A stretch of DNA of 64,000 bases from Chryseobacterium oryzae (GTDB lineage Bacteria > Bacteroidota > Bacteroidia > Flavobacteriales > Weeksellaceae): contig NZ_CP094529.1 of NCBI RefSeq assembly GCF_022811665.1, forward strand, positions 1,488,001-1,552,000. Direction: 5' to 3'. The translations under genes and the position numbers were made by a program. This document shows positions 1-64,000 of the stretch, in pieces. Under the pieces are notes generated by a model, which saw nothing but the letters and a program-made list of their open reading frames with translations, was not told where the DNA came from and searched no databases. Each line of letters opens with the position of its first letter. Position 1 is the first letter of the stretch.

Positions 1-725
1 TGGTTCAGTGGATCAGAATTTTCGGTTTTTCCTAAAACTTTTGGTGATGAGAAATTGACCGAAAGATACACTTTGATGCCATAAGGTCTGAAAATATCTG
101 CTAAAATTTTGACTTTTTTAAGGTAATCTTCCCGAAGCATATTCGGGGACGCATTAACGTTATTCAGTACCGTTGCATTGATTCCGATGGATGCATTGGC
201 GCGTGCATATTCTTCGTATCTTGGCGAAATTTTATTTGGCAAATCTTCCCATTTCCACAACGAATGTCCCGCATAGCCACGCTCAATCGTTCCATCCAGA
301 TTATCCCAATGATTCAGGATTCTTACATCATAAGAAGGTTTTTCTTCGAGCTTAAGATTAGAAAAACTGGTTTTCTGCTGTTGCATATTTAGCAAATGGT
401 AGCTCCCGTACAACAATCCCAAATCTGTTTTTGCCAAAATGCTGATTTTCTTTGGAGTAGAAATGATTTTGTATCCGTCTTTAAAATTTGCCGGAAGTTT
501 ATCAATCTTCAAATCCACAGCTTGCCCTGTCCAATGCTGATTCAGTTCTTTTTTTGCGATTTCAATAGTCGGACTTTTACTGTTTGAGTTAACAATATTT
601 CTGGTTTTGGAATTGAAAGGATATCTCAGCCACAGCTGGCTTCCGTCTTCAGCAAAAGCCATTAACGGAATGATTAGAAAGCATAAAATATATCTTCGAA
701 AATGTTGTATTGATAAATAATTCAT
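1..725 (-). CDS. Alpha-glucuronidase, GH67 (3' part outside window)
   Basis: Family function is release of (4-O-methyl)glucuronic acid from the ends of decorated xylo-oligosaccharides. I translated the minus strand from the ATG at 725-723; the frame stays open to the window edge, giving about 241 N-terminal residues of a family usually near 700. It begins with a signal peptide ending around AFA, followed by the GH67 N-terminal alpha/beta domain. The hallmark stretch NHWDNLDGTIERGYAG and the following WKWEDLP mark the start of the TIM barrel. The catalytic acids lie in the missing part. It is the last gene seen of the run starting at GH127 and follows the cytoplasmic GH43. The signal peptide implies a periplasmic site of action. 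A second, unrelated alpha-glucuronidase (GH115) is encoded at 20.6-23.1 kb. Confidence 0.93.
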   Translation of the reverse strand, partial: MNYLSIQHFRRYILCFLIIPLMAFAEDGSQLWLRYPFNSKTRNIVNSNSKSPTIEIAKKELNQHWTGQAVDLKIDKLPANFKDGYKIISTPKKISILAKTDLGLLYGSYHLLNMQQQKTSFSNLKLEEKPSYDVRILNHWDNLDGTIERGYAGHSLWKWEDLPNKISPRYEEYARANASIGINATVLNNVNASPNMLREDYLKKVKILADIFRPYGIKVYLSVNFSSPKVLGKTENSDPLN

Positions 726-788
726 AATTTAAGTTTTAGCTGAACCAGATTCGATATTGTCTTTTAAACGGGCTAAAATCCTTGTGTA

Positions 789-1760
789 TTAATGGCTATC
801 TAAACCTTCAATCATTTTGATTTTGCCATTTTCATCATACTCCAACTCAACCACTTTCATACTTCTAAGCCAGGTTTTACCTTCACTTGGTACACAATCG
901 TGGAAGAAGAGATACCATTTCCCTTTATATTCTACAATGCTGTGATGCGTGGTCCAGCCAACAACCGGCGTTAGGATTTCACCCTGAAAAGTAAAAGGTC
1001 CATAAGGATTATCGCCCGTTGCATAGCAAATCAGATGGGTGTCTCCTGTGGAATATGAGAAGTAATATTTCCCGTTGTATTTGTGCATCCACGAGGCTTC
1101 GAAAAAGCGGTGTTTGTCACCATGAAGCAAAGGATTTCCGTTTTCGTCGAGAATTACAACATCTTTTGGTTCTTCGCCAAACTCCAGCATATCATCACTC
1201 AAAGCCACAATTTTAGAAGCAATTGCAGGCTCGTTATCTTGTGGCAATAAGGCACATTCTAAAGCTTTGTTATTGCGGTAGCGTTGTAATTGTCCGCCCC
1301 AGATTCCGCCAAAATACATATAATGCTTGCCATCATCTTCGAAAAGACAAGGGTCTATACTATAGCTTCCCAACATCGGATGTTTTTCCGGAACAAATGG
1401 TCCGTAAGGTTTATCGCTTACCGCAACCCCGATTCTGAAAATGTCATTTCGGTCTTTTAGTGGGAAATACATATAATATTTGCCGTTTTTATGAGCCACA
1501 TCACAGTCCCACAACTGTCTGCCCGACCAAGGAATATCTTTTACCGAAAGCACCACACCATGGTCTGTTATTTCGCCGTTTTCTACATCATCCAAAGAGA
1601 AAACATGATAGTCATTCATGTCAAAATGATCGCCGTTATCATTTTCTTCGATGCCACTTTCCCAATCGTGAGACGGATAGATGTATAATTTGTCTTCGAA
1701 AACATGTACCGAAGGATCTGCCATATAATCTTGCGGGAAGAGGTATTTTGATTTGTTCAT
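789..1760 (-). CDS. GH43 beta-xylosidase/arabinofuranosidase, cytoplasmic type
   Basis: Five-bladed beta-propeller glycosidase of 323 residues. The three GH43 catalytic positions are visible: general base D15 (ADPSVHVF), pKa-modulating D136 (SIDPCLFEDD) and general acid E221 (FFEASW). There is no signal peptide and no accessory domain; the propeller begins within the first 15 residues, so the enzyme should be cytoplasmic. It resembles compact GH43 proteins such as subfamily 1, but I cannot confirm the subfamily by eye. It lies between the lipoprotein xylanase GH10 and GH67, and a GPH symporter is two genes upstream. A reasonable reading is that it splits imported short xylo- or arabinoxylo-oligosaccharides into monosaccharides for XylA/XylB. 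Whether xylose or arabinose is released is not readable from sequence alone. Confidence 0.88.
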   Translation of the reverse strand: MNKSKYLFPQDYMADPSVHVFEDKLYIYPSHDWESGIEENDNGDHFDMNDYHVFSLDDVENGEITDHGVVLSVKDIPWSGRQLWDCDVAHKNGKYYMYFPLKDRNDIFRIGVAVSDKPYGPFVPEKHPMLGSYSIDPCLFEDDGKHYMYFGGIWGGQLQRYRNNKALECALLPQDNEPAIASKIVALSDDMLEFGEEPKDVVILDENGNPLLHGDKHRFFEASWMHKYNGKYYFSYSTGDTHLICYATGDNPYGPFTFQGEILTPVVGWTTHHSIVEYKGKWYLFFHDCVPSEGKTWLRSMKVVELEYDENGKIKMIEGLDSH

Positions 1761-1795
1761 TTCTTTATTTAGAATTTAGATATTAGATTTTAGAC
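1761..1795. repeat. Short degenerate TTAGA-type tandem repeat
   Basis: The 35-nt gap between the GH10 and GH43 genes is almost entirely made of variants of TTAGAWTTTAGA. No terminator or promoter is evident in it. Confidence 0.4.
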
Positions 1796-2917
1796 TTATT
1801 TGCCTTTAGTTAATTCAATGATTTTCTCCACAACAGGCTTGGTTTGGAAATTTCTGTCGAAAAGGAGCGGATAATCGGTTCTGCCTTTTACCGGAAAGTC
1901 ATTTTTCCACGATTGATTATCTGTTACGCCCCAAAGTGTTACGCGTCTTATTTTTTCCTGATGTTTGATAAATAGCTTAAAGAAATCCAGATAACGGTTT
2001 TCCCATTCTTTTTCAACATCTGCGGGCAAACCTTTGGTATAGGGATTCATTTTAGCCTGATATTCTACAGTATCGGCTACGTTAGCAGATGTCCCCCAAG
2101 GAGATGGCAACGGGCTGATTTCCATTTCGGTAACGTTTACTTTTACGCCTGACGATGCATAATCTACGATGGCTTTTTCGTATTCTTCTAGTTTTGGAGT
2201 GTCTAATCCAACGTGCGTCTGCATCCCAACGCCATCAATACGGATTCCTCTGGATTTTAGATTGTTGACGATTTTGATGACCGTCTTTACTTTTTCTGGA
2301 TACCATTCGTTGTAATCGTTGTAGTATAATTCGGCGTTGGGATCAGCTTCTTGTGCATATTGAAAGGCAAGCGGAATAAATTCTTCGCCCAAGATTTCGT
2401 AAAACTTACTTTTTCTGTAAGTTCCGTCTTCCATAATGGCTTCGTTGACGACATCCCAACCTTTTACCCGACCTTTGTATCGGGTTACAAGCGTATTGAT
2501 ATGGCTTTTCATCCGTTGTTTCAGAACTTCCGGAGAAACGTCTTTACCATTGTTGTCCACAAAAAACCATTTTGGTAATTGCGAATGCCAGATCAAGGTG
2601 TGACCGATGATAAACATTTTGTTTTTTTCCCCGAATTCCACGAATTTATCGGCATCATCGAAAAAGAACTTCCCTTCCTGCGGCTGGATGAACATCGATT
2701 TCATACAGTTTTCTGCCACGATGGAACTGAATTGTTTTTTGATAATATCATCTGATTTTATATCGGTACCATGGATCTGAGGCAAATCCATTGCTGTCCC
2801 AATATAGAATTGGTTTTTGTAAGCATCTTTCAGAGAATCTTTGCTCGATACGGAGTGAGCTGTTTTGCACGAGACCGAAAGGCTTAAAATTCCTAATAAA
2901 GCGATTATTTTTTTCAT
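1796..2917 (-). CDS. Endo-1,4-beta-xylanase, GH10, probable lipoprotein
   Basis: Retaining endo-xylanase that cuts the xylan backbone. The protein has 373 residues, the usual single-domain size. The N-terminus is a lipoprotein-type signal with Cys17 (LSVSC; the -3 residue is Ser rather than the usual Leu), so it is probably anchored in a membrane. The acid/base is E159 in WDVVNEA and the nucleophile is E264 in VTEME; the family more often has TE-L/M-D at the latter site. The HTLIWHSQLP stretch near residue 106 is the typical GH10 substrate-binding motif. It is the only clear endo-xylanase in the window. It lies downstream of the GPH symporter, separated by a structured intergenic repeat (2950-3040). 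Surface or periplasmic placement is not decidable from the lipobox alone. Confidence 0.95.
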   Translation of the reverse strand: MKKIIALLGILSLSVSCKTAHSVSSKDSLKDAYKNQFYIGTAMDLPQIHGTDIKSDDIIKKQFSSIVAENCMKSMFIQPQEGKFFFDDADKFVEFGEKNKMFIIGHTLIWHSQLPKWFFVDNNGKDVSPEVLKQRMKSHINTLVTRYKGRVKGWDVVNEAIMEDGTYRKSKFYEILGEEFIPLAFQYAQEADPNAELYYNDYNEWYPEKVKTVIKIVNNLKSRGIRIDGVGMQTHVGLDTPKLEEYEKAIVDYASSGVKVNVTEMEISPLPSPWGTSANVADTVEYQAKMNPYTKGLPADVEKEWENRYLDFFKLFIKHQEKIRRVTLWGVTDNQSWKNDFPVKGRTDYPLLFDRNFQTKPVVEKIIELTKGK

Positions 2918-2949
2918 AGTTTAATTTTTCTAGTTATTTCTGATATCCC

Positions 2950-3040
2950 GAATTGACAGCAGCCCGGCTTGAGCGGAGCTCTTTTTCTTTTTTCTCAAAA
3001 AAGAAAAAAGCGGGAGCGGAAGACGGATTAGCTGCCCAAA
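2950..3040. repeat. Structured intergenic repeat, family 1, copy 1
   Basis: Outer pairing GCAGC (2959-2963) with GCTGC (3031-3035). Next is a helix CCGGCTT/AAGACGG with one G.A mismatch, then a hairpin of T-rich and A-rich arms (TTTTTCTTTTTT with AAAAAAGAAAAA). Flanks are GAATTG on the left and GGGCAGC (reverse strand) on the right, as in the other copies. It sits between the GPH symporter stop and the GH10 start. Confidence 0.8.
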
Positions 3041-3050
3041 AAAAGATCAA

Positions 3051-4505
3051 TTAATTCTCAGATTGTCTTCTTTCTTTGAGCTCCTGCTCCAATTGTATTT
3101 CCATTTTTTTGTTGATGGGATACAACAACAGCAATGCGCAAGCGATAAAAAACGGTATTGCCGGGAAAACGCTTACCAGCATCTTGGCACCGGTTGCAAC
3201 CGTTTCTGGCTGAACGACATTTGCCACACCTTCAGAAGAAATGTAGCCGTAATGCCCAATAATAGAAGAAACCAAAGAGCTACCAATGCTGAGACCCACT
3301 TTTAAACCAACCATCATCGCCGAGAAAATAATTGCTGTGGCGCGGCGGTTGTTTTTCCATTCAGAATAGTCGGCGACATCGGCAATCATCGCCCAAAGCA
3401 ATGGTGTGCTGATGCCATAGAAAAAGCCGTGCAAAATTTGGGAAAAGAACATCAAACCGACAGATTTTGGAGGGAAAAATACAAATGCCAGAACAAACAA
3501 AGTCGAAATAAACAACGATACCATAAAAGTGTCTCTTTTGCCATATTTATCTGCAAATCGTTTCGAAAATGTGATGCCGACAATCATCATAATAATGCCA
3601 CCCGCATTAAATAATCCGAAACCTGCGGAACGTGGATCTTCGCCAAAGAAATTCATCCCGATGGAACTGAAAAATCCGGTAATAGGCGAAATGAAATTCT
3701 TGAGCGAATTTTCATCCACATAATTATTAAAATAATAAACGTAAGAACCGCCCTTCATCGCCAGCGTAACGAAAATAAGTGCTGTTACCGCTAATGTAAT
3801 CAGCCATGGTTTATTTTTGCTAAGGTCTTTCAGGTCGTCTTTCAGGCTAGATTCTTGTTCCGGTTTGGGGATTACCCGCTCCTTGGTTGTTAAAAAAGTG
3901 ATAATCAACATAATCGTCCCGATGATGGCAAGCCACGTCATAACCACTTCGATTCCGGCAGCTTTGTCACCTTTTCCTGCTGATAAAATAATCGGCAACA
4001 TAAAAACCTGAACAAAAAACTGTGCAAACATCACCGCTACAAAACGATAAGACGAAATACTATTCCGTTCTCCCATATCACCCGTTATTACGCCACTTAA
4101 GGCAGAATAAGGCAAATTATTCGCAGCATAAAGCAACAGCAAAATACTGTATGTGGCAGCGGCATAAATGATTTTCCCCTGATACGAAAAATTGGGAGTA
4201 CTGAATGCAAAAAGCGCAGCTGCACCAAGCGGAACGGCAGAAAACAAAATCCAGGGACGGAACTTCCCCCATTTGGTTCTGGTTCTGTCTGCCAAAGCAC
4301 CAATCAGAGGATTGAAACCAAAACCTGCCACCAACCCTACAATCAGGGTAATAACAGATGCGGTTTCGGGCTTTAGTCCGTATATATCGGTGTAAAAGTA
4401 GGCCAAATAAGTTACCAAAGTCTGGAACACCAAGTTGGCCGCCAAATCTCCCAAACTATAACCGATTTTTTCGACTACAGATATTTTTTGAGATGGATTA
4501 TTCAT
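3051..4505 (-). CDS. GPH-family (glycoside-pentoside-hexuronide) cation symporter
   Basis: Inner-membrane sugar:cation symporter of 484 residues with about 12 hydrophobic segments. It starts with the family's typical IGYSLGDLAANLVFQ region, in which an early helix carries an acidic residue, followed by DRTRTKWGKFRPWI in the first cytoplasmic loop. Family members import melibiose, xylosides, glucuronides and pentoses. Placed between a CE20-like acetylesterase and GH10/GH43/GH67 genes, it most likely imports xylose or short xylo-oligosaccharides, consistent with the signal-less GH43 two genes downstream. The substrate is inferred from neighbours only. A gap of 37 nt separates it from the esterase gene upstream. 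The hydrophilic tail after the last helix is short and charged. Confidence 0.88.
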   Translation of the reverse strand: MNNPSQKISVVEKIGYSLGDLAANLVFQTLVTYLAYFYTDIYGLKPETASVITLIVGLVAGFGFNPLIGALADRTRTKWGKFRPWILFSAVPLGAAALFAFSTPNFSYQGKIIYAAATYSILLLLYAANNLPYSALSGVITGDMGERNSISSYRFVAVMFAQFFVQVFMLPIILSAGKGDKAAGIEVVMTWLAIIGTIMLIITFLTTKERVIPKPEQESSLKDDLKDLSKNKPWLITLAVTALIFVTLAMKGGSYVYYFNNYVDENSLKNFISPITGFFSSIGMNFFGEDPRSAGFGLFNAGGIIMMIVGITFSKRFADKYGKRDTFMVSLFISTLFVLAFVFFPPKSVGLMFFSQILHGFFYGISTPLLWAMIADVADYSEWKNNRRATAIIFSAMMVGLKVGLSIGSSLVSSIIGHYGYISSEGVANVVQPETVATGAKMLVSVFPAIPFFIACALLLLYPINKKMEIQLEQELKERRQSEN

Positions 4506-4542
4506 TTTGATGATGGATAAATGATTATTGTTAATTGATATT

Positions 4543-6459
4543 TTATTTCTCTGTGGTGAAAGGTAATGCCGGAAGTCCTGCTGTATTTTTCAGGTTTCCA
4601 TCCGGATTATCTGCCCAATCGTATCGTACAGCAGTTGGGTGAGATACAGCATCACTCCAAACTACTATGTTTTTTCCGTTTGTTTTGGCTTTTGCCCAAG
4701 ACCATTTGCCGTCAGAATTTTTGATACTGAAGCCTGTCAGCGCTCCAACTTTTGCAAAATTATCAGTTCCTGATTTGAAGGTGAGTACCACTTTATCGCC
4801 TTCCGTTTTCATGGATTGATAAACCGGTCCGTCCGCCAAAATATTTTGTCCATAAGCAATTTTCAAAGCCTGCAAAGCCAAACGGTCACCTACTGATTTT
4901 TTGTTGAGAGGATGGATATCATTCCATTCGCCCAGATCAATAGTAACGGCCAATCCGGTTTTTGGAACATCCAGCGAAACCAAACGCTGCTGATTTCTGA
5001 ATTCTGCCCAGTTGCTTTCAATCGGTTGAGATTTTGCTTCCATAAAATTAGCCAACTGAACGATTAAAAACGGCATCTCTTTCTGATTCCATTTGCTTCT
5101 CCAATCGGTAATCATCGTGGTAAGCAAATCGCGATATTCAGAAGGTTTTCCGGTATTACTTTCGCCCTGATACCAAAGTGCACCTTTGATGCTGTAATTA
5201 ATTAAAGGATTAATCATCGCATTGTACAAACCGGTTGGTTTCCAACGGATGAAGGTTGTTCCCGGCGCCATTTTTTCCATTTTAGCACCGATTTTATATT
5301 TCCATTCGGATTTTAAATCGATTTTTTGACCGTCAACTTCGAGGTAATACGGCTTATCTTTGATAAATTCTCCTCTGCCACCACCATTAGAAATCCTAAC
5401 AGCAATAACATTTTTGCCTTCTTTAAGAATCCCCGCAGGAACATCATACCAACGCGGCGGATACTCGTAGGTTACGTTGCCCACTTTCACACCATTGATG
5501 TAGGTTACATCGGCATCTTTGATTCTCCCAAGATTCAAAAATGCAGGTTTTTTTGCCTGATTTTTAGTTAAAACAATTTCTTTTCTGAACCAGACAGAAC
5601 CATCAAAAGCACCTTCTTTATCTTCCCAAGAACCAGGGATTGTCATTGTTTTCCAAGCGGAATCATCCAAATCAAAATTCTCCCAATGTTGGTTGAGTCC
5701 TAAATCGCGTTGGTCAAGCTCAGAATACCAGGCTTTACCTGCGGCTTGTTCATTAGATTCTGTGGTTTTTATCAACTCATCGCTCTGCCATTTTTTGGCT
5801 TCATCCAGATATTCGGGATACTTTTTAAGCGATTTTTCGTCCATCCAAGCCTGGATCGGAGAACCGCCCAAACTAGAATGAATGATGCCCACCGCTACTT
5901 TATTTTTTTCGCTTATTTCTTTAGCAAAAAAATACGCCACGCCAGAAAAATTAAGAATGGTTTGAGGATTGGTAGCTTCCCATTTTCCGCCATCTAGTTC
6001 TGTTTGTGGTGACTTAAAATTATATTTTTGAGGAACCGTGAAAAATCTGACGTTTTGATTATTAGCATTCTTTATTTCGTTGCTGTATAAGGGAGTCAAC
6101 CGACGCATCGGCAATTCCATATTCGATTGTCCGGAAGCGAGCCAGACATCACCAATCATAATGTCTTTCAGCGAGATTTCGTTAATGGTCATTGTGTAAG
6201 GACCACCTGCTTTTTGCTCGGGAAGTGAGATTTTCCAGTTTCCTTGCTGGTCTGCTACCGTTTTGTAGTTTTTGTTGAGAAATTTTACTTCTACCCTTTC
6301 TCCGGCATCGGCTTTGCCCCAAATGTTGAGTTTTTGGTTGCGTTGCAAAACCATCCCGTCTGAAACCAAATTGGGAAGCGTAATTTTTGCCTCGAAAAGC
6401 AGGCTGATGAATGTACAGACCAATAAAGTCAGGATTCTGGTTATGTTTTTATGATTCAT
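4543..6459 (-). CDS. SGNH acetylesterase with inserted jelly-roll domain (CE20-like, acetylxylan esterase)
   Basis: Likely removes acetyl groups from xylo-oligosaccharides. The SGNH serine S112 is in GQSNM, a second family block is WYQGESN (429-435), and the catalytic D514/H516 are in NDIHP. Between the two halves of the SGNH fold, residues about 245-400 form a beta-sandwich of the sialate O-acetylesterase type (WFRKEI, GRIKDADVTYING). This split architecture is that of sialate-esterase-like proteins and of the CE20 xylan acetylesterases. I chose the ATG at 6459, giving 638 residues and a signal peptide. The frame is open upstream to 6591, but that extra stretch is translation of intergenic repeat copy 2 and has no signal peptide. 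Linkage specificity (acetyl-xylosyl versus other) is inferred from context. Confidence 0.85.
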   Translation of the reverse strand: MNHKNITRILTLLVCTFISLLFEAKITLPNLVSDGMVLQRNQKLNIWGKADAGERVEVKFLNKNYKTVADQQGNWKISLPEQKAGGPYTMTINEISLKDIMIGDVWLASGQSNMELPMRRLTPLYSNEIKNANNQNVRFFTVPQKYNFKSPQTELDGGKWEATNPQTILNFSGVAYFFAKEISEKNKVAVGIIHSSLGGSPIQAWMDEKSLKKYPEYLDEAKKWQSDELIKTTESNEQAAGKAWYSELDQRDLGLNQHWENFDLDDSAWKTMTIPGSWEDKEGAFDGSVWFRKEIVLTKNQAKKPAFLNLGRIKDADVTYINGVKVGNVTYEYPPRWYDVPAGILKEGKNVIAVRISNGGGRGEFIKDKPYYLEVDGQKIDLKSEWKYKIGAKMEKMAPGTTFIRWKPTGLYNAMINPLINYSIKGALWYQGESNTGKPSEYRDLLTTMITDWRSKWNQKEMPFLIVQLANFMEAKSQPIESNWAEFRNQQRLVSLDVPKTGLAVTIDLGEWNDIHPLNKKSVGDRLALQALKIAYGQNILADGPVYQSMKTEGDKVVLTFKSGTDNFAKVGALTGFSIKNSDGKWSWAKAKTNGKNIVVWSDAVSHPTAVRYDWADNPDGNLKNTAGLPALPFTTEK

Positions 6460-6500
6460 TTTTTTTATTTTTAAACGGTGATTGCTAAATTTCTGAAGCC

Positions 6501-6592
6501 GAATCGCTCGCAGCCCGGCCTGAGTGGAGCTCTTTTTGTGCAGCGCAGCGGAACAAAAAAGCGGGAACGGAGGACGGATAAAGCTGCCCAAA
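6501..6592. repeat. Structured intergenic repeat, family 1, copy 2
   Basis: Same layout as the other copies: GCAGC (6510-6514) pairs with GCTGC (6583-6587). The helix is CCGGCCT/AGGACGG, and the inner hairpin has arms TTTTTGT and ACAAAAA around GCAGCGCAGCGGA-like sequence. It lies between the GH127 stop and the acetylesterase start. Confidence 0.8.
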
Positions 6593-6620
6593 ATAATTTA
6601 ACAACATAGGGGGCGATTTT

Positions 6621-8987
6621 CTATTGTGGTTCATTGGTTAGTAAGCGGATTTCGATAATTTTTGGCGTCAGAGATTTTTCTTTTGAACTGAATCTCACGT
6701 TCAGGATTTCTTTATTTTTTTCTGAATCCGGAATTGGGATCAACAAAAATTGTGGAGAAATCCCCATTTTTCCGTCGAAGTCTTTTGAGTAAACTTTCGA
6801 TCCGTTAATTTCGGCATTCAGCGTTCTGTTGTTGGTGTCGAAATATGTGATGTAGAGGTATTTTGCATTTTTATTTTTGTTCTTCATCTGGTAACTAAAC
6901 CAGCTTTTTGCCTCGCGAAAATGGCGGTCTTCCATATATCCGGTGTTAGAATCTTTGCTGTCGAAGAAATGATCGGACTCTGGTTGCTGCTCGCCCAACT
7001 GAATTTTGTCTGCGGTGATGCGCTCCAACTTTCTGATCTGTTCTTCTTCTTTGGCTTTCTGATTTTGAATAATTTGGATTTTATCTTCTGTCGCCTGAGG
7101 AAAGTAAATAATATAACGCTCTTCGTGGATTTTATAAAACGGAACAAGCTCTAACCCGTCTCCGAATTTGTTCTGAGGATACAAACCATCGAGTTTAAAA
7201 CTCAGATCATTGGCATTATTAGGCTTTAAATGAGCCAAAACAGCATCCGAATTGCCCAAAATAGTCGGGATCTCATTCAGCGGAATCTGTGGTCCGTGGG
7301 CAATATGACCGCCTCGGCTGTCATCAGCAAAAAGCCCGTCCTGATTTTGTTTTCCGTAAGTTGCTGCTAAAACAACAGGGCCGTATTTGAAGGCATAATA
7401 ATCGGAATGATCCGGAAGCTGCTCCGCAGAAAGGTGCATTGGCAGTTTTATTTCTACAACATCGCCTTTTTTCCATGGTCTGTCGAGATTAGCATAACCA
7501 TGACTGTCAATAATAAAATTAGATTTTTTGCCATTCACCAAGATAACAATTTGGTTTTTGTCGCACCAATCAGGGATACGGATTTTCAAATTGATTTTTG
7601 ATTTTGAAACGACATCAAATATTAGTTTTGTAGAAGCCGATTCGGGAAAATTATTTTCTTGCCTCAGCACTGTTTTTTTCTCTGACCATTTTAAAACAGA
7701 TGGAATGAACAGATTGACGTACAAATCGTTATCCGTATGGGCATAAATCATCTCACCATATTTGGCGTGATTTTCTAAACCCGAACCCACGCAACACCAA
7801 AAACTGGTTTCTGGCTGAGAATATACTCTGTAATGGCCGGGGCGCATCGGCGTAAAATAGACAAAACCACCTTTTTCGGGATTTTGAGTGGATAAAATAT
7901 GGTTGTACAAAGCTTTTTCGTAAAAATCTAAATAACTTGATTTTGGATTGGTAGCAAAAAGTTCTTTGGTCAGCTTCAGCATATTGTAGGTATTGCAGGT
8001 TTCTGGGCCTTCTATACTTTTTATCATTCCGCTGAAATCGTTGGTTGGGTTAAAATGCTCGCTCACACTGTTGCCGCCGATAATGGCTGAACGTTTTTGG
8101 GTAACATTATTCCAGAAAAAATCTGCCGCACTGCTCCATTCTTTGTTATGTTCTAAATCTGCAATCCTTTTGAATCCTATAACTTTCGGAATCTGTGTAT
8201 TAGCGTGGATGCCGGTGAGTTTGTCCTCATGAATCAGCAATGGGTTAAGAATCGCCAAATGAGAAAAACGCTTGGCGAGAGTTAGATATTTTTGATTTTT
8301 TGTAATATCGTACACATCCGCAAAAACCTCGTTCAGTCCGCCGTGCTCACTGCGCAACATATCCTGAATCTGAGCATCAGAAAGCTGAGAGACTTCTTGC
8401 ACCATCCAATCTGCAAGTCTAACGAGCATTTTTTTTGCTTTCGCATTGTCTGCATACCAATAAGCATCGCGCAAGCCAGCATAGATTTTATGAATATTGT
8501 ATAACGGAACCCAACGGTCATTAAGACCGAAAGTGGCTGCACGAATATCGCCTTCGGCTATTTCTTTCCAGATTTTTTTGCCATTCGGCACGCCAGAGAG
8601 ATAGCCATTTCCGGAAGCCTCCTGACAGCGTTCTAATTCGTCCACCATATAATCCAGGCGCTGTCTTATTTTTTGATCGCCTGTGGAAGCGTACATCAAC
8701 GCCAATGCTGAAAGATAATGACCGCCGATGTGCCCGTCTAATCCTGTATTTTCCCAATTCGGGTAATTCTGTTTTTTAGGATTGAGACCCGCTTCTTTGA
8801 GATAAGGCGCCAGCAAACGGTCTGCATCCATCGACATCATATAGCTCTTGTCTGTCTGCATTGCTTTGCTGAAAATACTTTCTGATAAAACCACCTTATT
8901 GAGCGGAAAATAACTGACAATTTTGGTCACCTGACCAAAAGCAAGTGTCCCAAATCCTAAGAATATTATCAGTGATTTTTTAATCAT
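6621..8987 (-). CDS. GH127 beta-L-arabinofuranosidase-type glycosidase (DUF1680)
   Basis: Retaining enzyme family that uses a zinc-bound cysteine as nucleophile; characterised members remove beta-L-arabinofuranose. The protein has 788 residues with a signal peptide ending near FGQ. An alpha/alpha-barrel runs from about 30 to 400 (NWENTGLDGHIGGHYLSA). The metal/catalytic residues are visible: E329 and C331 in GPETCNTYN and the C398-C399 pair in FWCCVGSG, with E310 as the probable acid/base. In the Bifidobacterium enzyme the matching residues are E338, C340, C417, C418 and E322. Beta-sandwich domains fill the C-terminal half. It opens the run of genes leading to GH67 and diverges from araR across 537 nt. 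Periplasmic action is inferred from the signal peptide. DUF1680 proteins vary in specificity, so the sugar released remains a family-level guess. Confidence 0.87.
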   Translation of the reverse strand: MIKKSLIIFLGFGTLAFGQVTKIVSYFPLNKVVLSESIFSKAMQTDKSYMMSMDADRLLAPYLKEAGLNPKKQNYPNWENTGLDGHIGGHYLSALALMYASTGDQKIRQRLDYMVDELERCQEASGNGYLSGVPNGKKIWKEIAEGDIRAATFGLNDRWVPLYNIHKIYAGLRDAYWYADNAKAKKMLVRLADWMVQEVSQLSDAQIQDMLRSEHGGLNEVFADVYDITKNQKYLTLAKRFSHLAILNPLLIHEDKLTGIHANTQIPKVIGFKRIADLEHNKEWSSAADFFWNNVTQKRSAIIGGNSVSEHFNPTNDFSGMIKSIEGPETCNTYNMLKLTKELFATNPKSSYLDFYEKALYNHILSTQNPEKGGFVYFTPMRPGHYRVYSQPETSFWCCVGSGLENHAKYGEMIYAHTDNDLYVNLFIPSVLKWSEKKTVLRQENNFPESASTKLIFDVVSKSKINLKIRIPDWCDKNQIVILVNGKKSNFIIDSHGYANLDRPWKKGDVVEIKLPMHLSAEQLPDHSDYYAFKYGPVVLAATYGKQNQDGLFADDSRGGHIAHGPQIPLNEIPTILGNSDAVLAHLKPNNANDLSFKLDGLYPQNKFGDGLELVPFYKIHEERYIIYFPQATEDKIQIIQNQKAKEEEQIRKLERITADKIQLGEQQPESDHFFDSKDSNTGYMEDRHFREAKSWFSYQMKNKNKNAKYLYITYFDTNNRTLNAEINGSKVYSKDFDGKMGISPQFLLIPIPDSEKNKEILNVRFSSKEKSLTPKIIEIRLLTNEPQ

Positions 8988-9036
8988 AATAAATGTAATT
9001 TCAACATTTCTAAAATAAAGGAAAGATTCTATATGG

Positions 9037-9044
9037 CAAAGAAA
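9037..9044 (-). promoter_or_regulatory. Possible -7 element of the GH127 promoter
   Basis: Minus strand TTTCTTTG, one mismatch to TAnnTTTG and followed by CC. A TTTG lies 23 nt upstream (9068-9071). It would give a leader of about 43 nt. Weak call. Confidence 0.3.
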
Positions 9045-9444
9045 TTTGGAGTTTCATTGATAGGAATCAAAAAAAAAATAATTTAATATCAACCTGAAAA
9101 AGTTAAAAACCCGGAATACTTATCATAAAAAATAAGAATACAAATAATTTAGATTATCAGACATATACACAAAAGTGACTGATATAAAAATGAATACCGT
9201 ATGAAGCGCATAATTAATTTAAAACGAAAATAAAGACTTATCGTAATTTTTATATTAAGTATGTTATTAAATTTGTGATTTATTCAAATTAGGGATAATT
9301 TCAATTTTAACATATTTTTAACATTCAATTCATTTATTTTTAATGTGAAATATTGATAGAAATTAATGATTCATCAACTTTATTGCTCCCAAAATAGTAG
9401 TACAAAGCCTGAATTGAAAAAGAAATTGAAAATAACTTTAAAAT

Positions 9445-9465
9445 AAAGTGTTTAAATTACATTTA
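9445..9465 (+). promoter_or_regulatory. Candidate AraR operator, site C (before araR)
   Basis: AAAGTGT-N7-ACATTTA, matching the inverted-repeat pattern TAARTGT-N7-ACAYTTA shared with sites at 18417, 20513, 32830 and 54296. It lies just upstream of the araR -33 region, consistent with autoregulation. Confidence 0.6.
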
Positions 9466-9476
9466 AATTTCTTTAA

Positions 9477-9509
9477 TTGATTAATAGATAGATAAAAGCA
9501 CTAACTTTG
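9477..9509 (+). promoter_or_regulatory. araR promoter (-33 TTG, -7 TAACTTTG)
   Basis: TTG at 9477-9479 and TAACTTTG at 9502-9509, spaced 22 nt, match the Bacteroidota TTG / TAnnTTTG promoter. Transcription would start near 9516, only about 9 nt before the ATG at 9525. This rules out the in-frame TTG codon at 9507, which lies inside the -7 element, as the start. Confidence 0.6.
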
Positions 9510-9524
9510 CCTAAAATATTTACG

Positions 9525-10211
9525 ATGAAACAAGACTATTCTCATTATCCACGTCATTTGGTCGCTGTAGACTGCATTATTTTCGGTTTCGATGGCGAGA
9601 ATCTGAAAATTCTTTTGGTACAAAGAAATTTTGAGCCAAAAATGGGAGAATGGTCGCTGATGGGAGGTTTTATCAATGATAACGAAACGTCTGACCAAGC
9701 TGCCAACCGTGTTCTTAATACACTAACCGGTTTAGAAAACATCTATCTGGAACAGCTTAATACTTATACAGAAATCCACCGAGAACCAACTGCCAGAATT
9801 ATGTCGATTTCGTATTACGCATTGATTAATATCGAAAAAGACATTCAAATCAATGAGAAATATAGTGCCAAATGGTATAATCTAAAAGAGCATCCAGAGC
9901 TGATTTTCGATCATAATGAAATGGTAAAAGATGCCGTTTTGAGACTCCGCCGAAGAGCTTCTACCCGACCCATCGGTTTTGAGCTATTGACGGATAAATT
10001 CACGATGAAAGATTTGCAAAATCTGTACGAAGCTATTTTTGATGAAAGCTATGACAAGCGAAATTTCACAAGCAAAATCAATGCGCTGGATATTCTCATA
10101 AAAACAGAAGAAAAAGATATGACCTCCTCCAAAAAAGGCTCTTTCTTATATCGTTTCGACGAGAAAAAATATCAGAAAAAGCTGGCAGAAGGTTTTATGT
10201 TTAAGATATAG
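9525..10211 (+). CDS. araR: NrtR-family transcriptional regulator of arabinose genes (AraR-like)
   Basis: DNA-binding regulator of 228 residues. The N-terminal two thirds form a Nudix fold (VAVDCIIFGFDGENLKILLVQR). The Nudix box is degenerate: GGFINDNETSDQAANRVLNTL lacks the REUXEE catalytic glutamates, as in NrtR regulators that sense rather than hydrolyse ligands. The C-terminal part (FELLTDKFTMKDLQNLYEAIF) is the winged helix-turn-helix. AraR of Bacteroides, the arabinose repressor, belongs to this family. Adjacency to GH127 and the ara genes, plus repeated 21-bp palindromes at ara promoters, supports the name. A paralogue (XylR) is encoded at 53.3-54.0 kb. I use the ATG at 9525. The 3' end overlaps the convergent endonuclease-fold gene by 11 nt. 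The effector, probably arabinose or a derivative, is inferred. Confidence 0.82.
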   Translation: MKQDYSHYPRHLVAVDCIIFGFDGENLKILLVQRNFEPKMGEWSLMGGFINDNETSDQAANRVLNTLTGLENIYLEQLNTYTEIHREPTARIMSISYYALINIEKDIQINEKYSAKWYNLKEHPELIFDHNEMVKDAVLRLRRRASTRPIGFELLTDKFTMKDLQNLYEAIFDESYDKRNFTSKINALDILIKTEEKDMTSSKKGSFLYRFDEKKYQKKLAEGFMFKI

Positions 10212-10875
10212 ACTTTATACTTAAATTAATGCAAACTCCTTTATGGTCAGAGTATTGCAGGTCAGTATTCCACTCCGAAGTTTCAATCTCAAATCGGTTC
10301 ATTAGCGATTGACTGATAACTATATGGTCGATATTATTTTTGAGATGATGCGTTATATTTTGCAGGTGATTATCTTTAAAACATTCTATAAATTTTTCCC
10401 GGGCAAAATGTGTAAAATAATAATTATCTGCAAAAGAAGTGTTTAAATCGCCGGCATAACAAAAATTACCCAACTGTGAAAATTTGTCGATATCATTAAT
10501 TTGTTTCTGAAGGTCAGATTTAAAATTTTTGTCAGAATATCCCGTAATTCCTACAATAGTTCCGTAGACTATAACATTTGCTAAATCAGTTTCAATTTCT
10601 ACGCAGCAAGCAGTAAAAGCATCGTAAGTTTCATACGTATTTTTAATCGGAAATTTAGAAAATACAGCCACTCTTCTTTCACTTTCCGCATAATTATAAG
10701 GCTCTTTTGGTAGCTGTTTTGTTTCCACATTAAATGGATAGAATGGCAATTCCACAAGGCTATCAAATTCTGTGAGAATTAAAATATCTGCATCTATTTT
10801 TTGAATATTTTCTATAACTGCCTCAAGATTCTTTTTCTTTTTAAGCCGTTCGATATTCCAAGTGGCAATTTTCAT
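10201..10875 (-). CDS. Endonuclease/exonuclease/phosphatase (EEP) family protein
   Basis: Single-domain EEP-fold phosphoesterase of 224 residues with no signal peptide. Family motifs are in order: WNIE at the N-terminus, a metal-binding acidic residue in ILTEFDSL, catalytic GDLNTSF (residues about 142-148) and the C-terminal SDHKGV with the catalytic histidine. Substrates in this superfamily range from abasic DNA to phospholipids, so the specific reaction is unknown. It has no evident link to xylan use. It separates araR from the symporter operon and converges on araR with an 11-nt overlap. A terminator between it and the symporter (10984-11018) keeps it outside the arabinose transcript. It may simply be a resident gene caught between two halves of the locus. 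Confidence 0.8.
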   Translation of the reverse strand: MKIATWNIERLKKKKNLEAVIENIQKIDADILILTEFDSLVELPFYPFNVETKQLPKEPYNYAESERRVAVFSKFPIKNTYETYDAFTACCVEIETDLANVIVYGTIVGITGYSDKNFKSDLQKQINDIDKFSQLGNFCYAGDLNTSFADNYYFTHFAREKFIECFKDNHLQNITHHLKNNIDHIVISQSLMNRFEIETSEWNTDLQYSDHKGVCINLSIKSIS

Positions 10876-10983
10876 TTTAAATTTTATAAAAATTAAATTT
10901 ACGAACTATTTGCTAACATCAAAATAGAAGGTTATTTCTACACAGATATTTTTCTTACAGAGAAACAATTACGAATTGCGTAG

Positions 10984-11018
10984 TAAAACAAAAACAGGAC
11001 TCCAAAACGGAATCCTGT
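10984..11018 (-). terminator. Rho-independent terminator of the arabinose operon
   Basis: On the minus strand ACAGGATTCC / GGAGTCCTGT forms a 10-bp stem (one G.U) with a 5-nt loop, followed directly by a U-rich tract TTTTTGTTTT. It lies 23 nt after the symporter stop codon. Confidence 0.85.
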
Positions 11019-11041
11019 TATATTTTCATTAAAATTTAATT

Positions 11042-12769
11042 TTACCAAAATCTGACATAAATCGCTGTCAGTAAAAGTAAAGTGATCACAATTAGCACCA
11101 TTGTTCTGTTATCAACTTTGAACATTGTAGCGTCTATCGCAAATGCTTTTGGATTGAGTTTTGGCCCAGAAAGACTAATCAATACCATTACCAAAACGGT
11201 GAAGAAGAAAGACCATCCCATATTAATCAAAAACGGAATTTCTGTAATGGTATGTACCACGCCATTTTCTAGCTTTTCGTAGGTAAAAGCGGTGTAAAGC
11301 CAAGTTTCTTTCCCAAAAATGTCAACAGCAAAACTATTGAAGAAAATTGCCAGTACAAAGCCCAAAATCACACCAACCAAAGCCGCAGTTCCGGTTGTTC
11401 TCTTCCAAAACATTCCTAAAAGGAACATGGCAAAAACGCCCGGGCTGATAAATCCTGTGTATTTTTGGATAAATGTAAACCCACCTTCGCCACCAATCCC
11501 AAGGGCATCTGTCCACGTAAAAGCTAATGCTATAAGCATCGCCAAGATAATTGCCCAGCGTCCTGTTCTCACCATTTGGATTTCTGAAGCATCGGATTTC
11601 AAATATTTTTTGTAAATATCTAGCGTAAAAATTGTTGAGATACTGTTGACTTTCCCTGCCAAAGAGGCTACAATTGCTGCGGTTAAAGCTGCTACAGCAA
11701 GACCTTTTAGCCCTGTTGGTAAGAATCCTAAAATTGCAGAATAAGCACCGTCTTTTACGCCATTAAAACCTGGTAAATGTCCTTTGGTATATAAAACATA
11801 AGCGGCAATCCCCGGAAGCATTACGATAATCGGCATAAACAATTTTAAGAATCCCGCGAATAAAATCCCGGTTCTGGCCGTTTTTAAATCAGCACCTAAA
11901 GCTCTTTGCGTAATGTATTGGTTGCAACCCCAATAGTTTAGATTCACTATCCATTGTCCGGCAAAATACATCGCCAAGCCTGGTAGAACAACATATTTTT
12001 GAACATCAAGATTTTCTGGCATCGCCAAAGTTGTTGTGGTTACGGTTGGTTTTTCCAACATTAGCTTGAAATGTCCCGGCGCCTCGTTCATCAAAGTCTG
12101 AAAACCTGCAAAAGCATTTCCTACAGCCACACCATTGATTCTCTGATCGACAATCTGTAAGGCCATATAAACCGTTGCAAAACCACCAATAATCAAAACA
12201 GCAACCTGAATGACATCAGTATAACCAATTACTTTCATCCCGCCTAAACCGATTAACAAAGCCATCAACAATAATCCAATCATAATGATATGCAAATGAC
12301 CACCGCCTAACAAGGTATCAATCGCCAAAGCACCGAGATACAGAATGGATGTTAAATTAACAATGACATACAAAAACAGCCAAAACACCGCCATAATCAA
12401 CGAAACCGATTTGTTGTAACGGGTCTCCAGAAACTGTGGCATTGTGTAAATCTTATTTTTGAGATAAATCGGGATAAACCAAACCGCAATAATAATTAAT
12501 GCCAAAGCCGCAATCCACTCGTAAGCAGCCACCGCCACACCTACGAAAAAGCCTTCGCCACTCATCCCGATAAACTGCTCGGCAGAGATGTTAGAGGCTA
12601 TCAAACTGGCTCCGATTGCCCACCAGGTAAGCGAACCTTCTGCCAAAAAATAATCTTTACTGCCTGTAGAAGCAGATTTTTTCTTATTATAAATCCAGAT
12701 TCCGTAACTGGCTACTACCAAAAAGTAAACAAGAAATATAATGATATCAATAGTCGCAAGATTTCCCAT
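11042..12769 (-). CDS. Sodium:solute symporter (SSS/SGLT family), likely arabinose uptake
   Basis: Inner-membrane Na+-coupled sugar transporter of 575 residues with about 14 hydrophobic segments. Family features are the N-terminal DYFLAEGSLTWWAIGASLIASNISAEQFIGMSGEGF region and the later GLAVAALTAAIVASLAGKVNSISTIFTLDIYKK, which contains the conserved Na2-site-type serines. It closely resembles SGLT-type galactose/glucose/arabinose carriers. It is the last gene of the GH51-araBDA-galM operon, 3 nt after the epimerase gene, and is followed by a strong terminator. Import of L-arabinose released in the periplasm is the likely role. Transport of xylose or galactose cannot be excluded. Confidence 0.87.
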   Translation of the reverse strand: MGNLATIDIIIFLVYFLVVASYGIWIYNKKKSASTGSKDYFLAEGSLTWWAIGASLIASNISAEQFIGMSGEGFFVGVAVAAYEWIAALALIIIAVWFIPIYLKNKIYTMPQFLETRYNKSVSLIMAVFWLFLYVIVNLTSILYLGALAIDTLLGGGHLHIIMIGLLLMALLIGLGGMKVIGYTDVIQVAVLIIGGFATVYMALQIVDQRINGVAVGNAFAGFQTLMNEAPGHFKLMLEKPTVTTTTLAMPENLDVQKYVVLPGLAMYFAGQWIVNLNYWGCNQYITQRALGADLKTARTGILFAGFLKLFMPIIVMLPGIAAYVLYTKGHLPGFNGVKDGAYSAILGFLPTGLKGLAVAALTAAIVASLAGKVNSISTIFTLDIYKKYLKSDASEIQMVRTGRWAIILAMLIALAFTWTDALGIGGEGGFTFIQKYTGFISPGVFAMFLLGMFWKRTTGTAALVGVILGFVLAIFFNSFAVDIFGKETWLYTAFTYEKLENGVVHTITEIPFLINMGWSFFFTVLVMVLISLSGPKLNPKAFAIDATMFKVDNRTMVLIVITLLLLTAIYVRFW

Positions 12770-12772
12770 AGA

Positions 12773-13933
12773 TTATTTTTTTACAGAGAATTTATAAATC
12801 GTTTTGGTCTGATATTTTTGCCCGGGCTTCAGCTCTGTAGAAGGGAAAGAAGCTTGATTTGGAGAATCCGGAAAATGCTGAGTTTCTAAGCAAAAGCCAG
12901 TTCTCTGTTCGTTTTTACCACCGGTTTTGGTATCGTATTTTCCGTCTAAGAAATTCCCGGAATAAAATTGCACACCTGGCTGGTCTGTGAGAACTTCCAT
13001 CACTCTACCCGATTCTGGATGATAAACTTTGGCGATGATTCTCAATCCGCTTCCGCTCAGAATCCAGTTATGGTCGTAGCCTTTGCCTTTTTTCAGCTGG
13101 TCGTCATCCGCATTGATGTCTTTCCCAATAGCTTTAGAAGTTGTAAAATCAAACGCACCGCCTTTCACCAATTTTTGTTCGCCTGTTGGAATCAAAGTCT
13201 CGTTTACCGGCAAAAATTTATCGGCATTGATTTGTAATTCGTGGTCAAGAATTGGCTTGGAAAAATTACCCGACAGATTGAAATAAGAATGTTGTGTCAG
13301 ATTAACCACCGTTGGCTTATCCGTTTCTGCTTCGTAAGATATTTCTAAAGCATTATCATCCGTCAAAGTATAGAAAACCGTTGTGGTTAATTTCCCCGGA
13401 TAACCTTCTTCGCCATCAGCACTGGTATAAGTCAGCTTCAAAGTCGGGAATTTGGCATCTTTAACGGGTTCTATGTTCCAAATTTTGGTATGAAAGCCTT
13501 CTTTGCCACCATGCAAACTGTTAGGGCCATCATTTTTGTCGATATCGTAAGATTTACCTTCTAAAGTAAATTTCGCATTCGCAATTCGGTTTCCGTAACG
13601 GCCGATTAAAGCTCCAAAATAATAAGGATTTCCGTTGAAATAATCTTCCGGTTTGGTATATCCTAACACCACATCTTCATATTTTCCGTTTTTATCAGGA
13701 GCTGTAAGAGAAGTGATAATGCCACCAAAGTTGATGACTTCTAGCTTCATCCCATTTTTATTCGTCAAAGTATATTTTTTGATGGAATCACCTTTTGCAG
13801 TTACTCCATAATCGGAAACTTGTATGTTTTCCATCTGTTCTGATTGAGTTTTTTGATTAGTTTCTTTTTTATTGCAGCCGAAAATACATAAAACCGCAAA
13901 AAGAATTAGCAGGTTGATATTTATTTTTTTCAT
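12773..13933 (-). CDS. galM: Aldose 1-epimerase (GalM family), lipoprotein
   Basis: Interconverts alpha and beta anomers of free sugars. The protein has 386 residues with a lipoprotein signal (IFGC, Cys20), so it acts outside the inner membrane. Family motifs are present: NFGGIITSL near the start, the catalytic histidine in TQHSYFNLSG, the YDHNWIL block and the catalytic glutamate in FCLETQHFPDSPNQ. Translationally linked (3-nt gap) to the Na+ symporter, it probably supplies the anomer the carrier or AraA prefers. Copy 3 of the family 1 repeat lies between it and araA. Arabinose as the physiological substrate is inferred from the operon; the family also acts on glucose and galactose. Confidence 0.9.
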   Translation of the reverse strand: MKKININLLILFAVLCIFGCNKKETNQKTQSEQMENIQVSDYGVTAKGDSIKKYTLTNKNGMKLEVINFGGIITSLTAPDKNGKYEDVVLGYTKPEDYFNGNPYYFGALIGRYGNRIANAKFTLEGKSYDIDKNDGPNSLHGGKEGFHTKIWNIEPVKDAKFPTLKLTYTSADGEEGYPGKLTTTVFYTLTDDNALEISYEAETDKPTVVNLTQHSYFNLSGNFSKPILDHELQINADKFLPVNETLIPTGEQKLVKGGAFDFTTSKAIGKDINADDDQLKKGKGYDHNWILSGSGLRIIAKVYHPESGRVMEVLTDQPGVQFYSGNFLDGKYDTKTGGKNEQRTGFCLETQHFPDSPNQASFPSTELKPGQKYQTKTIYKFSVKK

Positions 13934-14011
13934 AGGTTAATTTTTTTATATCCAGTTATTTTACCGATACAACAAATATATCATCATATTTATAATTCAT
14001 CTTAAAACAGC

Positions 14012-14120
14012 GAATCTGTCGCAGCCCGACCTGAGTGGAGCTCTTTTGTAGTTTTTTTGGGTGGAAAAGCCGTGGCAAAAACTACAAAAAGCGGGAACGG
14101 AGGGCGGAAAAGCTGCCCAA
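14012..14120. repeat. Structured intergenic repeat, family 1, copy 3
   Basis: GCAGC (14021-14025) pairs with GCTGC (14112-14116), and the helix is CCGACCT/AGGGCGG. The inner hairpin is the longest apart from copy 4's 3' insertion: arms TTTTGTAGTTTTT and AAAAACTACAAAA around a GGTGGAAAAGCC loop. The arm sequence differs from all other copies while still pairing. It is located between araA and galM. Confidence 0.8.
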
Positions 14121-14150
14121 ATTATTATGATATTATTCGGAGATATAATA

Positions 14151-15647
14151 TTAACGATAATAAATTTCATTCCAACGAAGTGTGTTCTTAAAATTGCGGA
14201 TTTTTGTGTCTTCATCAATCACCAAAGATTCGATGCCCGCGATTTCTGCAAAATCCTCCAACTGTTCTACGCTGATATTTTCGCTATAGCATGTGTGATG
14301 TGCACCACCCGCCAAAATCCACGCTTCTGCAGCTGTATAAAGATCCGGAAGTGGTTTCCAAAGCACTCTTGCAACCGGAAGTTTTGGTAATTCTTCGGTA
14401 ATTTCCAGCGCTTTTGTTTTGTTGATTAATAATCTGAAATGATTTCCGAAATCCATCAAAGCGGCATTCAGAGAATCGATATTCCCTCTGGAATTAAACA
14501 CCAAACGCACAGGATCTGCTTTGCCGCCAATTCCCAACGGATGAATCTCGCAAGACGGTTTATCCACCGCCAAAACAGGGTCAACTTCTAGCATATGTGA
14601 GCCCAGAATCGAAGGATTAGACGGATTAAGATGATACGTATAGTCTTCCATAAAGGCATTGCCGCCTTCCAGACCTTGTCCCATTGTTTTCATGGCACGA
14701 ACCAGCGCAGCAGTTTTCCAGTCGCCTTCGCCTGCAAAACCGTAGCCTTTTTGCATCAAACGCTGCACGGCAATTCCCGGAAGCTGCTCCAGACCATGAA
14801 GGTCCTCAAACGTGTCAGAAAATCCTTTGAAACCTCCATCAACCAAGAATTTCTCCAAACCAAGTTCTATTCTTGCAGCTACTTCTAGAGATTTTCTGTT
14901 GGCGCCGCCTGCGAGCAGAGATTCTGCCATTTTATAAGAGGCTTCGTATTCTTCTATTAATGTTTTAATTTCGCCTTCACCAATGGAATTAACCACGCCA
15001 ACCAAGTCGCCGATTCCCCAAGTATTGACTGAAAATCCAAATTTGGTTTCCGCTTCTACTTTGTCGCCATCTGTAACGGCAACAAATCTCATATTATCTC
15101 CAAAACGAGCGAATTTTGCACCTTGCCAATCGTCCCAGCCAGCTGCTACTCTACTCCAGTCTCCAATTTGTTTCTGAACGCGTTCTTCTGCCCAATGTCC
15201 AACCACTACTTTGCGGTTTTTGCGAAGACGACTTACCATAAAACCAAATTCGCGATCGCCGTGTGCGGCCTGATTAAGATTCATAAAGTCCATATCCATC
15301 GTTGCCCAAGGGATGTCTTGGTTAAACTGAGTATGCAGGTGCAACAAAGGTTTTTGCAAAGCCGAAAGTCCACGAATCCACATTTTTGCCGGTGAAAAAG
15401 TGTGCATCCAGGTGACAATGCCGATACATTCTTTAGCAAAATTGGCTGCTGTAAGTGTTTCAAAAATTTCTTCCGTAGTTTTAACTGTCGGTTTTAAAAC
15501 AACTTTTACAGGAATCTGTGATGATGCATTAAGTGCTTCCACAATCTTTGCAGAATGCTCGGCAACTTGTGCTAAGGTTTCGGGTCCGTATAAATGTTGG
15601 CTTCCGGTGATGAACCAGATTTCTTTGGTATTGAGTGGTGTTAACAT
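14151..15647 (-). CDS. araA: L-arabinose isomerase
   Basis: Cytoplasmic Mn-dependent enzyme converting L-arabinose to L-ribulose. The protein has 498 residues, full length for AraA. The residues matching the E. coli active site are present: E307 (GEGDW), E334 (FMEDYTY), H351 (GSHMLEVDP) and H450 (GGAHHTC). The N-terminal [13 protein letters not shown] is diagnostic. It follows araD in the araB-araD-araA order, downstream of a 109-nt spacer rich in short GTACA/TTAATGG-type repeats. It is regulated with the operon, probably by AraR via the site before araB. Confidence 0.97.
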
Positions 15648-15659
15648 ATTTTTGGTTGA

Positions 15660-15753
15660 TAGTTAATGGTTAATGGTTGATGGATTGTAAAAAGTCCAAT
15701 GTATGTTGTATAATGTACTTTACTTTGTACGTTTTACATTGTACATTGTACAG
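15660..15753. repeat. Low-complexity spacer with degenerate TGTACA-type and TTAATGGT repeats
   Basis: Between araD and araA. TTAATGG/TTGATGG units are followed by a run of GTAC-centred heptamers (ATTGTACATTGTACAG and relatives). Several small inverted repeats result. No terminator is seen, so read-through from araD to araA is likely. Confidence 0.5.
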
Positions 15754-15756
15754 AAC

Positions 15757-16455
15757 TTACTGTCCGTAATAGGCATTTTTACCGTGCTTTCTTTCGTAAT
15801 GTTTTTTGATTAATGAATCTTTGAGTCGGGGTGCTTTTGGGTTGATTTGTCTCGTTAGATAGGCCATTTCTGCAATGGTTTCCAAAACTTTGCTGTTATA
15901 AACGGCTTTGTCGGCGTTTTTCCCCCAAGTGAATGGTCCGTGGTTGCCTATCAAAACCATTTCTACTTCTTCATAAGACAATTCTTTGTCCTTGAAGCAA
16001 TCCAGAATCTGGATTCCGGTGTTGTATTCGTAATTGCCTTCGATTAAGTCGTCCCGCATTGGCGGTGCACACGGGATGTCTGAGGTTAAATGATCGGCAT
16101 GTGTGGTTCCAAAAATCGGAATATCCAGCTGTGCCTGTGCCCACGCCACCGAATATATAGCGTGCGTATGAGAAATCCCGCCTATGTTTTCCCAGTTTTT
16201 ATACAGGTAGGCGTGGGTTTTGGTATCGGATGACGGTCTTAGATTTCCTTCTACCACATTGGCATCATAATCCAAAATCACGATGTCTTCCGGCTTTAAA
16301 AGTTCATAAGGAACACCGCTTGGCTTGATGGCGAAAATCCCTTTTTCCCGGTCAACAGCACTGACGTTTCCGAAGGTGTAGACGACCAATTTCAGCGTAT
16401 CCAATTGCATATTGGCTTCGTAACATTCTCTTTTTAGTTCTTTATAGATGCTCAT
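15757..16455 (-). CDS. araD: L-ribulose-5-phosphate 4-epimerase
   Basis: Class II aldolase-fold Zn enzyme converting L-ribulose-5-phosphate to D-xylulose-5-phosphate, which joins the pentose phosphate pathway. The protein has 232 residues, standard length. Zinc and catalytic residues match E. coli AraD shifted by one: D77, H96 and H98 (SHTHAIYSVAW), D121 (THADHL) and H172 (NHGPFTWGK). The N-terminal VVYTFGNVSAVDR and KPSGVPY phosphate-binding motifs are intact. It lies between araB and araA, with a nested palindrome (16509-16541) in the upstream spacer. Confidence 0.97.
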   Translation of the reverse strand: MSIYKELKRECYEANMQLDTLKLVVYTFGNVSAVDREKGIFAIKPSGVPYELLKPEDIVILDYDANVVEGNLRPSSDTKTHAYLYKNWENIGGISHTHAIYSVAWAQAQLDIPIFGTTHADHLTSDIPCAPPMRDDLIEGNYEYNTGIQILDCFKDKELSYEEVEMVLIGNHGPFTWGKNADKAVYNSKVLETIAEMAYLTRQINPKAPRLKDSLIKKHYERKHGKNAYYGQ

Positions 16456-16508
16456 TTTTATTAATTTTTTAAATGCGAATCGCGCAAAGTTTTTTTTTCG
16501 ATTTTCCT

Positions 16509-16541
16509 AAACCTTCAAGGTTTTAAAAACCTTGAAGGTTT
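16509..16541. repeat. Nested palindrome, AAACCT family (TCA/TGA version)
   Basis: Two 16-nt arms around a single A form a perfect hairpin. Each arm is itself a palindrome (AAACCT-TCA-AGGTTT and AAACCT-TGA-AGGTTT). The same design with CAT/ATG centres occurs at 23196 and 23333. It lies in the araB-araD spacer. Confidence 0.75.
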
Positions 16542-16573
16542 GGTAAGTTCTAAAAACCTAGGTTTGCTGGATC

Positions 16574-18256
16574 TCACAATTTTTTCTTGGCTTTGATATT
16601 GTTTTCTGTAAAATCCGCAAGCATCTGATACTGCTTCATCAATTCTGCATACTTCTCCACTTTCTCTGCCTGCGGGAAATATTCGGCCTCGAAATCGGAG
16701 CCCATTTTCTGGCTGGCTTCCTGAACGGTAGGATAAATACCGGCTGCCACCGCTGCATACACGGCTGCTCCCAACGCCGGCGCCTGGTCGGATTCTGCGA
16801 CCACAATCGGCCTGTTTAGCACATTTGCCAACGTCTGCATAATGAACGGCGACTTTCTCGCCACACCACCAATACCGATAACTTTGTCGATTTTAACGCC
16901 TTCGTCCTCGAAACGGTCAACGATCTTTTTTGAACCGAAGCAAATGGCATTGACCAGGGCTTTGAAAATATGTGGCGCTTTTGTGCCTAAACTAAGGTTG
17001 CTCATTGCCATTTTCAGTTCCTGATTGGCGTCGGGTGTTCTACGTCCGTTTATCCAATCCAGAGCCATTGGTACAGCTTCGGAAAACGGAATCTTTTCAG
17101 CTTCTGCCGTCAGATCACGAATCAGATTATTTTCTATTTCCTCTTTCAGTAATTGTTTTTGGCGGTCATCGATGGCCATAGACTTCATCAAAATTTGATA
17201 TGTTGGCCAAGTCAAAATATCTTTGAACCATGCCAGAACATCACCAAAAGCCGATTGTCCGGCTTCTAATCCCATCAATCCCGGAATCACGGAACCATCA
17301 ACCTGTCCGCAGATTCCTCTGACGGTTTTGTCACCAATAATTTCGTTAGGCGCCACCATAATATCGCAGGTGGACGTTCCCATTATTCTGATAAGGGTAT
17401 TTTCCTCCACTTTTGCGCCTACCGCACCGGAATGTGCATCGAAAGTTCCCACGGCAATTACTGTGCTGGTTGTTAATCCTAATTTTGCAGCCCATTCGGC
17501 ATTGAGGTTTCCGGCAATTTCATCAGAAGTATAAGTTTTATCGTATAATCTATCACGAAGTTCTGCTAAAGACCCGTCGAGCTGCGCGAGGAAATCTTTG
17601 GAAGGAAGTCCGCCCCACGACTCGTGCCACATTGCTTTGTGCCCGGCAGCACAACGGCTTCTTTTGAAGGTCGCCAAATCCTGATGATCAGAAAGTAAAT
17701 AGCTGAGGTAATCGCAATGCTCCATCCAGCTGTACGCTACATTTTTTATTACCTCATCTTCTCTGTTGATATGCAGAATTTTTGCCCAAAACCATTCGGA
17801 AGAATAGATTCCTCCTTCAAATCTGGTGTAATCTTCGCCACCCCAAGTTCTTGCCAATGTATTGATTTCTTCAGCTTCGGCAATTGATGTATGGTCTTTC
17901 CAAAGTACCATCATCGCGTTGGGATTCTCCGCAAAATCAGGCAAGAGAGAGAGCGCAATACCTTCTCGATTTACAGGTAATGGTGACGAGCCAGTTGTAT
18001 CGATACAAATACTGACAATTTCTTCTGGCGCAACGCCACTTTCTTTAACCACAGCCGAAATGGTTTTTTCTAAACCTTCGATATGGTCTAGCGGATGTTG
18101 GCGAAACTGGTTAACTTCGGGTTTGCAGTATTTTCCTTCTTTCCATCTTTGGTAATAGCTGACAGAAGTTGCCAGTTCTCCTCCATTTTCGGTATCGATG
18201 AGAACGGCACGAACAGAATCTGTCCCATAATCTAAGCCTATAACATATTTTTTCAT
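16574..18256 (-). CDS. araB: Ribulokinase (FGGY family)
   Basis: Cytoplasmic kinase phosphorylating L-ribulose with ATP. The protein has 560 residues, the AraB size rather than the roughly 490 of xylulokinases. The N-terminal GLDYGTDSVRAVLID is the nucleotide-fold phosphate loop. The SRCAAGHKAMWH block, GTFDAHSGAVGAK and the C-terminal IGGVARKSPFIMQTLANVL are typical of ribulokinases. It is the first of the araB-D-A block. It has its own promoter region with a candidate AraR operator (18417-18437) and a TATATTTG -7 element at 18394-18401, giving a leader of about 130 nt. Confidence 0.96.
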   Translation of the reverse strand: MKKYVIGLDYGTDSVRAVLIDTENGGELATSVSYYQRWKEGKYCKPEVNQFRQHPLDHIEGLEKTISAVVKESGVAPEEIVSICIDTTGSSPLPVNREGIALSLLPDFAENPNAMMVLWKDHTSIAEAEEINTLARTWGGEDYTRFEGGIYSSEWFWAKILHINREDEVIKNVAYSWMEHCDYLSYLLSDHQDLATFKRSRCAAGHKAMWHESWGGLPSKDFLAQLDGSLAELRDRLYDKTYTSDEIAGNLNAEWAAKLGLTTSTVIAVGTFDAHSGAVGAKVEENTLIRIMGTSTCDIMVAPNEIIGDKTVRGICGQVDGSVIPGLMGLEAGQSAFGDVLAWFKDILTWPTYQILMKSMAIDDRQKQLLKEEIENNLIRDLTAEAEKIPFSEAVPMALDWINGRRTPDANQELKMAMSNLSLGTKAPHIFKALVNAICFGSKKIVDRFEDEGVKIDKVIGIGGVARKSPFIMQTLANVLNRPIVVAESDQAPALGAAVYAAVAAGIYPTVQEASQKMGSDFEAEYFPQAEKVEKYAELMKQYQMLADFTENNIKAKKKL

Positions 18257-18393
18257 TAATGTGGATAATTAATTTTTGATGAATTGTTTAAATAAATCCT
18301 TCGATGGGATTTTATCCTGATATTAAATTAAAATCTAACAGCATTGTAAAGTGTAGTCACCGTTTACTATTAGATTTTAAATCAGAGATAAAA

Positions 18394-18401
18394 CAAATAT
18401 A
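18394..18401 (-). promoter_or_regulatory. araB promoter -7 element (TATATTTG)
   Basis: Exact TAnnTTTG on the minus strand. The candidate operator begins 16 nt upstream and overlaps where the -33 element should be. The same octamer at nearly the same distance from an operator occurs before GH51 (20491-20498). Confidence 0.65.
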
Positions 18402-18416
18402 AGATTCTATTTTAAA

Positions 18417-18437
18417 TAAATGTAATATTTACACTTA
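18417..18437 (-). promoter_or_regulatory. Candidate AraR operator, site A (before araB)
   Basis: Plus-strand TAAATGT-AATATTT-ACACTTA: a 21-bp imperfect palindrome with a 7-nt centre, the same pattern and spacing as sites B-E. The position fits repression by blocking the promoter. Confidence 0.65.
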
Positions 18438-18466
18438 ATTTTAAAAAACGCTTTACTGATGCTTAT

Positions 18467-20458
18467 CTAGAGAGAATCGAACTTTAAAATAACAAAAGAA
18501 TTGGCCGGAATATCGACAGAAATATCTCCTTTTTTTAACTTCAGAACAGAAGATTGAGGTTTGATGATTTCTTTATCAAAATTATTTTCTGACTTTAAGT
18601 CGGGACTGGTCAAAAGAATTTGCTCCGCAGAATCGCTTAATTTAATTGATTTTGGCTTGAGTTTTACTTGCATATTTTCTTGTGCCGCATTCACGATTTT
18701 GATGATAATTTTTTTACTTTTTTTATCCTCAACTGCTGATGCAAACAAATCCGATTGCCCCGAAACAGGTTTTGCGTTCTCCGTAATTTTCAGAAGGTCG
18801 GTACCTGCATTGTTACCGTATAATTTTTGGACATAATAATTGGGCGTTCCGTAAGATTCCAGATTATTAAACCAAATTAAATCCGGCGTCCACTGCCAAC
18901 CATCGGCGTGTGCAAAAAGCGGCGCATAAGAAGTCATCGTCACCACTTCGGCATTGCGCTCCAAACCTGTCATAAAAGCTGCTTCTGATAAGGCTGTTAA
19001 CCAATTATTTTTATTATCCGGGCTTACCACTTTTACACTTTGTGCTGCATATTCACCGGCAAAAACTTTAGGTCCTTTTCGGTCATAAGAATCATAACGG
19101 TTCGCATTTTTGAAAAACCAATCCGGTGAGTTATAATAATGCTCATCTACCAATTCGGCTTTATGTTTTTTGAGTTCTTGCCAACCATACTCAAAATATT
19201 CTCCATCAGGAGAAGGTCCGCTGGTTGCGATAATTTTGATGTCCGGATATTTGGCTTTTATTGCTTTCTCGAAGGCCAAATGCCGCTTGATATAATCTGG
19301 CCCCCACTGCTCGTTCCCTATGCCGATATATTTTAGATTAAAAGGCTTTGGATGTCCCATCTCTGCACGTTTTTTTCCCCAAGTTGAATTAACGCTTCCG
19401 TTGGCAAACTCGATTAAATCCAAAGCATCCTGAATGTAAGGATTAAGCTCGCCCATTGGCACCAATTCGCCGGTATTGAACTGACACGCCATGCCACAAC
19501 TCAGAATAGGCAATGCCTCTGCCCCAAAATCCTCTGCCAGCTGAAAATATTCGAAAAAACCGAGACCAAAAGATTGGTAATAGTCTGGCGTTAAACGGTG
19601 GGCAAATCCATTGTTCCATTTGTTAATCAGATATTCTCTATCGGCAAAATTCCCAATGGTTTTCTTCCATTGGTAACGTTCTGCCAAAGTTCTCCCTTCT
19701 ACAAGACAGCCTCCGGGAAAACGGACAAAACCAGGTTTTAAATCGGCTAATTTCTGCACCAAATCTTTTTTGAGGCCTTTCTTCCTGCCCTTCCAGGTAT
19801 CCTGCGGAAATAGAGAAATCATATCCATATTTACAACGCCAACCCCTGAAAAAGTAAGTTTGAGCTTGGCTTTTTGTACCGTACTATTGGGCGTGATGCT
19901 CACCTCATAATTGTTCCAGCCTTTGGATTTTAGAGGGACTGAGGTTGTGAGGATTTCTTTCCCATTTTCGTCTAGCCACACGGCATTAACGGCGGAAATG
20001 TCACCCGAAACATTTTCTAACTGAAAACTGAAATCGTATTTTTCTCCTTTTTTAAGACCTATTCCGCGGAAGCCTTCGTTCCAAAGTTCATAGTTTTTAT
20101 CGTTGAGAACCGTGATTCTTGCATAATTTCGATTTGATTTTTGATAATCAGAAATGATATTGATGTAACCTGAATCTTTGTTCTCAGAAAGTGTCTGCGT
20201 CTTAGGCTGACTCCAACCCATCAGAGGCTCATTAAACTCGAATGAGCGGTTCTTAATCAGCTCCGCATATACGCCGCCATCAGCAGCCTGATTGATATCT
20301 TCGAAGAAAACGCCATACATTGTCGGCTGGATTTTGATATTGGTGGATTTACCATCCAAATCAAGAACGTGTGTTTTTACTTTTCCGCTCTGCGCTGACA
20401 AAAATGTAACATTCAGGCAAAATGCTGCGATAGAAAGTTTGTTTATTATGGATGCCAT
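18467..20458 (-). CDS. abfA: Alpha-L-arabinofuranosidase, GH51
   Basis: Retaining exo-enzyme releasing alpha-L-arabinofuranosyl side chains. The protein has 663 residues, with a signal peptide ending near LSAQ. A beta-sandwich CBM4/9-like insert spans about 85-220, followed by the TIM barrel. The acid/base is E383 (GIGNEQWGPDY) and the nucleophile is E469 (VFAGEYAAQS). A C-terminal beta domain runs to residue 663. It begins the arabinose operon, with its own promoter (TATATTTG at 20491) and operator (20513-20533) just after the terminator of GH115. The signal peptide suggests a periplasmic enzyme acting on arabino-oligosaccharides made by the GH43 set. Confidence 0.95.
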   Translation of the reverse strand: MASIINKLSIAAFCLNVTFLSAQSGKVKTHVLDLDGKSTNIKIQPTMYGVFFEDINQAADGGVYAELIKNRSFEFNEPLMGWSQPKTQTLSENKDSGYINIISDYQKSNRNYARITVLNDKNYELWNEGFRGIGLKKGEKYDFSFQLENVSGDISAVNAVWLDENGKEILTTSVPLKSKGWNNYEVSITPNSTVQKAKLKLTFSGVGVVNMDMISLFPQDTWKGRKKGLKKDLVQKLADLKPGFVRFPGGCLVEGRTLAERYQWKKTIGNFADREYLINKWNNGFAHRLTPDYYQSFGLGFFEYFQLAEDFGAEALPILSCGMACQFNTGELVPMGELNPYIQDALDLIEFANGSVNSTWGKKRAEMGHPKPFNLKYIGIGNEQWGPDYIKRHLAFEKAIKAKYPDIKIIATSGPSPDGEYFEYGWQELKKHKAELVDEHYYNSPDWFFKNANRYDSYDRKGPKVFAGEYAAQSVKVVSPDNKNNWLTALSEAAFMTGLERNAEVVTMTSYAPLFAHADGWQWTPDLIWFNNLESYGTPNYYVQKLYGNNAGTDLLKITENAKPVSGQSDLFASAVEDKKSKKIIIKIVNAAQENMQVKLKPKSIKLSDSAEQILLTSPDLKSENNFDKEIIKPQSSVLKLKKGDISVDIPANSFVILKFDSL

Positions 20459-20490
20459 TGGTCTTGTATTTTTTTAGAAATGTATAATAA

Positions 20491-20498
20491 CAAATATA
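20491..20498 (-). promoter_or_regulatory. GH51 promoter -7 element (TATATTTG)
   Basis: Exact TAnnTTTG on the minus strand, about 33 nt before the ATG, with the candidate operator 15 nt upstream. Confidence 0.65.
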
Positions 20499-20512
20499 CT
20501 ATTCTATTTTAA

Positions 20513-20533
20513 TAAATGTTTAAATTACACTTA
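20513..20533 (-). promoter_or_regulatory. Candidate AraR operator, site B (before GH51)
   Basis: Plus-strand TAAATGT-TTAAATT-ACACTTA. Both half-sites are identical to site A with the same 7-nt spacing, although the spacer differs, which argues for protein binding rather than recent duplication. Confidence 0.7.
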
Positions 20534-20540
20534 ATAAATT

Positions 20541-20577
20541 GAAAAATAAAAAAACCACCAGAAAATCTGATGGTTTT
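20541..20577 (-). terminator. Rho-independent terminator after GH115
   Basis: Minus strand AAAACCATCAGA-TTT-TCTGGTGGTTTT forms a 12-bp stem with one G.U pair that is only possible in minus-strand RNA. It is followed by TTTATTTTTC. It lies 14 nt after the GH115 stop and just before the GH51 promoter. Confidence 0.88.
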
Positions 20578-20590
20578 GAAATGCTTGGTT

Positions 20591-23104
20591 TTAATAATTA
20601 CTCTCCGGCGCTCCCAGATAACTTGGTTTTAAACCACCTGTATTAATCAGTATTTTTTCTAAAACAATCCCAGGTTCCAAAACCCGGAAACGCAGACTGT
20701 GTTTTCCCGGATTTAAAATCTGATGCTTCGTTACGGATTTAATAATATGCTCGGCCTGCCATTGTCCCAATTCGCCTTTGTAATGCCCATTGAAATTGAT
20801 GATTTGTGGCGTCTCTCCATCAAAAGAAATCTCATATCGCAAACCTTTGTTATGATTAAAATTGAGGGTTGGAGCCAAGAATAACTGAACTTCAAACTCA
20901 CCTTTGGACTCAAAATTAACATCATATTCCAGATAGATATTTTCGTCTGATTTCGGATATGCATTCTGAGGAAAAGTGCTTACCCCAGATTTGGTTTTTC
21001 CAAAATCAGGAATCACTTCCCAATGGATTCGGTCTGAGTTATTTTGTCTTGCAAAATCTTCTGCCTCGATAGAAATATAGCCATCTTTCTCCTGAAAGAC
21101 CTTGGTTTTAAGCCTTGCATTGTCTTCTACATAAGTTACGGCTGGCATTACATTTTTATCAGGTTGTTGCCAATAGGTGTAGCCAATATGTGTCTGATCC
21201 ATCATATGTTTCCACTTTCCATCAGAAATTTTGTTGTTATAAAAATCAGATAAATACACATCGTATTCAAAATCCTTTTTCACGCGGTCTGCAAAAGCAT
21301 TGGCTTCGGGATTTTTTTCTGAAGCTAATTTTACGTTCTGAGCCTGTGCATAATACATATCGTACAGATTGCTCATCGCATCAATCGGATACAACACAAG
21401 TTGGAAATAAGCATCTTTATATTCCGTCGGGATCTGTTGATATAATCTCTGTGCATCCACATTCAAGGCACGATATTCATTCAAAACCCTTTCAAATTCA
21501 TTGTAATTATCGCTAAATGTCTTGCTGTTCAGCATTTCTGCAGTAACCCTTCTGTTATATTTGGTATACAAATTAATCATTCTTGCAATGTCTTTGGAAT
21601 AGGTTTTACCAAACTGCTGGGCTGCCCATTTTTCGGTGTACTCCAAAAGGTTTTGAGAATTGAATTGTTTTGGATTCCAAGCCATATCGAGAAAAAAACT
21701 GATGGGGAATTCCATTGGTTTCAAATCGCCGACGTTAACGATCCATACTTTATCAACTTTATGTTCATAAGTCAGGCTCATTTGCTCCCAAATTCTCTGG
21801 ATTGGACTGATGTTAATCCACTTCGAGTTTCTCGGTCCGCCAACATAATCGAAATGATAATACATCCCATAACCGCCTTTGTGCAAAGGTTTTGATAAAT
21901 CCGGAAGTTTTCTGACATTTCCCCAATTGTCATCGCAGAACAGCAAGGTAACATCATCCGGAACCTTCATCCCTTTGTCATAATAATCCTGAACTTCTTT
22001 GTACAAAGCCCAAACCTGCGGTGTTTTCTCTGCTTTTTTGCCTGTAACATTTTCGATAATCCGGCGTTGATTTTTCACAATGCCTTCCAAAAGCGAAATA
22101 TTGGTTCCTTCTTCCATTGCTTCATCTCCATCGCCACGCATCCCGACTGTTACCAGTTTTTCCCAACTTTTAGAACGCTCTATCCCGCTTTTCCAAAATT
22201 CATCCAAGACCTTTTTATTTTTGGCATAATCCCAAACATTCGGCAGGTTATTTTTTTTGATATACCTGCGCCAATCCTGCTGTGCCAAAGCCATTGGCTC
22301 GTGATGCGAGGTTCCCATTACGATTCCCATTTCGTTGGCTAAAACACCGTTTTGAAGATCGTCATCATAAAACGCACTTCCCCACATCGCCGGCCAGACA
22401 TAATTGCCTTTCAATCTTAAAATCAGTTCAAAAACCTTCTCATAAAATTTAGAATTAAATCCGCCAAATGTGGCTCTTGCCCAACCGCCGAGAGAAGGCT
22501 CCTCATCATTCAGGAAAATGCCGCGGTATTCTACAGCCGGCTCTCCATCGGTATAAATTCCTTTTTTGAAATATAGATTTTCATTTTTGACCACCGGAAC
22601 ATCTGCCCAATAATACCAGGGCGAAACTCCGATTTGCTTCGACATTTCGTAAACGCCGTAAATCGTTCCCCGCTTATCACTTCCTGCAATCACAACAGCT
22701 TCGGAAACACCCGGAAATGGATTGCTGACATTCTGAATAATAAATTTTTCTCTTTTGCCAACGAGAGATTTTCCGTCTATCTTTTTTTGTTTGATTAAGC
22801 CATCAATGACAGATTGAGTTCCCACCGTCCCTACAATGATGATTGACGATTGTTGTGGAGAAATTTGATTGACAAGACTTGGCTGAGTGCCCGTCACATT
22901 TTGAAAATCGGACTGGAGATTTTTAACCGCTCTTAAAATACCGTTATCGATTCCCGGATTGGTGAAAATTGAAAGATTGGAATTTTTCTCTTTCAGAACT
23001 ATATTTTCAGAAGATTTTGCAGTATTGATGAATGGCTCTGTCGCATTTATATTTAAACAAAATCCGAATACAGTGACGAGAAAAAACAGTTTAAAATAGT
23101 TCAT
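20591..23104 (-). CDS. Xylan alpha-1,2-glucuronidase, GH115
   Basis: Family releases (4-O-methyl)glucuronate from internal as well as terminal xylosyl units of polymeric xylan, complementing GH67. The protein has 837 residues with a signal peptide ending near INAT. The N-terminal alpha/beta domain (about 30-185) ends in SPWYYWADVPVV. The barrel contains EPSLGGWARATFGGFNSKFYEKVFEL, LKGNYVWPAMWGSAFYDDD and GIVMGTSHHEPM, all typical GH115 blocks. A C-terminal beta-sandwich (about 670-837, with GYISIEAEDF) completes the usual layout. It lies downstream of GH97 across a 443-nt repeat-rich spacer and is followed by a terminator, so it ends a transcript. The exported location is inferred from the signal peptide. 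Confidence 0.94.
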   Translation of the reverse strand: MNYFKLFFLVTVFGFCLNINATEPFINTAKSSENIVLKEKNSNLSIFTNPGIDNGILRAVKNLQSDFQNVTGTQPSLVNQISPQQSSIIIVGTVGTQSVIDGLIKQKKIDGKSLVGKREKFIIQNVSNPFPGVSEAVVIAGSDKRGTIYGVYEMSKQIGVSPWYYWADVPVVKNENLYFKKGIYTDGEPAVEYRGIFLNDEEPSLGGWARATFGGFNSKFYEKVFELILRLKGNYVWPAMWGSAFYDDDLQNGVLANEMGIVMGTSHHEPMALAQQDWRRYIKKNNLPNVWDYAKNKKVLDEFWKSGIERSKSWEKLVTVGMRGDGDEAMEEGTNISLLEGIVKNQRRIIENVTGKKAEKTPQVWALYKEVQDYYDKGMKVPDDVTLLFCDDNWGNVRKLPDLSKPLHKGGYGMYYHFDYVGGPRNSKWINISPIQRIWEQMSLTYEHKVDKVWIVNVGDLKPMEFPISFFLDMAWNPKQFNSQNLLEYTEKWAAQQFGKTYSKDIARMINLYTKYNRRVTAEMLNSKTFSDNYNEFERVLNEYRALNVDAQRLYQQIPTEYKDAYFQLVLYPIDAMSNLYDMYYAQAQNVKLASEKNPEANAFADRVKKDFEYDVYLSDFYNNKISDGKWKHMMDQTHIGYTYWQQPDKNVMPAVTYVEDNARLKTKVFQEKDGYISIEAEDFARQNNSDRIHWEVIPDFGKTKSGVSTFPQNAYPKSDENIYLEYDVNFESKGEFEVQLFLAPTLNFNHNKGLRYEISFDGETPQIINFNGHYKGELGQWQAEHIIKSVTKHQILNPGKHSLRFRVLEPGIVLEKILINTGGLKPSYLGAPESNY

Positions 23105-23195
23105 AATCTTTATTTTAATTTGATGGAAACCTCATAGGTTTTACCTGCGGTTATTGATATTAAATCCTACGGATTCTTTAAGTTTAAATTTTTGG

Positions 23196-23228
23196 AAACC
23201 TCATAGGTTTTTGAAACCTATGAGGTTT
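23196..23228. repeat. Nested palindrome, AAACCT family (CAT/ATG version), first
   Basis: AAACCT-CAT-AGGTTT, then TTG, then AAACCT-ATG-AGGTTT. The 15-nt arms are complementary and each arm is internally palindromic. A half-copy lies at 23127-23142. Confidence 0.8.
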
Positions 23229-23332
23229 GGATATAAAATTTTAATTTCCAAAGTTTTCCATAGGTTGCACCTACAGCTATTGATATGAATCCGGCAGATT
23301 CTTTAGTTTTTAATTTTTGGAAACCTCATTGG

Positions 23333-23365
23333 AAACCTCATAGGTTTTTGAAACCTATGAGGTTT
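23333..23365. repeat. Nested palindrome, AAACCT family (CAT/ATG version), second
   Basis: Identical in sequence to the element at 23196-23228 and part of the same duplicated unit. Confidence 0.8.
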
Positions 23366-23399
23366 GGATATAGAAGCCTTCGTTTTTTTTGGTTGCGTT

Positions 23400-23539
23400 G
23401 AATTGCTCGCAGCCCGACTTGAGCGGAGCTCTTTTTGCCGAAGCAAAGCGTAGGCAAAAAAGCGGGAGCGGAAGGCATAAATGAGAAAAAAGCGAAGGCT
23501 TTTATCGAAGTTTACGAACGAAGTTCTAAGCTGCCCAAA
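23400..23539. repeat. Structured intergenic repeat, family 1, copy 4 (with 3' insertion)
   Basis: GCAGC (23409-23413) pairs with GCTGC (23530-23534). The helix strands are CCGACTT and AAGGC, but the conserved GGA after AAGGC is replaced by ATA. The inner hairpin has arms TTTTTGCC and GGCAAAAA. About 50 extra nt (23477-23528) separate the 3' helix strand from the closing GCTGC. This insertion is absent in the other four copies. Confidence 0.75.
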
Positions 23540-23547
23540 TTTCAGCC

Positions 23548-25491
23548 TTAATTTCTTAGCACAAATCCTCCATTTGGTTGGATATCAACGTTGAAATCGC
23601 CTTTCGCATTGACTTTCACTTCTTTTTCTGAGGAGTTCCCTTTTGCATCATCATTGATGAGTTTTACGGTTTGTCCTGCCATCATTGGGAGATTTAGTTT
23701 GAGTTTTTTAACGGTCTTCTCGGCATTCACCCCGGCAACATACCATTGGTTTTGATGTCTGCGGGCCACCACCGAATATTTGCCAGGATAACCATCAATA
23801 AACTGCGTGTCGTCCCAAAGCGTAGGAACGATTTTCATAAAATCGAGCTGAAATTTGGGAGCATCCGTTAGATTATTCGGCATCACGCCAAACATCTGAA
23901 TCGGGTTTTGGAACAACACCGCTGTCGCCAACTGAAACGCATCCGTCGTCAATCGTTGATTTTTATCTTTGTTGGATTTGGTTAAATATTTATTGAGAAA
24001 AGTTCCGCCAAACTCCATACTTCCGACCGTGTTTCTGATGAATGGATGAAGCGTTGCGAAAAAGGCTTCTTGCTTGCGAATGCCTTCGGAAAAATATAAC
24101 ATTTCTGACGCTAAAACCGCTTCGCTACCGGCATAATTCGGGAACATGACTTCCCAGCCTCTCGGCAAAGTTGCCCCGTGGAAAATGATGGCAAGTCCAA
24201 AATCATTGGCATCGGAAAGAATATCTTCGTACAACTTCATCGTTTCTTGCTTGTCTCCTCCAAAAAAATCAACTTTAAGACCTTTTACGCCGACTTCTTT
24301 CAGCCATTTCATTTCTTTTTTGCGTTCTATGGCAGAGCTCATTTTGTTTCGAGGTCCCATTGGCGCATCATTAGCCGCACCGTTAGAATTGTACCAAAGC
24401 AAGACATCAACATTTTTGAATTTGGCATAATCAATCAGCTCTTTCATTCTGGCTTTGCCAATATTTTTGTCCCAAAGTGCATCAATCAAAATAAATTGAT
24501 AGTTGAGGGAAGAAGCCAAATCGATAAACGTTTTTTGGTCTTTTTCATTCATACTTTCATCCTGCCAAAGAATCCAACTCCAAGTCGATTTCCCGAATTC
24601 ATATTTCTGTGATGGCTCGTACAATGGCGCTACCACATCAAACGGAATGGTAGTTTCTACAATCGGTTTTAGCGAACTTCCTACCGTGATGGTTCGCCAA
24701 GGTGTCTCTGAAGGAAGTGAAATAGCTGCACCTGTACTGCCAAAACCATTATTCTCAGCAGCATTGGGGAAAGCCACTTGGTAGAGATTTTTTTCTGAAG
24801 TGGTATCCAGATGAGAAGCGACATAATGTGAATCTACGCCGGTCTCTGAAAGTAAAATCCAGCCATCATTCCCAACACGGAACAATCCCGGAAAAACATA
24901 ACCATACTCAGCTTTTTTGCCAAGTGCAGCATCGGCTTCGTAACCACTTTCGTAGCTGGGCGCGGTTCTGGCAAAACCTGTCATCGGCTTCATCATCGGA
25001 GAGAGAAAAGTAGTTGTCTGAGAAGGAAATCTATAACCCGTAACTTCTTTCTCTACAACGGCACTCAATCTTTCTTTCATCGGGGCAATCTGATAGCGGA
25101 ATGCCAGGTTATTGTTACTTAGCCGAAACTCTATCCCAATGCTATTTTGATTGGCATTGGTAAAGTTAACAAGCAGTGTATTGGCTTCGTAATCTATTGC
25201 TGATTTTTTGATTTTCTCGTTGCTGTATTTTTTAGAAAATTTGTCTTTTTTGCTATCCACAAATTTCAGGTGGTCAGAAAAATCAGACTCATTGGTTACC
25301 AATCCCAACGGCGATTTATCAAGCATTGTTTTGCCTTCATAAACCACATTATACAATGCTTTTCCGTTTTCTGAAAAGACATTAAGTCTTAATTTTCCGT
25401 CCGGACTTTCTGCCTGTGCAACCTGCGCAAAAACGGAGTTACCAAGGACAGAGCAAACTAAAATCGAAATGTAAAATCCTAATTTTCTCAT
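23548..25491 (-). CDS. GH97 glycosidase, retaining type (alpha-galactosidase or beta-L-arabinopyranosidase)
   Basis: The protein has 647 residues with a signal peptide ending near FAQ. The N-terminal beta-sandwich (about 25-280, GYRFPSQTTTFLSPMMKP) precedes a TIM barrel. GH97 is split by mechanism. The motif KVDFFGGD places an aspartate (D408) where retaining members have their nucleophile, and E463 (ASEM) lies 55 residues later, the same distance as D415 to E470 in the Bacteroides retaining alpha-galactosidase. Inverting SusB-type alpha-glucosidases use glutamates elsewhere. Retaining GH97 enzymes release alpha-galactose or beta-L-arabinopyranose. With GH27 nearby, removal of galactosyl/arabinopyranosyl tips from complex xylan side chains is likely. 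It lies 2 nt after the upstream GH43-CBM6 gene. Confidence 0.88.
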   Translation of the reverse strand: MRKLGFYISILVCSVLGNSVFAQVAQAESPDGKLRLNVFSENGKALYNVVYEGKTMLDKSPLGLVTNESDFSDHLKFVDSKKDKFSKKYSNEKIKKSAIDYEANTLLVNFTNANQNSIGIEFRLSNNNLAFRYQIAPMKERLSAVVEKEVTGYRFPSQTTTFLSPMMKPMTGFARTAPSYESGYEADAALGKKAEYGYVFPGLFRVGNDGWILLSETGVDSHYVASHLDTTSEKNLYQVAFPNAAENNGFGSTGAAISLPSETPWRTITVGSSLKPIVETTIPFDVVAPLYEPSQKYEFGKSTWSWILWQDESMNEKDQKTFIDLASSLNYQFILIDALWDKNIGKARMKELIDYAKFKNVDVLLWYNSNGAANDAPMGPRNKMSSAIERKKEMKWLKEVGVKGLKVDFFGGDKQETMKLYEDILSDANDFGLAIIFHGATLPRGWEVMFPNYAGSEAVLASEMLYFSEGIRKQEAFFATLHPFIRNTVGSMEFGGTFLNKYLTKSNKDKNQRLTTDAFQLATAVLFQNPIQMFGVMPNNLTDAPKFQLDFMKIVPTLWDDTQFIDGYPGKYSVVARRHQNQWYVAGVNAEKTVKKLKLNLPMMAGQTVKLINDDAKGNSSEKEVKVNAKGDFNVDIQPNGGFVLRN

Positions 25492-25493
25492 CT

Positions 25494-26870
25494 TTATTTA
25501 TTTTCTAAAAAGGTCCAATAATCAAAATACATTATATCTTTTTCTGCCTTACCGTTGAACACGAAATAAACATCGTGTACACCTGTAATTTTTTCCTTAA
25601 GTTCTGCTTTTACGGTTTCCCAACGGTCATCGCCACCAGTCAACGGAACTTTTAACGTTGCTACAATGGGACCTGAAACACTGTCCAAACGCACATCCAT
25701 CGTCACATCGCTGTTGTGTGTCGTCCCTACTCTGGCCGAAAAACTTGCAGGACCTTTTTTCCCAAAATCAACACTTTTCACACTTGTGTAAGCGCCGCTT
25801 TTTTTCGCTTTTACAAAAACACCAGTCTCTTTGTTCTGATAAGATTTGATGTTCTCTGACCAAGCGATCGTCTCTGCCTGATTAAATGAATACGGATTAG
25901 TTGTACTTAGCGCTTTTGTAATGCCTTTGGACATTTTGAATGGCGTGATAGAGCCATCTTTGTTGAAATTAAGCTCTTCTACGCTTACCGATCTTGTAAA
26001 ACCGCTGCCACCCGGCAAAGCTCCGTTATGATAGAAGAAATAGGTTTTTCCTTTATAATCTACAATACCCGGGTGATTGGTGAACGATTTTCCTTCTGTC
26101 GGCATAACGATTCCACCATATTTCCAAGGTCCCATCGGACTTTTGCTGGTAGAATATCCGATAAATTCCGGCAGTGGCCCGCCAGGCCAGAATAGGTAAT
26201 ACAAATCTTTTCTTTTGTATAGCCAAGGACCTTCTTCGTATTTTGTTGGTCTTTCCGGATTTTCTTTTCCATCTCTCTTGCCGAAAGATTCTACAGTCAT
26301 CGGAACCTCAACGATATCGCCCGAATAGGAAATCATATCTTCATTCAGTTTAACCATTTTGAGTTTCGGGTTTCCCCAGTACATATAGGCTTGCCCATCG
26401 TCATCCATAAAAACAGTAGGATCTATATCGCCCCATTCGCTTTGTACCAAAGGTTTCCCAAGCGGATCGTGGAAGGGTCCAAAAGGACTGTCGCTCACGG
26501 CAACGCCAATAGCGCCTTTGTTATTGGTTTTGGACCACATTGGCACGTACATAAAAAACTTTCCGTTTCTTTCGATGGTCTGTGCTGCCCAGGCGTCGCG
26601 TTTTGCCCAATCAAAATCTTTGTAACTCAAGATACTTCCGTGGTCTGTCCAGTTGACCATATCGTCTGTGGAATAGACTTTCCAGTCATTCATCACAAAC
26701 CAGGTAGAGTCGTCTTCGTCGTGCGTGGTATAAACGTACAATCTGCCATTGTAAACCATCGGTGCCGGATCGGCGGTATAATTGGTCTGGATAATCGGAT
26801 TTTGAGCCAAAGCTACTCCCGAGCATCCTATCAAACAAAGACCAAGTATCGCTTTTACTGTTTTTTTCAT
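25494..26870 (-). CDS. GH43-CBM6 arabinoxylan-active glycosidase, paralogue 3
   Basis: The protein has 458 residues from the ATG at 26870; an upstream in-frame start at 26903 would put charged residues before the signal peptide and is rejected. The signal is [23 protein letters not shown] split at ALA-Q, but LIGC could also be a lipobox. The GH43 triad is D34 (ADPAPMVY), D150 (DIDPTVF) and E213 (YEEGPW). Residues about 325-458 form a CBM6 ([12 protein letters not shown] through [10 protein letters not shown]). It shares layout and strong similarity with the genes at 27051-28460 and 30499-31878. Family members with GH43-CBM6 remove arabinose from arabinoxylan. Preference for mono- or di-substituted xylose is not predictable here. 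Confidence 0.9.
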
Positions 26871-26972
26871 ATTTATTTTTTTGATTGTGAACACTGAGTG
26901 CACACAAAGGATTGTTGTTTTTTCTATGGTTGAAAACTTTGTAATTATTATGGTTATTTTCTGTCCTTATGA

Positions 26973-27027
26973 ACCACCCCGTCAAAAATTCTCTGAATTT
27001 TTGATACCCCTCCAAAGGAGGGGAATT
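26973..27027. repeat. Intergenic element CCACCCCGTC-hairpin-CCCCTCC/GGAGGGG (family 3)
   Basis: Inner hairpin TCAAAAATTC (26982-26991) / GAATTTTTGA (26995-27004) with a 3-nt loop. It is followed by a second hairpin CCCCTCC-AAA-GGAGGGG (27007-27023). I recall similar GAGGGG hairpin elements between genes in other Bacteroidota. No U-tract follows on the minus strand, so it is not a classical terminator. Confidence 0.7.
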
Positions 27028-27050
27028 TTCATCCCATTATTTTCATTAAT

Positions 27051-28460
27051 TTACTTTTTCTTAAAACTCCAGTAGTCAAAGTTGAACAGCTTACGTCCTG
27101 CAGAAATATTTTTCCCTTTGAAAACAAAATACACATCATGAACACCCGAAACCGATTCTGAGATTTTAGAAGTCAAAGTTTTAAATTCTTCCCAGCCTCC
27201 TGTTCTCGGTATTTCTATCTCAGCAATTTTGTTTCCGTCTAATTGATCCAATCTCACCTCCAAAATTCCTCCATCTAAACCTGCTGCCACGGAAGCCGAA
27301 AATTCCGAAGCTCCTTTGGTTCCGAAATCTACAGAACGGACTTTGATGTAGCCACCCGTTCTGATTTCAGAAACATAAACGCCATTTTTTTTGTTTTCTG
27401 AAGTACTGCACTTCTCTGACCACGCAATGGTCTCTGCCTCATTTTTTTGATACGGATTGAGCGTTGCAATAGGATTGACGCCTTCTTTTGTCATCAAAAT
27501 ATTCGGGATGCTGCCGTCCGCATTGTATTTGAATTCTTCTATAGCGGTTGACCTGCCATAACTTCCTGCACCCGGCAATAATCCGGTGTGATAGAACAGA
27601 TAGGATTTACCTCGGAAATCGACAATCCCACCGTGATTGGTAAAGCTGTTGGTAGGTTGATCGGTCATTATTTTTCCTTGATATTTCCACGGACCTGTTG
27701 GAGAATTGCTGGTGGAATAAGAAAGACTTTCACTTCTTCCTGTCATCCCGGCATACATCATATAATATTGCTTGTTACGCTTGTAAAGCCAAGGTCCTTC
27801 CACATAAACATCTTTATATTGCTCTTGCTTTTGTAAAACCTGATCACTTTTAGCAGGAACTCTAAGGCCTCCAAAAGCTTCTACCGATTGCGGAATTTCC
27901 GTAATTTTCCCTTCGTAAGAAACCATATCTTTGTTGAGCTTCACATAAAATAATTTGCTGTTTCCCCAGTAAAGATAGGCCTGTACGTCATCATCAATAA
28001 AAACCGTGGGGTCGATATTATCCCAAGTCCCTGTTGTTACCAAAGGTTTTCCTAACGCATCTTTAAAAGGCCCGGTTGGGCTGTCTGATACTGCAACACC
28101 AACCGCCAAATTATTGTCCACCGTCTGAACACAGATATACCAATAAAATTTACCATTTCTTTCCACACATTGTGCTGCCCAGGCTCTGTCGCGAGCCCAA
28201 CTAAAAGACTCTAAAGAAATTGGTGAACCGTGATCCGTCCAATTCACCATATCGTTGGACGAAAAAACACGCCATTTGGTCATCGTATAAAAATCAAAAC
28301 CATTTTGATCATCACCTGTATAGACATACATTTTGTCCTTATAAACCATCGGTGCAGGATCTGGCGTAAAATGGGTCTGAATGACAGGGTTTTGGGCGCA
28401 AATACCCATACCTATTAACAGTAATGAGACGGTGATATATTTAGACTTTAGTTGAATCAT
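27051..28460 (-). CDS. GH43-CBM6 arabinoxylan-active glycosidase, paralogue 2
   Basis: The protein has 469 residues with a signal peptide ending near ICAQ. The propeller triad is D34 (PDPAPMVY), D150 (NIDPTVF) and E221 (YVEGPW). CBM6 spans about 335-469 ([12 protein letters not shown] through [10 protein letters not shown]). It differs from its neighbours in the loop between the second and third catalytic residues (GLRVPAKSDQ insertion), which may alter specificity. The start codon is 1 nt after the GH27 stop, indicating translational coupling. Its 3' side holds a 180-nt spacer with a family 3 element before the next paralogue. Role: debranching of arabinoxylan; the substrate pattern is not assigned. 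Confidence 0.9.
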   Translation of the reverse strand: MIQLKSKYITVSLLLIGMGICAQNPVIQTHFTPDPAPMVYKDKMYVYTGDDQNGFDFYTMTKWRVFSSNDMVNWTDHGSPISLESFSWARDRAWAAQCVERNGKFYWYICVQTVDNNLAVGVAVSDSPTGPFKDALGKPLVTTGTWDNIDPTVFIDDDVQAYLYWGNSKLFYVKLNKDMVSYEGKITEIPQSVEAFGGLRVPAKSDQVLQKQEQYKDVYVEGPWLYKRNKQYYMMYAGMTGRSESLSYSTSNSPTGPWKYQGKIMTDQPTNSFTNHGGIVDFRGKSYLFYHTGLLPGAGSYGRSTAIEEFKYNADGSIPNILMTKEGVNPIATLNPYQKNEAETIAWSEKCSTSENKKNGVYVSEIRTGGYIKVRSVDFGTKGASEFSASVAAGLDGGILEVRLDQLDGNKIAEIEIPRTGGWEEFKTLTSKISESVSGVHDVYFVFKGKNISAGRKLFNFDYWSFKKK

Positions 28461-28461
28461 A

Positions 28462-30486
28462 CTATTTTGTTGAGATAAATTTGTAATAAGCCACGCCGTG
28501 CGCCGGAATATCTAATGCCAAAGACTGGTTGGATGTATTGATTTTGGCGATGTCTTTCTGTCTCCAAAGGTCTCTAACCGTTTGCTTGCCGGAGATGCCC
28601 AATTGTTTAAAATCCTTGTAAGACATATTAACTTTCTCCCTTCCGAAATTGGCAAAAGCAACCGCTTTGCTACCATCTTCCAAATCCTTTACATAGATTC
28701 TGAATTCTCCAATGCTTTGTTTTACAACACCTTGTTTACCTAAAGCATCCTGATTTACGGCAATAACCTCATCATTGGTTAAAAGATTTAGGGTAAAATC
28801 ATCCAGCTTTTCTAGATCGCAACCAATGAGTAGCGGTGCAGAAAAAATACTCCAAAGACTGATGTGCAGGTATTGCTCATCTGGTTTTAGCTTGCTCTGA
28901 TGCGGATTCCCCCAACCTACAACGCCAACTACGAGCATATCCGGGTCGTTCCAGTTGCCTGGTTTGGCGTAAGGAGCCGCTTTGTCCTGAGCCAAAGCGA
29001 TGTTTTTTACGCTTGCCCAAGTATCGGTAATATCATTGGTGGTGCGCCAAGATTCTGCATTGGCATTATCGCCCCATTTCCAAACATCGCCCATCCCGTA
29101 CTGGCAAAGGTTATAAACGATATCTCTTGGTTGATTTTTAAGTAAATCGCCCATCAATTTGAAAGGTTTCACCCCTTTATCCAAATCGCCCCCACCTGAG
29201 AAATTGAGTGAAGACACTTTGTTGGCATCATTATACGGAAGTCCATCCAACACGCCGCCGTAGCTGCACCAATCGTATTTCAGATAATCGAAGCCCCATT
29301 TGGCATAGCTTTCCGCGTCCTGCTTTTCGTAGCCGTAACTCCCGGCACAACCGCCACAGGTCCAAGGTCCGGGAGAAGAATAAATCCCCGCTTTAAGTCC
29401 TAATGAATGAAAATAATCGGTAAGCCCCTTCATATCCGGGAATTTTGAATTGGTGAGAATGTATCCATTTTCATCACGCATTTTTCCTTGATACGATGGG
29501 TCTTTTCCGTCTCTGTTAAATTGCCAGGAATCATCAATATTAATATAATTCCACCCGTGATTTACCAAACCAGATTTCACCAAAGCATCAGCTGCACGCT
29601 TCACTTTATCGGCAGAAACCTCGTGTCCGAAGGCATTCCAGCTATTCCAGCCCATTGTAGGTGTCAAGGCAATTTTATCTCCACTTTCGATTTTTAATTT
29701 TTTAGAAACCGACCCCTTGGCATTTTTAGCCGACAAAACCACTTCGTATGTTCCTTTTGTATTGATATTTCCGGTGATAATGCCTGTTTGAGCATCAATT
29801 GTTAAACCTTGAGGAAGATTTTTTGCCGAAAAAGTCATCGGTCTTTCTCCTGAAGCCGCCACTCTGAAAAGGAAAGGTGAACCGGGACGAACACCATAGA
29901 CCGTTGCCGAATTTATTTTCGGTTTTGGGCCGGGTTTTGGCGTTAAAATATAAGGTTCCGAAGCAATCGGGTTAAAAGTAACCAGTTTTGCACCGTCAGC
30001 CGTCTCAAATTTGGCATTCACCCAATTGGCATGATCGTAATAGGGCCCATTTCCGCCATCGGTAACCACCAATTCTAACTGATTAACACCTTGTAAAGAA
30101 ATATTAACAGGTTTCGCCTTATCACCCAATTTCATTACGCCGCTAGACCATAGCTTCTTATTATCACCATAGATTTCGAATTCGGCGGCAGGGTTCTGAC
30201 CTTTGATTTCATCATCAATGCCCACCAAAGCAGAAAAATTCTTTACCTTACCATTGAGTTTGATAAGGATTGAACTTTCAGCATGCGTACCAAATCCTCT
30301 TTTGAAAACCTCTCCGGCAATAGTCAATGGTTTCCCATCTACCGATGTATTGATGCCAGGTTTGCCGTGTCCTTGCGTGGCAACACTCAAATCAAGCTGA
30401 TCCAGCCAGACCGTTGATTGTGCCTTGGCTATATTTCCGGAAAGCAACAAAGCTGCTCCGATTACTAAAATTTTTTGCTTCAACAT
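28462..30486 (-). CDS. GH27 alpha-galactosidase / beta-L-arabinopyranosidase with NPCBM and Ig-like domains
   Basis: The protein has 674 residues with a signal peptide ending near AKAQ. An N-terminal NPCBM-type sandwich spans about 25-165 (KRGFGTHAESSILIKLNG, DGGNGPYYDHANW). A putative-Ig (He_PIG) domain spans about 190-265 (LPQGLTIDAQTGIITGN). The GH27 barrel starts at TPTMGWNSWNAFG (275). The nucleophile is D405 (YLKYDWCSYGG) and the acid/base D485 (WRTTNDI). Disulfide-type cysteines flank GPWTCGGC. The family includes alpha-galactosidases and beta-L-arabinopyranosidases, and either fits decorated xylan. It sits between two GH43-CBM6 paralogues with gaps of 12 and 1 nt, so it is firmly in the same transcript. 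Confidence 0.92.
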   Translation of the reverse strand: MLKQKILVIGAALLLSGNIAKAQSTVWLDQLDLSVATQGHGKPGINTSVDGKPLTIAGEVFKRGFGTHAESSILIKLNGKVKNFSALVGIDDEIKGQNPAAEFEIYGDNKKLWSSGVMKLGDKAKPVNISLQGVNQLELVVTDGGNGPYYDHANWVNAKFETADGAKLVTFNPIASEPYILTPKPGPKPKINSATVYGVRPGSPFLFRVAASGERPMTFSAKNLPQGLTIDAQTGIITGNINTKGTYEVVLSAKNAKGSVSKKLKIESGDKIALTPTMGWNSWNAFGHEVSADKVKRAADALVKSGLVNHGWNYINIDDSWQFNRDGKDPSYQGKMRDENGYILTNSKFPDMKGLTDYFHSLGLKAGIYSSPGPWTCGGCAGSYGYEKQDAESYAKWGFDYLKYDWCSYGGVLDGLPYNDANKVSSLNFSGGGDLDKGVKPFKLMGDLLKNQPRDIVYNLCQYGMGDVWKWGDNANAESWRTTNDITDTWASVKNIALAQDKAAPYAKPGNWNDPDMLVVGVVGWGNPHQSKLKPDEQYLHISLWSIFSAPLLIGCDLEKLDDFTLNLLTNDEVIAVNQDALGKQGVVKQSIGEFRIYVKDLEDGSKAVAFANFGREKVNMSYKDFKQLGISGKQTVRDLWRQKDIAKINTSNQSLALDIPAHGVAYYKFISTK

Positions 30487-30498
30487 TTTTTATAACTT

Positions 30499-31878
30499 TT
30501 AATTAAATTTCCACCAATCGAAAAAGAAAAGATCTTTTTCTCCTTTAAAAACAAAATACAAATCGTGAACACCTTTGATACTTTTCATCGGTGTGTTGAT
30601 GATTTTATAAAGATCGCCCTCAGCTTTCCCGGTTACCTCAACAGTACCCAACAAAGGCCCATCAAGAGCATCCGTCCGCACTTCGATTTTCCCACCATAG
30701 AGAGAAGCCACATTCACATCCAGAGATTTTACACCTTTAGAAAAATCAACACCTTGTACTTTGAGATAATCTCCATTATTAATCGAGGTTACAATAACAC
30801 GATCTTTGATTTTCTTCCCTCTGTTATAAGGCTGATTGCGCTCCCATTCGGTGACCATTTCGGTCTTGAGGCCTTCGCTGTAAGCGATAGTTTCTGCTTC
30901 CACCTTTTGATATGGATTGATTGTTCCCACTCTTTTGGCACCTTCTGAAGTCCAAAAAGGCAATTTCTGGATCGTTCCGTCCGGGTTGTAGGTCAATTCT
31001 GTAACACTAACAGAGCGACGTTCGTAATGTTTGCTCATGGTCTGTTTCATGATATTATAATTGAAACCAAAAACATAAGATTTTCCCTTAAAATCGATAA
31101 TTCCGGGATGATTTCCGCTTGATCTTGAGTCGCCCTCCATAATGACGCCGCCATAAGTCCAGGGTCCCGTTGGCGATTTTGCCATAGCGTAGCCAATCCC
31201 TTCGGGACAACATTTGGAAGCATAAGCCATATAGTAAATTCCGTTTCGCTTCCACGCCCAAGGCCCTTCCTGATAATGAAAAGGATCTGGTTTGTCTTTT
31301 TCTTTTGCAAAAGAAGCATCTTTGGTGATTGGTCCTGCGAGAGAAATCATATCTTCGTTCAGTTTTACATACCAAAGATTCGGATTTCCCCAATAGAGAT
31401 ACGCTTGTCCGTCACCATCAATAAAAACCGTAGGATCTATATCATCCAAAGAATTTTTGATCAATGGTTTGCCTATCGGATCCGTGAAAGGACCGTACGG
31501 GCTATCCGCCACCAAAACTCCGATTCCCATATTGTTTGGCATGGGACAATAGAGATAAAATTTACCATTTCGCTCGATGCATTGTGGCGCCCAGGCTCCG
31601 TTGTCTGTATTCACCCATTTGAAATCTTTGAGGGAAGCCACCACGCCGTGATCTGTCCAGTTGACCATATCTGTTGATGTATAGAGTAGCCAGTCTTTCA
31701 TTTTGAAACCGAATGCATCGTCCTCATCATGGCTTGTATAAAGATATACCGTATCCTTATATACCATTGGTGCAGGATCTGCCGTATATTTGGTCTGGAT
31801 GATCGGATTTTGGGCAAAGGAAATCTGAGAGAATCCAACTAATGATAATAAATAAAGCTTTAATCTATTAAATTTCAT
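30499..31878 (-). CDS. GH43-CBM6 arabinoxylan-active glycosidase, paralogue 1
   Basis: The protein has 459 residues with a signal peptide ending near SFAQ. The triad is D34 (ADPAPMVY), D148 (DIDPTVF) and E204 (YQEGPW). It has an ASKCCPEGIGYA segment not seen in the other two paralogues. CBM6 spans about 325-459, with an extra basic insertion (EWERNQPYNRGKKIKDR) near residue 355. The gene lies 17 nt after the CE1-like esterase and 12 nt before GH27. Probably an exported arabinofuranosidase acting on feruloylated or arabinosylated xylan together with the esterase; this pairing is inferred from coupling only. Confidence 0.9.
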   Translation of the reverse strand: MKFNRLKLYLLSLVGFSQISFAQNPIIQTKYTADPAPMVYKDTVYLYTSHDEDDAFGFKMKDWLLYTSTDMVNWTDHGVVASLKDFKWVNTDNGAWAPQCIERNGKFYLYCPMPNNMGIGVLVADSPYGPFTDPIGKPLIKNSLDDIDPTVFIDGDGQAYLYWGNPNLWYVKLNEDMISLAGPITKDASFAKEKDKPDPFHYQEGPWAWKRNGIYYMAYASKCCPEGIGYAMAKSPTGPWTYGGVIMEGDSRSSGNHPGIIDFKGKSYVFGFNYNIMKQTMSKHYERRSVSVTELTYNPDGTIQKLPFWTSEGAKRVGTINPYQKVEAETIAYSEGLKTEMVTEWERNQPYNRGKKIKDRVIVTSINNGDYLKVQGVDFSKGVKSLDVNVASLYGGKIEVRTDALDGPLLGTVEVTGKAEGDLYKIINTPMKSIKGVHDLYFVFKGEKDLFFFDWWKFN

Positions 31879-31895
31879 AACTATAATATTTAAGA

Positions 31896-32798
<903 letters not shown>

Positions 32799-32829
32799 TT
32801 ATAATCGATTGATTATAAGTATTAATTTT

Positions 32830-32850
32830 TATTTGTATTTTTTACACTTA
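32830..32850 (-). promoter_or_regulatory. Candidate AraR operator, site D (before esterase)
   Basis: Plus-strand TATTTGT-ATTTTTT-ACACTTA: the right half-site is perfect, the left has two mismatches to TAAATGT, and the 7-nt spacing is kept. I could not find a clear TAnnTTTG next to it. Confidence 0.5.
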
Positions 32851-32861
32851 TTAATATAGAC

Positions 32862-32892
32862 AAAAAAATAATATGCCAAGCAATTATTTTTC
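32862..32892 (-). terminator. Terminator after the GH43 gene at 32.9 kb
   Basis: On the minus strand AAAATAATTGC-TTG-GCATATTATTTTTTT forms a stem with one bulged U and runs into a U-tract. It ends the transcript from the GH43 pair before the esterase unit. Confidence 0.65.
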
Positions 32893-32916
32893 TTTTTTTC
32901 AGTTTTAATCAAATCA

Positions 32917-34530
32917 TCAGTCCTTCTTCTGACTCACGCGGAAGAAATCAACATCTACAAAACCTCCTAATTCTTTGGTTGCATAATTAAAAATTGCAAA
33001 TTTAGAACCCATAAAAAATCTGCGATAATCGAATATCATTTTGTAATCTTTCGCCAATTCCGTCCAATTTTTCTGGTCGGTGCTGTAATAGAAATTTGCC
33101 AAATCTTTCCCTAAATTAAAATCGGCGTCGATACGAAAATACACTTTATCAGAACTCAACAGAATTTTCTTTTTCTCCTCAACCTTTACATCGGTTACAG
33201 CTTTGGTTTTTTCATCCAGACTGACATTATTTGTAGAAAAAATCACGAACTTCTTTGTACCTTCTTTCTTCACAGACAAAATCCCGGAATCTCCGTTGAA
33301 TGCACTGAAACCTGCCACATCACCATCTTTCATCCCTTTTAAATCCAAAGCGACTACAGCACTGGTCTTAGGACCTTCCATCCTTTGGGTTAAAGTATTG
33401 GGAGCGAGGTACAAATTATGGAGTACCCTACTGGTTTTCAGTCTTAAAAAGCCTTTTCTTTCGGATAAAGACCAGGCAGAACTGACAGGATTATGATTCC
33501 ATTGCCATTGGATTTTGAGTTTTTTATCAGAAAATTCGTCACTTTCTACTAAATGATTTTTCGGTGTAAAAGCCGGAAGCGGAATTTCTCCTGTTAACGG
33601 AACTTTTCCGTTGTCGCCCAAAACCGGCCAACCGTTTTCCCATTTTACGGGAAGGAGCAACGGAACCCGACCGACGCCGTTTCGGTCTTGAAAAATCAAT
33701 GAATACCAATTTCCGTTTTTATCATCAATCAAAGCACCTTGTCCAGCATAAGAAAACCCAAGAAAATTATCCTCAAGAATAATCTTCTTCTCATAAGGTC
33801 CGGTTACTTTATCGGCTCTGTAAACCTCTTGTCTGCGTTTCCCGCCACGCGGCCAAGAAATCATCATCATATAATATTTGCCGTCTTTTTTGATGATTTG
33901 GTTACCTTCCAGCAATCCTGTTTCGGAAGCATCTTTCTTGAAAACTTCCGTTCCATCCTGATTTCCGATAATGGTTTTAAAATCCGGACTCAGCTCAAAA
34001 ACTTTGTTAGAAGTAAAGACAAAAATCCGATCATTATCATCAAAAAGCAAAGAAGCATCGTGAAAATGTTTTGTCCTCGTAATGAGCTTCCAATTGCCTT
34101 TTTCCGGATTGTCAGATTCATAAATATAAGATTGGAAAGGCTCGTCATTCGGAGAAAACAAAACGTAATATTTCCCTTTATGATAACGGATAGATGATGC
34201 CCATTGCCCGCGCCCGTAGACCGAACCGTTCAGCAAATCATACTTAGAATTGTCATTCAGCGTATCAAAAACGTAGCTCGACATTTCCCAATGCACCAAA
34301 TCTCTAGAATGCATCACCGGAGCGCCTGGCATCAGGTGCATGGTGGTAGAAATCAGGTAAAAATCATCACCATTTCTGGTAATAGACAAATCCGGCGCAT
34401 CTGCCCAAATAATCGGGTTGGTAAAGGCTGTTTTCTGCTGTTCCGGAGAAGGATTTACCTGAGCTGAAAGTGGATTCAGCCCGATAAATCCTAAAAAAAG
34501 AGCTATATAAATTGATTGATTAGTTTTCAA
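32917..34530 (-). CDS. GH43 with C-terminal beta-sandwich domain (beta-xylosidase type), TTG start
   Basis: The protein has 537 residues. The reading frame begins with TTG at 34530: an in-frame TAG (stop of the preceding gene) lies just upstream, and no ATG precedes the signal peptide that starts at this codon and ends near LSAQ. The triad is D47 (ADAPDLSI), D158 (FHDASLLF) and E208 (LLEGNQ). The propeller ends around 335, and a concanavalin-like domain (about 345-537, ESDEFSDKKLKIQWQWNHNP) follows, as in XynB-type GH43 subfamilies. Likely releases xylose or arabinose from the ends of arabinoxylan fragments. Only 3 nt separate it from the GH43 gene upstream. Confidence 0.9.
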   Translation of the reverse strand: MKTNQSIYIALFLGFIGLNPLSAQVNPSPEQQKTAFTNPIIWADAPDLSITRNGDDFYLISTTMHLMPGAPVMHSRDLVHWEMSSYVFDTLNDNSKYDLLNGSVYGRGQWASSIRYHKGKYYVLFSPNDEPFQSYIYESDNPEKGNWKLITRTKHFHDASLLFDDNDRIFVFTSNKVFELSPDFKTIIGNQDGTEVFKKDASETGLLEGNQIIKKDGKYYMMMISWPRGGKRRQEVYRADKVTGPYEKKIILEDNFLGFSYAGQGALIDDKNGNWYSLIFQDRNGVGRVPLLLPVKWENGWPVLGDNGKVPLTGEIPLPAFTPKNHLVESDEFSDKKLKIQWQWNHNPVSSAWSLSERKGFLRLKTSRVLHNLYLAPNTLTQRMEGPKTSAVVALDLKGMKDGDVAGFSAFNGDSGILSVKKEGTKKFVIFSTNNVSLDEKTKAVTDVKVEEKKKILLSSDKVYFRIDADFNLGKDLANFYYSTDQKNWTELAKDYKMIFDYRRFFMGSKFAIFNYATKELGGFVDVDFFRVSQKKD

Positions 34531-34533
34531 AAT

Positions 34534-36249
34534 CTATGGCTTGATATCGTTAGACAACGTACTATACAATCCAATCAGACTTCCTGTGAAGCCACCTGCA
34601 ACATCTGTTGAAAGGATGTCTGCAGAAACTTTCCCACCAAGGTTTTTGGTATTTTTACCATCCAAAGCATAATTAAAACTCAGCTCATCTTTATCGCCAA
34701 CTACTTGCAGCTTGATGTTTTTCGACAGTCCGATTTTTTCGCTTGCTATGAGTTTGGATTCCCCTTTTTCCGTTCTTTCTAAAACGATGTAAAAATCTTT
34801 ATCCTTTTTTGTAATCCCGAAAACATAATTGAATTTTTCGCTTTGATAACAAGTGATTCCCGCTAATTCTTTGTTAGATTTCGGCTTGAAATCAAGTGTT
34901 ACGGAAGTTTCAAAATCTTCGTGCTGCAATCTGTGAAATAAAGCAGAAACAGGAGCTACCGCCTTGATATTGGTTTCAAAAGGAGTTACTTTAACCCCGT
35001 TTTTTGTGGCGCTGATAAAGTTTTCGCGAGGTCCGCGCATTGCAATCCATCTATAGTCGAGGTTTTTCTCTGTTAATTTATCATTAAAAGTAAAATTTCC
35101 GTTCGGGAAAAATCCGTTTTGTCCGGTCAGATTTTTTACACCTTGCGGGAGTTTCAGTTTCGGTTTCATCGGTACCAATCCGTTTTCGAAAACCGGATAC
35201 GTTCCGCTCCAATCTACAGGAAGGATGAAGGTTTCTCTACCTTTTGTCACTCTGTTATTAACATTGGGACGGATGGCTAAAAACACGCCATACCACTGTC
35301 CATTCGGACCTTCTACCAAATCGGCATGACCTGCCCAGTCCACTTTTTCTTTGCGGTCTCTCGGGAAATAACGCTGTGTGAGAATGGGATTATTTTTTGC
35401 CGGAACAAAAGGACCTTTCGGAGAATCTGCCATAAAAATCACTTCGCTGTGGTTGCCACCTGTGCCGCCTTCTGCACACATCAGGTAGTATTTTCCTTTG
35501 TATTTGTAGATATGTGGCCCTTCTATCCAAATTGGTTTTTGAGAAAGATCAACGCCGCCGTTTACAATAATCTTATCTGAACCTGCAACAACCTGGTCTT
35601 TTTCTAAATCGTAATCCCATATTTTTATCACACGATGCCCGTTATATTGTTCGGTTCCCTGAGGCGGTGCATCATTGTGTACGATATAAGCTTTGCCGTC
35701 GTCATCAAAGAAAATTGCCGGATCTATCCCATCAAAATTCAGTTTCTGAACTTCGCTCCAGCCTTTTGCAGGGTCTTTTGTTTTTACCATCATATTGCCA
35801 ACGCCGCCTGCAAATTGAGTGGTAATCATATAAAATGTATCGTTGTGCTTATTGTACTTGATGTCTGGCGCATAAATCCCTTGCGAGACACCACCTTTTT
35901 CAACTTTCAGCTGAGAAGGTCTGTCGAGAACGTGGCCTACCTGTTTCCAATTGACCAAATCTTTGGATGTAAAAATAGGAACGCCCGGAAACATTGAAAA
36001 TGAAGAGTTTACCAAATAATAATCGTCTCCTTTTTTTGTGATCGATGGATCCGGATAAGTACCTTGCAGGATGGGCGAATAGAACTCGTCTGACTTAAGA
36101 GGGTTGTCGCTGTATATTTTGTCGTTTCCTTTGTAACTAAAATCTGAGAAAGTCTGTGCTGACAAACCACTGAATGACAACAAAGCCACCGCAGCTATGA
36201 GATTGGTTTTGTTCTTAAAAAAAATCGGATTCATTGTTTTCTTTTTCAT
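34534..36249 (-). CDS. GH43 with C-terminal beta-sandwich domain (beta-xylosidase type)
   Basis: The protein has 571 residues with a signal peptide ending near LSAQ; MNPIFFK at residue 6 is an alternative start. The triad is D67 (GTYPDPSI), D176 (GIDPAIFFDDDG) and E243 (WIEGPHIYK). The sequence LVNSSFSMFPGVPIFTSKDLVNW is characteristic of XynB-like beta-xylosidases. The C-terminal domain (about 380-571) supplies the loop that closes the active site in that group. It is coupled to the next GH43 gene (3-nt gap). Family 1 repeat copy 5 lies in the 196-nt spacer upstream. Cleavage of xylose from xylo-oligosaccharides is the most probable reaction. Confidence 0.9.
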   Translation of the reverse strand: MKKKTMNPIFFKNKTNLIAAVALLSFSGLSAQTFSDFSYKGNDKIYSDNPLKSDEFYSPILQGTYPDPSITKKGDDYYLVNSSFSMFPGVPIFTSKDLVNWKQVGHVLDRPSQLKVEKGGVSQGIYAPDIKYNKHNDTFYMITTQFAGGVGNMMVKTKDPAKGWSEVQKLNFDGIDPAIFFDDDGKAYIVHNDAPPQGTEQYNGHRVIKIWDYDLEKDQVVAGSDKIIVNGGVDLSQKPIWIEGPHIYKYKGKYYLMCAEGGTGGNHSEVIFMADSPKGPFVPAKNNPILTQRYFPRDRKEKVDWAGHADLVEGPNGQWYGVFLAIRPNVNNRVTKGRETFILPVDWSGTYPVFENGLVPMKPKLKLPQGVKNLTGQNGFFPNGNFTFNDKLTEKNLDYRWIAMRGPRENFISATKNGVKVTPFETNIKAVAPVSALFHRLQHEDFETSVTLDFKPKSNKELAGITCYQSEKFNYVFGITKKDKDFYIVLERTEKGESKLIASEKIGLSKNIKLQVVGDKDELSFNYALDGKNTKNLGGKVSADILSTDVAGGFTGSLIGLYSTLSNDIKP

Positions 36250-36319
36250 ATATATTTTATTTCTATTTTTAAACTATTATTTGTTGAGTTTTTTAGTTAT
36301 CTATCGTCATTAGTACGGC

Positions 36320-36413
36320 GAATTGCACGCAGCCCGACCTGAGTGGAGCTCTTTTTGCCGCAGCGTAGCGGAGGCAAAAAAGCGGGAACGGAGGGCGGAT
36401 AAAGCTGCCCAAA
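36320..36413. repeat. Structured intergenic repeat, family 1, copy 5
   Basis: GCAGC (36329-36333) pairs with GCTGC (36404-36408). The helix is CCGACCT/AGGGCGG. The inner hairpin has arms TTTTTGCC and GGCAAAAA around a GCAGCGTAGCGGA loop. It lies between the GH95 and GH43 genes and is the most regular copy. Confidence 0.82.
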
Positions 36414-36445
36414 CAAAAAAGAATATTCTCATACCATTTAGTATT

Positions 36446-38929
36446 TTATTTCATTTTTAAAATATAAGTTTTCCCTGCTTCTGTCGGCAAATCGTAGATG
36501 AATCTTTTGTTGGTTGCCGGTTGTTTGTCAGTTGTTGGCTTTGTGTCATTCAGTTTGGCTTCTGGCGAAATCAGAGGTTTTTTGATATTTGGAATTTCAA
36601 AAAAAGGATTTGGGTTTTTGCCATCGGCTTTGTTCAGTTGTAGATTCCCTAAAAGTTGAATTTCATTAGGAACTCTTAGTCTGCAATTGCCTCCGAGTGT
36701 TGATTTTATCTTGATTTCTTTGGCTTTGTTATTTTCCCAGACGAGGCTCACCTCAAAGCCACCATAGGCTCTAAGTCCGGTAATTTTCCCGTTTTTCCAT
36801 TCGTCAGGAAGCGCCGGAAGAACATCGATAAAGCCATTCTGAGTTTGCAAAAGCATCTCGGTAATCCCGGAAGTGCAACCGAAATTTCCATCTATCTGGA
36901 ATGGCGGATGCGCATCAAAAAGGTTGGCATAAGTTCCGCCTTTTTCGCCCCAACCATCTTTTTCTACGAGCGTTAATTGGTCTTTGATTAATTTATTGGC
37001 GTGGTTACCATCCAGCAATTTTGCCCAGAGATTTACCTTCCAACCCATACTCCAACCTGTGGAAACATCGCCACGATGGAGCAAAACAGTTTTGGCAGCC
37101 TCCAACAATTCTGGCGTTGTAAAAGGATTGATTTGATTGGAAGGGAAAAGTCCGTACAGATGCGAAACGTGCCTGTGGTTGTCATCCGGGTTGTCCCAAT
37201 CTTCTGCCCATTCCTGCAACTGGCCGTATCTTCCGATTTTCATCGGTTGTAATTTTGAAAGGATTTTGTCCCAAACCGGGATTTTTTCTGAATCAAAATT
37301 TAAAATCTCCGCTGCTTTTTTAGTTTTGGAAAACAAGTCGAACATTAACTGATTATCCATCGTGTTTCCGGCTGCCAAAGCGCTTCCCTGGTGCCCCTTC
37401 GGAATATTTTCGGGAGACATGGACGGACTAACCACCAGCCAATGATGCGTCGGCTCTTCAATTAAAAAATCTTCGTAAAACTGAGTCGCAGATTTCAGGA
37501 CCGGATAAATGGATTTGAGATAGTTTTTGTCCCCGCTGTACAGATATCTTTCCCAAAGATGTTGCGATAGCCAAGCCCCTCCCAAAGGCCACAGCCCGGC
37601 ATTGGCGAAGTCTATAACACCAGTAATGCGCCAAATATCGGTGTTATGATGGGCTACCCAACCACGGCTTTTGTACATTACTTTTGCCGTTTCTTTCCCA
37701 GATTCGCTCAGATCTTTTATCATCTCAATCAGTGGCTCGTGCATCTCGGGAAGATTGGTTTTTTCGGATGGCCAGTAATTCATCTCTGCATTGATGTTGA
37801 TGGTATACTTGCTGTCCCAAACCGGTTTGTTAGAGTTGTTCCAAATCCCTTGCAGATTGGCAGGCTGACCGCCAGGTTGAGATGAAGAAATCAATAAATA
37901 TCGTCCAAATTGGTAGTACAGCGAAATGAGTTCGGGGTCGTAGGTTTTTGCAAAGTTTTTTACCCGAATATCGGTGGGTTGTTTTGCCGCTTCGGAGGTT
38001 CCTAAATCAAAATAGACTCTTTTAAAATATTTCTGATAAACACTCAGATGATTTTCCAGTAAAGTTTTATAGGTCTTGCGCTCTGCTTCTACAATGTATT
38101 TTTTGCTTTTGGAAACCTCATCAGTATCCAGAGTTTTGTAATTGGTAAAGTTGGTTGCAATAGAAATTAATATTGTTACTTCGTCAGCATTGCTTACAGA
38201 AATTCCTTTTTCTGAAACAGAAGTTTTTCCACCTTTATTGATGATTTTTGCCAATGCATTGAATTTCACCTGCCCCGGAACGCCGTCTAATGTTGAAGAC
38301 AATCCGTCCATTTGCAGAGTGTTGGCATTAATGGCTTTGCTGTTTTTTTTGAGTTCGCCATCAAAATTAGCTTTGAAACTGAGTGCGTTTCTATGGTCAG
38401 AACTTAGTCTGATAACCATTACATGATCCGGAATCGAAGCGAAAATTTCTCTTTTAAAATTAATTCCGTTAGAAGTAAATGTCGTTGTGGCAATGGCTTT
38501 TTCGATATCTAATTCCCTGTAATAATTTTTAACATCATTAAGATTACTGAAATCGAGTATAAAATCACCAATATTCTGGAATGCCGAGCCGTGAAGTGAT
38601 TTTGCCGTTAAGCCTTTGTCCGCAAGGATCTGAGCTCTTTTATAATTCCCGTTAAATAAATAATAACGGATAGAATCCAGAACTTTTGGGCCGTCAAGAT
38701 TATCATTCCGGGATGGGCCGCCCGACCAGAATGTCCCTTCGTTCAGCTGAAGTTTCTCCCGGGCAGGATTGCCAAAAACCATAGCGGCAATCTTACCGTT
38801 CCCAATTGGCAAAGCCTCTACCCATTGAGCCGCTGGCTTATCGTACCACAACTTATTTTTCCCTTTTTGGGCAAAGGAAAACAGGCTGATAAGCAAGCTA
38901 ATGATGAGTATGGAAGGTTTGGCGTTCAT
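36446..38929 (-). CDS. GH95 glycosidase, predicted alpha-L-galactosidase
   Basis: Inverting family; members are alpha-L-fucosidases or alpha-L-galactosidases. The protein has 827 residues with a signal peptide ending near SFAQ. The N-terminal beta region (about 25-290) begins WYDKPAAQWVEALPIGNG, and an alpha/alpha barrel follows. Catalytic residues by motif are N378 and N380 (TININAEMNYWP), E507 (SPSMSPEN) and D680 (FQIDGNFG). At residue 376, two before N378, there is Thr; fucosidases such as AfcA have His there, while the Bacteroides ovatus xylan-locus alpha-L-galactosidase has Thr. That and the locus suggest removal of L-galactose from complex xylan. A low-complexity charged linker (about 790-808) precedes the C-terminus. 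It lies 17 nt after exuT. Confidence 0.88.
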   Translation of the reverse strand: MNAKPSILIISLLISLFSFAQKGKNKLWYDKPAAQWVEALPIGNGKIAAMVFGNPAREKLQLNEGTFWSGGPSRNDNLDGPKVLDSIRYYLFNGNYKRAQILADKGLTAKSLHGSAFQNIGDFILDFSNLNDVKNYYRELDIEKAIATTTFTSNGINFKREIFASIPDHVMVIRLSSDHRNALSFKANFDGELKKNSKAINANTLQMDGLSSTLDGVPGQVKFNALAKIINKGGKTSVSEKGISVSNADEVTILISIATNFTNYKTLDTDEVSKSKKYIVEAERKTYKTLLENHLSVYQKYFKRVYFDLGTSEAAKQPTDIRVKNFAKTYDPELISLYYQFGRYLLISSSQPGGQPANLQGIWNNSNKPVWDSKYTININAEMNYWPSEKTNLPEMHEPLIEMIKDLSESGKETAKVMYKSRGWVAHHNTDIWRITGVIDFANAGLWPLGGAWLSQHLWERYLYSGDKNYLKSIYPVLKSATQFYEDFLIEEPTHHWLVVSPSMSPENIPKGHQGSALAAGNTMDNQLMFDLFSKTKKAAEILNFDSEKIPVWDKILSKLQPMKIGRYGQLQEWAEDWDNPDDNHRHVSHLYGLFPSNQINPFTTPELLEAAKTVLLHRGDVSTGWSMGWKVNLWAKLLDGNHANKLIKDQLTLVEKDGWGEKGGTYANLFDAHPPFQIDGNFGCTSGITEMLLQTQNGFIDVLPALPDEWKNGKITGLRAYGGFEVSLVWENNKAKEIKIKSTLGGNCRLRVPNEIQLLGNLQLNKADGKNPNPFFEIPNIKKPLISPEAKLNDTKPTTDKQPATNKRFIYDLPTEAGKTYILKMK

Positions 38930-38946
38930 TGGATATCAATATAGAT

Positions 38947-40221
38947 TTAAGTCATTTTTTTCCTATTAATCAACCAAATAATTCCCCACGCAGCGATGTA
39001 AGAAATTCCGGCGATGAAAAATATAATATTATAACCACCGTTGATATTACCTGCTTTTTTGAAGGTATCCAAAATAATCCCGATGAAAAGTGGAAACAAA
39101 ATTCCTGCAGCAGAACCGAGCATTCCTCCAAATCCAATCACAGAACTGACATAATTATTCGGTAATTTGTCTCCAACTGTCGTCATCAGATTGGCGCCCC
39201 AACCTTGGTGTGCTGCTGTGGCAAAGGCAATGACAATGGTAATCAGCCACATATTTTCGACATATTTGGAGAACATTACCGGAACAACCATCAGTGCAAA
39301 TAATAGCATCGTAAAACTTCTGGCTCTGCCAATTGCCCAGCCTTTTTTGATTAAATAGGAAGACAGATATCCGCCGCCAATACTGCCGATGGTAGTGCCA
39401 CTATAAATTATGATAAGCGGGATGGACGGCTTGGTTAAATCCATTTTGAAAACGTCTGCAAAGTAGGCAGGAAGCCAAAACATAAAGAAATACCAAATGG
39501 GATCCGTTAGGATTTTCCCAATCGCGAAAGTCCAGGTGACTTTGTATTTCAGCAGTTCAGATAACGGAACTTTGGACTGTTCTTCAGTTTTGCCTTGTTG
39601 GTCGCTTTTTATATATTCTAATTCTTCTTTGCTTATATTCTTTGATTTTTCAGGGATTTTATAAAATCTCCACCAAAGTAAAATCCAAAATAATCCAAGA
39701 GCACCAATCCATACAAAAGTTTCTCGCCAGCCGTAATGCCCCAAAATATACGGTACAAGAAGTGGCGCCAAAATCGCACCAACGGTAGCTCCTGAATTGA
39801 AAATCCCCGTCGCCAAAGCTCTTTCTTTTTTAGGAAACCACTCGGCAACCGATTTGATGGCAGCTGGGAAATTTCCGGCTTCGCTGATTCCCAATGTGCT
39901 TCTTGCTATAATAAATCCAACCGTACTTTTCACAAAACCATGACCAATAGAGGCTAAACTCCAGACAATCAGAGAAACCGCATAACCAATTTTGGTTCCG
40001 AATCTGTCGATAAAGCGACCCATTGCCAGATAACCAATCGCATAAGTGGTGGTGAATGCCATCACAATGTAACTGTAATCTTTCTCATCCCAATGGAATT
40101 CTTTTTCCAAAACAGGCTTTAGCAATCCCATCACCTGCCTGTCGAGGTAATTGATGGTGGTGGCGAGAAATACCAGAGACAGCATAAACCATCTTAGGTT
40201 TTGGTTTTTTGGCGCTTGCAT
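38947..40221 (-). CDS. exuT: Hexuronate transporter, MFS anion:cation symporter family (ExuT-like)
   Basis: Inner-membrane carrier of 424 residues with 12 predicted helices. The N-terminus has the ACS-family pattern LATTINYLDRQVMGLLKP. MGRFIDRFGTKIGYA is the MFS loop motif between helices 2 and 3, and GISEAGNFPAAIKSVAEWFPKKERALATGIFNSGATVGAILAP is the typical hexuronate-transporter core when read in overlapping parts. It is directly adjacent (0 nt) to eda and part of the uxu/uxa gene set, so glucuronate (or methylglucuronate) released by GH67/GH115 is the likely substrate. Confidence 0.9.
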   Translation of the reverse strand: MQAPKNQNLRWFMLSLVFLATTINYLDRQVMGLLKPVLEKEFHWDEKDYSYIVMAFTTTYAIGYLAMGRFIDRFGTKIGYAVSLIVWSLASIGHGFVKSTVGFIIARSTLGISEAGNFPAAIKSVAEWFPKKERALATGIFNSGATVGAILAPLLVPYILGHYGWRETFVWIGALGLFWILLWWRFYKIPEKSKNISKEELEYIKSDQQGKTEEQSKVPLSELLKYKVTWTFAIGKILTDPIWYFFMFWLPAYFADVFKMDLTKPSIPLIIIYSGTTIGSIGGGYLSSYLIKKGWAIGRARSFTMLLFALMVVPVMFSKYVENMWLITIVIAFATAAHQGWGANLMTTVGDKLPNNYVSSVIGFGGMLGSAAGILFPLFIGIILDTFKKAGNINGGYNIIFFIAGISYIAAWGIIWLINRKKMT

Positions 40222-40857
40222 TTAGTTTTGATTTAGTTGATGTAACAATTGTTTTACGGTGGACGTCAGCTCTTCCGCCACTACGTCTTTTTTCACCAAC
40301 GCACTTCCCAATCCGACGGCACAAACGCCGCCGCTGAGCCACTCATTAATGTCATTAACATCAGTAGAAACGCCGCCTGTTATCATAAATTCCATTTCTG
40401 GGAAGAGCGGTTGTATGGATTTAACATACTTTTTTCCGACCACATCACCAGGGAAAATCTTCACCATACGAATCCCGTTTTGAAAGGCAATATTGACTTC
40501 TGAAGGCGTAAAGCATCCCGGAATTAAAAGGATATTCTGAGCGAGTGCGTGCTTTACCAATTCGTCAGAAATAACAGGTGTAATGATAAAATCTGCTTTC
40601 GCTGCAACAAAATCATCCAATTCTTTCGGGTTCTTTACCGTTCCGATTCCGAGTAAAAGTCCTGGAAATTCGGTGGAAGCAATCGTCTTCAGTTTTGTGA
40701 AATTTTCTAAAGCCTGAGCACCGCGATTGGTATATTCGATAGCGCGGATTCCTGCGTCGTACAAGGCTTTAACAATTGTTTTGGAAACTTCAAAAGCGTC
40801 ATTGTAAAACAAAGGAACAATCTTTTGGTTCTTTATGGTTTGGAGTATAGGGTTCAT
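40222..40857 (-). CDS. eda: KDPG / 4-hydroxy-2-oxoglutarate aldolase
   Basis: Cytoplasmic class I aldolase splitting 2-keto-3-deoxy-6-phosphogluconate into pyruvate and glyceraldehyde-3-phosphate, the last step of the glucuronate pathway. The protein has 211 residues. The Schiff-base lysine is K133 (GIRMVKIFPGD), and the catalytic glutamate is E41 in AIEYTNRG. Phosphate-binding GGV (about 158-160) is intact. The start codon overlaps the kdgK stop by 4 nt (ATGA), so the two are translationally coupled. Confidence 0.95.
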   Translation of the reverse strand: MNPILQTIKNQKIVPLFYNDAFEVSKTIVKALYDAGIRAIEYTNRGAQALENFTKLKTIASTEFPGLLLGIGTVKNPKELDDFVAAKADFIITPVISDELVKHALAQNILLIPGCFTPSEVNIAFQNGIRMVKIFPGDVVGKKYVKSIQPLFPEMEFMITGGVSTDVNDINEWLSGGVCAVGLGSALVKKDVVAEELTSTVKQLLHQLNQN

Positions 40858-41861
40858 CGTTTTTCGATATTAATAGTTTCGTCAATGGTATCGCCTTTTA
40901 CAAACAATTTTTGGAAAGCGACTTTTGTGGCATCTTCTAAAATCTGTTGAGAAAGATTTTCTTTTAAAAAGCCGTGGATTAAGGCTGCCATAAAAGAATC
41001 GCCGCTGCCTACACGTTCTTCAATTTTATCAGAATGGTATTGTTGGGAAGTCAATAATTGACCTTCTGAATACAACGTTGCATAATAATCAACGCCATCG
41101 CCTTGCGTAAAACGGAACGTATTGGCAACCGTTTCTACATTGGGATATTGGTTTTGAATTTCTATAGCTGATTTTTCGGCCTGCTTTGTTAAATTTTCGT
41201 CATCAAAATTTCCATTAAGCTGATAGTCAATCGGGATTTCTAAAAACTGCTGAATTGACCAGATATTCCCCATCAAAACAGTCACAAATGGCATCAGATT
41301 TTTAATTTTTTCTGCTGGATTTTTGCCCTGCCAAAGCGTAGCACGATAATTCAAATCCAAGGAAACTCGGATGTTTCTTGATGCTGCTTCTTTCATCAAT
41401 TCCAGACATTTTTGGTAAGCATTTTCACTTAAAGCCGGTGTAATGGTACTGATGTGAAGCCATTTAACATTTGAGAAAATATCATCCAAATGGTTTTGAG
41501 AAAAATCAGACTCAGAAAAGACGGAAGGAAAACGGTCGTAAATGACCTGAGCGTGTTGCATATCACCATCAGAAGACAAATAGAATGAGCCAATTCTCCC
41601 TTTGCTTTTCTCCGCAATTATTTCAAATCCTTTGTTTTGAAGCTGATTTTGAAGCTGTTGCCCTAAAAAATTTTCGGGTAAAACAGAATATAGTTTTACT
41701 GGATTTTTCCATTGTGCCAAAGCAGAAGCTACATTGTACTCTGCACCCCCGACATAGATTTTCATAGACTGTTCATTCAGCCAATTTCCTTCCGAATCCG
41801 GTGCAAAATGGAGCAACAATTCTCCAAAACATAAGATTTTATCTGAAGTTTCGTGCGTCAT
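40854..41861 (-). CDS. kdgK: 2-keto-3-deoxygluconate kinase (PfkB family)
   Basis: Phosphorylates KDG made by UxuA. The protein has 335 residues. The first PfkB signature is in YVGGAEYNVASALAQ (36-50), and the second is in RVGSGDSFMAALIHG with the catalytic base D288. The N-terminal CFGELLLHFAP is typical of KDG kinases. It lies between uxaC (3 nt) and eda (4-nt overlap). Confidence 0.93.
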   Translation of the reverse strand: MTHETSDKILCFGELLLHFAPDSEGNWLNEQSMKIYVGGAEYNVASALAQWKNPVKLYSVLPENFLGQQLQNQLQNKGFEIIAEKSKGRIGSFYLSSDGDMQHAQVIYDRFPSVFSESDFSQNHLDDIFSNVKWLHISTITPALSENAYQKCLELMKEAASRNIRVSLDLNYRATLWQGKNPAEKIKNLMPFVTVLMGNIWSIQQFLEIPIDYQLNGNFDDENLTKQAEKSAIEIQNQYPNVETVANTFRFTQGDGVDYYATLYSEGQLLTSQQYHSDKIEERVGSGDSFMAALIHGFLKENLSQQILEDATKVAFQKLFVKGDTIDETINIEKR

Positions 41862-41864
41862 TTT

Positions 41865-43283
41865 TTAAAAATTAAAATAATCTTTAGCATTGTTATAACA
41901 GATATCCTGAATGATTTTCCCTACCCATTCTTCGTCATTGGGCAACAAACCCCGCTCCATCTCGCTGCCAAACATATTACACAAAAGTCTTCTGAAATAA
42001 TCGTGACGAGAGAAAGACAACAAACTTCTGGAATCCGTTAGCATTCCGACAAAAGTGCTGATAAGACCAATGTTCGACAATGTATTCATCTGCTTTTTCA
42101 TACCGTCCAACTGGTCCAAAAACCACCAGGCTGCACCGAACTGAACTTTAGATTTGATGCCAGCTTCATTGAAATTCCCTGCTAAAGAAGCCAAAACCTC
42201 GTTATAAGTAGAATTAAGGTTATAAATAATGGTTTTTGTGAGTTGACCGGACGAATTGAGCTCATCCAAAAGAACGCTCATTCTTTGGGCAAAATATTGA
42301 TCGCCAATCGCATCGTAACCCGCATTAATTCCGATTTTCCTTAACATATCAGAATTATTATTTCTGGTGGCTCCCACGTGAAATTGCTGCACCCAGCCTT
42401 TTTCGTGATACATTTTGCAGAGTTCTTTCAAGAGATATCCACAAAGCGCTTCTGGGTTGGAAAAGGTTTTGGTGTTGCCTTTTAGAAAGTCAGCAAATTC
42501 GGTTTCAAGATTATGGTTCCAAAGTGTGGTATCCGGGAAATATTCGAATCCGTGGTCGGCAACTTTTGCGCCAGATTCGGCAAAATATTGGATTCTCGAC
42601 TGTAAAGCATTCAGCAAATCAGAAGCAGATTCGATTGTAACGCCACAGACACTTTCTAGTTTTTTGATGCCCGAAAGATAGTGTTCCGGATTAATGATAT
42701 AGATGTAAACATCCGGACGAAATGCCGGTAAAACAGCCGTTTCAAAACTACTGCTTTTTAAGGCTTTATGATAGGCTAAATCATCGGCAGGATCGTCGGT
42801 CGTACAAAGTGTCGTGACCTTAAAATTCCTAATTATCGATTGCGGTAAAAAATCTGCCGTCTGCAAGCGTTCATTCATCTGATGATAAATAGAATCTGCA
42901 TTTTTTGGCGAAAGATACTCTTGGATTCCGAAAGGGTTTTTAAGCTCTAGATGTGTCCAATGAAACAAAGGATTCCTAAGCGTATTTGGCAATACTTCTG
43001 CCCATTTTTGGAATTTTTCAAAATCTGAGGTTTTCCCGGAAATGAATGATTCATCAATACCAAAATTCCGCATTGCACGCCATTTATAATGGTCGCCATC
43101 CAACCAAATTGCCGTTGGAGAACGGAAATTTTGATTGTTAGAAATCACATCCGGCTCCAGATGATTGTGATAATCAATAATTGGCATCTCTTTAGCATAG
43201 CCGAAATAGAGATTCTCAGCCTTTTGGGATTCCAATAAAAATGATTCTCCGAAAACTTCTTTAGGATTAATGAAATTGCTCAT
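41865..43283 (-). CDS. uxaC: Glucuronate isomerase
   Basis: First step of cytoplasmic glucuronate use: D-glucuronate to D-fructuronate (or galacturonate to tagaturonate). The protein has 472 residues, normal length. The amidohydrolase-like metal site begins with H39 and H41 in IIDYHNHLEPD. CTTDDPADDL, WVQQFHVGATRNNN and SFSRHDYFRRLLCN are family blocks. The gene is 31 nt after the short-chain reductase gene and 3 nt before kdgK. Confidence 0.96.
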   Translation of the reverse strand: MSNFINPKEVFGESFLLESQKAENLYFGYAKEMPIIDYHNHLEPDVISNNQNFRSPTAIWLDGDHYKWRAMRNFGIDESFISGKTSDFEKFQKWAEVLPNTLRNPLFHWTHLELKNPFGIQEYLSPKNADSIYHQMNERLQTADFLPQSIIRNFKVTTLCTTDDPADDLAYHKALKSSSFETAVLPAFRPDVYIYIINPEHYLSGIKKLESVCGVTIESASDLLNALQSRIQYFAESGAKVADHGFEYFPDTTLWNHNLETEFADFLKGNTKTFSNPEALCGYLLKELCKMYHEKGWVQQFHVGATRNNNSDMLRKIGINAGYDAIGDQYFAQRMSVLLDELNSSGQLTKTIIYNLNSTYNEVLASLAGNFNEAGIKSKVQFGAAWWFLDQLDGMKKQMNTLSNIGLISTFVGMLTDSRSLLSFSRHDYFRRLLCNMFGSEMERGLLPNDEEWVGKIIQDICYNNAKDYFNF

Positions 43284-43314
43284 TTTAAATTATTAATCTG
43301 AAACTTAATTAAAA

Positions 43315-44130
43315 TTACACCCCGCTAAATGCGCTGAAACCACCATCAACAGGCAATAAAGCACCGGTGATAAAGCTTGCAGCGTCGGAGCATAGAAATT
43401 GAACAGCACCGTTGAGTTCTTCCACTTCACCAAATCGTTGCATCGGCGTTTTGGCAATTACTTTCTTGCTTCGGTCGGTTAAAGAACCATCGGGATTCAG
43501 GAGAATTGCGCGGTTTTGGTCGCCAATAAAAAATCCGGGTGCCACGGCATTAACTCTTATTTTATCCCCGAATTTCAGAGCAACATCAGAAGCCAGCCAT
43601 TGTGTAAAATTGGTAATAGCCGATTTCGCTGCCGAATAGCCAGCGACTCTAGTAATCGCAGAATAAGCCGCCATAGACGAAATATTGACAATACTGCCGC
43701 TGCCCTGCTCCGCCATTACTTTCCCAAAAACGTAGCTCGGATACACCGTTCCGTTGATGTTAAGATCCGTGACCTCATCCCATCCGTCCATATTCATATC
43801 AAAAAACGATTGGTTGGGCGACAAAGTCGCAGTTGGGATATTTCCGCCGGCAATATTGAGGAGAATATCAATTTTACCGTATTTTTCAAGGATTTTTTTC
43901 GAGGCATTTTCCAGACTTTCCAAATTGAGAACATTGGCTTCAACCGCCAAGGCATCGCCACCAGAATCTGTGAGTTCTTTTATACAGGTGTCAAGCGTTT
44001 TCTGATTTCGTCCCAAAGCAACCACTTTTGCACCTGCTTTAACAAAACTTTTTGCAAGACTGCCACCCAAAACGCCCGAAGCACCGGTAATTACCGCAAC
44101 TTTGTTTTCAATACTAAACATTTCTTTCAT
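43315..44130 (-). CDS. uxuB: Short-chain dehydrogenase, probable D-mannonate oxidoreductase (fructuronate reductase)
   Basis: NAD(P)-dependent SDR of 271 residues. The nucleotide motif is TGASGVLGG (15-23), NNAG is replaced by NIAG (92-95), and the catalytic residues are S152, Y165 and K169. SDR enzymes of this type replace the long-chain UxuB in several bacteria (for example the Bacillus YjmF type). Being between uxuA and uxaC, it is placed to reduce fructuronate to mannonate, otherwise the one missing step. The alternative start MFSIENK at residue 4 is possible. The symbol denotes role rather than homology to E. coli UxuB. Confidence 0.82.
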   Translation of the reverse strand: MKEMFSIENKVAVITGASGVLGGSLAKSFVKAGAKVVALGRNQKTLDTCIKELTDSGGDALAVEANVLNLESLENASKKILEKYGKIDILLNIAGGNIPTATLSPNQSFFDMNMDGWDEVTDLNINGTVYPSYVFGKVMAEQGSGSIVNISSMAAYSAITRVAGYSAAKSAITNFTQWLASDVALKFGDKIRVNAVAPGFFIGDQNRAILLNPDGSLTDRSKKVIAKTPMQRFGEVEELNGAVQFLCSDAASFITGALLPVDGGFSAFSGV

Positions 44131-44166
44131 TTTTACTTTTCAATATTTATTCAAATCTGCAGCTTT

Positions 44167-45342
44167 TTATTCTTTATCTAATTCTGACCGCACTGCAGCC
44201 ATCACCCCTTCAATTTGACCCAATGCCAACATTCTTCCTAAGAATGAGTAGCCCGGATTATAGCCTTTGTCGATATCTTCGGTTAGAAGTCGGCCGTGGT
44301 CGATACGCATCGGTAAAGAAGGATTTTCTTTTTCAAATACTTTGATGACCTCAATCAATTGCCCTCTTCCGCCCAAATGATGCGCTTCGATAAAATCACC
44401 ATTATCAAAAACATTGGTGCTTCTCAGGTGCACAAACTTTGTTCTTGAAGCAAATTTTTGAGCCAGTTTTGGAACATCGTTGTTAAGATTTGCACTTAGT
44501 GAACCCGCACAGAATGTCAGTCCGTTATGTGGATTATCAACCGCATTGAGAAACCATTCGATGTCTTCTTCATTGGTAACGATTCTCGGTAATCCCAATA
44601 ATGCAAATGGCGGATCGTCGGGATGTACACACATTTGGATGCCCCAGGTTTCACAAACCGGCATTATTTTTTCGAGGAAATATTTTAGGTTTTCGCGAAG
44701 CTGGTTTTTATCAATCCCATCATACAGAGCCAATAAATTGTTGAACTTCTCAACCGGATTCAGTTCGCCTTCTTTGATATTCCCGTTGACAAAACCTTGC
44801 GTTTTTACAATCACAGAATCTATTAAATCATTGTTATCGTTTTCTGTCAAAGTATTTTTTAATTCCTCAACTTTATTAAGAATAGCCTGATTATAATCTT
44901 TTTCTGCGCCTTCTCTTTTCAGAATATGGATTTCGAAGTAGGCAAATTTGGCTTTGTCAAAATACAAAGACGATGAACCATCTTCCCACTGGTAAAAAAG
45001 GTCTGTTCTTGCCCAATCCAAAACCGGCATAAAGTTGTAACAAACTGTTGTTACGCCTGCTTTCCCCAGATTTTCGAGACTTTTGATATAATTCTCAATT
45101 AAAAAATCGCGGTCTTCCCCTCCGTATTTGATTGCCTCGCTCACCGGGAGACTTTCTACAACCGACCAACGAAGACCGTGATTTTCTATGTAATTTTTAT
45201 AATCTATAATCGCCTCCAAACTCCAGATTTCTCCGTTTGAAATATCGTGCAATGCAGAAACAATTCCTTCAACACCAATCTGGCGAAGTGTTTCTAATTT
45301 TATCTTATCTTTTTTGCCGAACCAGCGCCAAGTTTTTTCCAT
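44167..45342 (-). CDS. uxuA: Mannonate dehydratase
   Basis: Dehydrates D-mannonate to 2-keto-3-deoxygluconate in the cytoplasm. The protein has 391 residues, standard length. It opens with EKTWRWFGKKDKI. Family blocks are CYNFMPVLDWARTDL, MCVHPDDPPFALLGLPRIV, LTFCAGSLSA, FVHLRSTN and MRIDHGRLL, which carry the metal-binding Cys/His residues. It follows susD after a terminator-like hairpin, so expression may be partly uncoupled from susCD. Confidence 0.96.
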   Translation of the reverse strand: MEKTWRWFGKKDKIKLETLRQIGVEGIVSALHDISNGEIWSLEAIIDYKNYIENHGLRWSVVESLPVSEAIKYGGEDRDFLIENYIKSLENLGKAGVTTVCYNFMPVLDWARTDLFYQWEDGSSSLYFDKAKFAYFEIHILKREGAEKDYNQAILNKVEELKNTLTENDNNDLIDSVIVKTQGFVNGNIKEGELNPVEKFNNLLALYDGIDKNQLRENLKYFLEKIMPVCETWGIQMCVHPDDPPFALLGLPRIVTNEEDIEWFLNAVDNPHNGLTFCAGSLSANLNNDVPKLAQKFASRTKFVHLRSTNVFDNGDFIEAHHLGGRGQLIEVIKVFEKENPSLPMRIDHGRLLTEDIDKGYNPGYSFLGRMLALGQIEGVMAAVRSELDKE

Positions 45343-45349
45343 TATCTAA

Positions 45350-45391
45350 TCATAATTAAAACAAAGCAGGTGTAGTTAGCACCCACTTTGT
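45350..45391 (-). terminator. Terminator or attenuator between susD and uxuA
   Basis: Minus strand ACAAAGTGGGTG / CACCTGCTTTGT forms a 12-bp stem (two G.U pairs only possible in this direction) with a 7-nt loop, then TTTTAATT. The moderate U-tract suggests partial termination that lowers uxu gene expression relative to susCD. Confidence 0.65.
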
Positions 45392-45421
45392 AATGTTAAT
45401 AAGAATGTAAACTAATTTTAA

Positions 45422-47383
45422 TTAATACCCTGGATTTTGGTATTTTGCTTTTTCATCTGCCGACATTTCACTCATAGCATCTAACTGCCCTTGAGGAATT
45501 GGTCTTAGATAATGATACGGCTGGATATTTCTAGTAAATGTTTGTGGTGTATGATTGCCATATGCTGTACCACCAATCTGATAGGTTGCACCATATTCTG
45601 CCCATTTCTGAGTTCTTACCAAATCGAACCATCTGTAAAATTCTCCGTAATATTCTCTTGATCTCTCTTGTAAGATATAATCTATTGTGATAACCGAAGG
45701 AGTTGCAGCTATCATTGCAGCACTATTATCAGCAATATAAGTAGCATTATTTTTATTGCTAAACCTCCATTTCCCTGCTCTTGCACGGATAACATTAATT
45801 AGATCTCTTGCACTCATTGCACCTGATGCACCTTTCACCGCTGCTTCTGCTGCAATAAAATAGAACTCAGAGAATTTTGCTACAGGGAATGGTCTGGTAA
45901 TAGCCGCATTTGGATATCCAAGACCATTAGGATCATTAGTCTGATAAGGTCCTATTTTCCACAAACCTGGATATACGATTCTGCTGATTCCATTTGGAGA
46001 AATTACATAATCTGCTCTTCCTGGTAAAGTACCTGCACCAATATTATTTTGACCACTACCTGAAGGATAAATAATATTATTCATTTGTGAATCATCATCT
46101 AAAAAGCTTAAGATTGCACCCCCTACAGAAACAGGCAAATTATTAGCATTGTACATAGTTGTAAGAGATTCGTTACCTGTTCCGGTTTTTTGCCAATTAC
46201 CTCTATAAGTAGTTACGAAAGTACCATCATAACGAGAATCATTAGTCTTGTCAGCAAATGTATTTTTGATCACTCCAATTGGCGGTGCCAAACGAACCCA
46301 AGGTCTTCCTAATGGTTGTGCTGCTTCTCTTGTTATAGGACTTGCAGAAACAAAAGAAGTCGCAGATTTACTACTTTTTATATTGGTATAGTTCCAAGTT
46401 TGCATCCATCCTGCAAAGTTATCTGGTGCCCATCCAGAACCGTATCCTACAGGATCTCCTTCATTATAGAAAATACTAGAAGCCGTATGATCTGCATAAA
46501 GCATTTCTTCTGAATTACGATCCTTAGAGCCTTCGTTTACGTCATAATATGTTGGCTGTAAAGCATAAGAACCAGGGCTGTTAATTCCTTCTAAAGACAA
46601 GTCATACGCTTTTTGGAAATACCATTGTGCATTATGCCCCGCCGGATCTACTCTCGGAGTATCCGGATAAGTAGGAATGTTATTTGGGTTTTGCAACCAC
46701 CACCCGTATGTTAAATATGCTTTTGCCAGATATAATTTAGCAACATTTTTTGTTACACCACCGGTCACCCTAGGCGCTGCCGGAAGATTATCGATTGCTT
46801 TAAGCAAATCAGGAAAAATTGCTCTAGTATATACTTCTGGTACTGTATTTCTCTTAGATCTAGTTGTTGGAGAAATATTAAGTGCTAGTTCTCCTGAACC
46901 TAAATCTAATGGTGCCCCTCCGTAAGTTTGTACCAATTGGAAATAATAAAATCCTCTGAAAAATCTTGCCTCAGAAACAAGAGATTCTGCAATGCTAAAT
47001 TTCGGACCTCTCTCAATAATTCCGTTTGCTGTATTGATATACGGGAAAACCGAACCCCAAACCATACTTGTAGGAAATGTGTTTGAATTGATCGCATTAG
47101 CTGCACCCGTCATGTCTAGGTCTTTAAAGTTACCATCTGCACTTTGTCCCCAAGTAGCTTCATCGGTACCATTTTGAGTAGCACTCATATAATAACCATT
47201 ACCATAGAGTAAACGTAAACTTCTGTACAATGCGGTAACTCCTGAGGTAACTCCATCTGCAGAATTGAAATAATCTACCGTATATCCTGATCTCGGCTGT
47301 TCGTCTAATACTTCATTACAACTAGATAATGATAATGTACATACCAGAACTCCTAATACTATTTTTTTGTTGATTTTTATCAT
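45422..47383 (-). CDS. susD: SusD/RagB-family starch-binding-like outer-membrane lipoprotein
   Basis: Surface glycan-binding lid of the SusCD uptake complex. The protein has 653 residues, longer than the usual 500-600. The lipoprotein signal ends LSSC (Cys22). N-terminal TPR-like helices contain EARFFRGFYYFQLVQTYG, the typical SusD block. The C-terminus ends YQNPGY, as in many SusD proteins (consensus QNPGY). It is coupled to susC (11 nt). The substrate is inferred to be xylan oligosaccharides from the locus. It is the only SusD in the window, and no SusE/F-type extra binding lipoprotein is seen. Confidence 0.95.
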   Translation of the reverse strand: MIKINKKIVLGVLVCTLSLSSCNEVLDEQPRSGYTVDYFNSADGVTSGVTALYRSLRLLYGNGYYMSATQNGTDEATWGQSADGNFKDLDMTGAANAINSNTFPTSMVWGSVFPYINTANGIIERGPKFSIAESLVSEARFFRGFYYFQLVQTYGGAPLDLGSGELALNISPTTRSKRNTVPEVYTRAIFPDLLKAIDNLPAAPRVTGGVTKNVAKLYLAKAYLTYGWWLQNPNNIPTYPDTPRVDPAGHNAQWYFQKAYDLSLEGINSPGSYALQPTYYDVNEGSKDRNSEEMLYADHTASSIFYNEGDPVGYGSGWAPDNFAGWMQTWNYTNIKSSKSATSFVSASPITREAAQPLGRPWVRLAPPIGVIKNTFADKTNDSRYDGTFVTTYRGNWQKTGTGNESLTTMYNANNLPVSVGGAILSFLDDDSQMNNIIYPSGSGQNNIGAGTLPGRADYVISPNGISRIVYPGLWKIGPYQTNDPNGLGYPNAAITRPFPVAKFSEFYFIAAEAAVKGASGAMSARDLINVIRARAGKWRFSNKNNATYIADNSAAMIAATPSVITIDYILQERSREYYGEFYRWFDLVRTQKWAEYGATYQIGGTAYGNHTPQTFTRNIQPYHYLRPIPQGQLDAMSEMSADEKAKYQNPGY

Positions 47384-47394
47384 GATTATGTGAT

Positions 47395-50277
47395 TTAAAA
47401 AGATAAATTAATTCCCATTATAAAACTTCTTGTTGCAGGATTGTTCGTCCCAATAATAAGCTGACGGCTTTGATATCCACTTACAGCCTGATTTTGATCT
47501 CCAGTTGAGTTTGGCTCTGGATCCATGCCCGATTGTTTGTGGTATGGAGAGAATAATACTAACGGATTAGTAACTGTGAAATAAATTCTTAGATTATTAA
47601 GACCTAAGTCATTAAGATATTCTTTCTTTAAATTATATCCTAAAGTTAGAGTTCTTAGTTTTAAATAAGAACCATCGAAAAGTGCCAATGTTGAAAGGTA
47701 TTTTGCATTATCACCACTTTGCAGACCTCCAGGTTTTGGGTATCTTGCGTTCGGATTATCATCAGTGTAATAATCTACATCCACATTATTTCCTCTACCG
47801 GTTAATCTATTGAGATATCCTGCAGAACCATAAATTGAACTAATAAGAACTCCTCCTTTTTGGAATGCACCTACAGTGCTTAATTCAAACCCTTTGTAAG
47901 CAAATTTCATATTAAATCCACCTTGCCATTTCGGATTGGTATCAATAATTTGTCTGTCTTGTGGTCCTATTGCTCTTTCTGGTGTACCATCTGCTTTATA
48001 ACCTCCTGTGTAAAGCACTTTAATCATACCCGGCGCAGCTCCAACTTGAGGCTCTAAAATATTGAGATAAGGATCTCCTTTTTGCCATAAACCAACATAT
48101 TGATAATCGTATAAAGCATTAATATTATGACCTACAAACCAAAGATTTCCTTCATCTCTATCACGTCCGGAAGCAATAGAAAGAATTTGGTTTCTGTTAG
48201 CATACCAGTTAACACCAGCATCCCAAGTAAATCCGTCATCTTTACTATCAATAATAGTTGCATTAAGAGATGCTTCCCATCCTTTATTTTCAACATCACC
48301 AACATTTTCTAGTACCCCTCCAGGAATTCCTGCAGATGGCGGAAGACCTTTTCTTTGTAATATTCCAAATGTATGGGTATTATAATATTCTACAGTACCA
48401 GTAATTCTATTATTTAAGATGCCAAAATCGACACCTGCATTATGTGTTTTAGAAAATTCCCAGCTTAAAGATGGATTGGGAGATGTATTAATAGAAACTC
48501 CACTTGCATAACCTGCTCCAAAGTTGTACGGATTAACGTTAAGTGCTCCTAAAGTTGTATAGGGACTAATTGCTTGGTTGGATGTCTGCCCCCAACCATA
48601 TCTCAATTTAAATGAATTGATAAACTTTATATTCTGCATAAAGCTTTCATTAGCTACATTCCATCCCACAGATATTGCCGGATAGGTATGCCACTTGTGA
48701 CCTTCTGCCAATACAGACGAAGCATCTGCACGTACTGTACCTGTAATCATGTACTTATTATCGAAAGTGTACATAGCTCTTGCCATATAAGACATCAAAC
48801 CACTTCTACCATAGTACTGATCTCCAGGATTAACTGTAATATCCGTTTGAGGAGACTGCCCAAGATTATAATATTGGAAAAAATCTGCAGGTACATTTTT
48901 AGCACTCATAGAACCACCCATCCAGGTATTCTGCTCAGAAGAATATAAACCTACAGCATTAATCTTATGTTTACCAAATGTTTTATCATAGGTTAACAAG
49001 TTTTCGAGCGTCCAATGGTAGGTTTGGTCATTCCTTTTACCAGCAGAAGAGATTGAACCTGGATTTGTATTGAAAACACCCACACCAACATAATTACCTC
49101 CATTGGATGTTCTAAAATCTAAACCTACGTTAAGACGGTATTTTAAACCATCAATAGGTAATTTTACTTCTCCATAAAAATTATTGTAAGACGAGAAAGC
49201 TTTAGTTTCATCTACATATTTATCTCCAAGAGCTTCTATACTTTTTCTAGTATATACCCAAGCCTGATCCATATTGGATGACATCGTAAGAGTTCTTCTT
49301 AAATTTCCAAGTTCGTCATAAGGGCTTGCTAATGGAGAGTATCCTAATGTTGGAGCAGAAGCAACACCATTACCTTCAGATTTTACAAAGTTAGAATTTG
49401 TGGTAAATCCAAATTTAAAACTCTTTCCCACCTGCTGATCTAGACCTATTCTTAGAGCCATACGCTCGTAGTTTTGTAACGGTACTATAGCATCTTGTTT
49501 TAGATAAGACAAACCAACATTATAATTACCGCCATCTGTACCTCCAGACACTCCAATATCGTGGCTGGTCATTATCGCAGGTTTGTAATATAATTTCTGC
49601 CAGTCGGTATCAGTGCCATCTTTCTCACTATCTCCATTCTTAATCAAATCACCGGCATCATGTCTTAACTGAGTAAGTTGAGCCGCATTCATCATAGGAT
49701 ATCTGGAAAAAAGTGTCTGAAAACCTGTGAAAGAATTATAGGTAAATCTTGGCTTTTGACCTTTTGCTCCTCTATTTGTAGTCACTAAGATAACACCATT
49801 GGCACCTCTTGATCCATATATAGCCGTTGCTGATGCATCTTTTAGGATATCAATACTTTTAATATCACTAGAGCTGATGTCTCCCAAAGAACCTATAAAA
49901 GGAATTCCGTCTAAAACTACTAAAGGATCGTTTGCACCGTCTGATAGAGATCTGGAACCTCTAATTCTAATTTTCATTGTAGCACCTGGCCTACTCGAAG
50001 TTTGATTAATATCTACACCAGCTGTTCTACTTTGTAATGCCTGAGTAATGTTAGTAGTTGGCACTTCTCTAAGTGCTTCACCTTTAACTGTAGCCACAGA
50101 TCCTGTAACTGCTTCTTTTCTTTGAGTTCCATATCCAATAACCACAACCTCCTCAATCTGCTTTTCTTTCGTAACGGTATCCTTTTTACTCTGAGCATAA
50201 GCCATACCAGACGGCAATAAAGCCATCGCAAAAAATAATGCAGCTCTATTGGTTTTACTTAAATGAAATAGATTCAT
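47395..50277 (-). CDS. susC: SusC/RagA-family TonB-dependent transporter
   Basis: Outer-membrane barrel of 960 residues that imports oligosaccharides with SusD using TonB energy. The signal peptide ends near AYAQ (29). The TonB box EEVVVIGYG (42-50) follows almost at once, so the roughly 80-residue carboxypeptidase-regulatory-like N-terminal domain of canonical SusC is absent. The plug domain has PTTNITQALQSRTAGVD and the SusC-type block ISSSDIKSIDILKDASATAIYGSRGANG when read in overlapping segments. The C-terminus ends in the aromatic residue of the last strand (GINLSF). It lies downstream of xylA, separated by a stable GAAA-tetraloop hairpin, and is co-transcribed with susD. Confidence 0.95.
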   Translation of the reverse strand: MNLFHLSKTNRAALFFAMALLPSGMAYAQSKKDTVTKEKQIEEVVVIGYGTQRKEAVTGSVATVKGEALREVPTTNITQALQSRTAGVDINQTSSRPGATMKIRIRGSRSLSDGANDPLVVLDGIPFIGSLGDISSSDIKSIDILKDASATAIYGSRGANGVILVTTNRGAKGQKPRFTYNSFTGFQTLFSRYPMMNAAQLTQLRHDAGDLIKNGDSEKDGTDTDWQKLYYKPAIMTSHDIGVSGGTDGGNYNVGLSYLKQDAIVPLQNYERMALRIGLDQQVGKSFKFGFTTNSNFVKSEGNGVASAPTLGYSPLASPYDELGNLRRTLTMSSNMDQAWVYTRKSIEALGDKYVDETKAFSSYNNFYGEVKLPIDGLKYRLNVGLDFRTSNGGNYVGVGVFNTNPGSISSAGKRNDQTYHWTLENLLTYDKTFGKHKINAVGLYSSEQNTWMGGSMSAKNVPADFFQYYNLGQSPQTDITVNPGDQYYGRSGLMSYMARAMYTFDNKYMITGTVRADASSVLAEGHKWHTYPAISVGWNVANESFMQNIKFINSFKLRYGWGQTSNQAISPYTTLGALNVNPYNFGAGYASGVSINTSPNPSLSWEFSKTHNAGVDFGILNNRITGTVEYYNTHTFGILQRKGLPPSAGIPGGVLENVGDVENKGWEASLNATIIDSKDDGFTWDAGVNWYANRNQILSIASGRDRDEGNLWFVGHNINALYDYQYVGLWQKGDPYLNILEPQVGAAPGMIKVLYTGGYKADGTPERAIGPQDRQIIDTNPKWQGGFNMKFAYKGFELSTVGAFQKGGVLISSIYGSAGYLNRLTGRGNNVDVDYYTDDNPNARYPKPGGLQSGDNAKYLSTLALFDGSYLKLRTLTLGYNLKKEYLNDLGLNNLRIYFTVTNPLVLFSPYHKQSGMDPEPNSTGDQNQAVSGYQSRQLIIGTNNPATRSFIMGINLSF

Positions 50278-50303
50278 AATTATTATTTTTAAATTAGTTT
50301 AGG

Positions 50304-50335
50304 AGGAACACTAAATTTTTCAATTCAGTGTTCCT
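50304..50335 (-). promoter_or_regulatory. 14-bp hairpin with GAAA tetraloop between xylA and susC
   Basis: Minus-strand arms AGGAACACTGAATT and AATTTAGTGTTCCT pair completely (one G.U) around GAAA, a GNRA tetraloop. No U-tract follows, so it is probably an mRNA-stability or processing structure in front of susC rather than a terminator. Confidence 0.7.
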
Positions 50336-50341
50336 ATATTT

Positions 50342-51670
50342 TTAGATATACATATTTACAATAGCCTCAAACAATTCCTGTTTTCCGCTTTTTGGCATTG
50401 GTTCACCAGATTGATGAGCAATTTTCTGAAGGTCTTCCAAAGTAAGTTTCCCTTCTTCGAATGCTTTACCGTTACCATTATCGAATGATGAATATCTTTC
50501 TGTTCTCAATTTTTTGTAATCCGAATTTTCAAGAATATCAGCAGCTACCAATAATCCTTTTGCAAAAGCATCCATACCTGAAACGTGTGCAATGAAAAGA
50601 TCTTCTGCATCGGTAGAATTACGACGGATTTTTGCATCGAAATTAACACCGCCTTTTCCTAATCCACCCGCTGGAAGAAGAACCAACCAAGCCTGGATCA
50701 TTTCCAAATAATCTACCGGGAACTGGTCTGTATCCCAACCGTTTTGGTAATCGCCTCTGTTCGCATCAATACTACCTAACATCCCTGCATCTACAGCTGC
50801 CTGAAGCTCGTGCTCGAAGGTATGACCAGCCAATGTAGCGTGGTTAACTTCAAGATTCAGTTTGAAATCTTTATCCAATCCATAATGTCTTAGGAAACCG
50901 ATTACTGTTTCTGCATCGTAGTCGTACTGGTGTTTTGTAGGTTCCATCGGTTTTGGCTCGATCAAGAAATTACCTGTAAAACCTTGGCTTCTTGCATAAT
51001 CGCGAGAGATGCTAAGAAAACGTGCAAGATGCTCTTTTTCACGCTTCATATCTGTGTTCAAAAGGCTCATATACCCTTCTCTACCTCCCCAGAATACATA
51101 GTTTTCGCCGCCTAATGCAATCGTTGCATCGATAGAATTTTTAACCTGAGTTCCTGCGCAAGCCACAACATCAAAGTTAGGATTGGTAGAAGCTCCGTTC
51201 ATATAACGCTCGTGTGTAAAAACGTTAGCTGTTCCCCAAAGTAATTTGATACCCGTTTCTTTTTGTTTTTCTTTAGCGTATTCTACAACCTCCTGAAGAT
51301 TTTTTTCGTAGTCTTTCCAGTTATCAGCCGGATCTACCAAGTCGATATCGTGGAAACAGTAGAAATTGAATCCCATTTTCTGCATAAACTCAAAACCTGC
51401 ATCCATTTTATATTTTGCTCTGGAAACGGCATCTGTAGATTTGTTCCAAGGATGATGAATGGTAGATGTTCCAAAAGGATCGCTTCCATCCGCACATAGT
51501 GTATGCCACCAAGCCATAGCAAATCTTGTCCAGTCTTTCATTGGTTTTCCCATTACTACTCTATCCGCTTCATAATAGCGAAATGCCAATGGATTTCTGC
51601 TTTCTTTACCTTCAAATTTGATTTTGTCGATACCTGTAAAATACTCTTTTGTACCTGTTAAAGTGTTCAT
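50342..51670 (-). CDS. xylA: Xylose isomerase
   Basis: Cytoplasmic conversion of D-xylose to D-xylulose. The protein has 442 residues, class II length with the N-terminal extension. Catalytic and metal residues are visible: H107 and D110 (CFHDIDLVD), E238 and K240 ([10 protein letters not shown]), E274 and H277 ([11 protein letters not shown]) and the DANRGD block. VFWGGREGY is diagnostic. It sits between xylB (111-nt spacer with a small hairpin) and susC, so sugar catabolism and uptake genes share a transcript. Confidence 0.98.
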
Positions 51671-51727
51671 ATATATTTAATTTATTTTTTATTTAATTGC
51701 TTAAAATTGATTTGAGAATCCCTTCCC

Positions 51728-51748
51728 TATTGATTTTTTTCATCAATA
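51728..51748. promoter_or_regulatory. Small hairpin in the xylB-xylA spacer
   Basis: TATTGAT (51728-51734) pairs with ATCAATA (51742-51748) around a T6C loop. No U-tract follows on the minus strand. Function unclear; possibly leader structure of xylA. Confidence 0.35.
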
Positions 51749-51781
51749 AGTATTGTAAAAATTCCTTTGAAAAATGATTGA

Positions 51782-53266
51782 TTATACTATTTCGCTAAGA
51801 TGTCTTTTCCACCTGTCGTAGGCTTCCAGATACTGATCTCTTTTTTCTAATTGTGGTTCTATGACGGCTATTTTTTCTAATGACGAGAAGGCTTCTTTGG
51901 TATTGGCATAAAAACCGATTCCCATACCTGCGGCTCTTGCAGCACCAACCGCACCGTCTGTATCATAAAGCTCAATCACGGCATTACTCACTCCCGCCAG
52001 TGACTTTCGGAAAATTGAACTTAAAAACATATTGGCATTTCCTGCACGGATGACCTGGATATCCATCCCCATATTTCTCATAATGTCCATCCCATATTCA
52101 TAAGAGAAAACAATACCCTCTTGAGCAGCACGTAAAATATCGCCTTTTGAATGGATGTTAAAATTAATCCCGTGGATAGAACAGCTGGTATCTTTATTTT
52201 CTAAAACCCTTTCTGCTCCGTTTCCGAAAGGGATAATGCTCAGACCTTTTGCCCCAACCGGTGATAAAGATGCGAGATCATTCATATCGCCGTAAGAAGC
52301 CAGAGATGTTGCGAAGTTATGCTTCAGCCACGAGTTTAAAATTCCTGTTCCGTTGATGCAAAGCAAAACGCCCAATCTTGTGAGTTCCTCGGTATGATTA
52401 ACATGAGCAAATGTATTGACTCTTGAAAGCTTATCGTAATCCAACTGATCCAAAACACCGTATACAACTCCAGAAGTTCCTGCTGTAGAAGCAATTTCGC
52501 CTGGATTGAATACATTAAGCGATAAAGCATTATTAGGCTGATCTCCTGCTCTGTAAGAAATTGGTGTACCTTCCTTTAAACCTAATTCTGCTGCTGCTGC
52601 TGCTGAAACCGTTGCCTGAATTCCGAAAGTTGGCACGATTTCCGGGAAAAAGCTTTTAGGAATTCCGTAATAATTGATAACATCTTCGGAGATACAGTTA
52701 TTTTTAAAATCCCAGAAAATCCCTTCTGAAAGACCTTCAACAGTAATTCCTATTTCTCCCGAAAGTTTCATCGCGATATAATCTCCGGGAAGCATTATTT
52801 TATCAATTTTATTAAAAATCTCAGGTTCATTTTCCTTTACCCAGGCTAGTTTTGATGCTGTAAAATTTCCCGGTGAGTTAAGAAGATGAGAAAGACATTT
52901 TTCTTCACCAATTTCCTTAAAGGCTTTTTCGCCATAAGGTACGGCACGGCTGTCACACCAGATAATGGAAGGTCTCAGTAAATTCTGATCTTTATCAACC
53001 AGAATAAGACCATGCATCTGCCAAGTAATCCCGATACCTTTGATGTCTTCTGCATTAATGCCAGAATGATGCATTACAGATTCGTGGGCAAGTTTAAGAT
53101 TGGTCCACCAGTCTGCAGGATTTTGCTCTGCCCATCCCGGATTGGCTGCCATAATTTTCATCTCCTTTTTGGGAGAAAAATCTGATGCAATAATTTTTCC
53201 GCTGGAAGCCTCAATGAGACAAACCTTTACAGATGAACTGCCGATATCGTATCCTAACAAGTACAT
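51782..53266 (-). CDS. xylB: Xylulokinase (FGGY family)
   Basis: Phosphorylates D-xylulose to xylulose-5-phosphate. The protein has 494 residues, the XylB size. The N-terminal LLGYDIGSSSVKVCLIEAS is the phosphate loop. GITWQMHGLILVD is the substrate block, CDSRAV follows, and GTSGVVYGV and VIRAGNANMFLSSIF are the C-terminal FGGY signatures. It is coupled to xylR (18 nt) and precedes xylA. Arabinose and xylose routes converge here on the same product. Confidence 0.96.
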   Translation of the reverse strand: MYLLGYDIGSSSVKVCLIEASSGKIIASDFSPKKEMKIMAANPGWAEQNPADWWTNLKLAHESVMHHSGINAEDIKGIGITWQMHGLILVDKDQNLLRPSIIWCDSRAVPYGEKAFKEIGEEKCLSHLLNSPGNFTASKLAWVKENEPEIFNKIDKIMLPGDYIAMKLSGEIGITVEGLSEGIFWDFKNNCISEDVINYYGIPKSFFPEIVPTFGIQATVSAAAAAELGLKEGTPISYRAGDQPNNALSLNVFNPGEIASTAGTSGVVYGVLDQLDYDKLSRVNTFAHVNHTEELTRLGVLLCINGTGILNSWLKHNFATSLASYGDMNDLASLSPVGAKGLSIIPFGNGAERVLENKDTSCSIHGINFNIHSKGDILRAAQEGIVFSYEYGMDIMRNMGMDIQVIRAGNANMFLSSIFRKSLAGVSNAVIELYDTDGAVGAARAAGMGIGFYANTKEAFSSLEKIAVIEPQLEKRDQYLEAYDRWKRHLSEIV

Positions 53267-53284
53267 ATTTGAATTGGGTAAATT

Positions 53285-54010
53285 TTATTTAATAAGTTTT
53301 GAATTGTTTTTTTTAAAAATTTTTGCATCAAACTTGTAATATCTTGCAGCGCGGTGCGAAACGTTTTTTTCGATTTCTTCCAGTGGAATAATGTAGTTGA
53401 ATGATGAAATTTTTTTATGAAAATTTTTAATATCTATGTATTTTTCGCTTAAAGCTGAATAAAGCTGATAAAGTTGTCTTATGGTAAACTTTTTCGGTAA
53501 TAGTTCGAAAATGATCGAGAAATCCGATTCTATCCATTTTCTAATTTCTACCAGAGATTCTTTGATAATTTTATTATGATCGAACGGTAAAGCCGGAACT
53601 TCATCTATTGGATACCAATCTACTGTACTATATTTAGAACTGTTAATTTTATGATCTATCTTACAAAGAGAAAGATATGCAACGGTTATAATTCTGTCTA
53701 TATCATGTTTATACTCTGTTCCCATCCATTTTATATCACTTTCATTACTGGCTCTCATAGGATCTGCAAAGCATTTAAACTGTTTCAAAACCATTTTCTT
53801 GATTCCTGTAAGTTCATGAAGAACTCTTTGGGCAGCATCATCTACATCTTCTTCACTGAATATAAGACTTCCCGGAAGTTTGATCTGTTTTTTTTCTGAA
53901 TCATCTTCATCATGTTTTTGAACCAATAGTATATTGAGTCTGTTTTCGTAATCAAATCCAAAAACAACACAGTCAACAGATACATAGGTATGAATGAAAT
54001 TCGGTTTCAT
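53285..54010 (-). CDS. xylR: NrtR-family transcriptional regulator of xylose genes (XylR-like)
   Basis: The protein has 241 residues, a paralogue of AraR at 9.5 kb with the same layout: Nudix fold (VSVDCVVFGFDYENRLNILLVQK) and winged helix (FELLPKKFTIRQLYQLYSALS). The Nudix box region (SLIFSEEDVDDAAQRVLHEL) lacks the glycine start and the catalytic glutamates, so it should sense rather than hydrolyse. It heads the xylB-xylA-susCD transcript, which suggests control by xylose or a metabolite. The promoter has TATATTTG at 54037-54044 with a short leader, and TTATCATT and ATGATAA boxes plus a 26-bp palindrome lie upstream. Whether it represses or activates is not visible. Confidence 0.82.
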   Translation of the reverse strand: MKPNFIHTYVSVDCVVFGFDYENRLNILLVQKHDEDDSEKKQIKLPGSLIFSEEDVDDAAQRVLHELTGIKKMVLKQFKCFADPMRASNESDIKWMGTEYKHDIDRIITVAYLSLCKIDHKINSSKYSTVDWYPIDEVPALPFDHNKIIKESLVEIRKWIESDFSIIFELLPKKFTIRQLYQLYSALSEKYIDIKNFHKKISSFNYIIPLEEIEKNVSHRAARYYKFDAKIFKKNNSKLIK

Positions 54011-54036
54011 AAAATGTTAACATTTAGGTAACATTA

Positions 54037-54044
54037 CAAATATA
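54037..54044 (-). promoter_or_regulatory. xylR promoter -7 element (TATATTTG)
   Basis: Exact TAnnTTTG on the minus strand, 26 nt before the ATG, the same octamer as at araB and GH51. A TTATCATT box (54073-54080) lies near the expected -33 position. Confidence 0.6.
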
Positions 54045-54135
54045 AAAATTCAAACGAATAAAAAAAATTATTTTATCATTACTGACTGCATATCAGTAAA
54101 TTAGATATCTATTTTTTATGATAAGTTTTGTTACA

Positions 54136-54161
54136 AAAATATGATAAGCTTATCATATTTT
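54136..54161. promoter_or_regulatory. 26-bp perfect palindrome, candidate XylR operator
   Basis: Centre ATGATAAGCTTATCAT (54141-54156), extended by TATTTT-type arms to 26 bp without mismatch. Another ATGATAAG lies at 54118-54125. It is about 130 bp upstream of the xylR start. Confidence 0.55.
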
Positions 54162-54295
54162 ATACACTTTAACAAATCATAAATATTGAATTTACAATTA
54201 ATTAAATCGAATATTAAGAAATTGAATACAGCCTTTTTAGTCTAGGTAATTATATGATAACAAATGATAAAAAATAATTATAAAAAAAATAATGA

Positions 54296-54316
54296 TAAGT
54301 GTAATAAAAACACTTT
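54296..54316. promoter_or_regulatory. Candidate AraR-type operator, site E (distal to xylR)
   Basis: TAAGTGT-AATAAAA-ACACTTT: the most symmetric of the five sites (one terminal mismatch), same 7-nt spacer length. It lies 286 bp upstream of the xylR start. Confidence 0.55.
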
Positions 54317-54576
54317 TTAATACTAAAAGTGGGTGTTTTTTTGAGAAAAATTTTACCAATTTGCTATGTAAAGAATGATAATTTTAAGAAAATTAGAATT
54401 AATTTATAAAATAATAAGAGTGATTGCAATTAACATTCCATTTAAAACAGTTCCAAAATAATAATTAATATAAAATTAATTTTTCAGGAAATTTTCGCAT
54501 TTCAAAATCTTCATTACAATAAATTGATTAAAACAATAAATTCTGAATTTCATTAACAAAAACCGATAAATACCCC

Positions 54577-54612
54577 AAGTAAAATAAGTAAAATAAGTAA
54601 AATAATTAAAAT
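54577..54612. repeat. Period-9 tandem repeat (AAGTAAAAT x3 plus one variant)
   Basis: Three exact units AAGTAAAAT followed by AATTAAAAT. Low-complexity AT-rich DNA; no function evident. Confidence 0.6.
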
Positions 54613-54738
54613 TTTAATAAATCTAAAATTCATTATTATATTAAAAATCAATAAAAGATCAATAAATTTAATAAACACCTTTTTTTAAATTCTTATTGAT
54701 ATTAAATATTATCAAATCTTTAATTCTGAAACATATCA

Positions 54739-54762
54739 TTGAATTTCAATATTGAAATTCAA
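54739..54762. promoter_or_regulatory. 24-bp perfect palindrome before the VIT/CCC1 gene
   Basis: Arms TTGAATTTCAAT and ATTGAAATTCAA meet with no spacer. It is centred about 110 bp before the metal-transporter ATG, a plausible operator for a metal-responsive repressor. The regulator is unknown. Confidence 0.5.
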
Positions 54763-54861
54763 GCAAACTCAAAAATTCTTTTGTAATTTGCTTTCAGAAT
54801 ATTTTTTGTAATTATTTCGCAAAACTTTTAATTTAATTATTTTAATTTTAGTTTTATTTTG

Positions 54862-55557
54862 ATGAAACATCAACTGGAAAAACATTATGTAAATCGTGTA
54901 GGATGGCTACGTGCTGCTGTTTTAGGTGCTAATGACGGTTTGCTTTCCACAACGAGTATTGTAATAGGTGTTGCCGCTGCAGATCCTAGCCGACAATCTA
55001 TCATTTTAGCTGCTTTGGCAGGAACTATTGCGGGTTCAATGTCTATGGCTGCAGGAGAATATGTTTCTGTAAGCTCACAATCTGACACCGAAAAGGCAGA
55101 TATAGAAAGAGAAAAAAAAGAACTTGAGGAAATCCCTGAAATCGAACTTCAGGAACTGGCAAAAATATACGAAAGACGTGGAGTAAGCAAAGAAACGGCT
55201 ATGCTTGTCGCAAAAGAACTCACCAATCATAATGCTTTAGAAGCCCACGCAAAAGACGAATTAGGCATCAACGAAATTACTGAAGCAAAACCGCTTCAGG
55301 CATCCATTGCTTCTTTTTTCTCATTTCTTTCCGGTGCGGCGTTACCAATGATTCTTGCAGTTTTTGCTCCAGAAAGCGACATGGTATATTACCAGTATGG
55401 TTTTTCTATTATTTTCCTAATGATTTTGGGGGCTGTAGCAGCAAAAACAGGTGGTTCTAAAGTGGGTATCGCAATGGTAAGAATCTGTTTCTGGGGTACT
55501 GTAGCAATGGCTGTTACTGCAGTTGTTGGGCACTTGTTTGGAGTAAATATCAGATAA
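54862..55557 (+). CDS. VIT1/CCC1-family Fe/Mn transporter
   Basis: Membrane protein of 231 residues exporting or storing iron/manganese in characterised relatives. The N-terminal helix contains LRAAVLGANDGLLSTTSIVIGV, the family signature. A second helix has GTIAGSMSMAAGEYVSVSSQ, then a charged cytoplasmic segment with metal-binding glutamates (EREKKELEEIPEIELQEL) and three C-terminal helices. I use the ATG at 54862; the in-frame TTG just before it is not needed. It stands alone, with a 24-bp palindrome upstream and a convergent neighbour downstream. It marks the right-hand edge of the xylan locus. Confidence 0.9.
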   Translation: MKHQLEKHYVNRVGWLRAAVLGANDGLLSTTSIVIGVAAADPSRQSIILAALAGTIAGSMSMAAGEYVSVSSQSDTEKADIEREKKELEEIPEIELQELAKIYERRGVSKETAMLVAKELTNHNALEAHAKDELGINEITEAKPLQASIASFFSFLSGAALPMILAVFAPESDMVYYQYGFSIIFLMILGAVAAKTGGSKVGIAMVRICFWGTVAMAVTAVVGHLFGVNIR

Positions 55558-55560
55558 AAA

Positions 55561-55601
55561 ATTAATTAGAATAAATTATAAAAGTTTTTACTCTAATTAA
55601 T
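55561..55601. terminator. Shared hairpin between convergent genes
   Basis: ATTAATTAGA (55561-55570) pairs with TCTAATTAAT (55592-55601), a 10-bp AT-rich stem with a 21-nt loop, just after the VIT-family stop and overlapping the stop of the convergent gene. There is no strong U-tract. Confidence 0.4.
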
Positions 55602-56441
55602 CTTATAATAGGGTTCATCAAAATATTTACTCGGTTTAATGTAAACGATTTTCCTGTCTTTATCGAAAATCCAGTTGAATCTACGCATAAGATCGGCAGC
55701 AAAATAGTTAGAATGCTGAGTTTTAAGATCTCCTGTAAAAAAGCCTGCACTTACCTTCTTCAAAACGATATTTCCAAGTTTTAAAAAAGGTAAAATACCT
55801 TGCTTTGTTGTAACGGTTTGTCCGGCAGAATTCTTGAGTGACTTTTCTCCCGTAATTTTCAGTTTTTCGTTCAGATGATGAGCTTCTGCGAATTCGTTAC
55901 TATAAAGCAAACCGCCCGAATACCCCGACTGAAGAAGAAAATATGCTTCCTGTTGCTGATCTACAATGATGTTATCTGCCACAATGAAAAACTGACCATT
56001 TTTAGCATAGAGATTCATAGGTTGATAACCTTTTAAGTCGGGCACTTTATCATAAATAACGAATTGACTATTATCATAATCAATCTTAAAATATTGGTCT
56101 TTAAAAATCCCGGTTCCTATTTTACCATCAGCTTCATGACCGGTGAGTTCATTATCAAAAAAACGGATGTTTTTGTAAGTCTTTTTGCCTATTTTAACCG
56201 TATTCCCATCACTTATTTCGTCCTTAAAAATAATATGATCTGCCTTTCTAATTCTTTGAGGAGAAATAGAAGCATCTTCCATCGCAATCTGAAACATGAG
56301 ATCCAGAGAATCTTTTTTATTGACTAAAGATTTAACAATAATATTATTGTACTTTGAGATTCTGAAAGGTATTGTCTCCTGAGCTTTAAAGAGGTTTAAA
56401 CTCAAAGCAATAATGATAAAAAAAATAAAATTTCTACTCAT
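55593..56441 (-). CDS. Secreted retropepsin-like protein without a clear catalytic Asp
   Basis: The protein has 282 residues with a signal peptide ending near FKAQ. Overall pattern fits the Bacteroidota clan-AA aspartic-protease-like family: two beta lobes, with GKIGTGIFKDQYFKIDYDNSQFVIYDK between them, and the C-terminal ADLMRRFNWIFDKDRKIVYIKPS, typical of these proteins. The expected D-T/S-G motifs are altered: the first lobe has FQIAMEDASIS and the second LLQSGYSGG, where Gln replaces the Asp of LIDTG. It may therefore be inactive or use a different chemistry. It is a single gene convergent with the VIT-family gene and divergent from the ABC ATPase. Function unknown. Confidence 0.6.
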   Translation of the reverse strand: MSRNFIFFIIIALSLNLFKAQETIPFRISKYNNIIVKSLVNKKDSLDLMFQIAMEDASISPQRIRKADHIIFKDEISDGNTVKIGKKTYKNIRFFDNELTGHEADGKIGTGIFKDQYFKIDYDNSQFVIYDKVPDLKGYQPMNLYAKNGQFFIVADNIIVDQQQEAYFLLQSGYSGGLLYSNEFAEAHHLNEKLKITGEKSLKNSAGQTVTTKQGILPFLKLGNIVLKKVSAGFFTGDLKTQHSNYFAADLMRRFNWIFDKDRKIVYIKPSKYFDEPYYKIN

Positions 56442-56519
56442 GATTTACATCTAAAAATATCATCAAATATAAATTAAATTTTTCTCACCATTTAGATATA
56501 CATTTTAGCTTAAAAATAT

Positions 56520-56527
56520 TATCTTCG
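56520..56527 (+). promoter_or_regulatory. Possible -7 element of the ABC ATPase promoter (TATCTTCG)
   Basis: TAnnTTCG, one base from the TAnnTTTG consensus, 19 nt before the ATG at 56547. No clear -33 element seen. Confidence 0.4.
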
Positions 56528-56546
56528 GTTAACTTAAACAAAACAA

Positions 56547-57698
56547 ATGACCAAACATCAGCAAAGAGTAGCCGAAGTATATCATTTTTTCGAGAATAAA
56601 GATACTGTTCTGGGATTCAGAAAACTGCTGGATTGCGCCATGGATACACAAAACATGGAAATCTACAGACAAGCAATAGAACTTACAGACTGGAAAGAAA
56701 AATTCCCAACATACATCGACGAACTCGTTGAAAAATCGAAAAATCTTCTTCAAAATATAGAAAAAATTCCTGTAAAAGAACATTCTTTGGAAAAATCGGT
56801 TTTAAGAGCCAGAAATATTTTAAAATCTTACGGAAGCAACCGTTTTTCTCTCGGTCCTATCTCTGTAGAAATTAATAAAGGACAAGTTTATGGTCTGGTT
56901 GGGGAAAACGGAAACGGGAAAACTACCCTTTTGAGAATTTTAGCCAAAGAAATCTCTTATAACGAAGGCGAACTGAATTACTCATTTAATGAAGAACCAA
57001 AAAATGATTATGATCTTCGTACAAAGCTGGTATATATCCCTCAGCGTACAGAAAAATGGTATGGAAGTCTGAAAGACAATTTAAAATTTGTACTCTCTAA
57101 CTACGGAATTCCTCCGGAAGAAAATGAAACCCGAACTTTGATGATGATTGCTAGGCTCGGCTTGTGGAATTACAAGCACCTGAAATGGAGCGAACTCTCT
57201 TCCGGGTATAAAATGAGATTTGAATTAGCCAGAACACTGCTTAGAAAACCGGAAATTCTTTTGCTTGATGAACCTTTGGCAAATCTTGATGTTTTGGCTC
57301 AACAGGTAATTTTGGAAGATTTAAAATCTATTGCCAATTCGGTAAACAATCCTATCGCACTTATTCTGAGTTCTCAGCAATTGTATGAAGTGGAAAAAGT
57401 TTCGGATAAAGTTATTTTCCTTAAAAACGGTCAGTATAAAGATAATTCTGAATTGCAGTCTTCAGAAAACACCCATTTAATCATAGAAATAGACACTCCC
57501 GAATCGCGAGACAGACTATTGGAGATTTTCGCAGCACTAAATATTGAAAAACTGAATTTTAATGGTGGAATTTTTGTGGCTTATTTTTCTTCTCAGACTC
57601 AGTTCTCAGAAGTAATGAAGGCTTTAGGAAACGCCGGTGCAGAAATCGTGTACATCAGAAATATTTCATCTTCCACAAGAAGATTTTTTGTAAACTAA
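56547..57698 (+). CDS. ABC-type ATP-binding protein with N-terminal extension
   Basis: The protein has 383 residues. The first 90 or so are a helical extension rich in charged residues, not part of the ATPase. The ABC domain follows: Walker A GENGNGKTT (119-127), Q-loop YIPQRTEKWYG, signature LSSGYKMR (217-224) in place of LSGGQ, and Walker B ILLLDEP (237-243) with D-loop NLD. The switch position normally occupied by His is Gln (ILSSQQ, 277). The C-terminal about 85 residues are an extra alpha/beta domain. It is followed after 21 nt by a large membrane protein, its probable permease partner. Substrate unknown. Confidence 0.82.
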   Translation: MTKHQQRVAEVYHFFENKDTVLGFRKLLDCAMDTQNMEIYRQAIELTDWKEKFPTYIDELVEKSKNLLQNIEKIPVKEHSLEKSVLRARNILKSYGSNRFSLGPISVEINKGQVYGLVGENGNGKTTLLRILAKEISYNEGELNYSFNEEPKNDYDLRTKLVYIPQRTEKWYGSLKDNLKFVLSNYGIPPEENETRTLMMIARLGLWNYKHLKWSELSSGYKMRFELARTLLRKPEILLLDEPLANLDVLAQQVILEDLKSIANSVNNPIALILSSQQLYEVEKVSDKVIFLKNGQYKDNSELQSSENTHLIIEIDTPESRDRLLEIFAALNIEKLNFNGGIFVAYFSSQTQFSEVMKALGNAGAEIVYIRNISSSTRRFFVN

Positions 57699-57719
57699 TC
57701 TTCTTAAAATTATTCTACA

Positions 57720-59585
57720 ATGCAAAAAATACATCAATTCAACCAATATCTGCTAGAAAAATATCCATCTATCTGGAATACCAGAATCGTATGGATGCTT
57801 TTGGCTAGTTTCGGAGTACATATTCTGTTTTTTATAATTGGCTATCTTTCTCATATAGATCCTGTTTCGCTACAGAAATACAGTGTAAAAAATGATTATT
57901 TTACAGATGGCGTTTTCTTTGTACATCTTATTATTTCTATTTTAATGATTGTTGGATGGCTTCTTATGATGCTGAAAAACAATGCATTCAAAAACTTTTA
58001 TCCTTCTACAAAAGGAAAATTATTTGCTCAGTTTGTACAGTATTTCATCATTATTTTTGCGGGAACAACTTTTTTCTTTTCTTACAAGACTGGTTTCAGA
58101 GTTTACATCAATCAAAAGTATTCTGATCAGGAAATGGTGAAAGACATAGATGTTATTAACAGAAGCTATCCATTTTTAGCTCAAAGTCTGGAAAATTACA
58201 CCTTAGATAACCGTCTTTTTCCTAAACCTTTCCAAGATTTATATTGTGAAACCGATATTGATAAAATAGAAAGAAACCAAAAATATTTTGTTTATTACGA
58301 CAGAGTTTATCAGTTTTATTCTGTGTATTCTAAGACTTCATTCAAAAAAAACAAAAATGGAGATTTTATTATGCCGGAGCCTGAAAATTCTTTAAAAACA
58401 CCCATCGCCTATTCCGAAGAAAAAGATAATTCTGAGATCTATTACTTCAAAAAAAATGTTGTAGATCTTTCTTCATACATTACTACAACCGGGCTTACGT
58501 ATTATAATTTCTCTAATTTGCTGTATGATTACAGTTATCAAAATGCAGATTATGACGTAAGAGCTGTTGAAGACAATAGTTTATACCCATATAAAAATGC
58601 CGAAAACACCTTTCTGAAAACAAAAAAAGCGGCTATTAACCAAAAAACGACAGAACTTTTAAACAGAAAAAAACCTGCAGAACTGGAGAAATTACTAAAA
58701 GACTTTCTCGAAATCTCTAAAAAATACAGAATTCGTACAAATCTGGATGCTAAAATATGGGCAAAAATGGTTTACTCATCACAAAATCCCAATTTTGAAG
58801 TGCGATATTTTATTCGGGACTACAAACCAGGTAATAATGATGATGATACCTATTCTGCTGTAACTGTAGATTCGGTATCGGCTTCTGTAGACGAAAGCGG
58901 AAACATTGTAAGCGACAGTGTTAAAATCAGAGAATTCAATCCTAAAATTAATGAAGAAATCTCTCCAAAAGATTATTTTAAAAACAATCTTACCAATTAC
59001 TATTATCACACAGAAAACATTAAAGATGTTCTTCAAAACATCGATTTTGTGAAAAATGAAGATTTTGTTTCAGAAAATATTCACATTTATTTATGGATTG
59101 CATTTTTTCTTTCTGCATTAATTTTCAGCTTCAGAATTACAGGGTTAAAATCACTTTTATTCAGCATAATCAGTGCGGGACTTTTGGCTTTGGCAGTTAC
59201 CTTAATTAGTGTTTTTTATAGTGTTGTGGCTAATGGCAAAGCTGAAGTTTTCATACCTTATCTTTTACTCTTTATTGCATTTGCGATACTTCTTCCACCT
59301 ATTTTTAATCTGAAAAACCTTAATAAGATGGTCTCTTCTATTTTAATCAATATTTCTATTAATGGTTTTGTTTTATTGCTTCTCTTAATTTTCGCAATTA
59401 TCAGTATCCATCAGACTGCAGATTGTCGAGGAGAAATTTACGATCATGCTACAGGAAATAAGACATGTCTTACCGTATTCGATTCTCTTGGTTTAGGAAT
59501 TAGCTATATCATTCTTTTTGGTGGATTTATTTTTATATACCTGTATTCATCGATCATCCAAAAATGGAAAGCGATGCCAGAATAA
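57720..59585 (+). CDS. Membrane protein, putative partner of the ABC ATPase
   Basis: The protein has 621 residues of no family I recognise. Three hydrophobic helices lie near residues 25-45, 68-86 and 103-122. A soluble domain of roughly 330 residues rich in Tyr, Asn and Lys follows. Then about five helices (around 455-473, 476-500, 508-523, 530-556, 590-612) end in a short basic tail (IQKWKAMPE). The layout, with an extracytoplasmic domain between helices, is reminiscent of ABC-2/export-type permeases with a large periplasmic insert. Operon position (21 nt after the ATPase, then a terminator) is the main support for a transport role. Substrate unknown. Confidence 0.65.
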   Translation: MQKIHQFNQYLLEKYPSIWNTRIVWMLLASFGVHILFFIIGYLSHIDPVSLQKYSVKNDYFTDGVFFVHLIISILMIVGWLLMMLKNNAFKNFYPSTKGKLFAQFVQYFIIIFAGTTFFFSYKTGFRVYINQKYSDQEMVKDIDVINRSYPFLAQSLENYTLDNRLFPKPFQDLYCETDIDKIERNQKYFVYYDRVYQFYSVYSKTSFKKNKNGDFIMPEPENSLKTPIAYSEEKDNSEIYYFKKNVVDLSSYITTTGLTYYNFSNLLYDYSYQNADYDVRAVEDNSLYPYKNAENTFLKTKKAAINQKTTELLNRKKPAELEKLLKDFLEISKKYRIRTNLDAKIWAKMVYSSQNPNFEVRYFIRDYKPGNNDDDTYSAVTVDSVSASVDESGNIVSDSVKIREFNPKINEEISPKDYFKNNLTNYYYHTENIKDVLQNIDFVKNEDFVSENIHIYLWIAFFLSALIFSFRITGLKSLLFSIISAGLLALAVTLISVFYSVVANGKAEVFIPYLLLFIAFAILLPPIFNLKNLNKMVSSILINISINGFVLLLLLIFAIISIHQTADCRGEIYDHATGNKTCLTVFDSLGLGISYIILFGGFIFIYLYSSIIQKWKAMPE

Positions 59586-59608
59586 TCACTTTAAAACTAT
59601 CTTATTGT

Positions 59609-59646
59609 AAAAACCTCTTGAACTCATCATGAGGTTTTTCTTTTTT
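59609..59646 (+). terminator. Rho-independent terminator after the ABC pair
   Basis: AAAAACCTC (59609-59617) pairs with GAGGTTTTT (59631-59639) and is followed by CTTTTTT. Confidence 0.88.
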
Positions 59647-59753
59647 CGATGCTAAATTTCCGAAGATGATTATTATTGAATTTAACAAATTTTATCAATC
59701 TCAAAAACCAATTTGTAATATCCATTTCGTAATTTTAGCAAAATTTAAAAAAA

Positions 59754-60359
59754 GTGAAAAAGTTATTATTGGCAGTTTGCATATCCGCTTCCGTTTTCAG
59801 TTTAGCACAAGATTATTCTGTACCGGCGGCAAGTCCGCGACAAAAAGTTGAACAGCAGTTTTCTATGTCTAAAATTACCGTAGATTACGGAAGACCAGGA
59901 GTAAAAGGCAGAAAAATATTCGGCGAACTCGTTCCTTATGGTCAGGTTTGGAGAGCAGGAGCCAATTCTTCAACAAAAATTACTTTCGGGCAGTCTGTAA
60001 ATTTCGGTGGAAAAACAATTCAGGCAGGAACTTACGGTTTGTTTATTGTACCTACCGAAAAAGAATGGAAAGTTATTTTAAACAAAGATTTCCAACAATG
60101 GGGAGCATATACTTACGATCCTAAACAAGATGTTTTGGATGTAACGGTTCCGGTAAATAAATTGGCAGATAAACAGGAATGGTTTGAAATCACCCTGAAT
60201 CCTACTGATGAAAATTCAGGAAACTTAGTCATTAAATGGGATATGGCACAGGCCGAAATTCCATTGAAACCTGCAAAACCAGATGCAGTAACCAAAATTG
60301 CAGAAAAACTTAAAGAAATTAAGAAGATTGAATCTGAATCTGCAAAGGCAAAGAGCTAA
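59754..60359 (+). CDS. DUF2911 secreted protein, GTG start
   Basis: The protein has 201 residues. The start is GTG at 59754, where the signal peptide (MKKLLLAVC... ending near LAQ) begins; no ATG is suitably placed. The DUF2911 core is clear: RQKVEQQFSMSKITVDYGRPGVKGRKIFG, GQVWRAGANSSTKITF and EKEWKVILNKDFQQWGAYTY, read in overlapping parts. The domain is a small beta-sandwich of unknown function common in Bacteroidota. The C-terminal tail is lysine/glutamate-rich. It is followed by the GNAT gene after 2 nt, which suggests co-transcription. Confidence 0.88.
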   Translation: MKKLLLAVCISASVFSLAQDYSVPAASPRQKVEQQFSMSKITVDYGRPGVKGRKIFGELVPYGQVWRAGANSSTKITFGQSVNFGGKTIQAGTYGLFIVPTEKEWKVILNKDFQQWGAYTYDPKQDVLDVTVPVNKLADKQEWFEITLNPTDENSGNLVIKWDMAQAEIPLKPAKPDAVTKIAEKLKEIKKIESESAKAKS

Positions 60360-60361
60360 TT

Positions 60362-60886
60362 ATGGAATTTTCTATTCAGCCTAATTTAGAAAACGAAAAA
60401 TACCAAATAATCCCCTTAAAACAAGGGGATTTTGAATTTTTGTACGAAGTGGCATCAGATCCGGAAGTTTGGGAACAACATCCTAATAAAGACCGTTATA
60501 AGAGGACTGTTTTTCAAAATTTTTTTGATGCTGCGATGGAAAGTAAAGGAGCATTTAAAATTGTAGAAAAAGCTACCGGATTAATTTTAGGAAGCAGCAG
60601 ATTTTACGATTATAACAAATCTGACAACAGTATTTTTATAGGATATACATTTTATGGAATACATTCTTGGGGAAAAGGTATTAATCCACAAATAAAAAAA
60701 CTGATGCTCGACTACATTTTCCAATATGTTAACAAAGTAAATTTTTATATTGGAAAAGACAATTTGCGTTCTCAAATTGCAATCGAAAAAATTGGAGCAA
60801 AAAAAGTTGAGGAGAAAAAAGTCGATTACGAAGGTGAACCTTCAAGAATCAATTTTTTGTACGAAATAAGAAAAGAAAATTATTAA
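60362..60886 (+). CDS. GNAT-family N-acetyltransferase (RimJ/RimL-like)
   Basis: The protein has 174 residues with a single GNAT fold. The N-terminal beta strand region (YQIIPLKQGDFEFLYEVASDPEVWEQHP) is typical of RimJ/RimL-type proteins. The central ILGSSRFYDYN and IFIGYTFYG strands precede the acetyl-CoA loop region (SWGKGINPQIKKLML), and NLRSQIAIEKIGAKKV closes the fold. Substrate unknown: such enzymes modify protein N-termini, amines or antibiotics. It is placed 2 nt after DUF2911 and 36 nt before a cupin gene. Confidence 0.85.
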   Translation: MEFSIQPNLENEKYQIIPLKQGDFEFLYEVASDPEVWEQHPNKDRYKRTVFQNFFDAAMESKGAFKIVEKATGLILGSSRFYDYNKSDNSIFIGYTFYGIHSWGKGINPQIKKLMLDYIFQYVNKVNFYIGKDNLRSQIAIEKIGAKKVEEKKVDYEGEPSRINFLYEIRKENY

Positions 60887-60922
60887 AATTTTAATTTAAA
60901 ATCATATTCAATTCAATAAAAA

Positions 60923-61282
60923 ATGAAGAAATACAAAATTCAGAAATCTCCTTTCGTAGTACCTACTACAGACGGGAAATTAATAGAAGAACATTGGGGA
61001 AATTCAACACAAAATGCTAATATTTCTATTGCACACATGGTTGCCCCACCCAATTGGAGCGAGCCACATCAAACTCCGGAATTTGATGAATTTACTATCA
61101 TTATTTCCGGTAAAAAACAGTTTGAAATTGATGGTGAAACTGTAATTTTAGAAAAAGGACAAAGTATTCTCATAGAAAAAGGAGCAAGAATACGTTACAG
61201 CAATCCTTTTTCGGAACCTTGCGAATACATTGCTATTTGTCTGCCCGCGTTTTCGATGGATTTGGTGAATAGAGAGGAGTAA
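60923..61282 (+). CDS. Small cupin-domain protein
   Basis: The protein has 119 residues, one cupin barrel. A metal-ligand-like cluster sits in SEPHQTPEFDEFTIIISGKK (His and Glu of motif 1), and the second motif region GQSILIEKGARIRYSNPFSEPCEYI is less conserved. No signal peptide. Probably a small-molecule binding or modifying enzyme; no specific function can be assigned. Last gene of the DUF2911-GNAT-cupin group. Confidence 0.75.
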   Translation: MKKYKIQKSPFVVPTTDGKLIEEHWGNSTQNANISIAHMVAPPNWSEPHQTPEFDEFTIIISGKKQFEIDGETVILEKGQSILIEKGARIRYSNPFSEPCEYIAICLPAFSMDLVNREE

Positions 61283-61320
61283 AGAACTTTTATGAATAAT
61301 ATTTGTAATTAATTTCAAAT

Positions 61321-61752
61321 TTATTGAGGCTTGTAAAACTGATATTCTCCATTGCTGTAAAAAGCATGAATATGCTGCAAACCATTGGTTAGAATAATTT
61401 CTTCTGCCCCGATAATTGAATTGTATCTTGCTGTCTGTTCAAAGGTTTTTTCGGTGAGTTTTATTTGTGGAGCTTTGCATTCAATTAAAATTTTAGGTGA
61501 CGTTTTTTCTGTTACCAAAAGATCAATTCGTTTGGTTAAGCCATTCAGAACAATCTTTTTTTCGGTAATTAATGCTGAAGCCGCATAAGATTTCACACTA
61601 AGATAATAATGAATCCAGTGTTGTCTCACCCACTCTTCGGGTGTAAGCAAAAGGTAAGTTTTACGCACTACATCATAGATAAAAAACTTATCTTTGTCTT
61701 TCTTGAATTTAAAATCAAAATTTTCCTGAAAATTCAGTTTGGGAAGTTCCAT
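61321..61752 (-). CDS. PD-(D/E)XK nuclease-fold protein, HsdR-N-like
   Basis: The protein has 143 residues from the ATG at 61752; an upstream in-frame TTG at 61785 is not needed and would run into holA. It matches the short HsdR N-terminal-type domain found alone in many Bacteroidota. The nuclease core is RIDLLV (D77) followed by ILIECKAP (E91, K93), then QTARYNSIIGAEEIILTNGLQHIHAF. No HsdR helicase or HsdS/HsdM genes are nearby, so it is not an obvious restriction enzyme. It is divergent from holA with only 7 nt between the start codons. Confidence 0.78.
   Translation of the reverse strand: MELPKLNFQENFDFKFKKDKDKFFIYDVVRKTYLLLTPEEWVRQHWIHYYLSVKSYAASALITEKKIVLNGLTKRIDLLVTEKTSPKILIECKAPQIKLTEKTFEQTARYNSIIGAEEIILTNGLQHIHAFYSNGEYQFYKPQ
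61688..61695 (+). promoter_or_regulatory. Possible holA -7 element (TATCTTTG) inside the divergent gene
   Basis: Exact TAnnTTTG on the plus strand, 65 nt before the holA ATG and within the coding region of the divergent HsdR-N-like gene. Confidence 0.35.
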
Positions 61753-61759
61753 TAATACG

Positions 61760-62797
61760 ATGAAAGAATTAGATTTAATCCTCAAAAATATTAAAAATAA
61801 AGAAGTTTTACCTATTTATTTTTTTCATGGAGATGAGCCTTACTTTATAGATCTTGCCGTAAAAGCTTTAGAAAACGATTTTTTGGAAGAAGACGAAAAA
61901 GCATTCAACCAGACTGTTGTTTACGGAAAAGATACTTCTTACCAAGAAATTTTGTCTTTGGCAAGACAGTTTCCTATGATGGGAGATAAACAGGTAATTA
62001 TTGTAAAGGAAGCACAGGATTTAAAACTTACAGAAGCAGAAAGCAATGCCTTAGAAACGTATGTTCAGAATGCTGTACCTTCTACCGTTTTGGTATTTGC
62101 CCACAAACATAAAAAATTAGACAGCCGCAAGAAAGTTACCAAACTTTTGGAAAAATCTGGTGCGTTATTCTTAAGCGAATCGGTAAAAGAACATCTTCTT
62201 CCTAAATGGATTGCAGACGAATGTTTAAGACTTCAGATAAAAACGGCTCCCAATATTTCTCATCTTTTGGCAGAATATTTGGGAAATGATCTTTCCAGAA
62301 TCGCCAATGAGCTTAATAAGCTTAAAATGATTTTAAAAGCGGGAGAAATTTTAGACGGAACCATTGTAGAAAATCATATCGGGATTAGTAAAGAATTCAA
62401 TGTTTTCGAATTGCAGAAAGCTTTAGGAATGAAAAATGCCAATGCAGCATTTAAAATTGCACATTTTATGGGCAAAAATCCTAAAAACAATCCTTTTGTG
62501 ATGTTGTTGGGGAATTTATATAACTATTTTTCCAACATCATTATTTACAACACTATGGTTGGACAATCTCCTAACGCTATTGCTTCTCAAATGGGAATTA
62601 ATCCTTATTTTTTGAAAGATTATGCCGAAGCTTCCCGTTTTTATCCTCTGAAACATGCTACGAGAGTCATTTCAATCCTGAGAGAGTTTGATATGAAAGG
62701 AAAAGGTCTTGGAGCGGTAAATATGGATGATGCCGAACTTATTAAAGAAATGGTCTACAAAATCATCAATGTAGATAAAATTAAAATGAAGGTTTGA
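61760..62797 (+). CDS. holA: DNA polymerase III subunit delta
   Basis: Clamp-loader subunit that opens the beta clamp. The protein has 345 residues from the ATG at 61760; the in-frame TTG at 61739 lies inside the divergent gene and is rejected. Domain I starts with PIYFFHGDEPYFIDLAVKAL and contains LARQFPMMGDKQVIIVKEA, the HolA beta-binding/ATPase-like core. Later blocks YLGNDLSRIANELNKL and VFELQKALG, and the C-terminal helical collar, are typical. A housekeeping gene outside the xylan locus. Confidence 0.93.
   Translation: MKELDLILKNIKNKEVLPIYFFHGDEPYFIDLAVKALENDFLEEDEKAFNQTVVYGKDTSYQEILSLARQFPMMGDKQVIIVKEAQDLKLTEAESNALETYVQNAVPSTVLVFAHKHKKLDSRKKVTKLLEKSGALFLSESVKEHLLPKWIADECLRLQIKTAPNISHLLAEYLGNDLSRIANELNKLKMILKAGEILDGTIVENHIGISKEFNVFELQKALGMKNANAAFKIAHFMGKNPKNNPFVMLLGNLYNYFSNIIIYNTMVGQSPNAIASQMGINPYFLKDYAEASRFYPLKHATRVISILREFDMKGKGLGAVNMDDAELIKEMVYKIINVDKIKMKV
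61783..61790 (-). promoter_or_regulatory. Possible -7 element of the HsdR-N-like gene (TATTTTTG) inside holA
   Basis: Exact TAnnTTTG on the minus strand, 30 nt before its ATG and inside the holA coding region. Confidence 0.35.
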
Positions 62798-62834
62798 TGC
62801 ATTGAAAATGAACTTTTTTCATTAAAGATTTACC

Positions 62835-63929
62835 ATGAAGAGTTTTTGTGCAATTATTTTAGGTTTACTTTTTCAATTCACTTATTGTCAGTCAAAAATA
62901 AAATCTATTTCTCCGACTGTAGATTTGCATAATTCTTTAAACATCCAAATTATTGAAACTTTAGGTAACTTTTTAGAAACTAAAGATTCTAAATTGTGGC
63001 TTGAATCCGATTTCAAAAAATTCCAGTTTCCTTTTTACGAAATTATGGATATTCAAAACGGAAAAATGGGATCAGATTTTTATCAACCTTCACTCATGGA
63101 AATTATTCCAACCGATAAGGATGACCAAAAAATCATAAAAATAGCTTTCATAGGATACAATCCAAAAACAAAATCTAATCTGATTAAAGCAATTTATAAT
63201 ATGATTGCTTCTAAAAAAGAGGGAAAAATATTCTTCAGCAAGTATATAAATTATGCTACAAAAGATTGGACAGAGAAGAAAGAAGACAACATTACCTACT
63301 CTATTTCGCCATTAAAAAAAGCAAACAATATAGAAATTGAAAAGCAAAAAACAGATATTAAGCAGCTTTCAGAGTTTTTTGAAACTGAGAAATTCCCGAT
63401 TTATTACTATTCAACAGTTTCTCCTGAAGAAGCATTCAAATTGAAAGGTTTTGATTATCATCCAATGATGTACACCGATCAATCGGGTGGTTTCGCAGAA
63501 CCTTATAACATTATTATATCTGGAAATAACTCAGAATATTACACTCACGAAGTGGTTCATCTTTACACCGCAAAACTTTTCCCGAAGATAAATTCTTATT
63601 TCGATGAAGGAATTGCCACTTATTTTGGAGGAAGCGGAAAGTATGATTATCTGTGGCAAAAAGAAAAACTAAAGAAGTATTTAAAGGAAAATCCTGACTT
63701 TGATGTTTTCAAACACTTCAATATATATGAAAAACTTTATTTTGAGAAAGAAACTCCAATACCTTACGTAGTTTCTGCAGTACTTTGCGAAATGATTCTT
63801 ATTAAATTTGGAAAAGAAAAGCTTTTTACGGTTTTTAAAAATGGAAATTCAGTAGAGAAAGTATTAGAATCCTTTCATTTAAACCAAAAAAACATCAATT
63901 CTGAATTAAGGCAGTTTCTGAAAAATTAA
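62835..63929 (+). CDS. Secreted putative zinc metallopeptidase (HExxH, gluzincin-like)
   Basis: The protein has 364 residues with a signal peptide ending near TYCQ. The first 180 residues match no domain I know. The catalytic-type motif is H238-E-V-V-H242 (THEVVHLYT), with a third ligand E258 in FDEGIATYFGG, the gluzincin spacing and the DEG(I/L)A pattern seen in M1-like or peptidase_MA-like domains. The C-terminal helices (KFGKEKLFTVFKNGNS) fit such a domain. Located 37 nt after holA; function unknown but probably an exported protease or peptidase-like protein. Confidence 0.7.
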   Translation: MKSFCAIILGLLFQFTYCQSKIKSISPTVDLHNSLNIQIIETLGNFLETKDSKLWLESDFKKFQFPFYEIMDIQNGKMGSDFYQPSLMEIIPTDKDDQKIIKIAFIGYNPKTKSNLIKAIYNMIASKKEGKIFFSKYINYATKDWTEKKEDNITYSISPLKKANNIEIEKQKTDIKQLSEFFETEKFPIYYYSTVSPEEAFKLKGFDYHPMMYTDQSGGFAEPYNIIISGNNSEYYTHEVVHLYTAKLFPKINSYFDEGIATYFGGSGKYDYLWQKEKLKKYLKENPDFDVFKHFNIYEKLYFEKETPIPYVVSAVLCEMILIKFGKEKLFTVFKNGNSVEKVLESFHLNQKNINSELRQFLKN

Positions 63930-64000
63930 AAAAACAATATTATTTAATTTACTTTTCAGATATTAAATATTGATAACTATCATCAAATTAACTTTAATAA
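63930..64000. other. End of window, no gene seen
   Basis: 71 nt of AT-rich sequence after the metallopeptidase stop; no clear terminator or start of a new gene. Confidence 0.6.

Follow-up and report, generated by a model that had tools for sequence, protein, structure and literature searches.

MITEs are non-autonomous elements that occur in many copies and carry two separated inverted terminal repeats, and integron attC sites are imperfect single-strand hairpins with RYYYAAC-type ends and a variable apical part. The Flavo-1 RNA motif (Rfam RF01705) was described in 2010 as probably an RNA and not cis-regulatory (PMC2864571), and a 2022 review names it in a section on the sRNA families most abundant in bacteria (PMC9029176). 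The transcription published for F. psychrophilum is ambiguous in this respect: several 5′ transcribed regions are reported to overlap Flavo-1 matches, and many matches to lie outside transcribed regions (PMC9723704). REPs, another class of short repeats, are described as carrying a tag, for example GTAG or CGTC (PMC3733652).

Here, we have analyzed a stretch of 64,000 nucleotides from Chryseobacterium oryzae (the window), in which a first-pass annotation had noted five copies of an intergenic, RNA-like repeat with a common helix and an inner hairpin, and had raised Flavo-1 as a possible relative. All five copies were confirmed at the positions noted (Table 1), between the genes of a region for xylan/arabinan-type sugar degradation, and the long reading frames that flank them lie on the − strand. 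These copies are probably members of a large family of dispersed, non-autonomous DNA elements, approximately 75 to 140 bases in length and related to Flavo-1, which would work as a folded strand. The family, its common helix, the inner hairpin and the kinship with Flavo-1 stood up to analysis, whereas the description as RNA-like did not.

Table 1. Copies of the element in the window, with scores under model R1
Copy	Coordinates	Strand	R1 score (bits)	Parts and setting
1	2958..3041	+	92.8	outer stem GCAGC/GCTGC; arms CCGGCTTGAGC / GAGCGGAAGACGG; core CTTTTTT..AAAAAAG; tail CCAAA
2	6509..6593	+	97.6	core GTGCAGCGCAGCGGAAC, C(GCA)G triloop by eye
3	14020..14122	+	81.0	long core; spacer between araA and aldose epimerase gene
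4	23408..23541	+	57.0 (23408-23490)	
5	36328..36414	+	99.0 (top score in window)	core GCCGCAGCGTAGCGGAGGC, C(GTA)G triloop by eye

The left motif TGAGYGGAGCTC is found exactly at the five copies and at no other site in the window; with up to two mismatches seven sites match, a number not significantly above the 3.95 expected (seven or more in nine of 100 shuffles). The right motif AGCGGGARCGGARGRC is also exact at the five copies, and with up to three mismatches five window sites were found versus 0.91 expected, a number reached in none of 100 shuffles. Scanning the window with R1, whose training set includes four of the five window copies, returned these five and nothing else at E up to 0.01. 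In copy 4, approximately 46 extra bases break the right arm before the distal GCTGCCC; orthologues of this copy are present in genomes G009 and G004, and the one in G009 lacks these bases.

Model R1 was built on A2 (86 rows, chosen for a perfect outer stem, with copy 3 added) and run on related genomes, and A3 and A4 were found with it. The matches collected number 125, 121 of them in a set of at least 120 loci and the others being four of the five window copies; addition of copy 3 by hand gave 126. Twenty-two of these are non-standard, including 11 without a perfectly paired outer stem, and 100 were used for counts; counts on 99 copies used slightly different filters. Of 100 genomes sampled from the same bacterial family, 48 have a match to R1 when the best 44 of several thousand candidates per genome are scored. 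Copy numbers are high: at E below 1e-6, at least 16 matches were found in the window's genome, and R1 copies number at least 78 in G171 (the genome of Epilithonimonas hungarica locus L130) and at least 60 in G125, all lower bounds from whole-genome scans in which the best 150 of several thousand candidates were scored.

The folded strand would comprise an outer stem, an A-rich bulge, CCG/CGG and an A.G mismatch that swaps sides; inward of the mismatch would lie short pairs with internal loops rich in GA between them, in most cases a T/A stem, and at the tip a core that can be exchanged. Two pairs claimed for copy 1, 2974/3016 (C-G) and 2969/3021 (T-A), were confirmed. The third varying position assigned to this helix, 2967/3023, is not Watson-Crick and turned out to be a mismatch of two purines whose sides are interchanged between copies (A.G in 79, G.A in 19 and T.G in 1 of 99 copies). 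The two linked pairs show all four combinations (C/T 50, T/T 32, T/C 13, C/C 3 and C/A 1 among the 99 copies), so that two parent sequences do not explain the copies. A common helix with two-sided changes was borne out on copies found by the model: 225 two-sided cells were counted in 73 distinct G171 copies, compared to 63.7 after shuffling and no more than 29 with slid partners. Helix 1 counts from A2 were not relied on, as they are circular because A2 rows had been chosen by a perfect outer stem.

The earlier statement that such co-change is direct evidence of selection on structure is not supported, as the changes come partly in blocks; since cores and adjoining arms are exchanged whole at orthologous sites, the two-sided states are not all independent compensatory mutations. 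The wobble tolerance typical of RNA is absent from the outer helix, where G.U is not favoured over A.C (14 of each among 1863 cells); in tRNA stems of the fetched loci, used as a control, G.U accounts for 38 of 381. This argument rests on 28 cells and is in part weakened, because core exchange makes the pair states non-independent. The GA-rich strand is predicted to be more stable than its complement in 64 of 73 copies as RNA and in 68 of 73 as DNA.

The variable inner hairpin noted in the first-pass annotation also proved to be exchangeable. At orthologous sites, the outer arms are kept and the core, sometimes together with adjoining arms, is replaced wholesale: in nine of 40 orthologous pairs (six sites), at most one of 39 arm positions differs and core identity is below 70%. 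Core exchange is seen, for example, between L271 and its G067 orthologue, and the L273 site has four core types in five species that share one 3′ flank there. Predicted folds with RNA parameters give apical triloops in 76 of 141 cases (28 C(GNA)G, 1 GNRA and 0 UNCG), and those with DNA parameters in 53 of 138 (21 C(GNA)G); GNA triloops are termed extraordinarily stable DNA minihairpins in the title of a 1997 paper by Yoshizawa (cited in PMC6479982). Arms differ at 115 of 1560 positions and ungapped flanks at 476 of 2879 in orthologous pairs, a difference that was set aside as a sign of purifying selection because the copies had been selected by arm sequence.

At some sites, one species carries a copy where another has none. 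Copy 3 is absent at its site in all 11 same-genus relatives examined (13 araA matches, of which 12 loci including its own, L232-L243, were read and L244, from another family, was left out). Fourteen G171 sites were queried in five genomes, and L253, L271, L265, L273 and L324 were aligned (L417 and L421 were fetched but left out of the alignments). No copy is present at the L253 site in G095 and G067, and in G112 and G125 this site is taken up by other, repeat-like sequence; the L265 site is likewise empty in G095 and G067, and that of L271 in G125; L273 and L324 have a copy or remnant in all four relatives aligned and are not polymorphic. Junctions in the empty-site alignments are blurred, with no readable target-site duplication or sharp junction. 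A phage or plasmid origin was rejected, as an exact-pattern search of viral contigs yielded no copy and blastn with one copy gave no match in plasmid and phage records.

The strand that folds shows a preference for the leading-strand template and, with regard to neighboring genes, for their template strand. Copies are opposite to the leading strand in 53 of 62 cases in G171 (72 of 78 matches fetched, 62 on contigs with assignable fork direction), in 38 of 50 in G125 (50 of 60 fetched; a 43/60 count was made by eye from the listing) and in 24 of 30 in the window's genome, R1 and Flavo-1 matches mixed. Between divergent or convergent genes, the same holds for 27 of 32 copies (p = 1e-4). The rule set by replication is not absolute, and only 12 of 25 copies between codirectional lagging-strand genes follow it. 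Among the 125 copies, 106 have neighbors on both sides, and 102 of these lie outside reading frames. Where the neighboring genes are codirectional, 65 of 80 copies run antisense to them. Conservation in the 5′ flank is not strong and amounts to a weak stretch rich in T plus a partial GAAT (29 of 99 copies versus 11 in a control window); next to the hairpin, position −1 alone is constrained, being C or T in 95 of 100, with positions −2 to −4 mixed. A linked gene was rejected: when 883 predicted proteins from at least 120 loci were clustered, no family was present in more than seven of 120 loci, and the largest cluster beside copies comprised eight proteins in six loci.

That these are true non-coding or cis-regulatory RNAs, in which an internal-loop scaffold binds a protein or ligand and the apical hairpin varies, is unlikely. 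Although a covarying helix, the end-to-end alignment of copy 1 to the Flavo-1 model, the stability of the GA-rich strand as RNA and the several 5′ transcribed regions of F. psychrophilum that match Flavo-1 would suit such RNAs, many matches there lie outside transcribed regions (PMC9723704), presence varies between species at some sites, most copies are antisense to codirectional genes and the 5′ flank is not strongly conserved. A plain RNA gene is disfavored because of the G.U/A.C parity, the strand preference linked to replication and the wholesale replacement of cores. Even less probable is that the complement is the functional strand, kept by the host just past stop codons as a 3′-end hairpin that protects or insulates mRNAs. 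The median distance of 27 bases from the element's 3′ end to the neighboring stop codon (63 copies with both neighbors codirectional and antisense to the element) fits this idea, but the complement is predicted to be the less stable strand, 12 of 102 copies lie between divergent genes and species differ in presence at the same gene pair; an intrinsic terminator was rejected, as neither strand of the copies read has a run of T downstream of the hairpin.

Movement of these copies, as REP-like elements, by a Y1 (RAYT/IS200-type) single-strand transposase is similarly improbable. Y1_Tnp and the element co-occur (both in 40 of 100 genomes, element only in 8, Y1 only in 15, neither in 37; Fisher p = 3e-8, uncorrected for kinship), and a folded strand with replication-linked orientation fits a single-strand mechanism in general. 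However, none of 50 Y1 loci, 30 from the window's genus and 20 from nine element-rich genomes and covering part of their Y1 genes, has a copy within approximately 1.5 kb (R1, E up to 1), genomes in which matches to the element number 28, 34 and at least 44 have no Y1 match, and neither has the window's genome, and the hairpin has no conserved 5′ tetranucleotide. In addition, IS608 has the strand preference opposite to the placement of the GA-rich strand on the leading-strand template seen here.

Under the preferred reading, the element would act as folded DNA, and copies may spread via single-stranded intermediates or a trans-acting recombinase; no mobilizing enzyme emerged from the 50 Y1 loci or as a recurrent gene beside the copies of at least 120 loci. 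Trading of cores between copies may reflect short-tract exchange with the conserved arms as homology, and orientation could result from selection against folding on the exposed strand or from insertion polarity. More tentatively, and with considerable doubt, we suggest a mobile hairpin DNA that keeps its address and arms and trades cores when folded single strands of one polarity anneal to the lagging-strand template at the fork. Such annealing would explain the leading-template orientation, why cores are exchanged along with adjoining arms, why pairing is symmetric between the strands and why no gene is linked to the copies, and, if true, Flavo-1 and its kin would not be RNAs at all. If the family is a DNA element, annotations of Flavo-1 as sRNA need revision and covariation by itself is no proof of RNA. 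The G.U-versus-A.C count offers an easy check on further orphan "structured RNAs", and cores that are exchanged at fixed addresses document in nature how short tracts pass between dispersed repeats.

Compared to known systems, integron attC sites also form imperfect single-strand hairpins in which the arms are conserved and the apical part varies, but the copies read lack RYYYAAC-type ends and the window genes show no cassette arrangement. MITEs share the non-autonomous nature, inverted ends and many copies; the element differs in being one hairpin, and no autonomous partner was seen beside copies and no target-site duplication in the aligned empty sites. REP/BIME elements with RAYT transposases are likewise short, dispersed, intergenic, palindromic and non-coding with exchangeable modules, whereas the present hairpin is longer, has no such 5′ tetranucleotide, is not beside the Y1 genes examined and has an orientation tied to replication. 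The kinship with Flavo-1 is distant: scores in the window are under the Rfam cut-off of 42 bits, with no match at gathering; copy 1 reaches 30.1 bits over 2957-3032, its alignment spans model positions 1-76 of 76 and a single pair in it is flagged as non-standard, and copies 2-5 are not reported up to E = 10. The outer stem is GCAGC/GCTGC in window copies and TAGCCC../..GCTCC in Flavo-1, and the middle module AGCTC/GCGGG and CATCC/GATAC, respectively. Both have an outer stem, an A-rich 3′ bulge, CCG/CGG, a purine mismatch, GC pairs between GA-rich loops, a T/A stem, a variable core and the tail CC(A/T)AA, and the window's genome contains intermediate copies such as L012/L192, which scores 34.6 bits under Flavo-1 and 79.8 bits under R1.

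In a direct reading of the sequence, the left halves of the five window copies (see table) follow the order Y/A-GCAGC-CCG-R-C-Y-T-GA-GY-GGA-GC-TC-TTTT(T), leading into the core (the exchangeable apical part of the hairpin), and the right halves continue as AAAAA(A)-GC-GGGA-RC-GG-A-R-G-R-CGG-(A-rich, 4-5)-GCTGC-C-CAAA; the exception is copy 4, which is interrupted 3′ of the right arm. On either side, the long reading frames that flank the copies are on the minus strand. The domains of the ten neighbouring frames (GH10, GH43, GH95, GH97, GH115, GH127, esterase, sugar-transporter domains, L-arabinose isomerase and aldose epimerase) suggest a locus for xylan/arabinan utilisation. Further copies elsewhere in the same genome show that the element is not confined to it. 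In addition, the spacer 5′ of copy 4 (23120-23370) contains several copies of a distinct palindromic repeat, AACCTCATAGG..CCTATGAGGTT, and a sequence resembling it adjoins the copy 4 orthologues in two relatives (G009 and G004). A weak match to the eukaryotic microRNA family mir-9449 at 16491-16558 (32.8 bits versus a cut-off of 100) is most likely due to chance.

Window copies of the hairpin element and their sites in three relatives
Copy	Position in window	Strand	G009	G004	G013
1	2958..3041	+	absent	present	absent
2	6509..6593	+	absent	absent	absent
3	14020..14122	+			
4	23408..23541	+	present	present	no matched syntenic site
5	36328..36414	+	absent	fetched stretch without match	fetched stretch without match

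The first-pass annotation had proposed a covarying helix from the five copies, and this was borne out in a larger set of 74 matches (73 distinct) to R1, a covariance model built from window-type copies, at 72 loci of an Epilithonimonas hungarica genome (G171). Two-sided change was seen at 17 of the 22 pairs, with 225 two-sided cells compared to 63.7 in shuffles and at most 29 with slid partners. Of all helix cells, 97.2% were paired, a percentage that leans towards structure because the alignment was fitted to that structure. The position beside CCG/CGG was A.G in 79, G.A in 19 and T.G in 1 of 99 copies. An exact sequence pattern was found at 120 or more loci, the genera among the matches listed being Chryseobacterium, Epilithonimonas, Kaistella, Halpernia, Soonwooa, Amniculibacterium and Flavobacterium, together with further Bacteroidetes. 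R1 matches were detected in at least 48 of 100 genomes sampled from the family of the window (at least 17 of 33 genera). G171 has at least 78 R1 matches, and a second copy-rich genome, G125, has at least 60.

Some sites of the element differ between species. At the site of copy 3, all 11 same-genus relatives have a spacer of only about 15-40 bases. Locus L253 of G171 (C5 1133765) has no counterpart in four relatives among the genus of G125 and its kin; in the corresponding spacer (L380, L381, L383, L405), which resembles a hotspot, G112 and G125 each carry a different repeat-like sequence, and G095 and G067 have little. Empty sites were also observed for L265 in two relatives and for L271 in one, and a copy or remnant is kept in all four aligned relatives at L273 and L324. 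At the compared sites, additional short alterations on the 5′ side leave the junctions indistinct.

Cores turn over as well. Four core types with matching arms occur at the L273 site in five species, all having the same 3′ flank. Between L271 and its G067 orthologue, the flanks are about 94% identical and the 5′ and 3′ borders coincide, while the middle module and core differ and arm pairs are altered to match; the G112 copy at L265 has a different core and additional sequence in the right arm. Among 40 orthologous pairs, not all independent, nine, drawn from 6 sites, combine at most 1 difference over 39 arm positions with a core identity below 70%, and many others have an unchanged core. Moreover, an insertion of about 28 bases in the right arm is common to five G171 copies whose cores differ. 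On these comparisons, cores, at times with arms, move between copies as blocks, for which short-tract exchange between copies, with the arms serving as homology, would be the most economical mechanism. Fourteen G171 copies (L348, L350-L356, L358, L360, L362, L366, L371, L372, near position 1501) have ..TGC / TGCAAAAAA-type arms and interiors of ~38 bases that are all different, with a TTCTATT-like centre in common. In L250 (14776-14883), L330, L332, L335, L336 and L359, other palindromes (CCTGAGC..GTCGAAGG; GTCATTGCGA..TCGCAATGAC and variants), presumably dispersed repeats elsewhere, are apparently nested as hairpin cores.

A mobilising enzyme, if there is one, is hypothetical. Protein clustering of 120 fetched loci revealed no gene family accompanying the element. 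Y1_Tnp, the RAYT/IS200-type single-strand transposase domain, co-occurs strongly with it across 100 genomes when kinship is ignored; no Y1_Tnp match was found in the C. oryzae genome or in three copy-rich genomes, and none of 50 Y1 loci examined had an element copy.

Orientation was analysed relative to genes and replication. Of the copies found by pattern, 102 have neighbours on both sides and lie outside reading frames; 76 of these sit between codirectional genes, and 63 of the 76 run antisense to the two neighbours (p = 5e-9). In two genomes, 65 of 80 copies are antisense to codirectional neighbours. With fork direction assigned from the GC skew of spaced samples, 53 of 62 copies in G171 have their folding strand opposite to the leading strand, as do 38 of 50 with context in G125 (43 of 60 in all) and 24 of 30 in the C. 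oryzae genome (R1 and Flavo-1 matches pooled). When counts were split by neighbouring gene arrangement, the replication-linked orientation was obeyed by 52 of 55 copies between codirectional leading-strand genes, 12 of 25 between codirectional lagging-strand genes and 27 of 32 between divergent or convergent genes (p = 1e-4), from which orientation appears biased by replication and by transcription, each. The strand that folds is preferentially the one serving as template for leading-strand synthesis and for transcription; the complementary strand is the one left exposed at the replication fork and within the transcription bubble.

In a folded RNA, G.U would be expected to be far commoner than A.C. 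Over 15 outer-helix pairs in G171 and G125 copies, each occurs 14 times in 1863 cells, and the fitted alignments would, if anything, favour G.U; this comparison rests on 28 cells and speaks mainly to recent single changes, because core exchange spreads paired states together. In a control of 32 distinct tRNAs from the fetched loci (acceptor and T stems), G.U accounts for 38 of 381 standard pairs, and the remaining 3 of 384 cells are not standard pairs. The ratio of two-sided to one-sided changes (160:9 in the element, 151:24 in tRNA) does not sharply separate the two. The GA-rich strand is ~3 kcal/mol more stable than its complement with both RNA and DNA parameter sets, which still sets one strand apart. 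Of the apical loops predicted with RNA parameters, most are triloops; C(GNA)G makes up 28 of 141, and GNRA and UNCG are almost absent. GNA-type triloops are less favoured in RNA. According to two papers, GNA loops are exceptionally stable in DNA and are present in Streptomyces telomere palindromes (PMC6479982, PMC7205883).

A possible match to the Flavo-1 RNA motif (Rfam RF01705, cut-off 42 bits), left undecided in the first-pass annotation, held as kinship and failed as membership: the window has no Rfam match at curated cut-offs, and copy 1 aligns from the first through the last model position with 30.1 bits at relaxed thresholds. Among the best 150 of 877 candidates, the C. oryzae genome contains at least 8 places over the Flavo-1 cut-off and at least 10 more at 29-39 bits. 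Some of its copies score with both Flavo-1 and R1, suggesting that the two types form a single superfamily whose modules are mixed. In the portions available of the literature on Flavo-1 and on REP, palindromes and strand bias in these bacteria, largely outside subscription journals, no DNA-element proposal was met for the former and nothing on this element family for the latter; in PMC12306157, as far as its text was available, Flavobacterium appears only as REP-table rows. A 2010 paper (PMC2864571) raises single-stranded DNA for a different motif, STAXI, with UUCG loops as the counter-argument. In F. psychrophilum, Flavo-1 matches fall on one or the other strand of transcribed regions, and many lie outside such regions (PMC9723704). 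Being below the Rfam cut-off and having copies that score with both models, the window type is classed here as a sister subfamily of Flavo-1 and, by Rfam's own criterion, not as a member of it.
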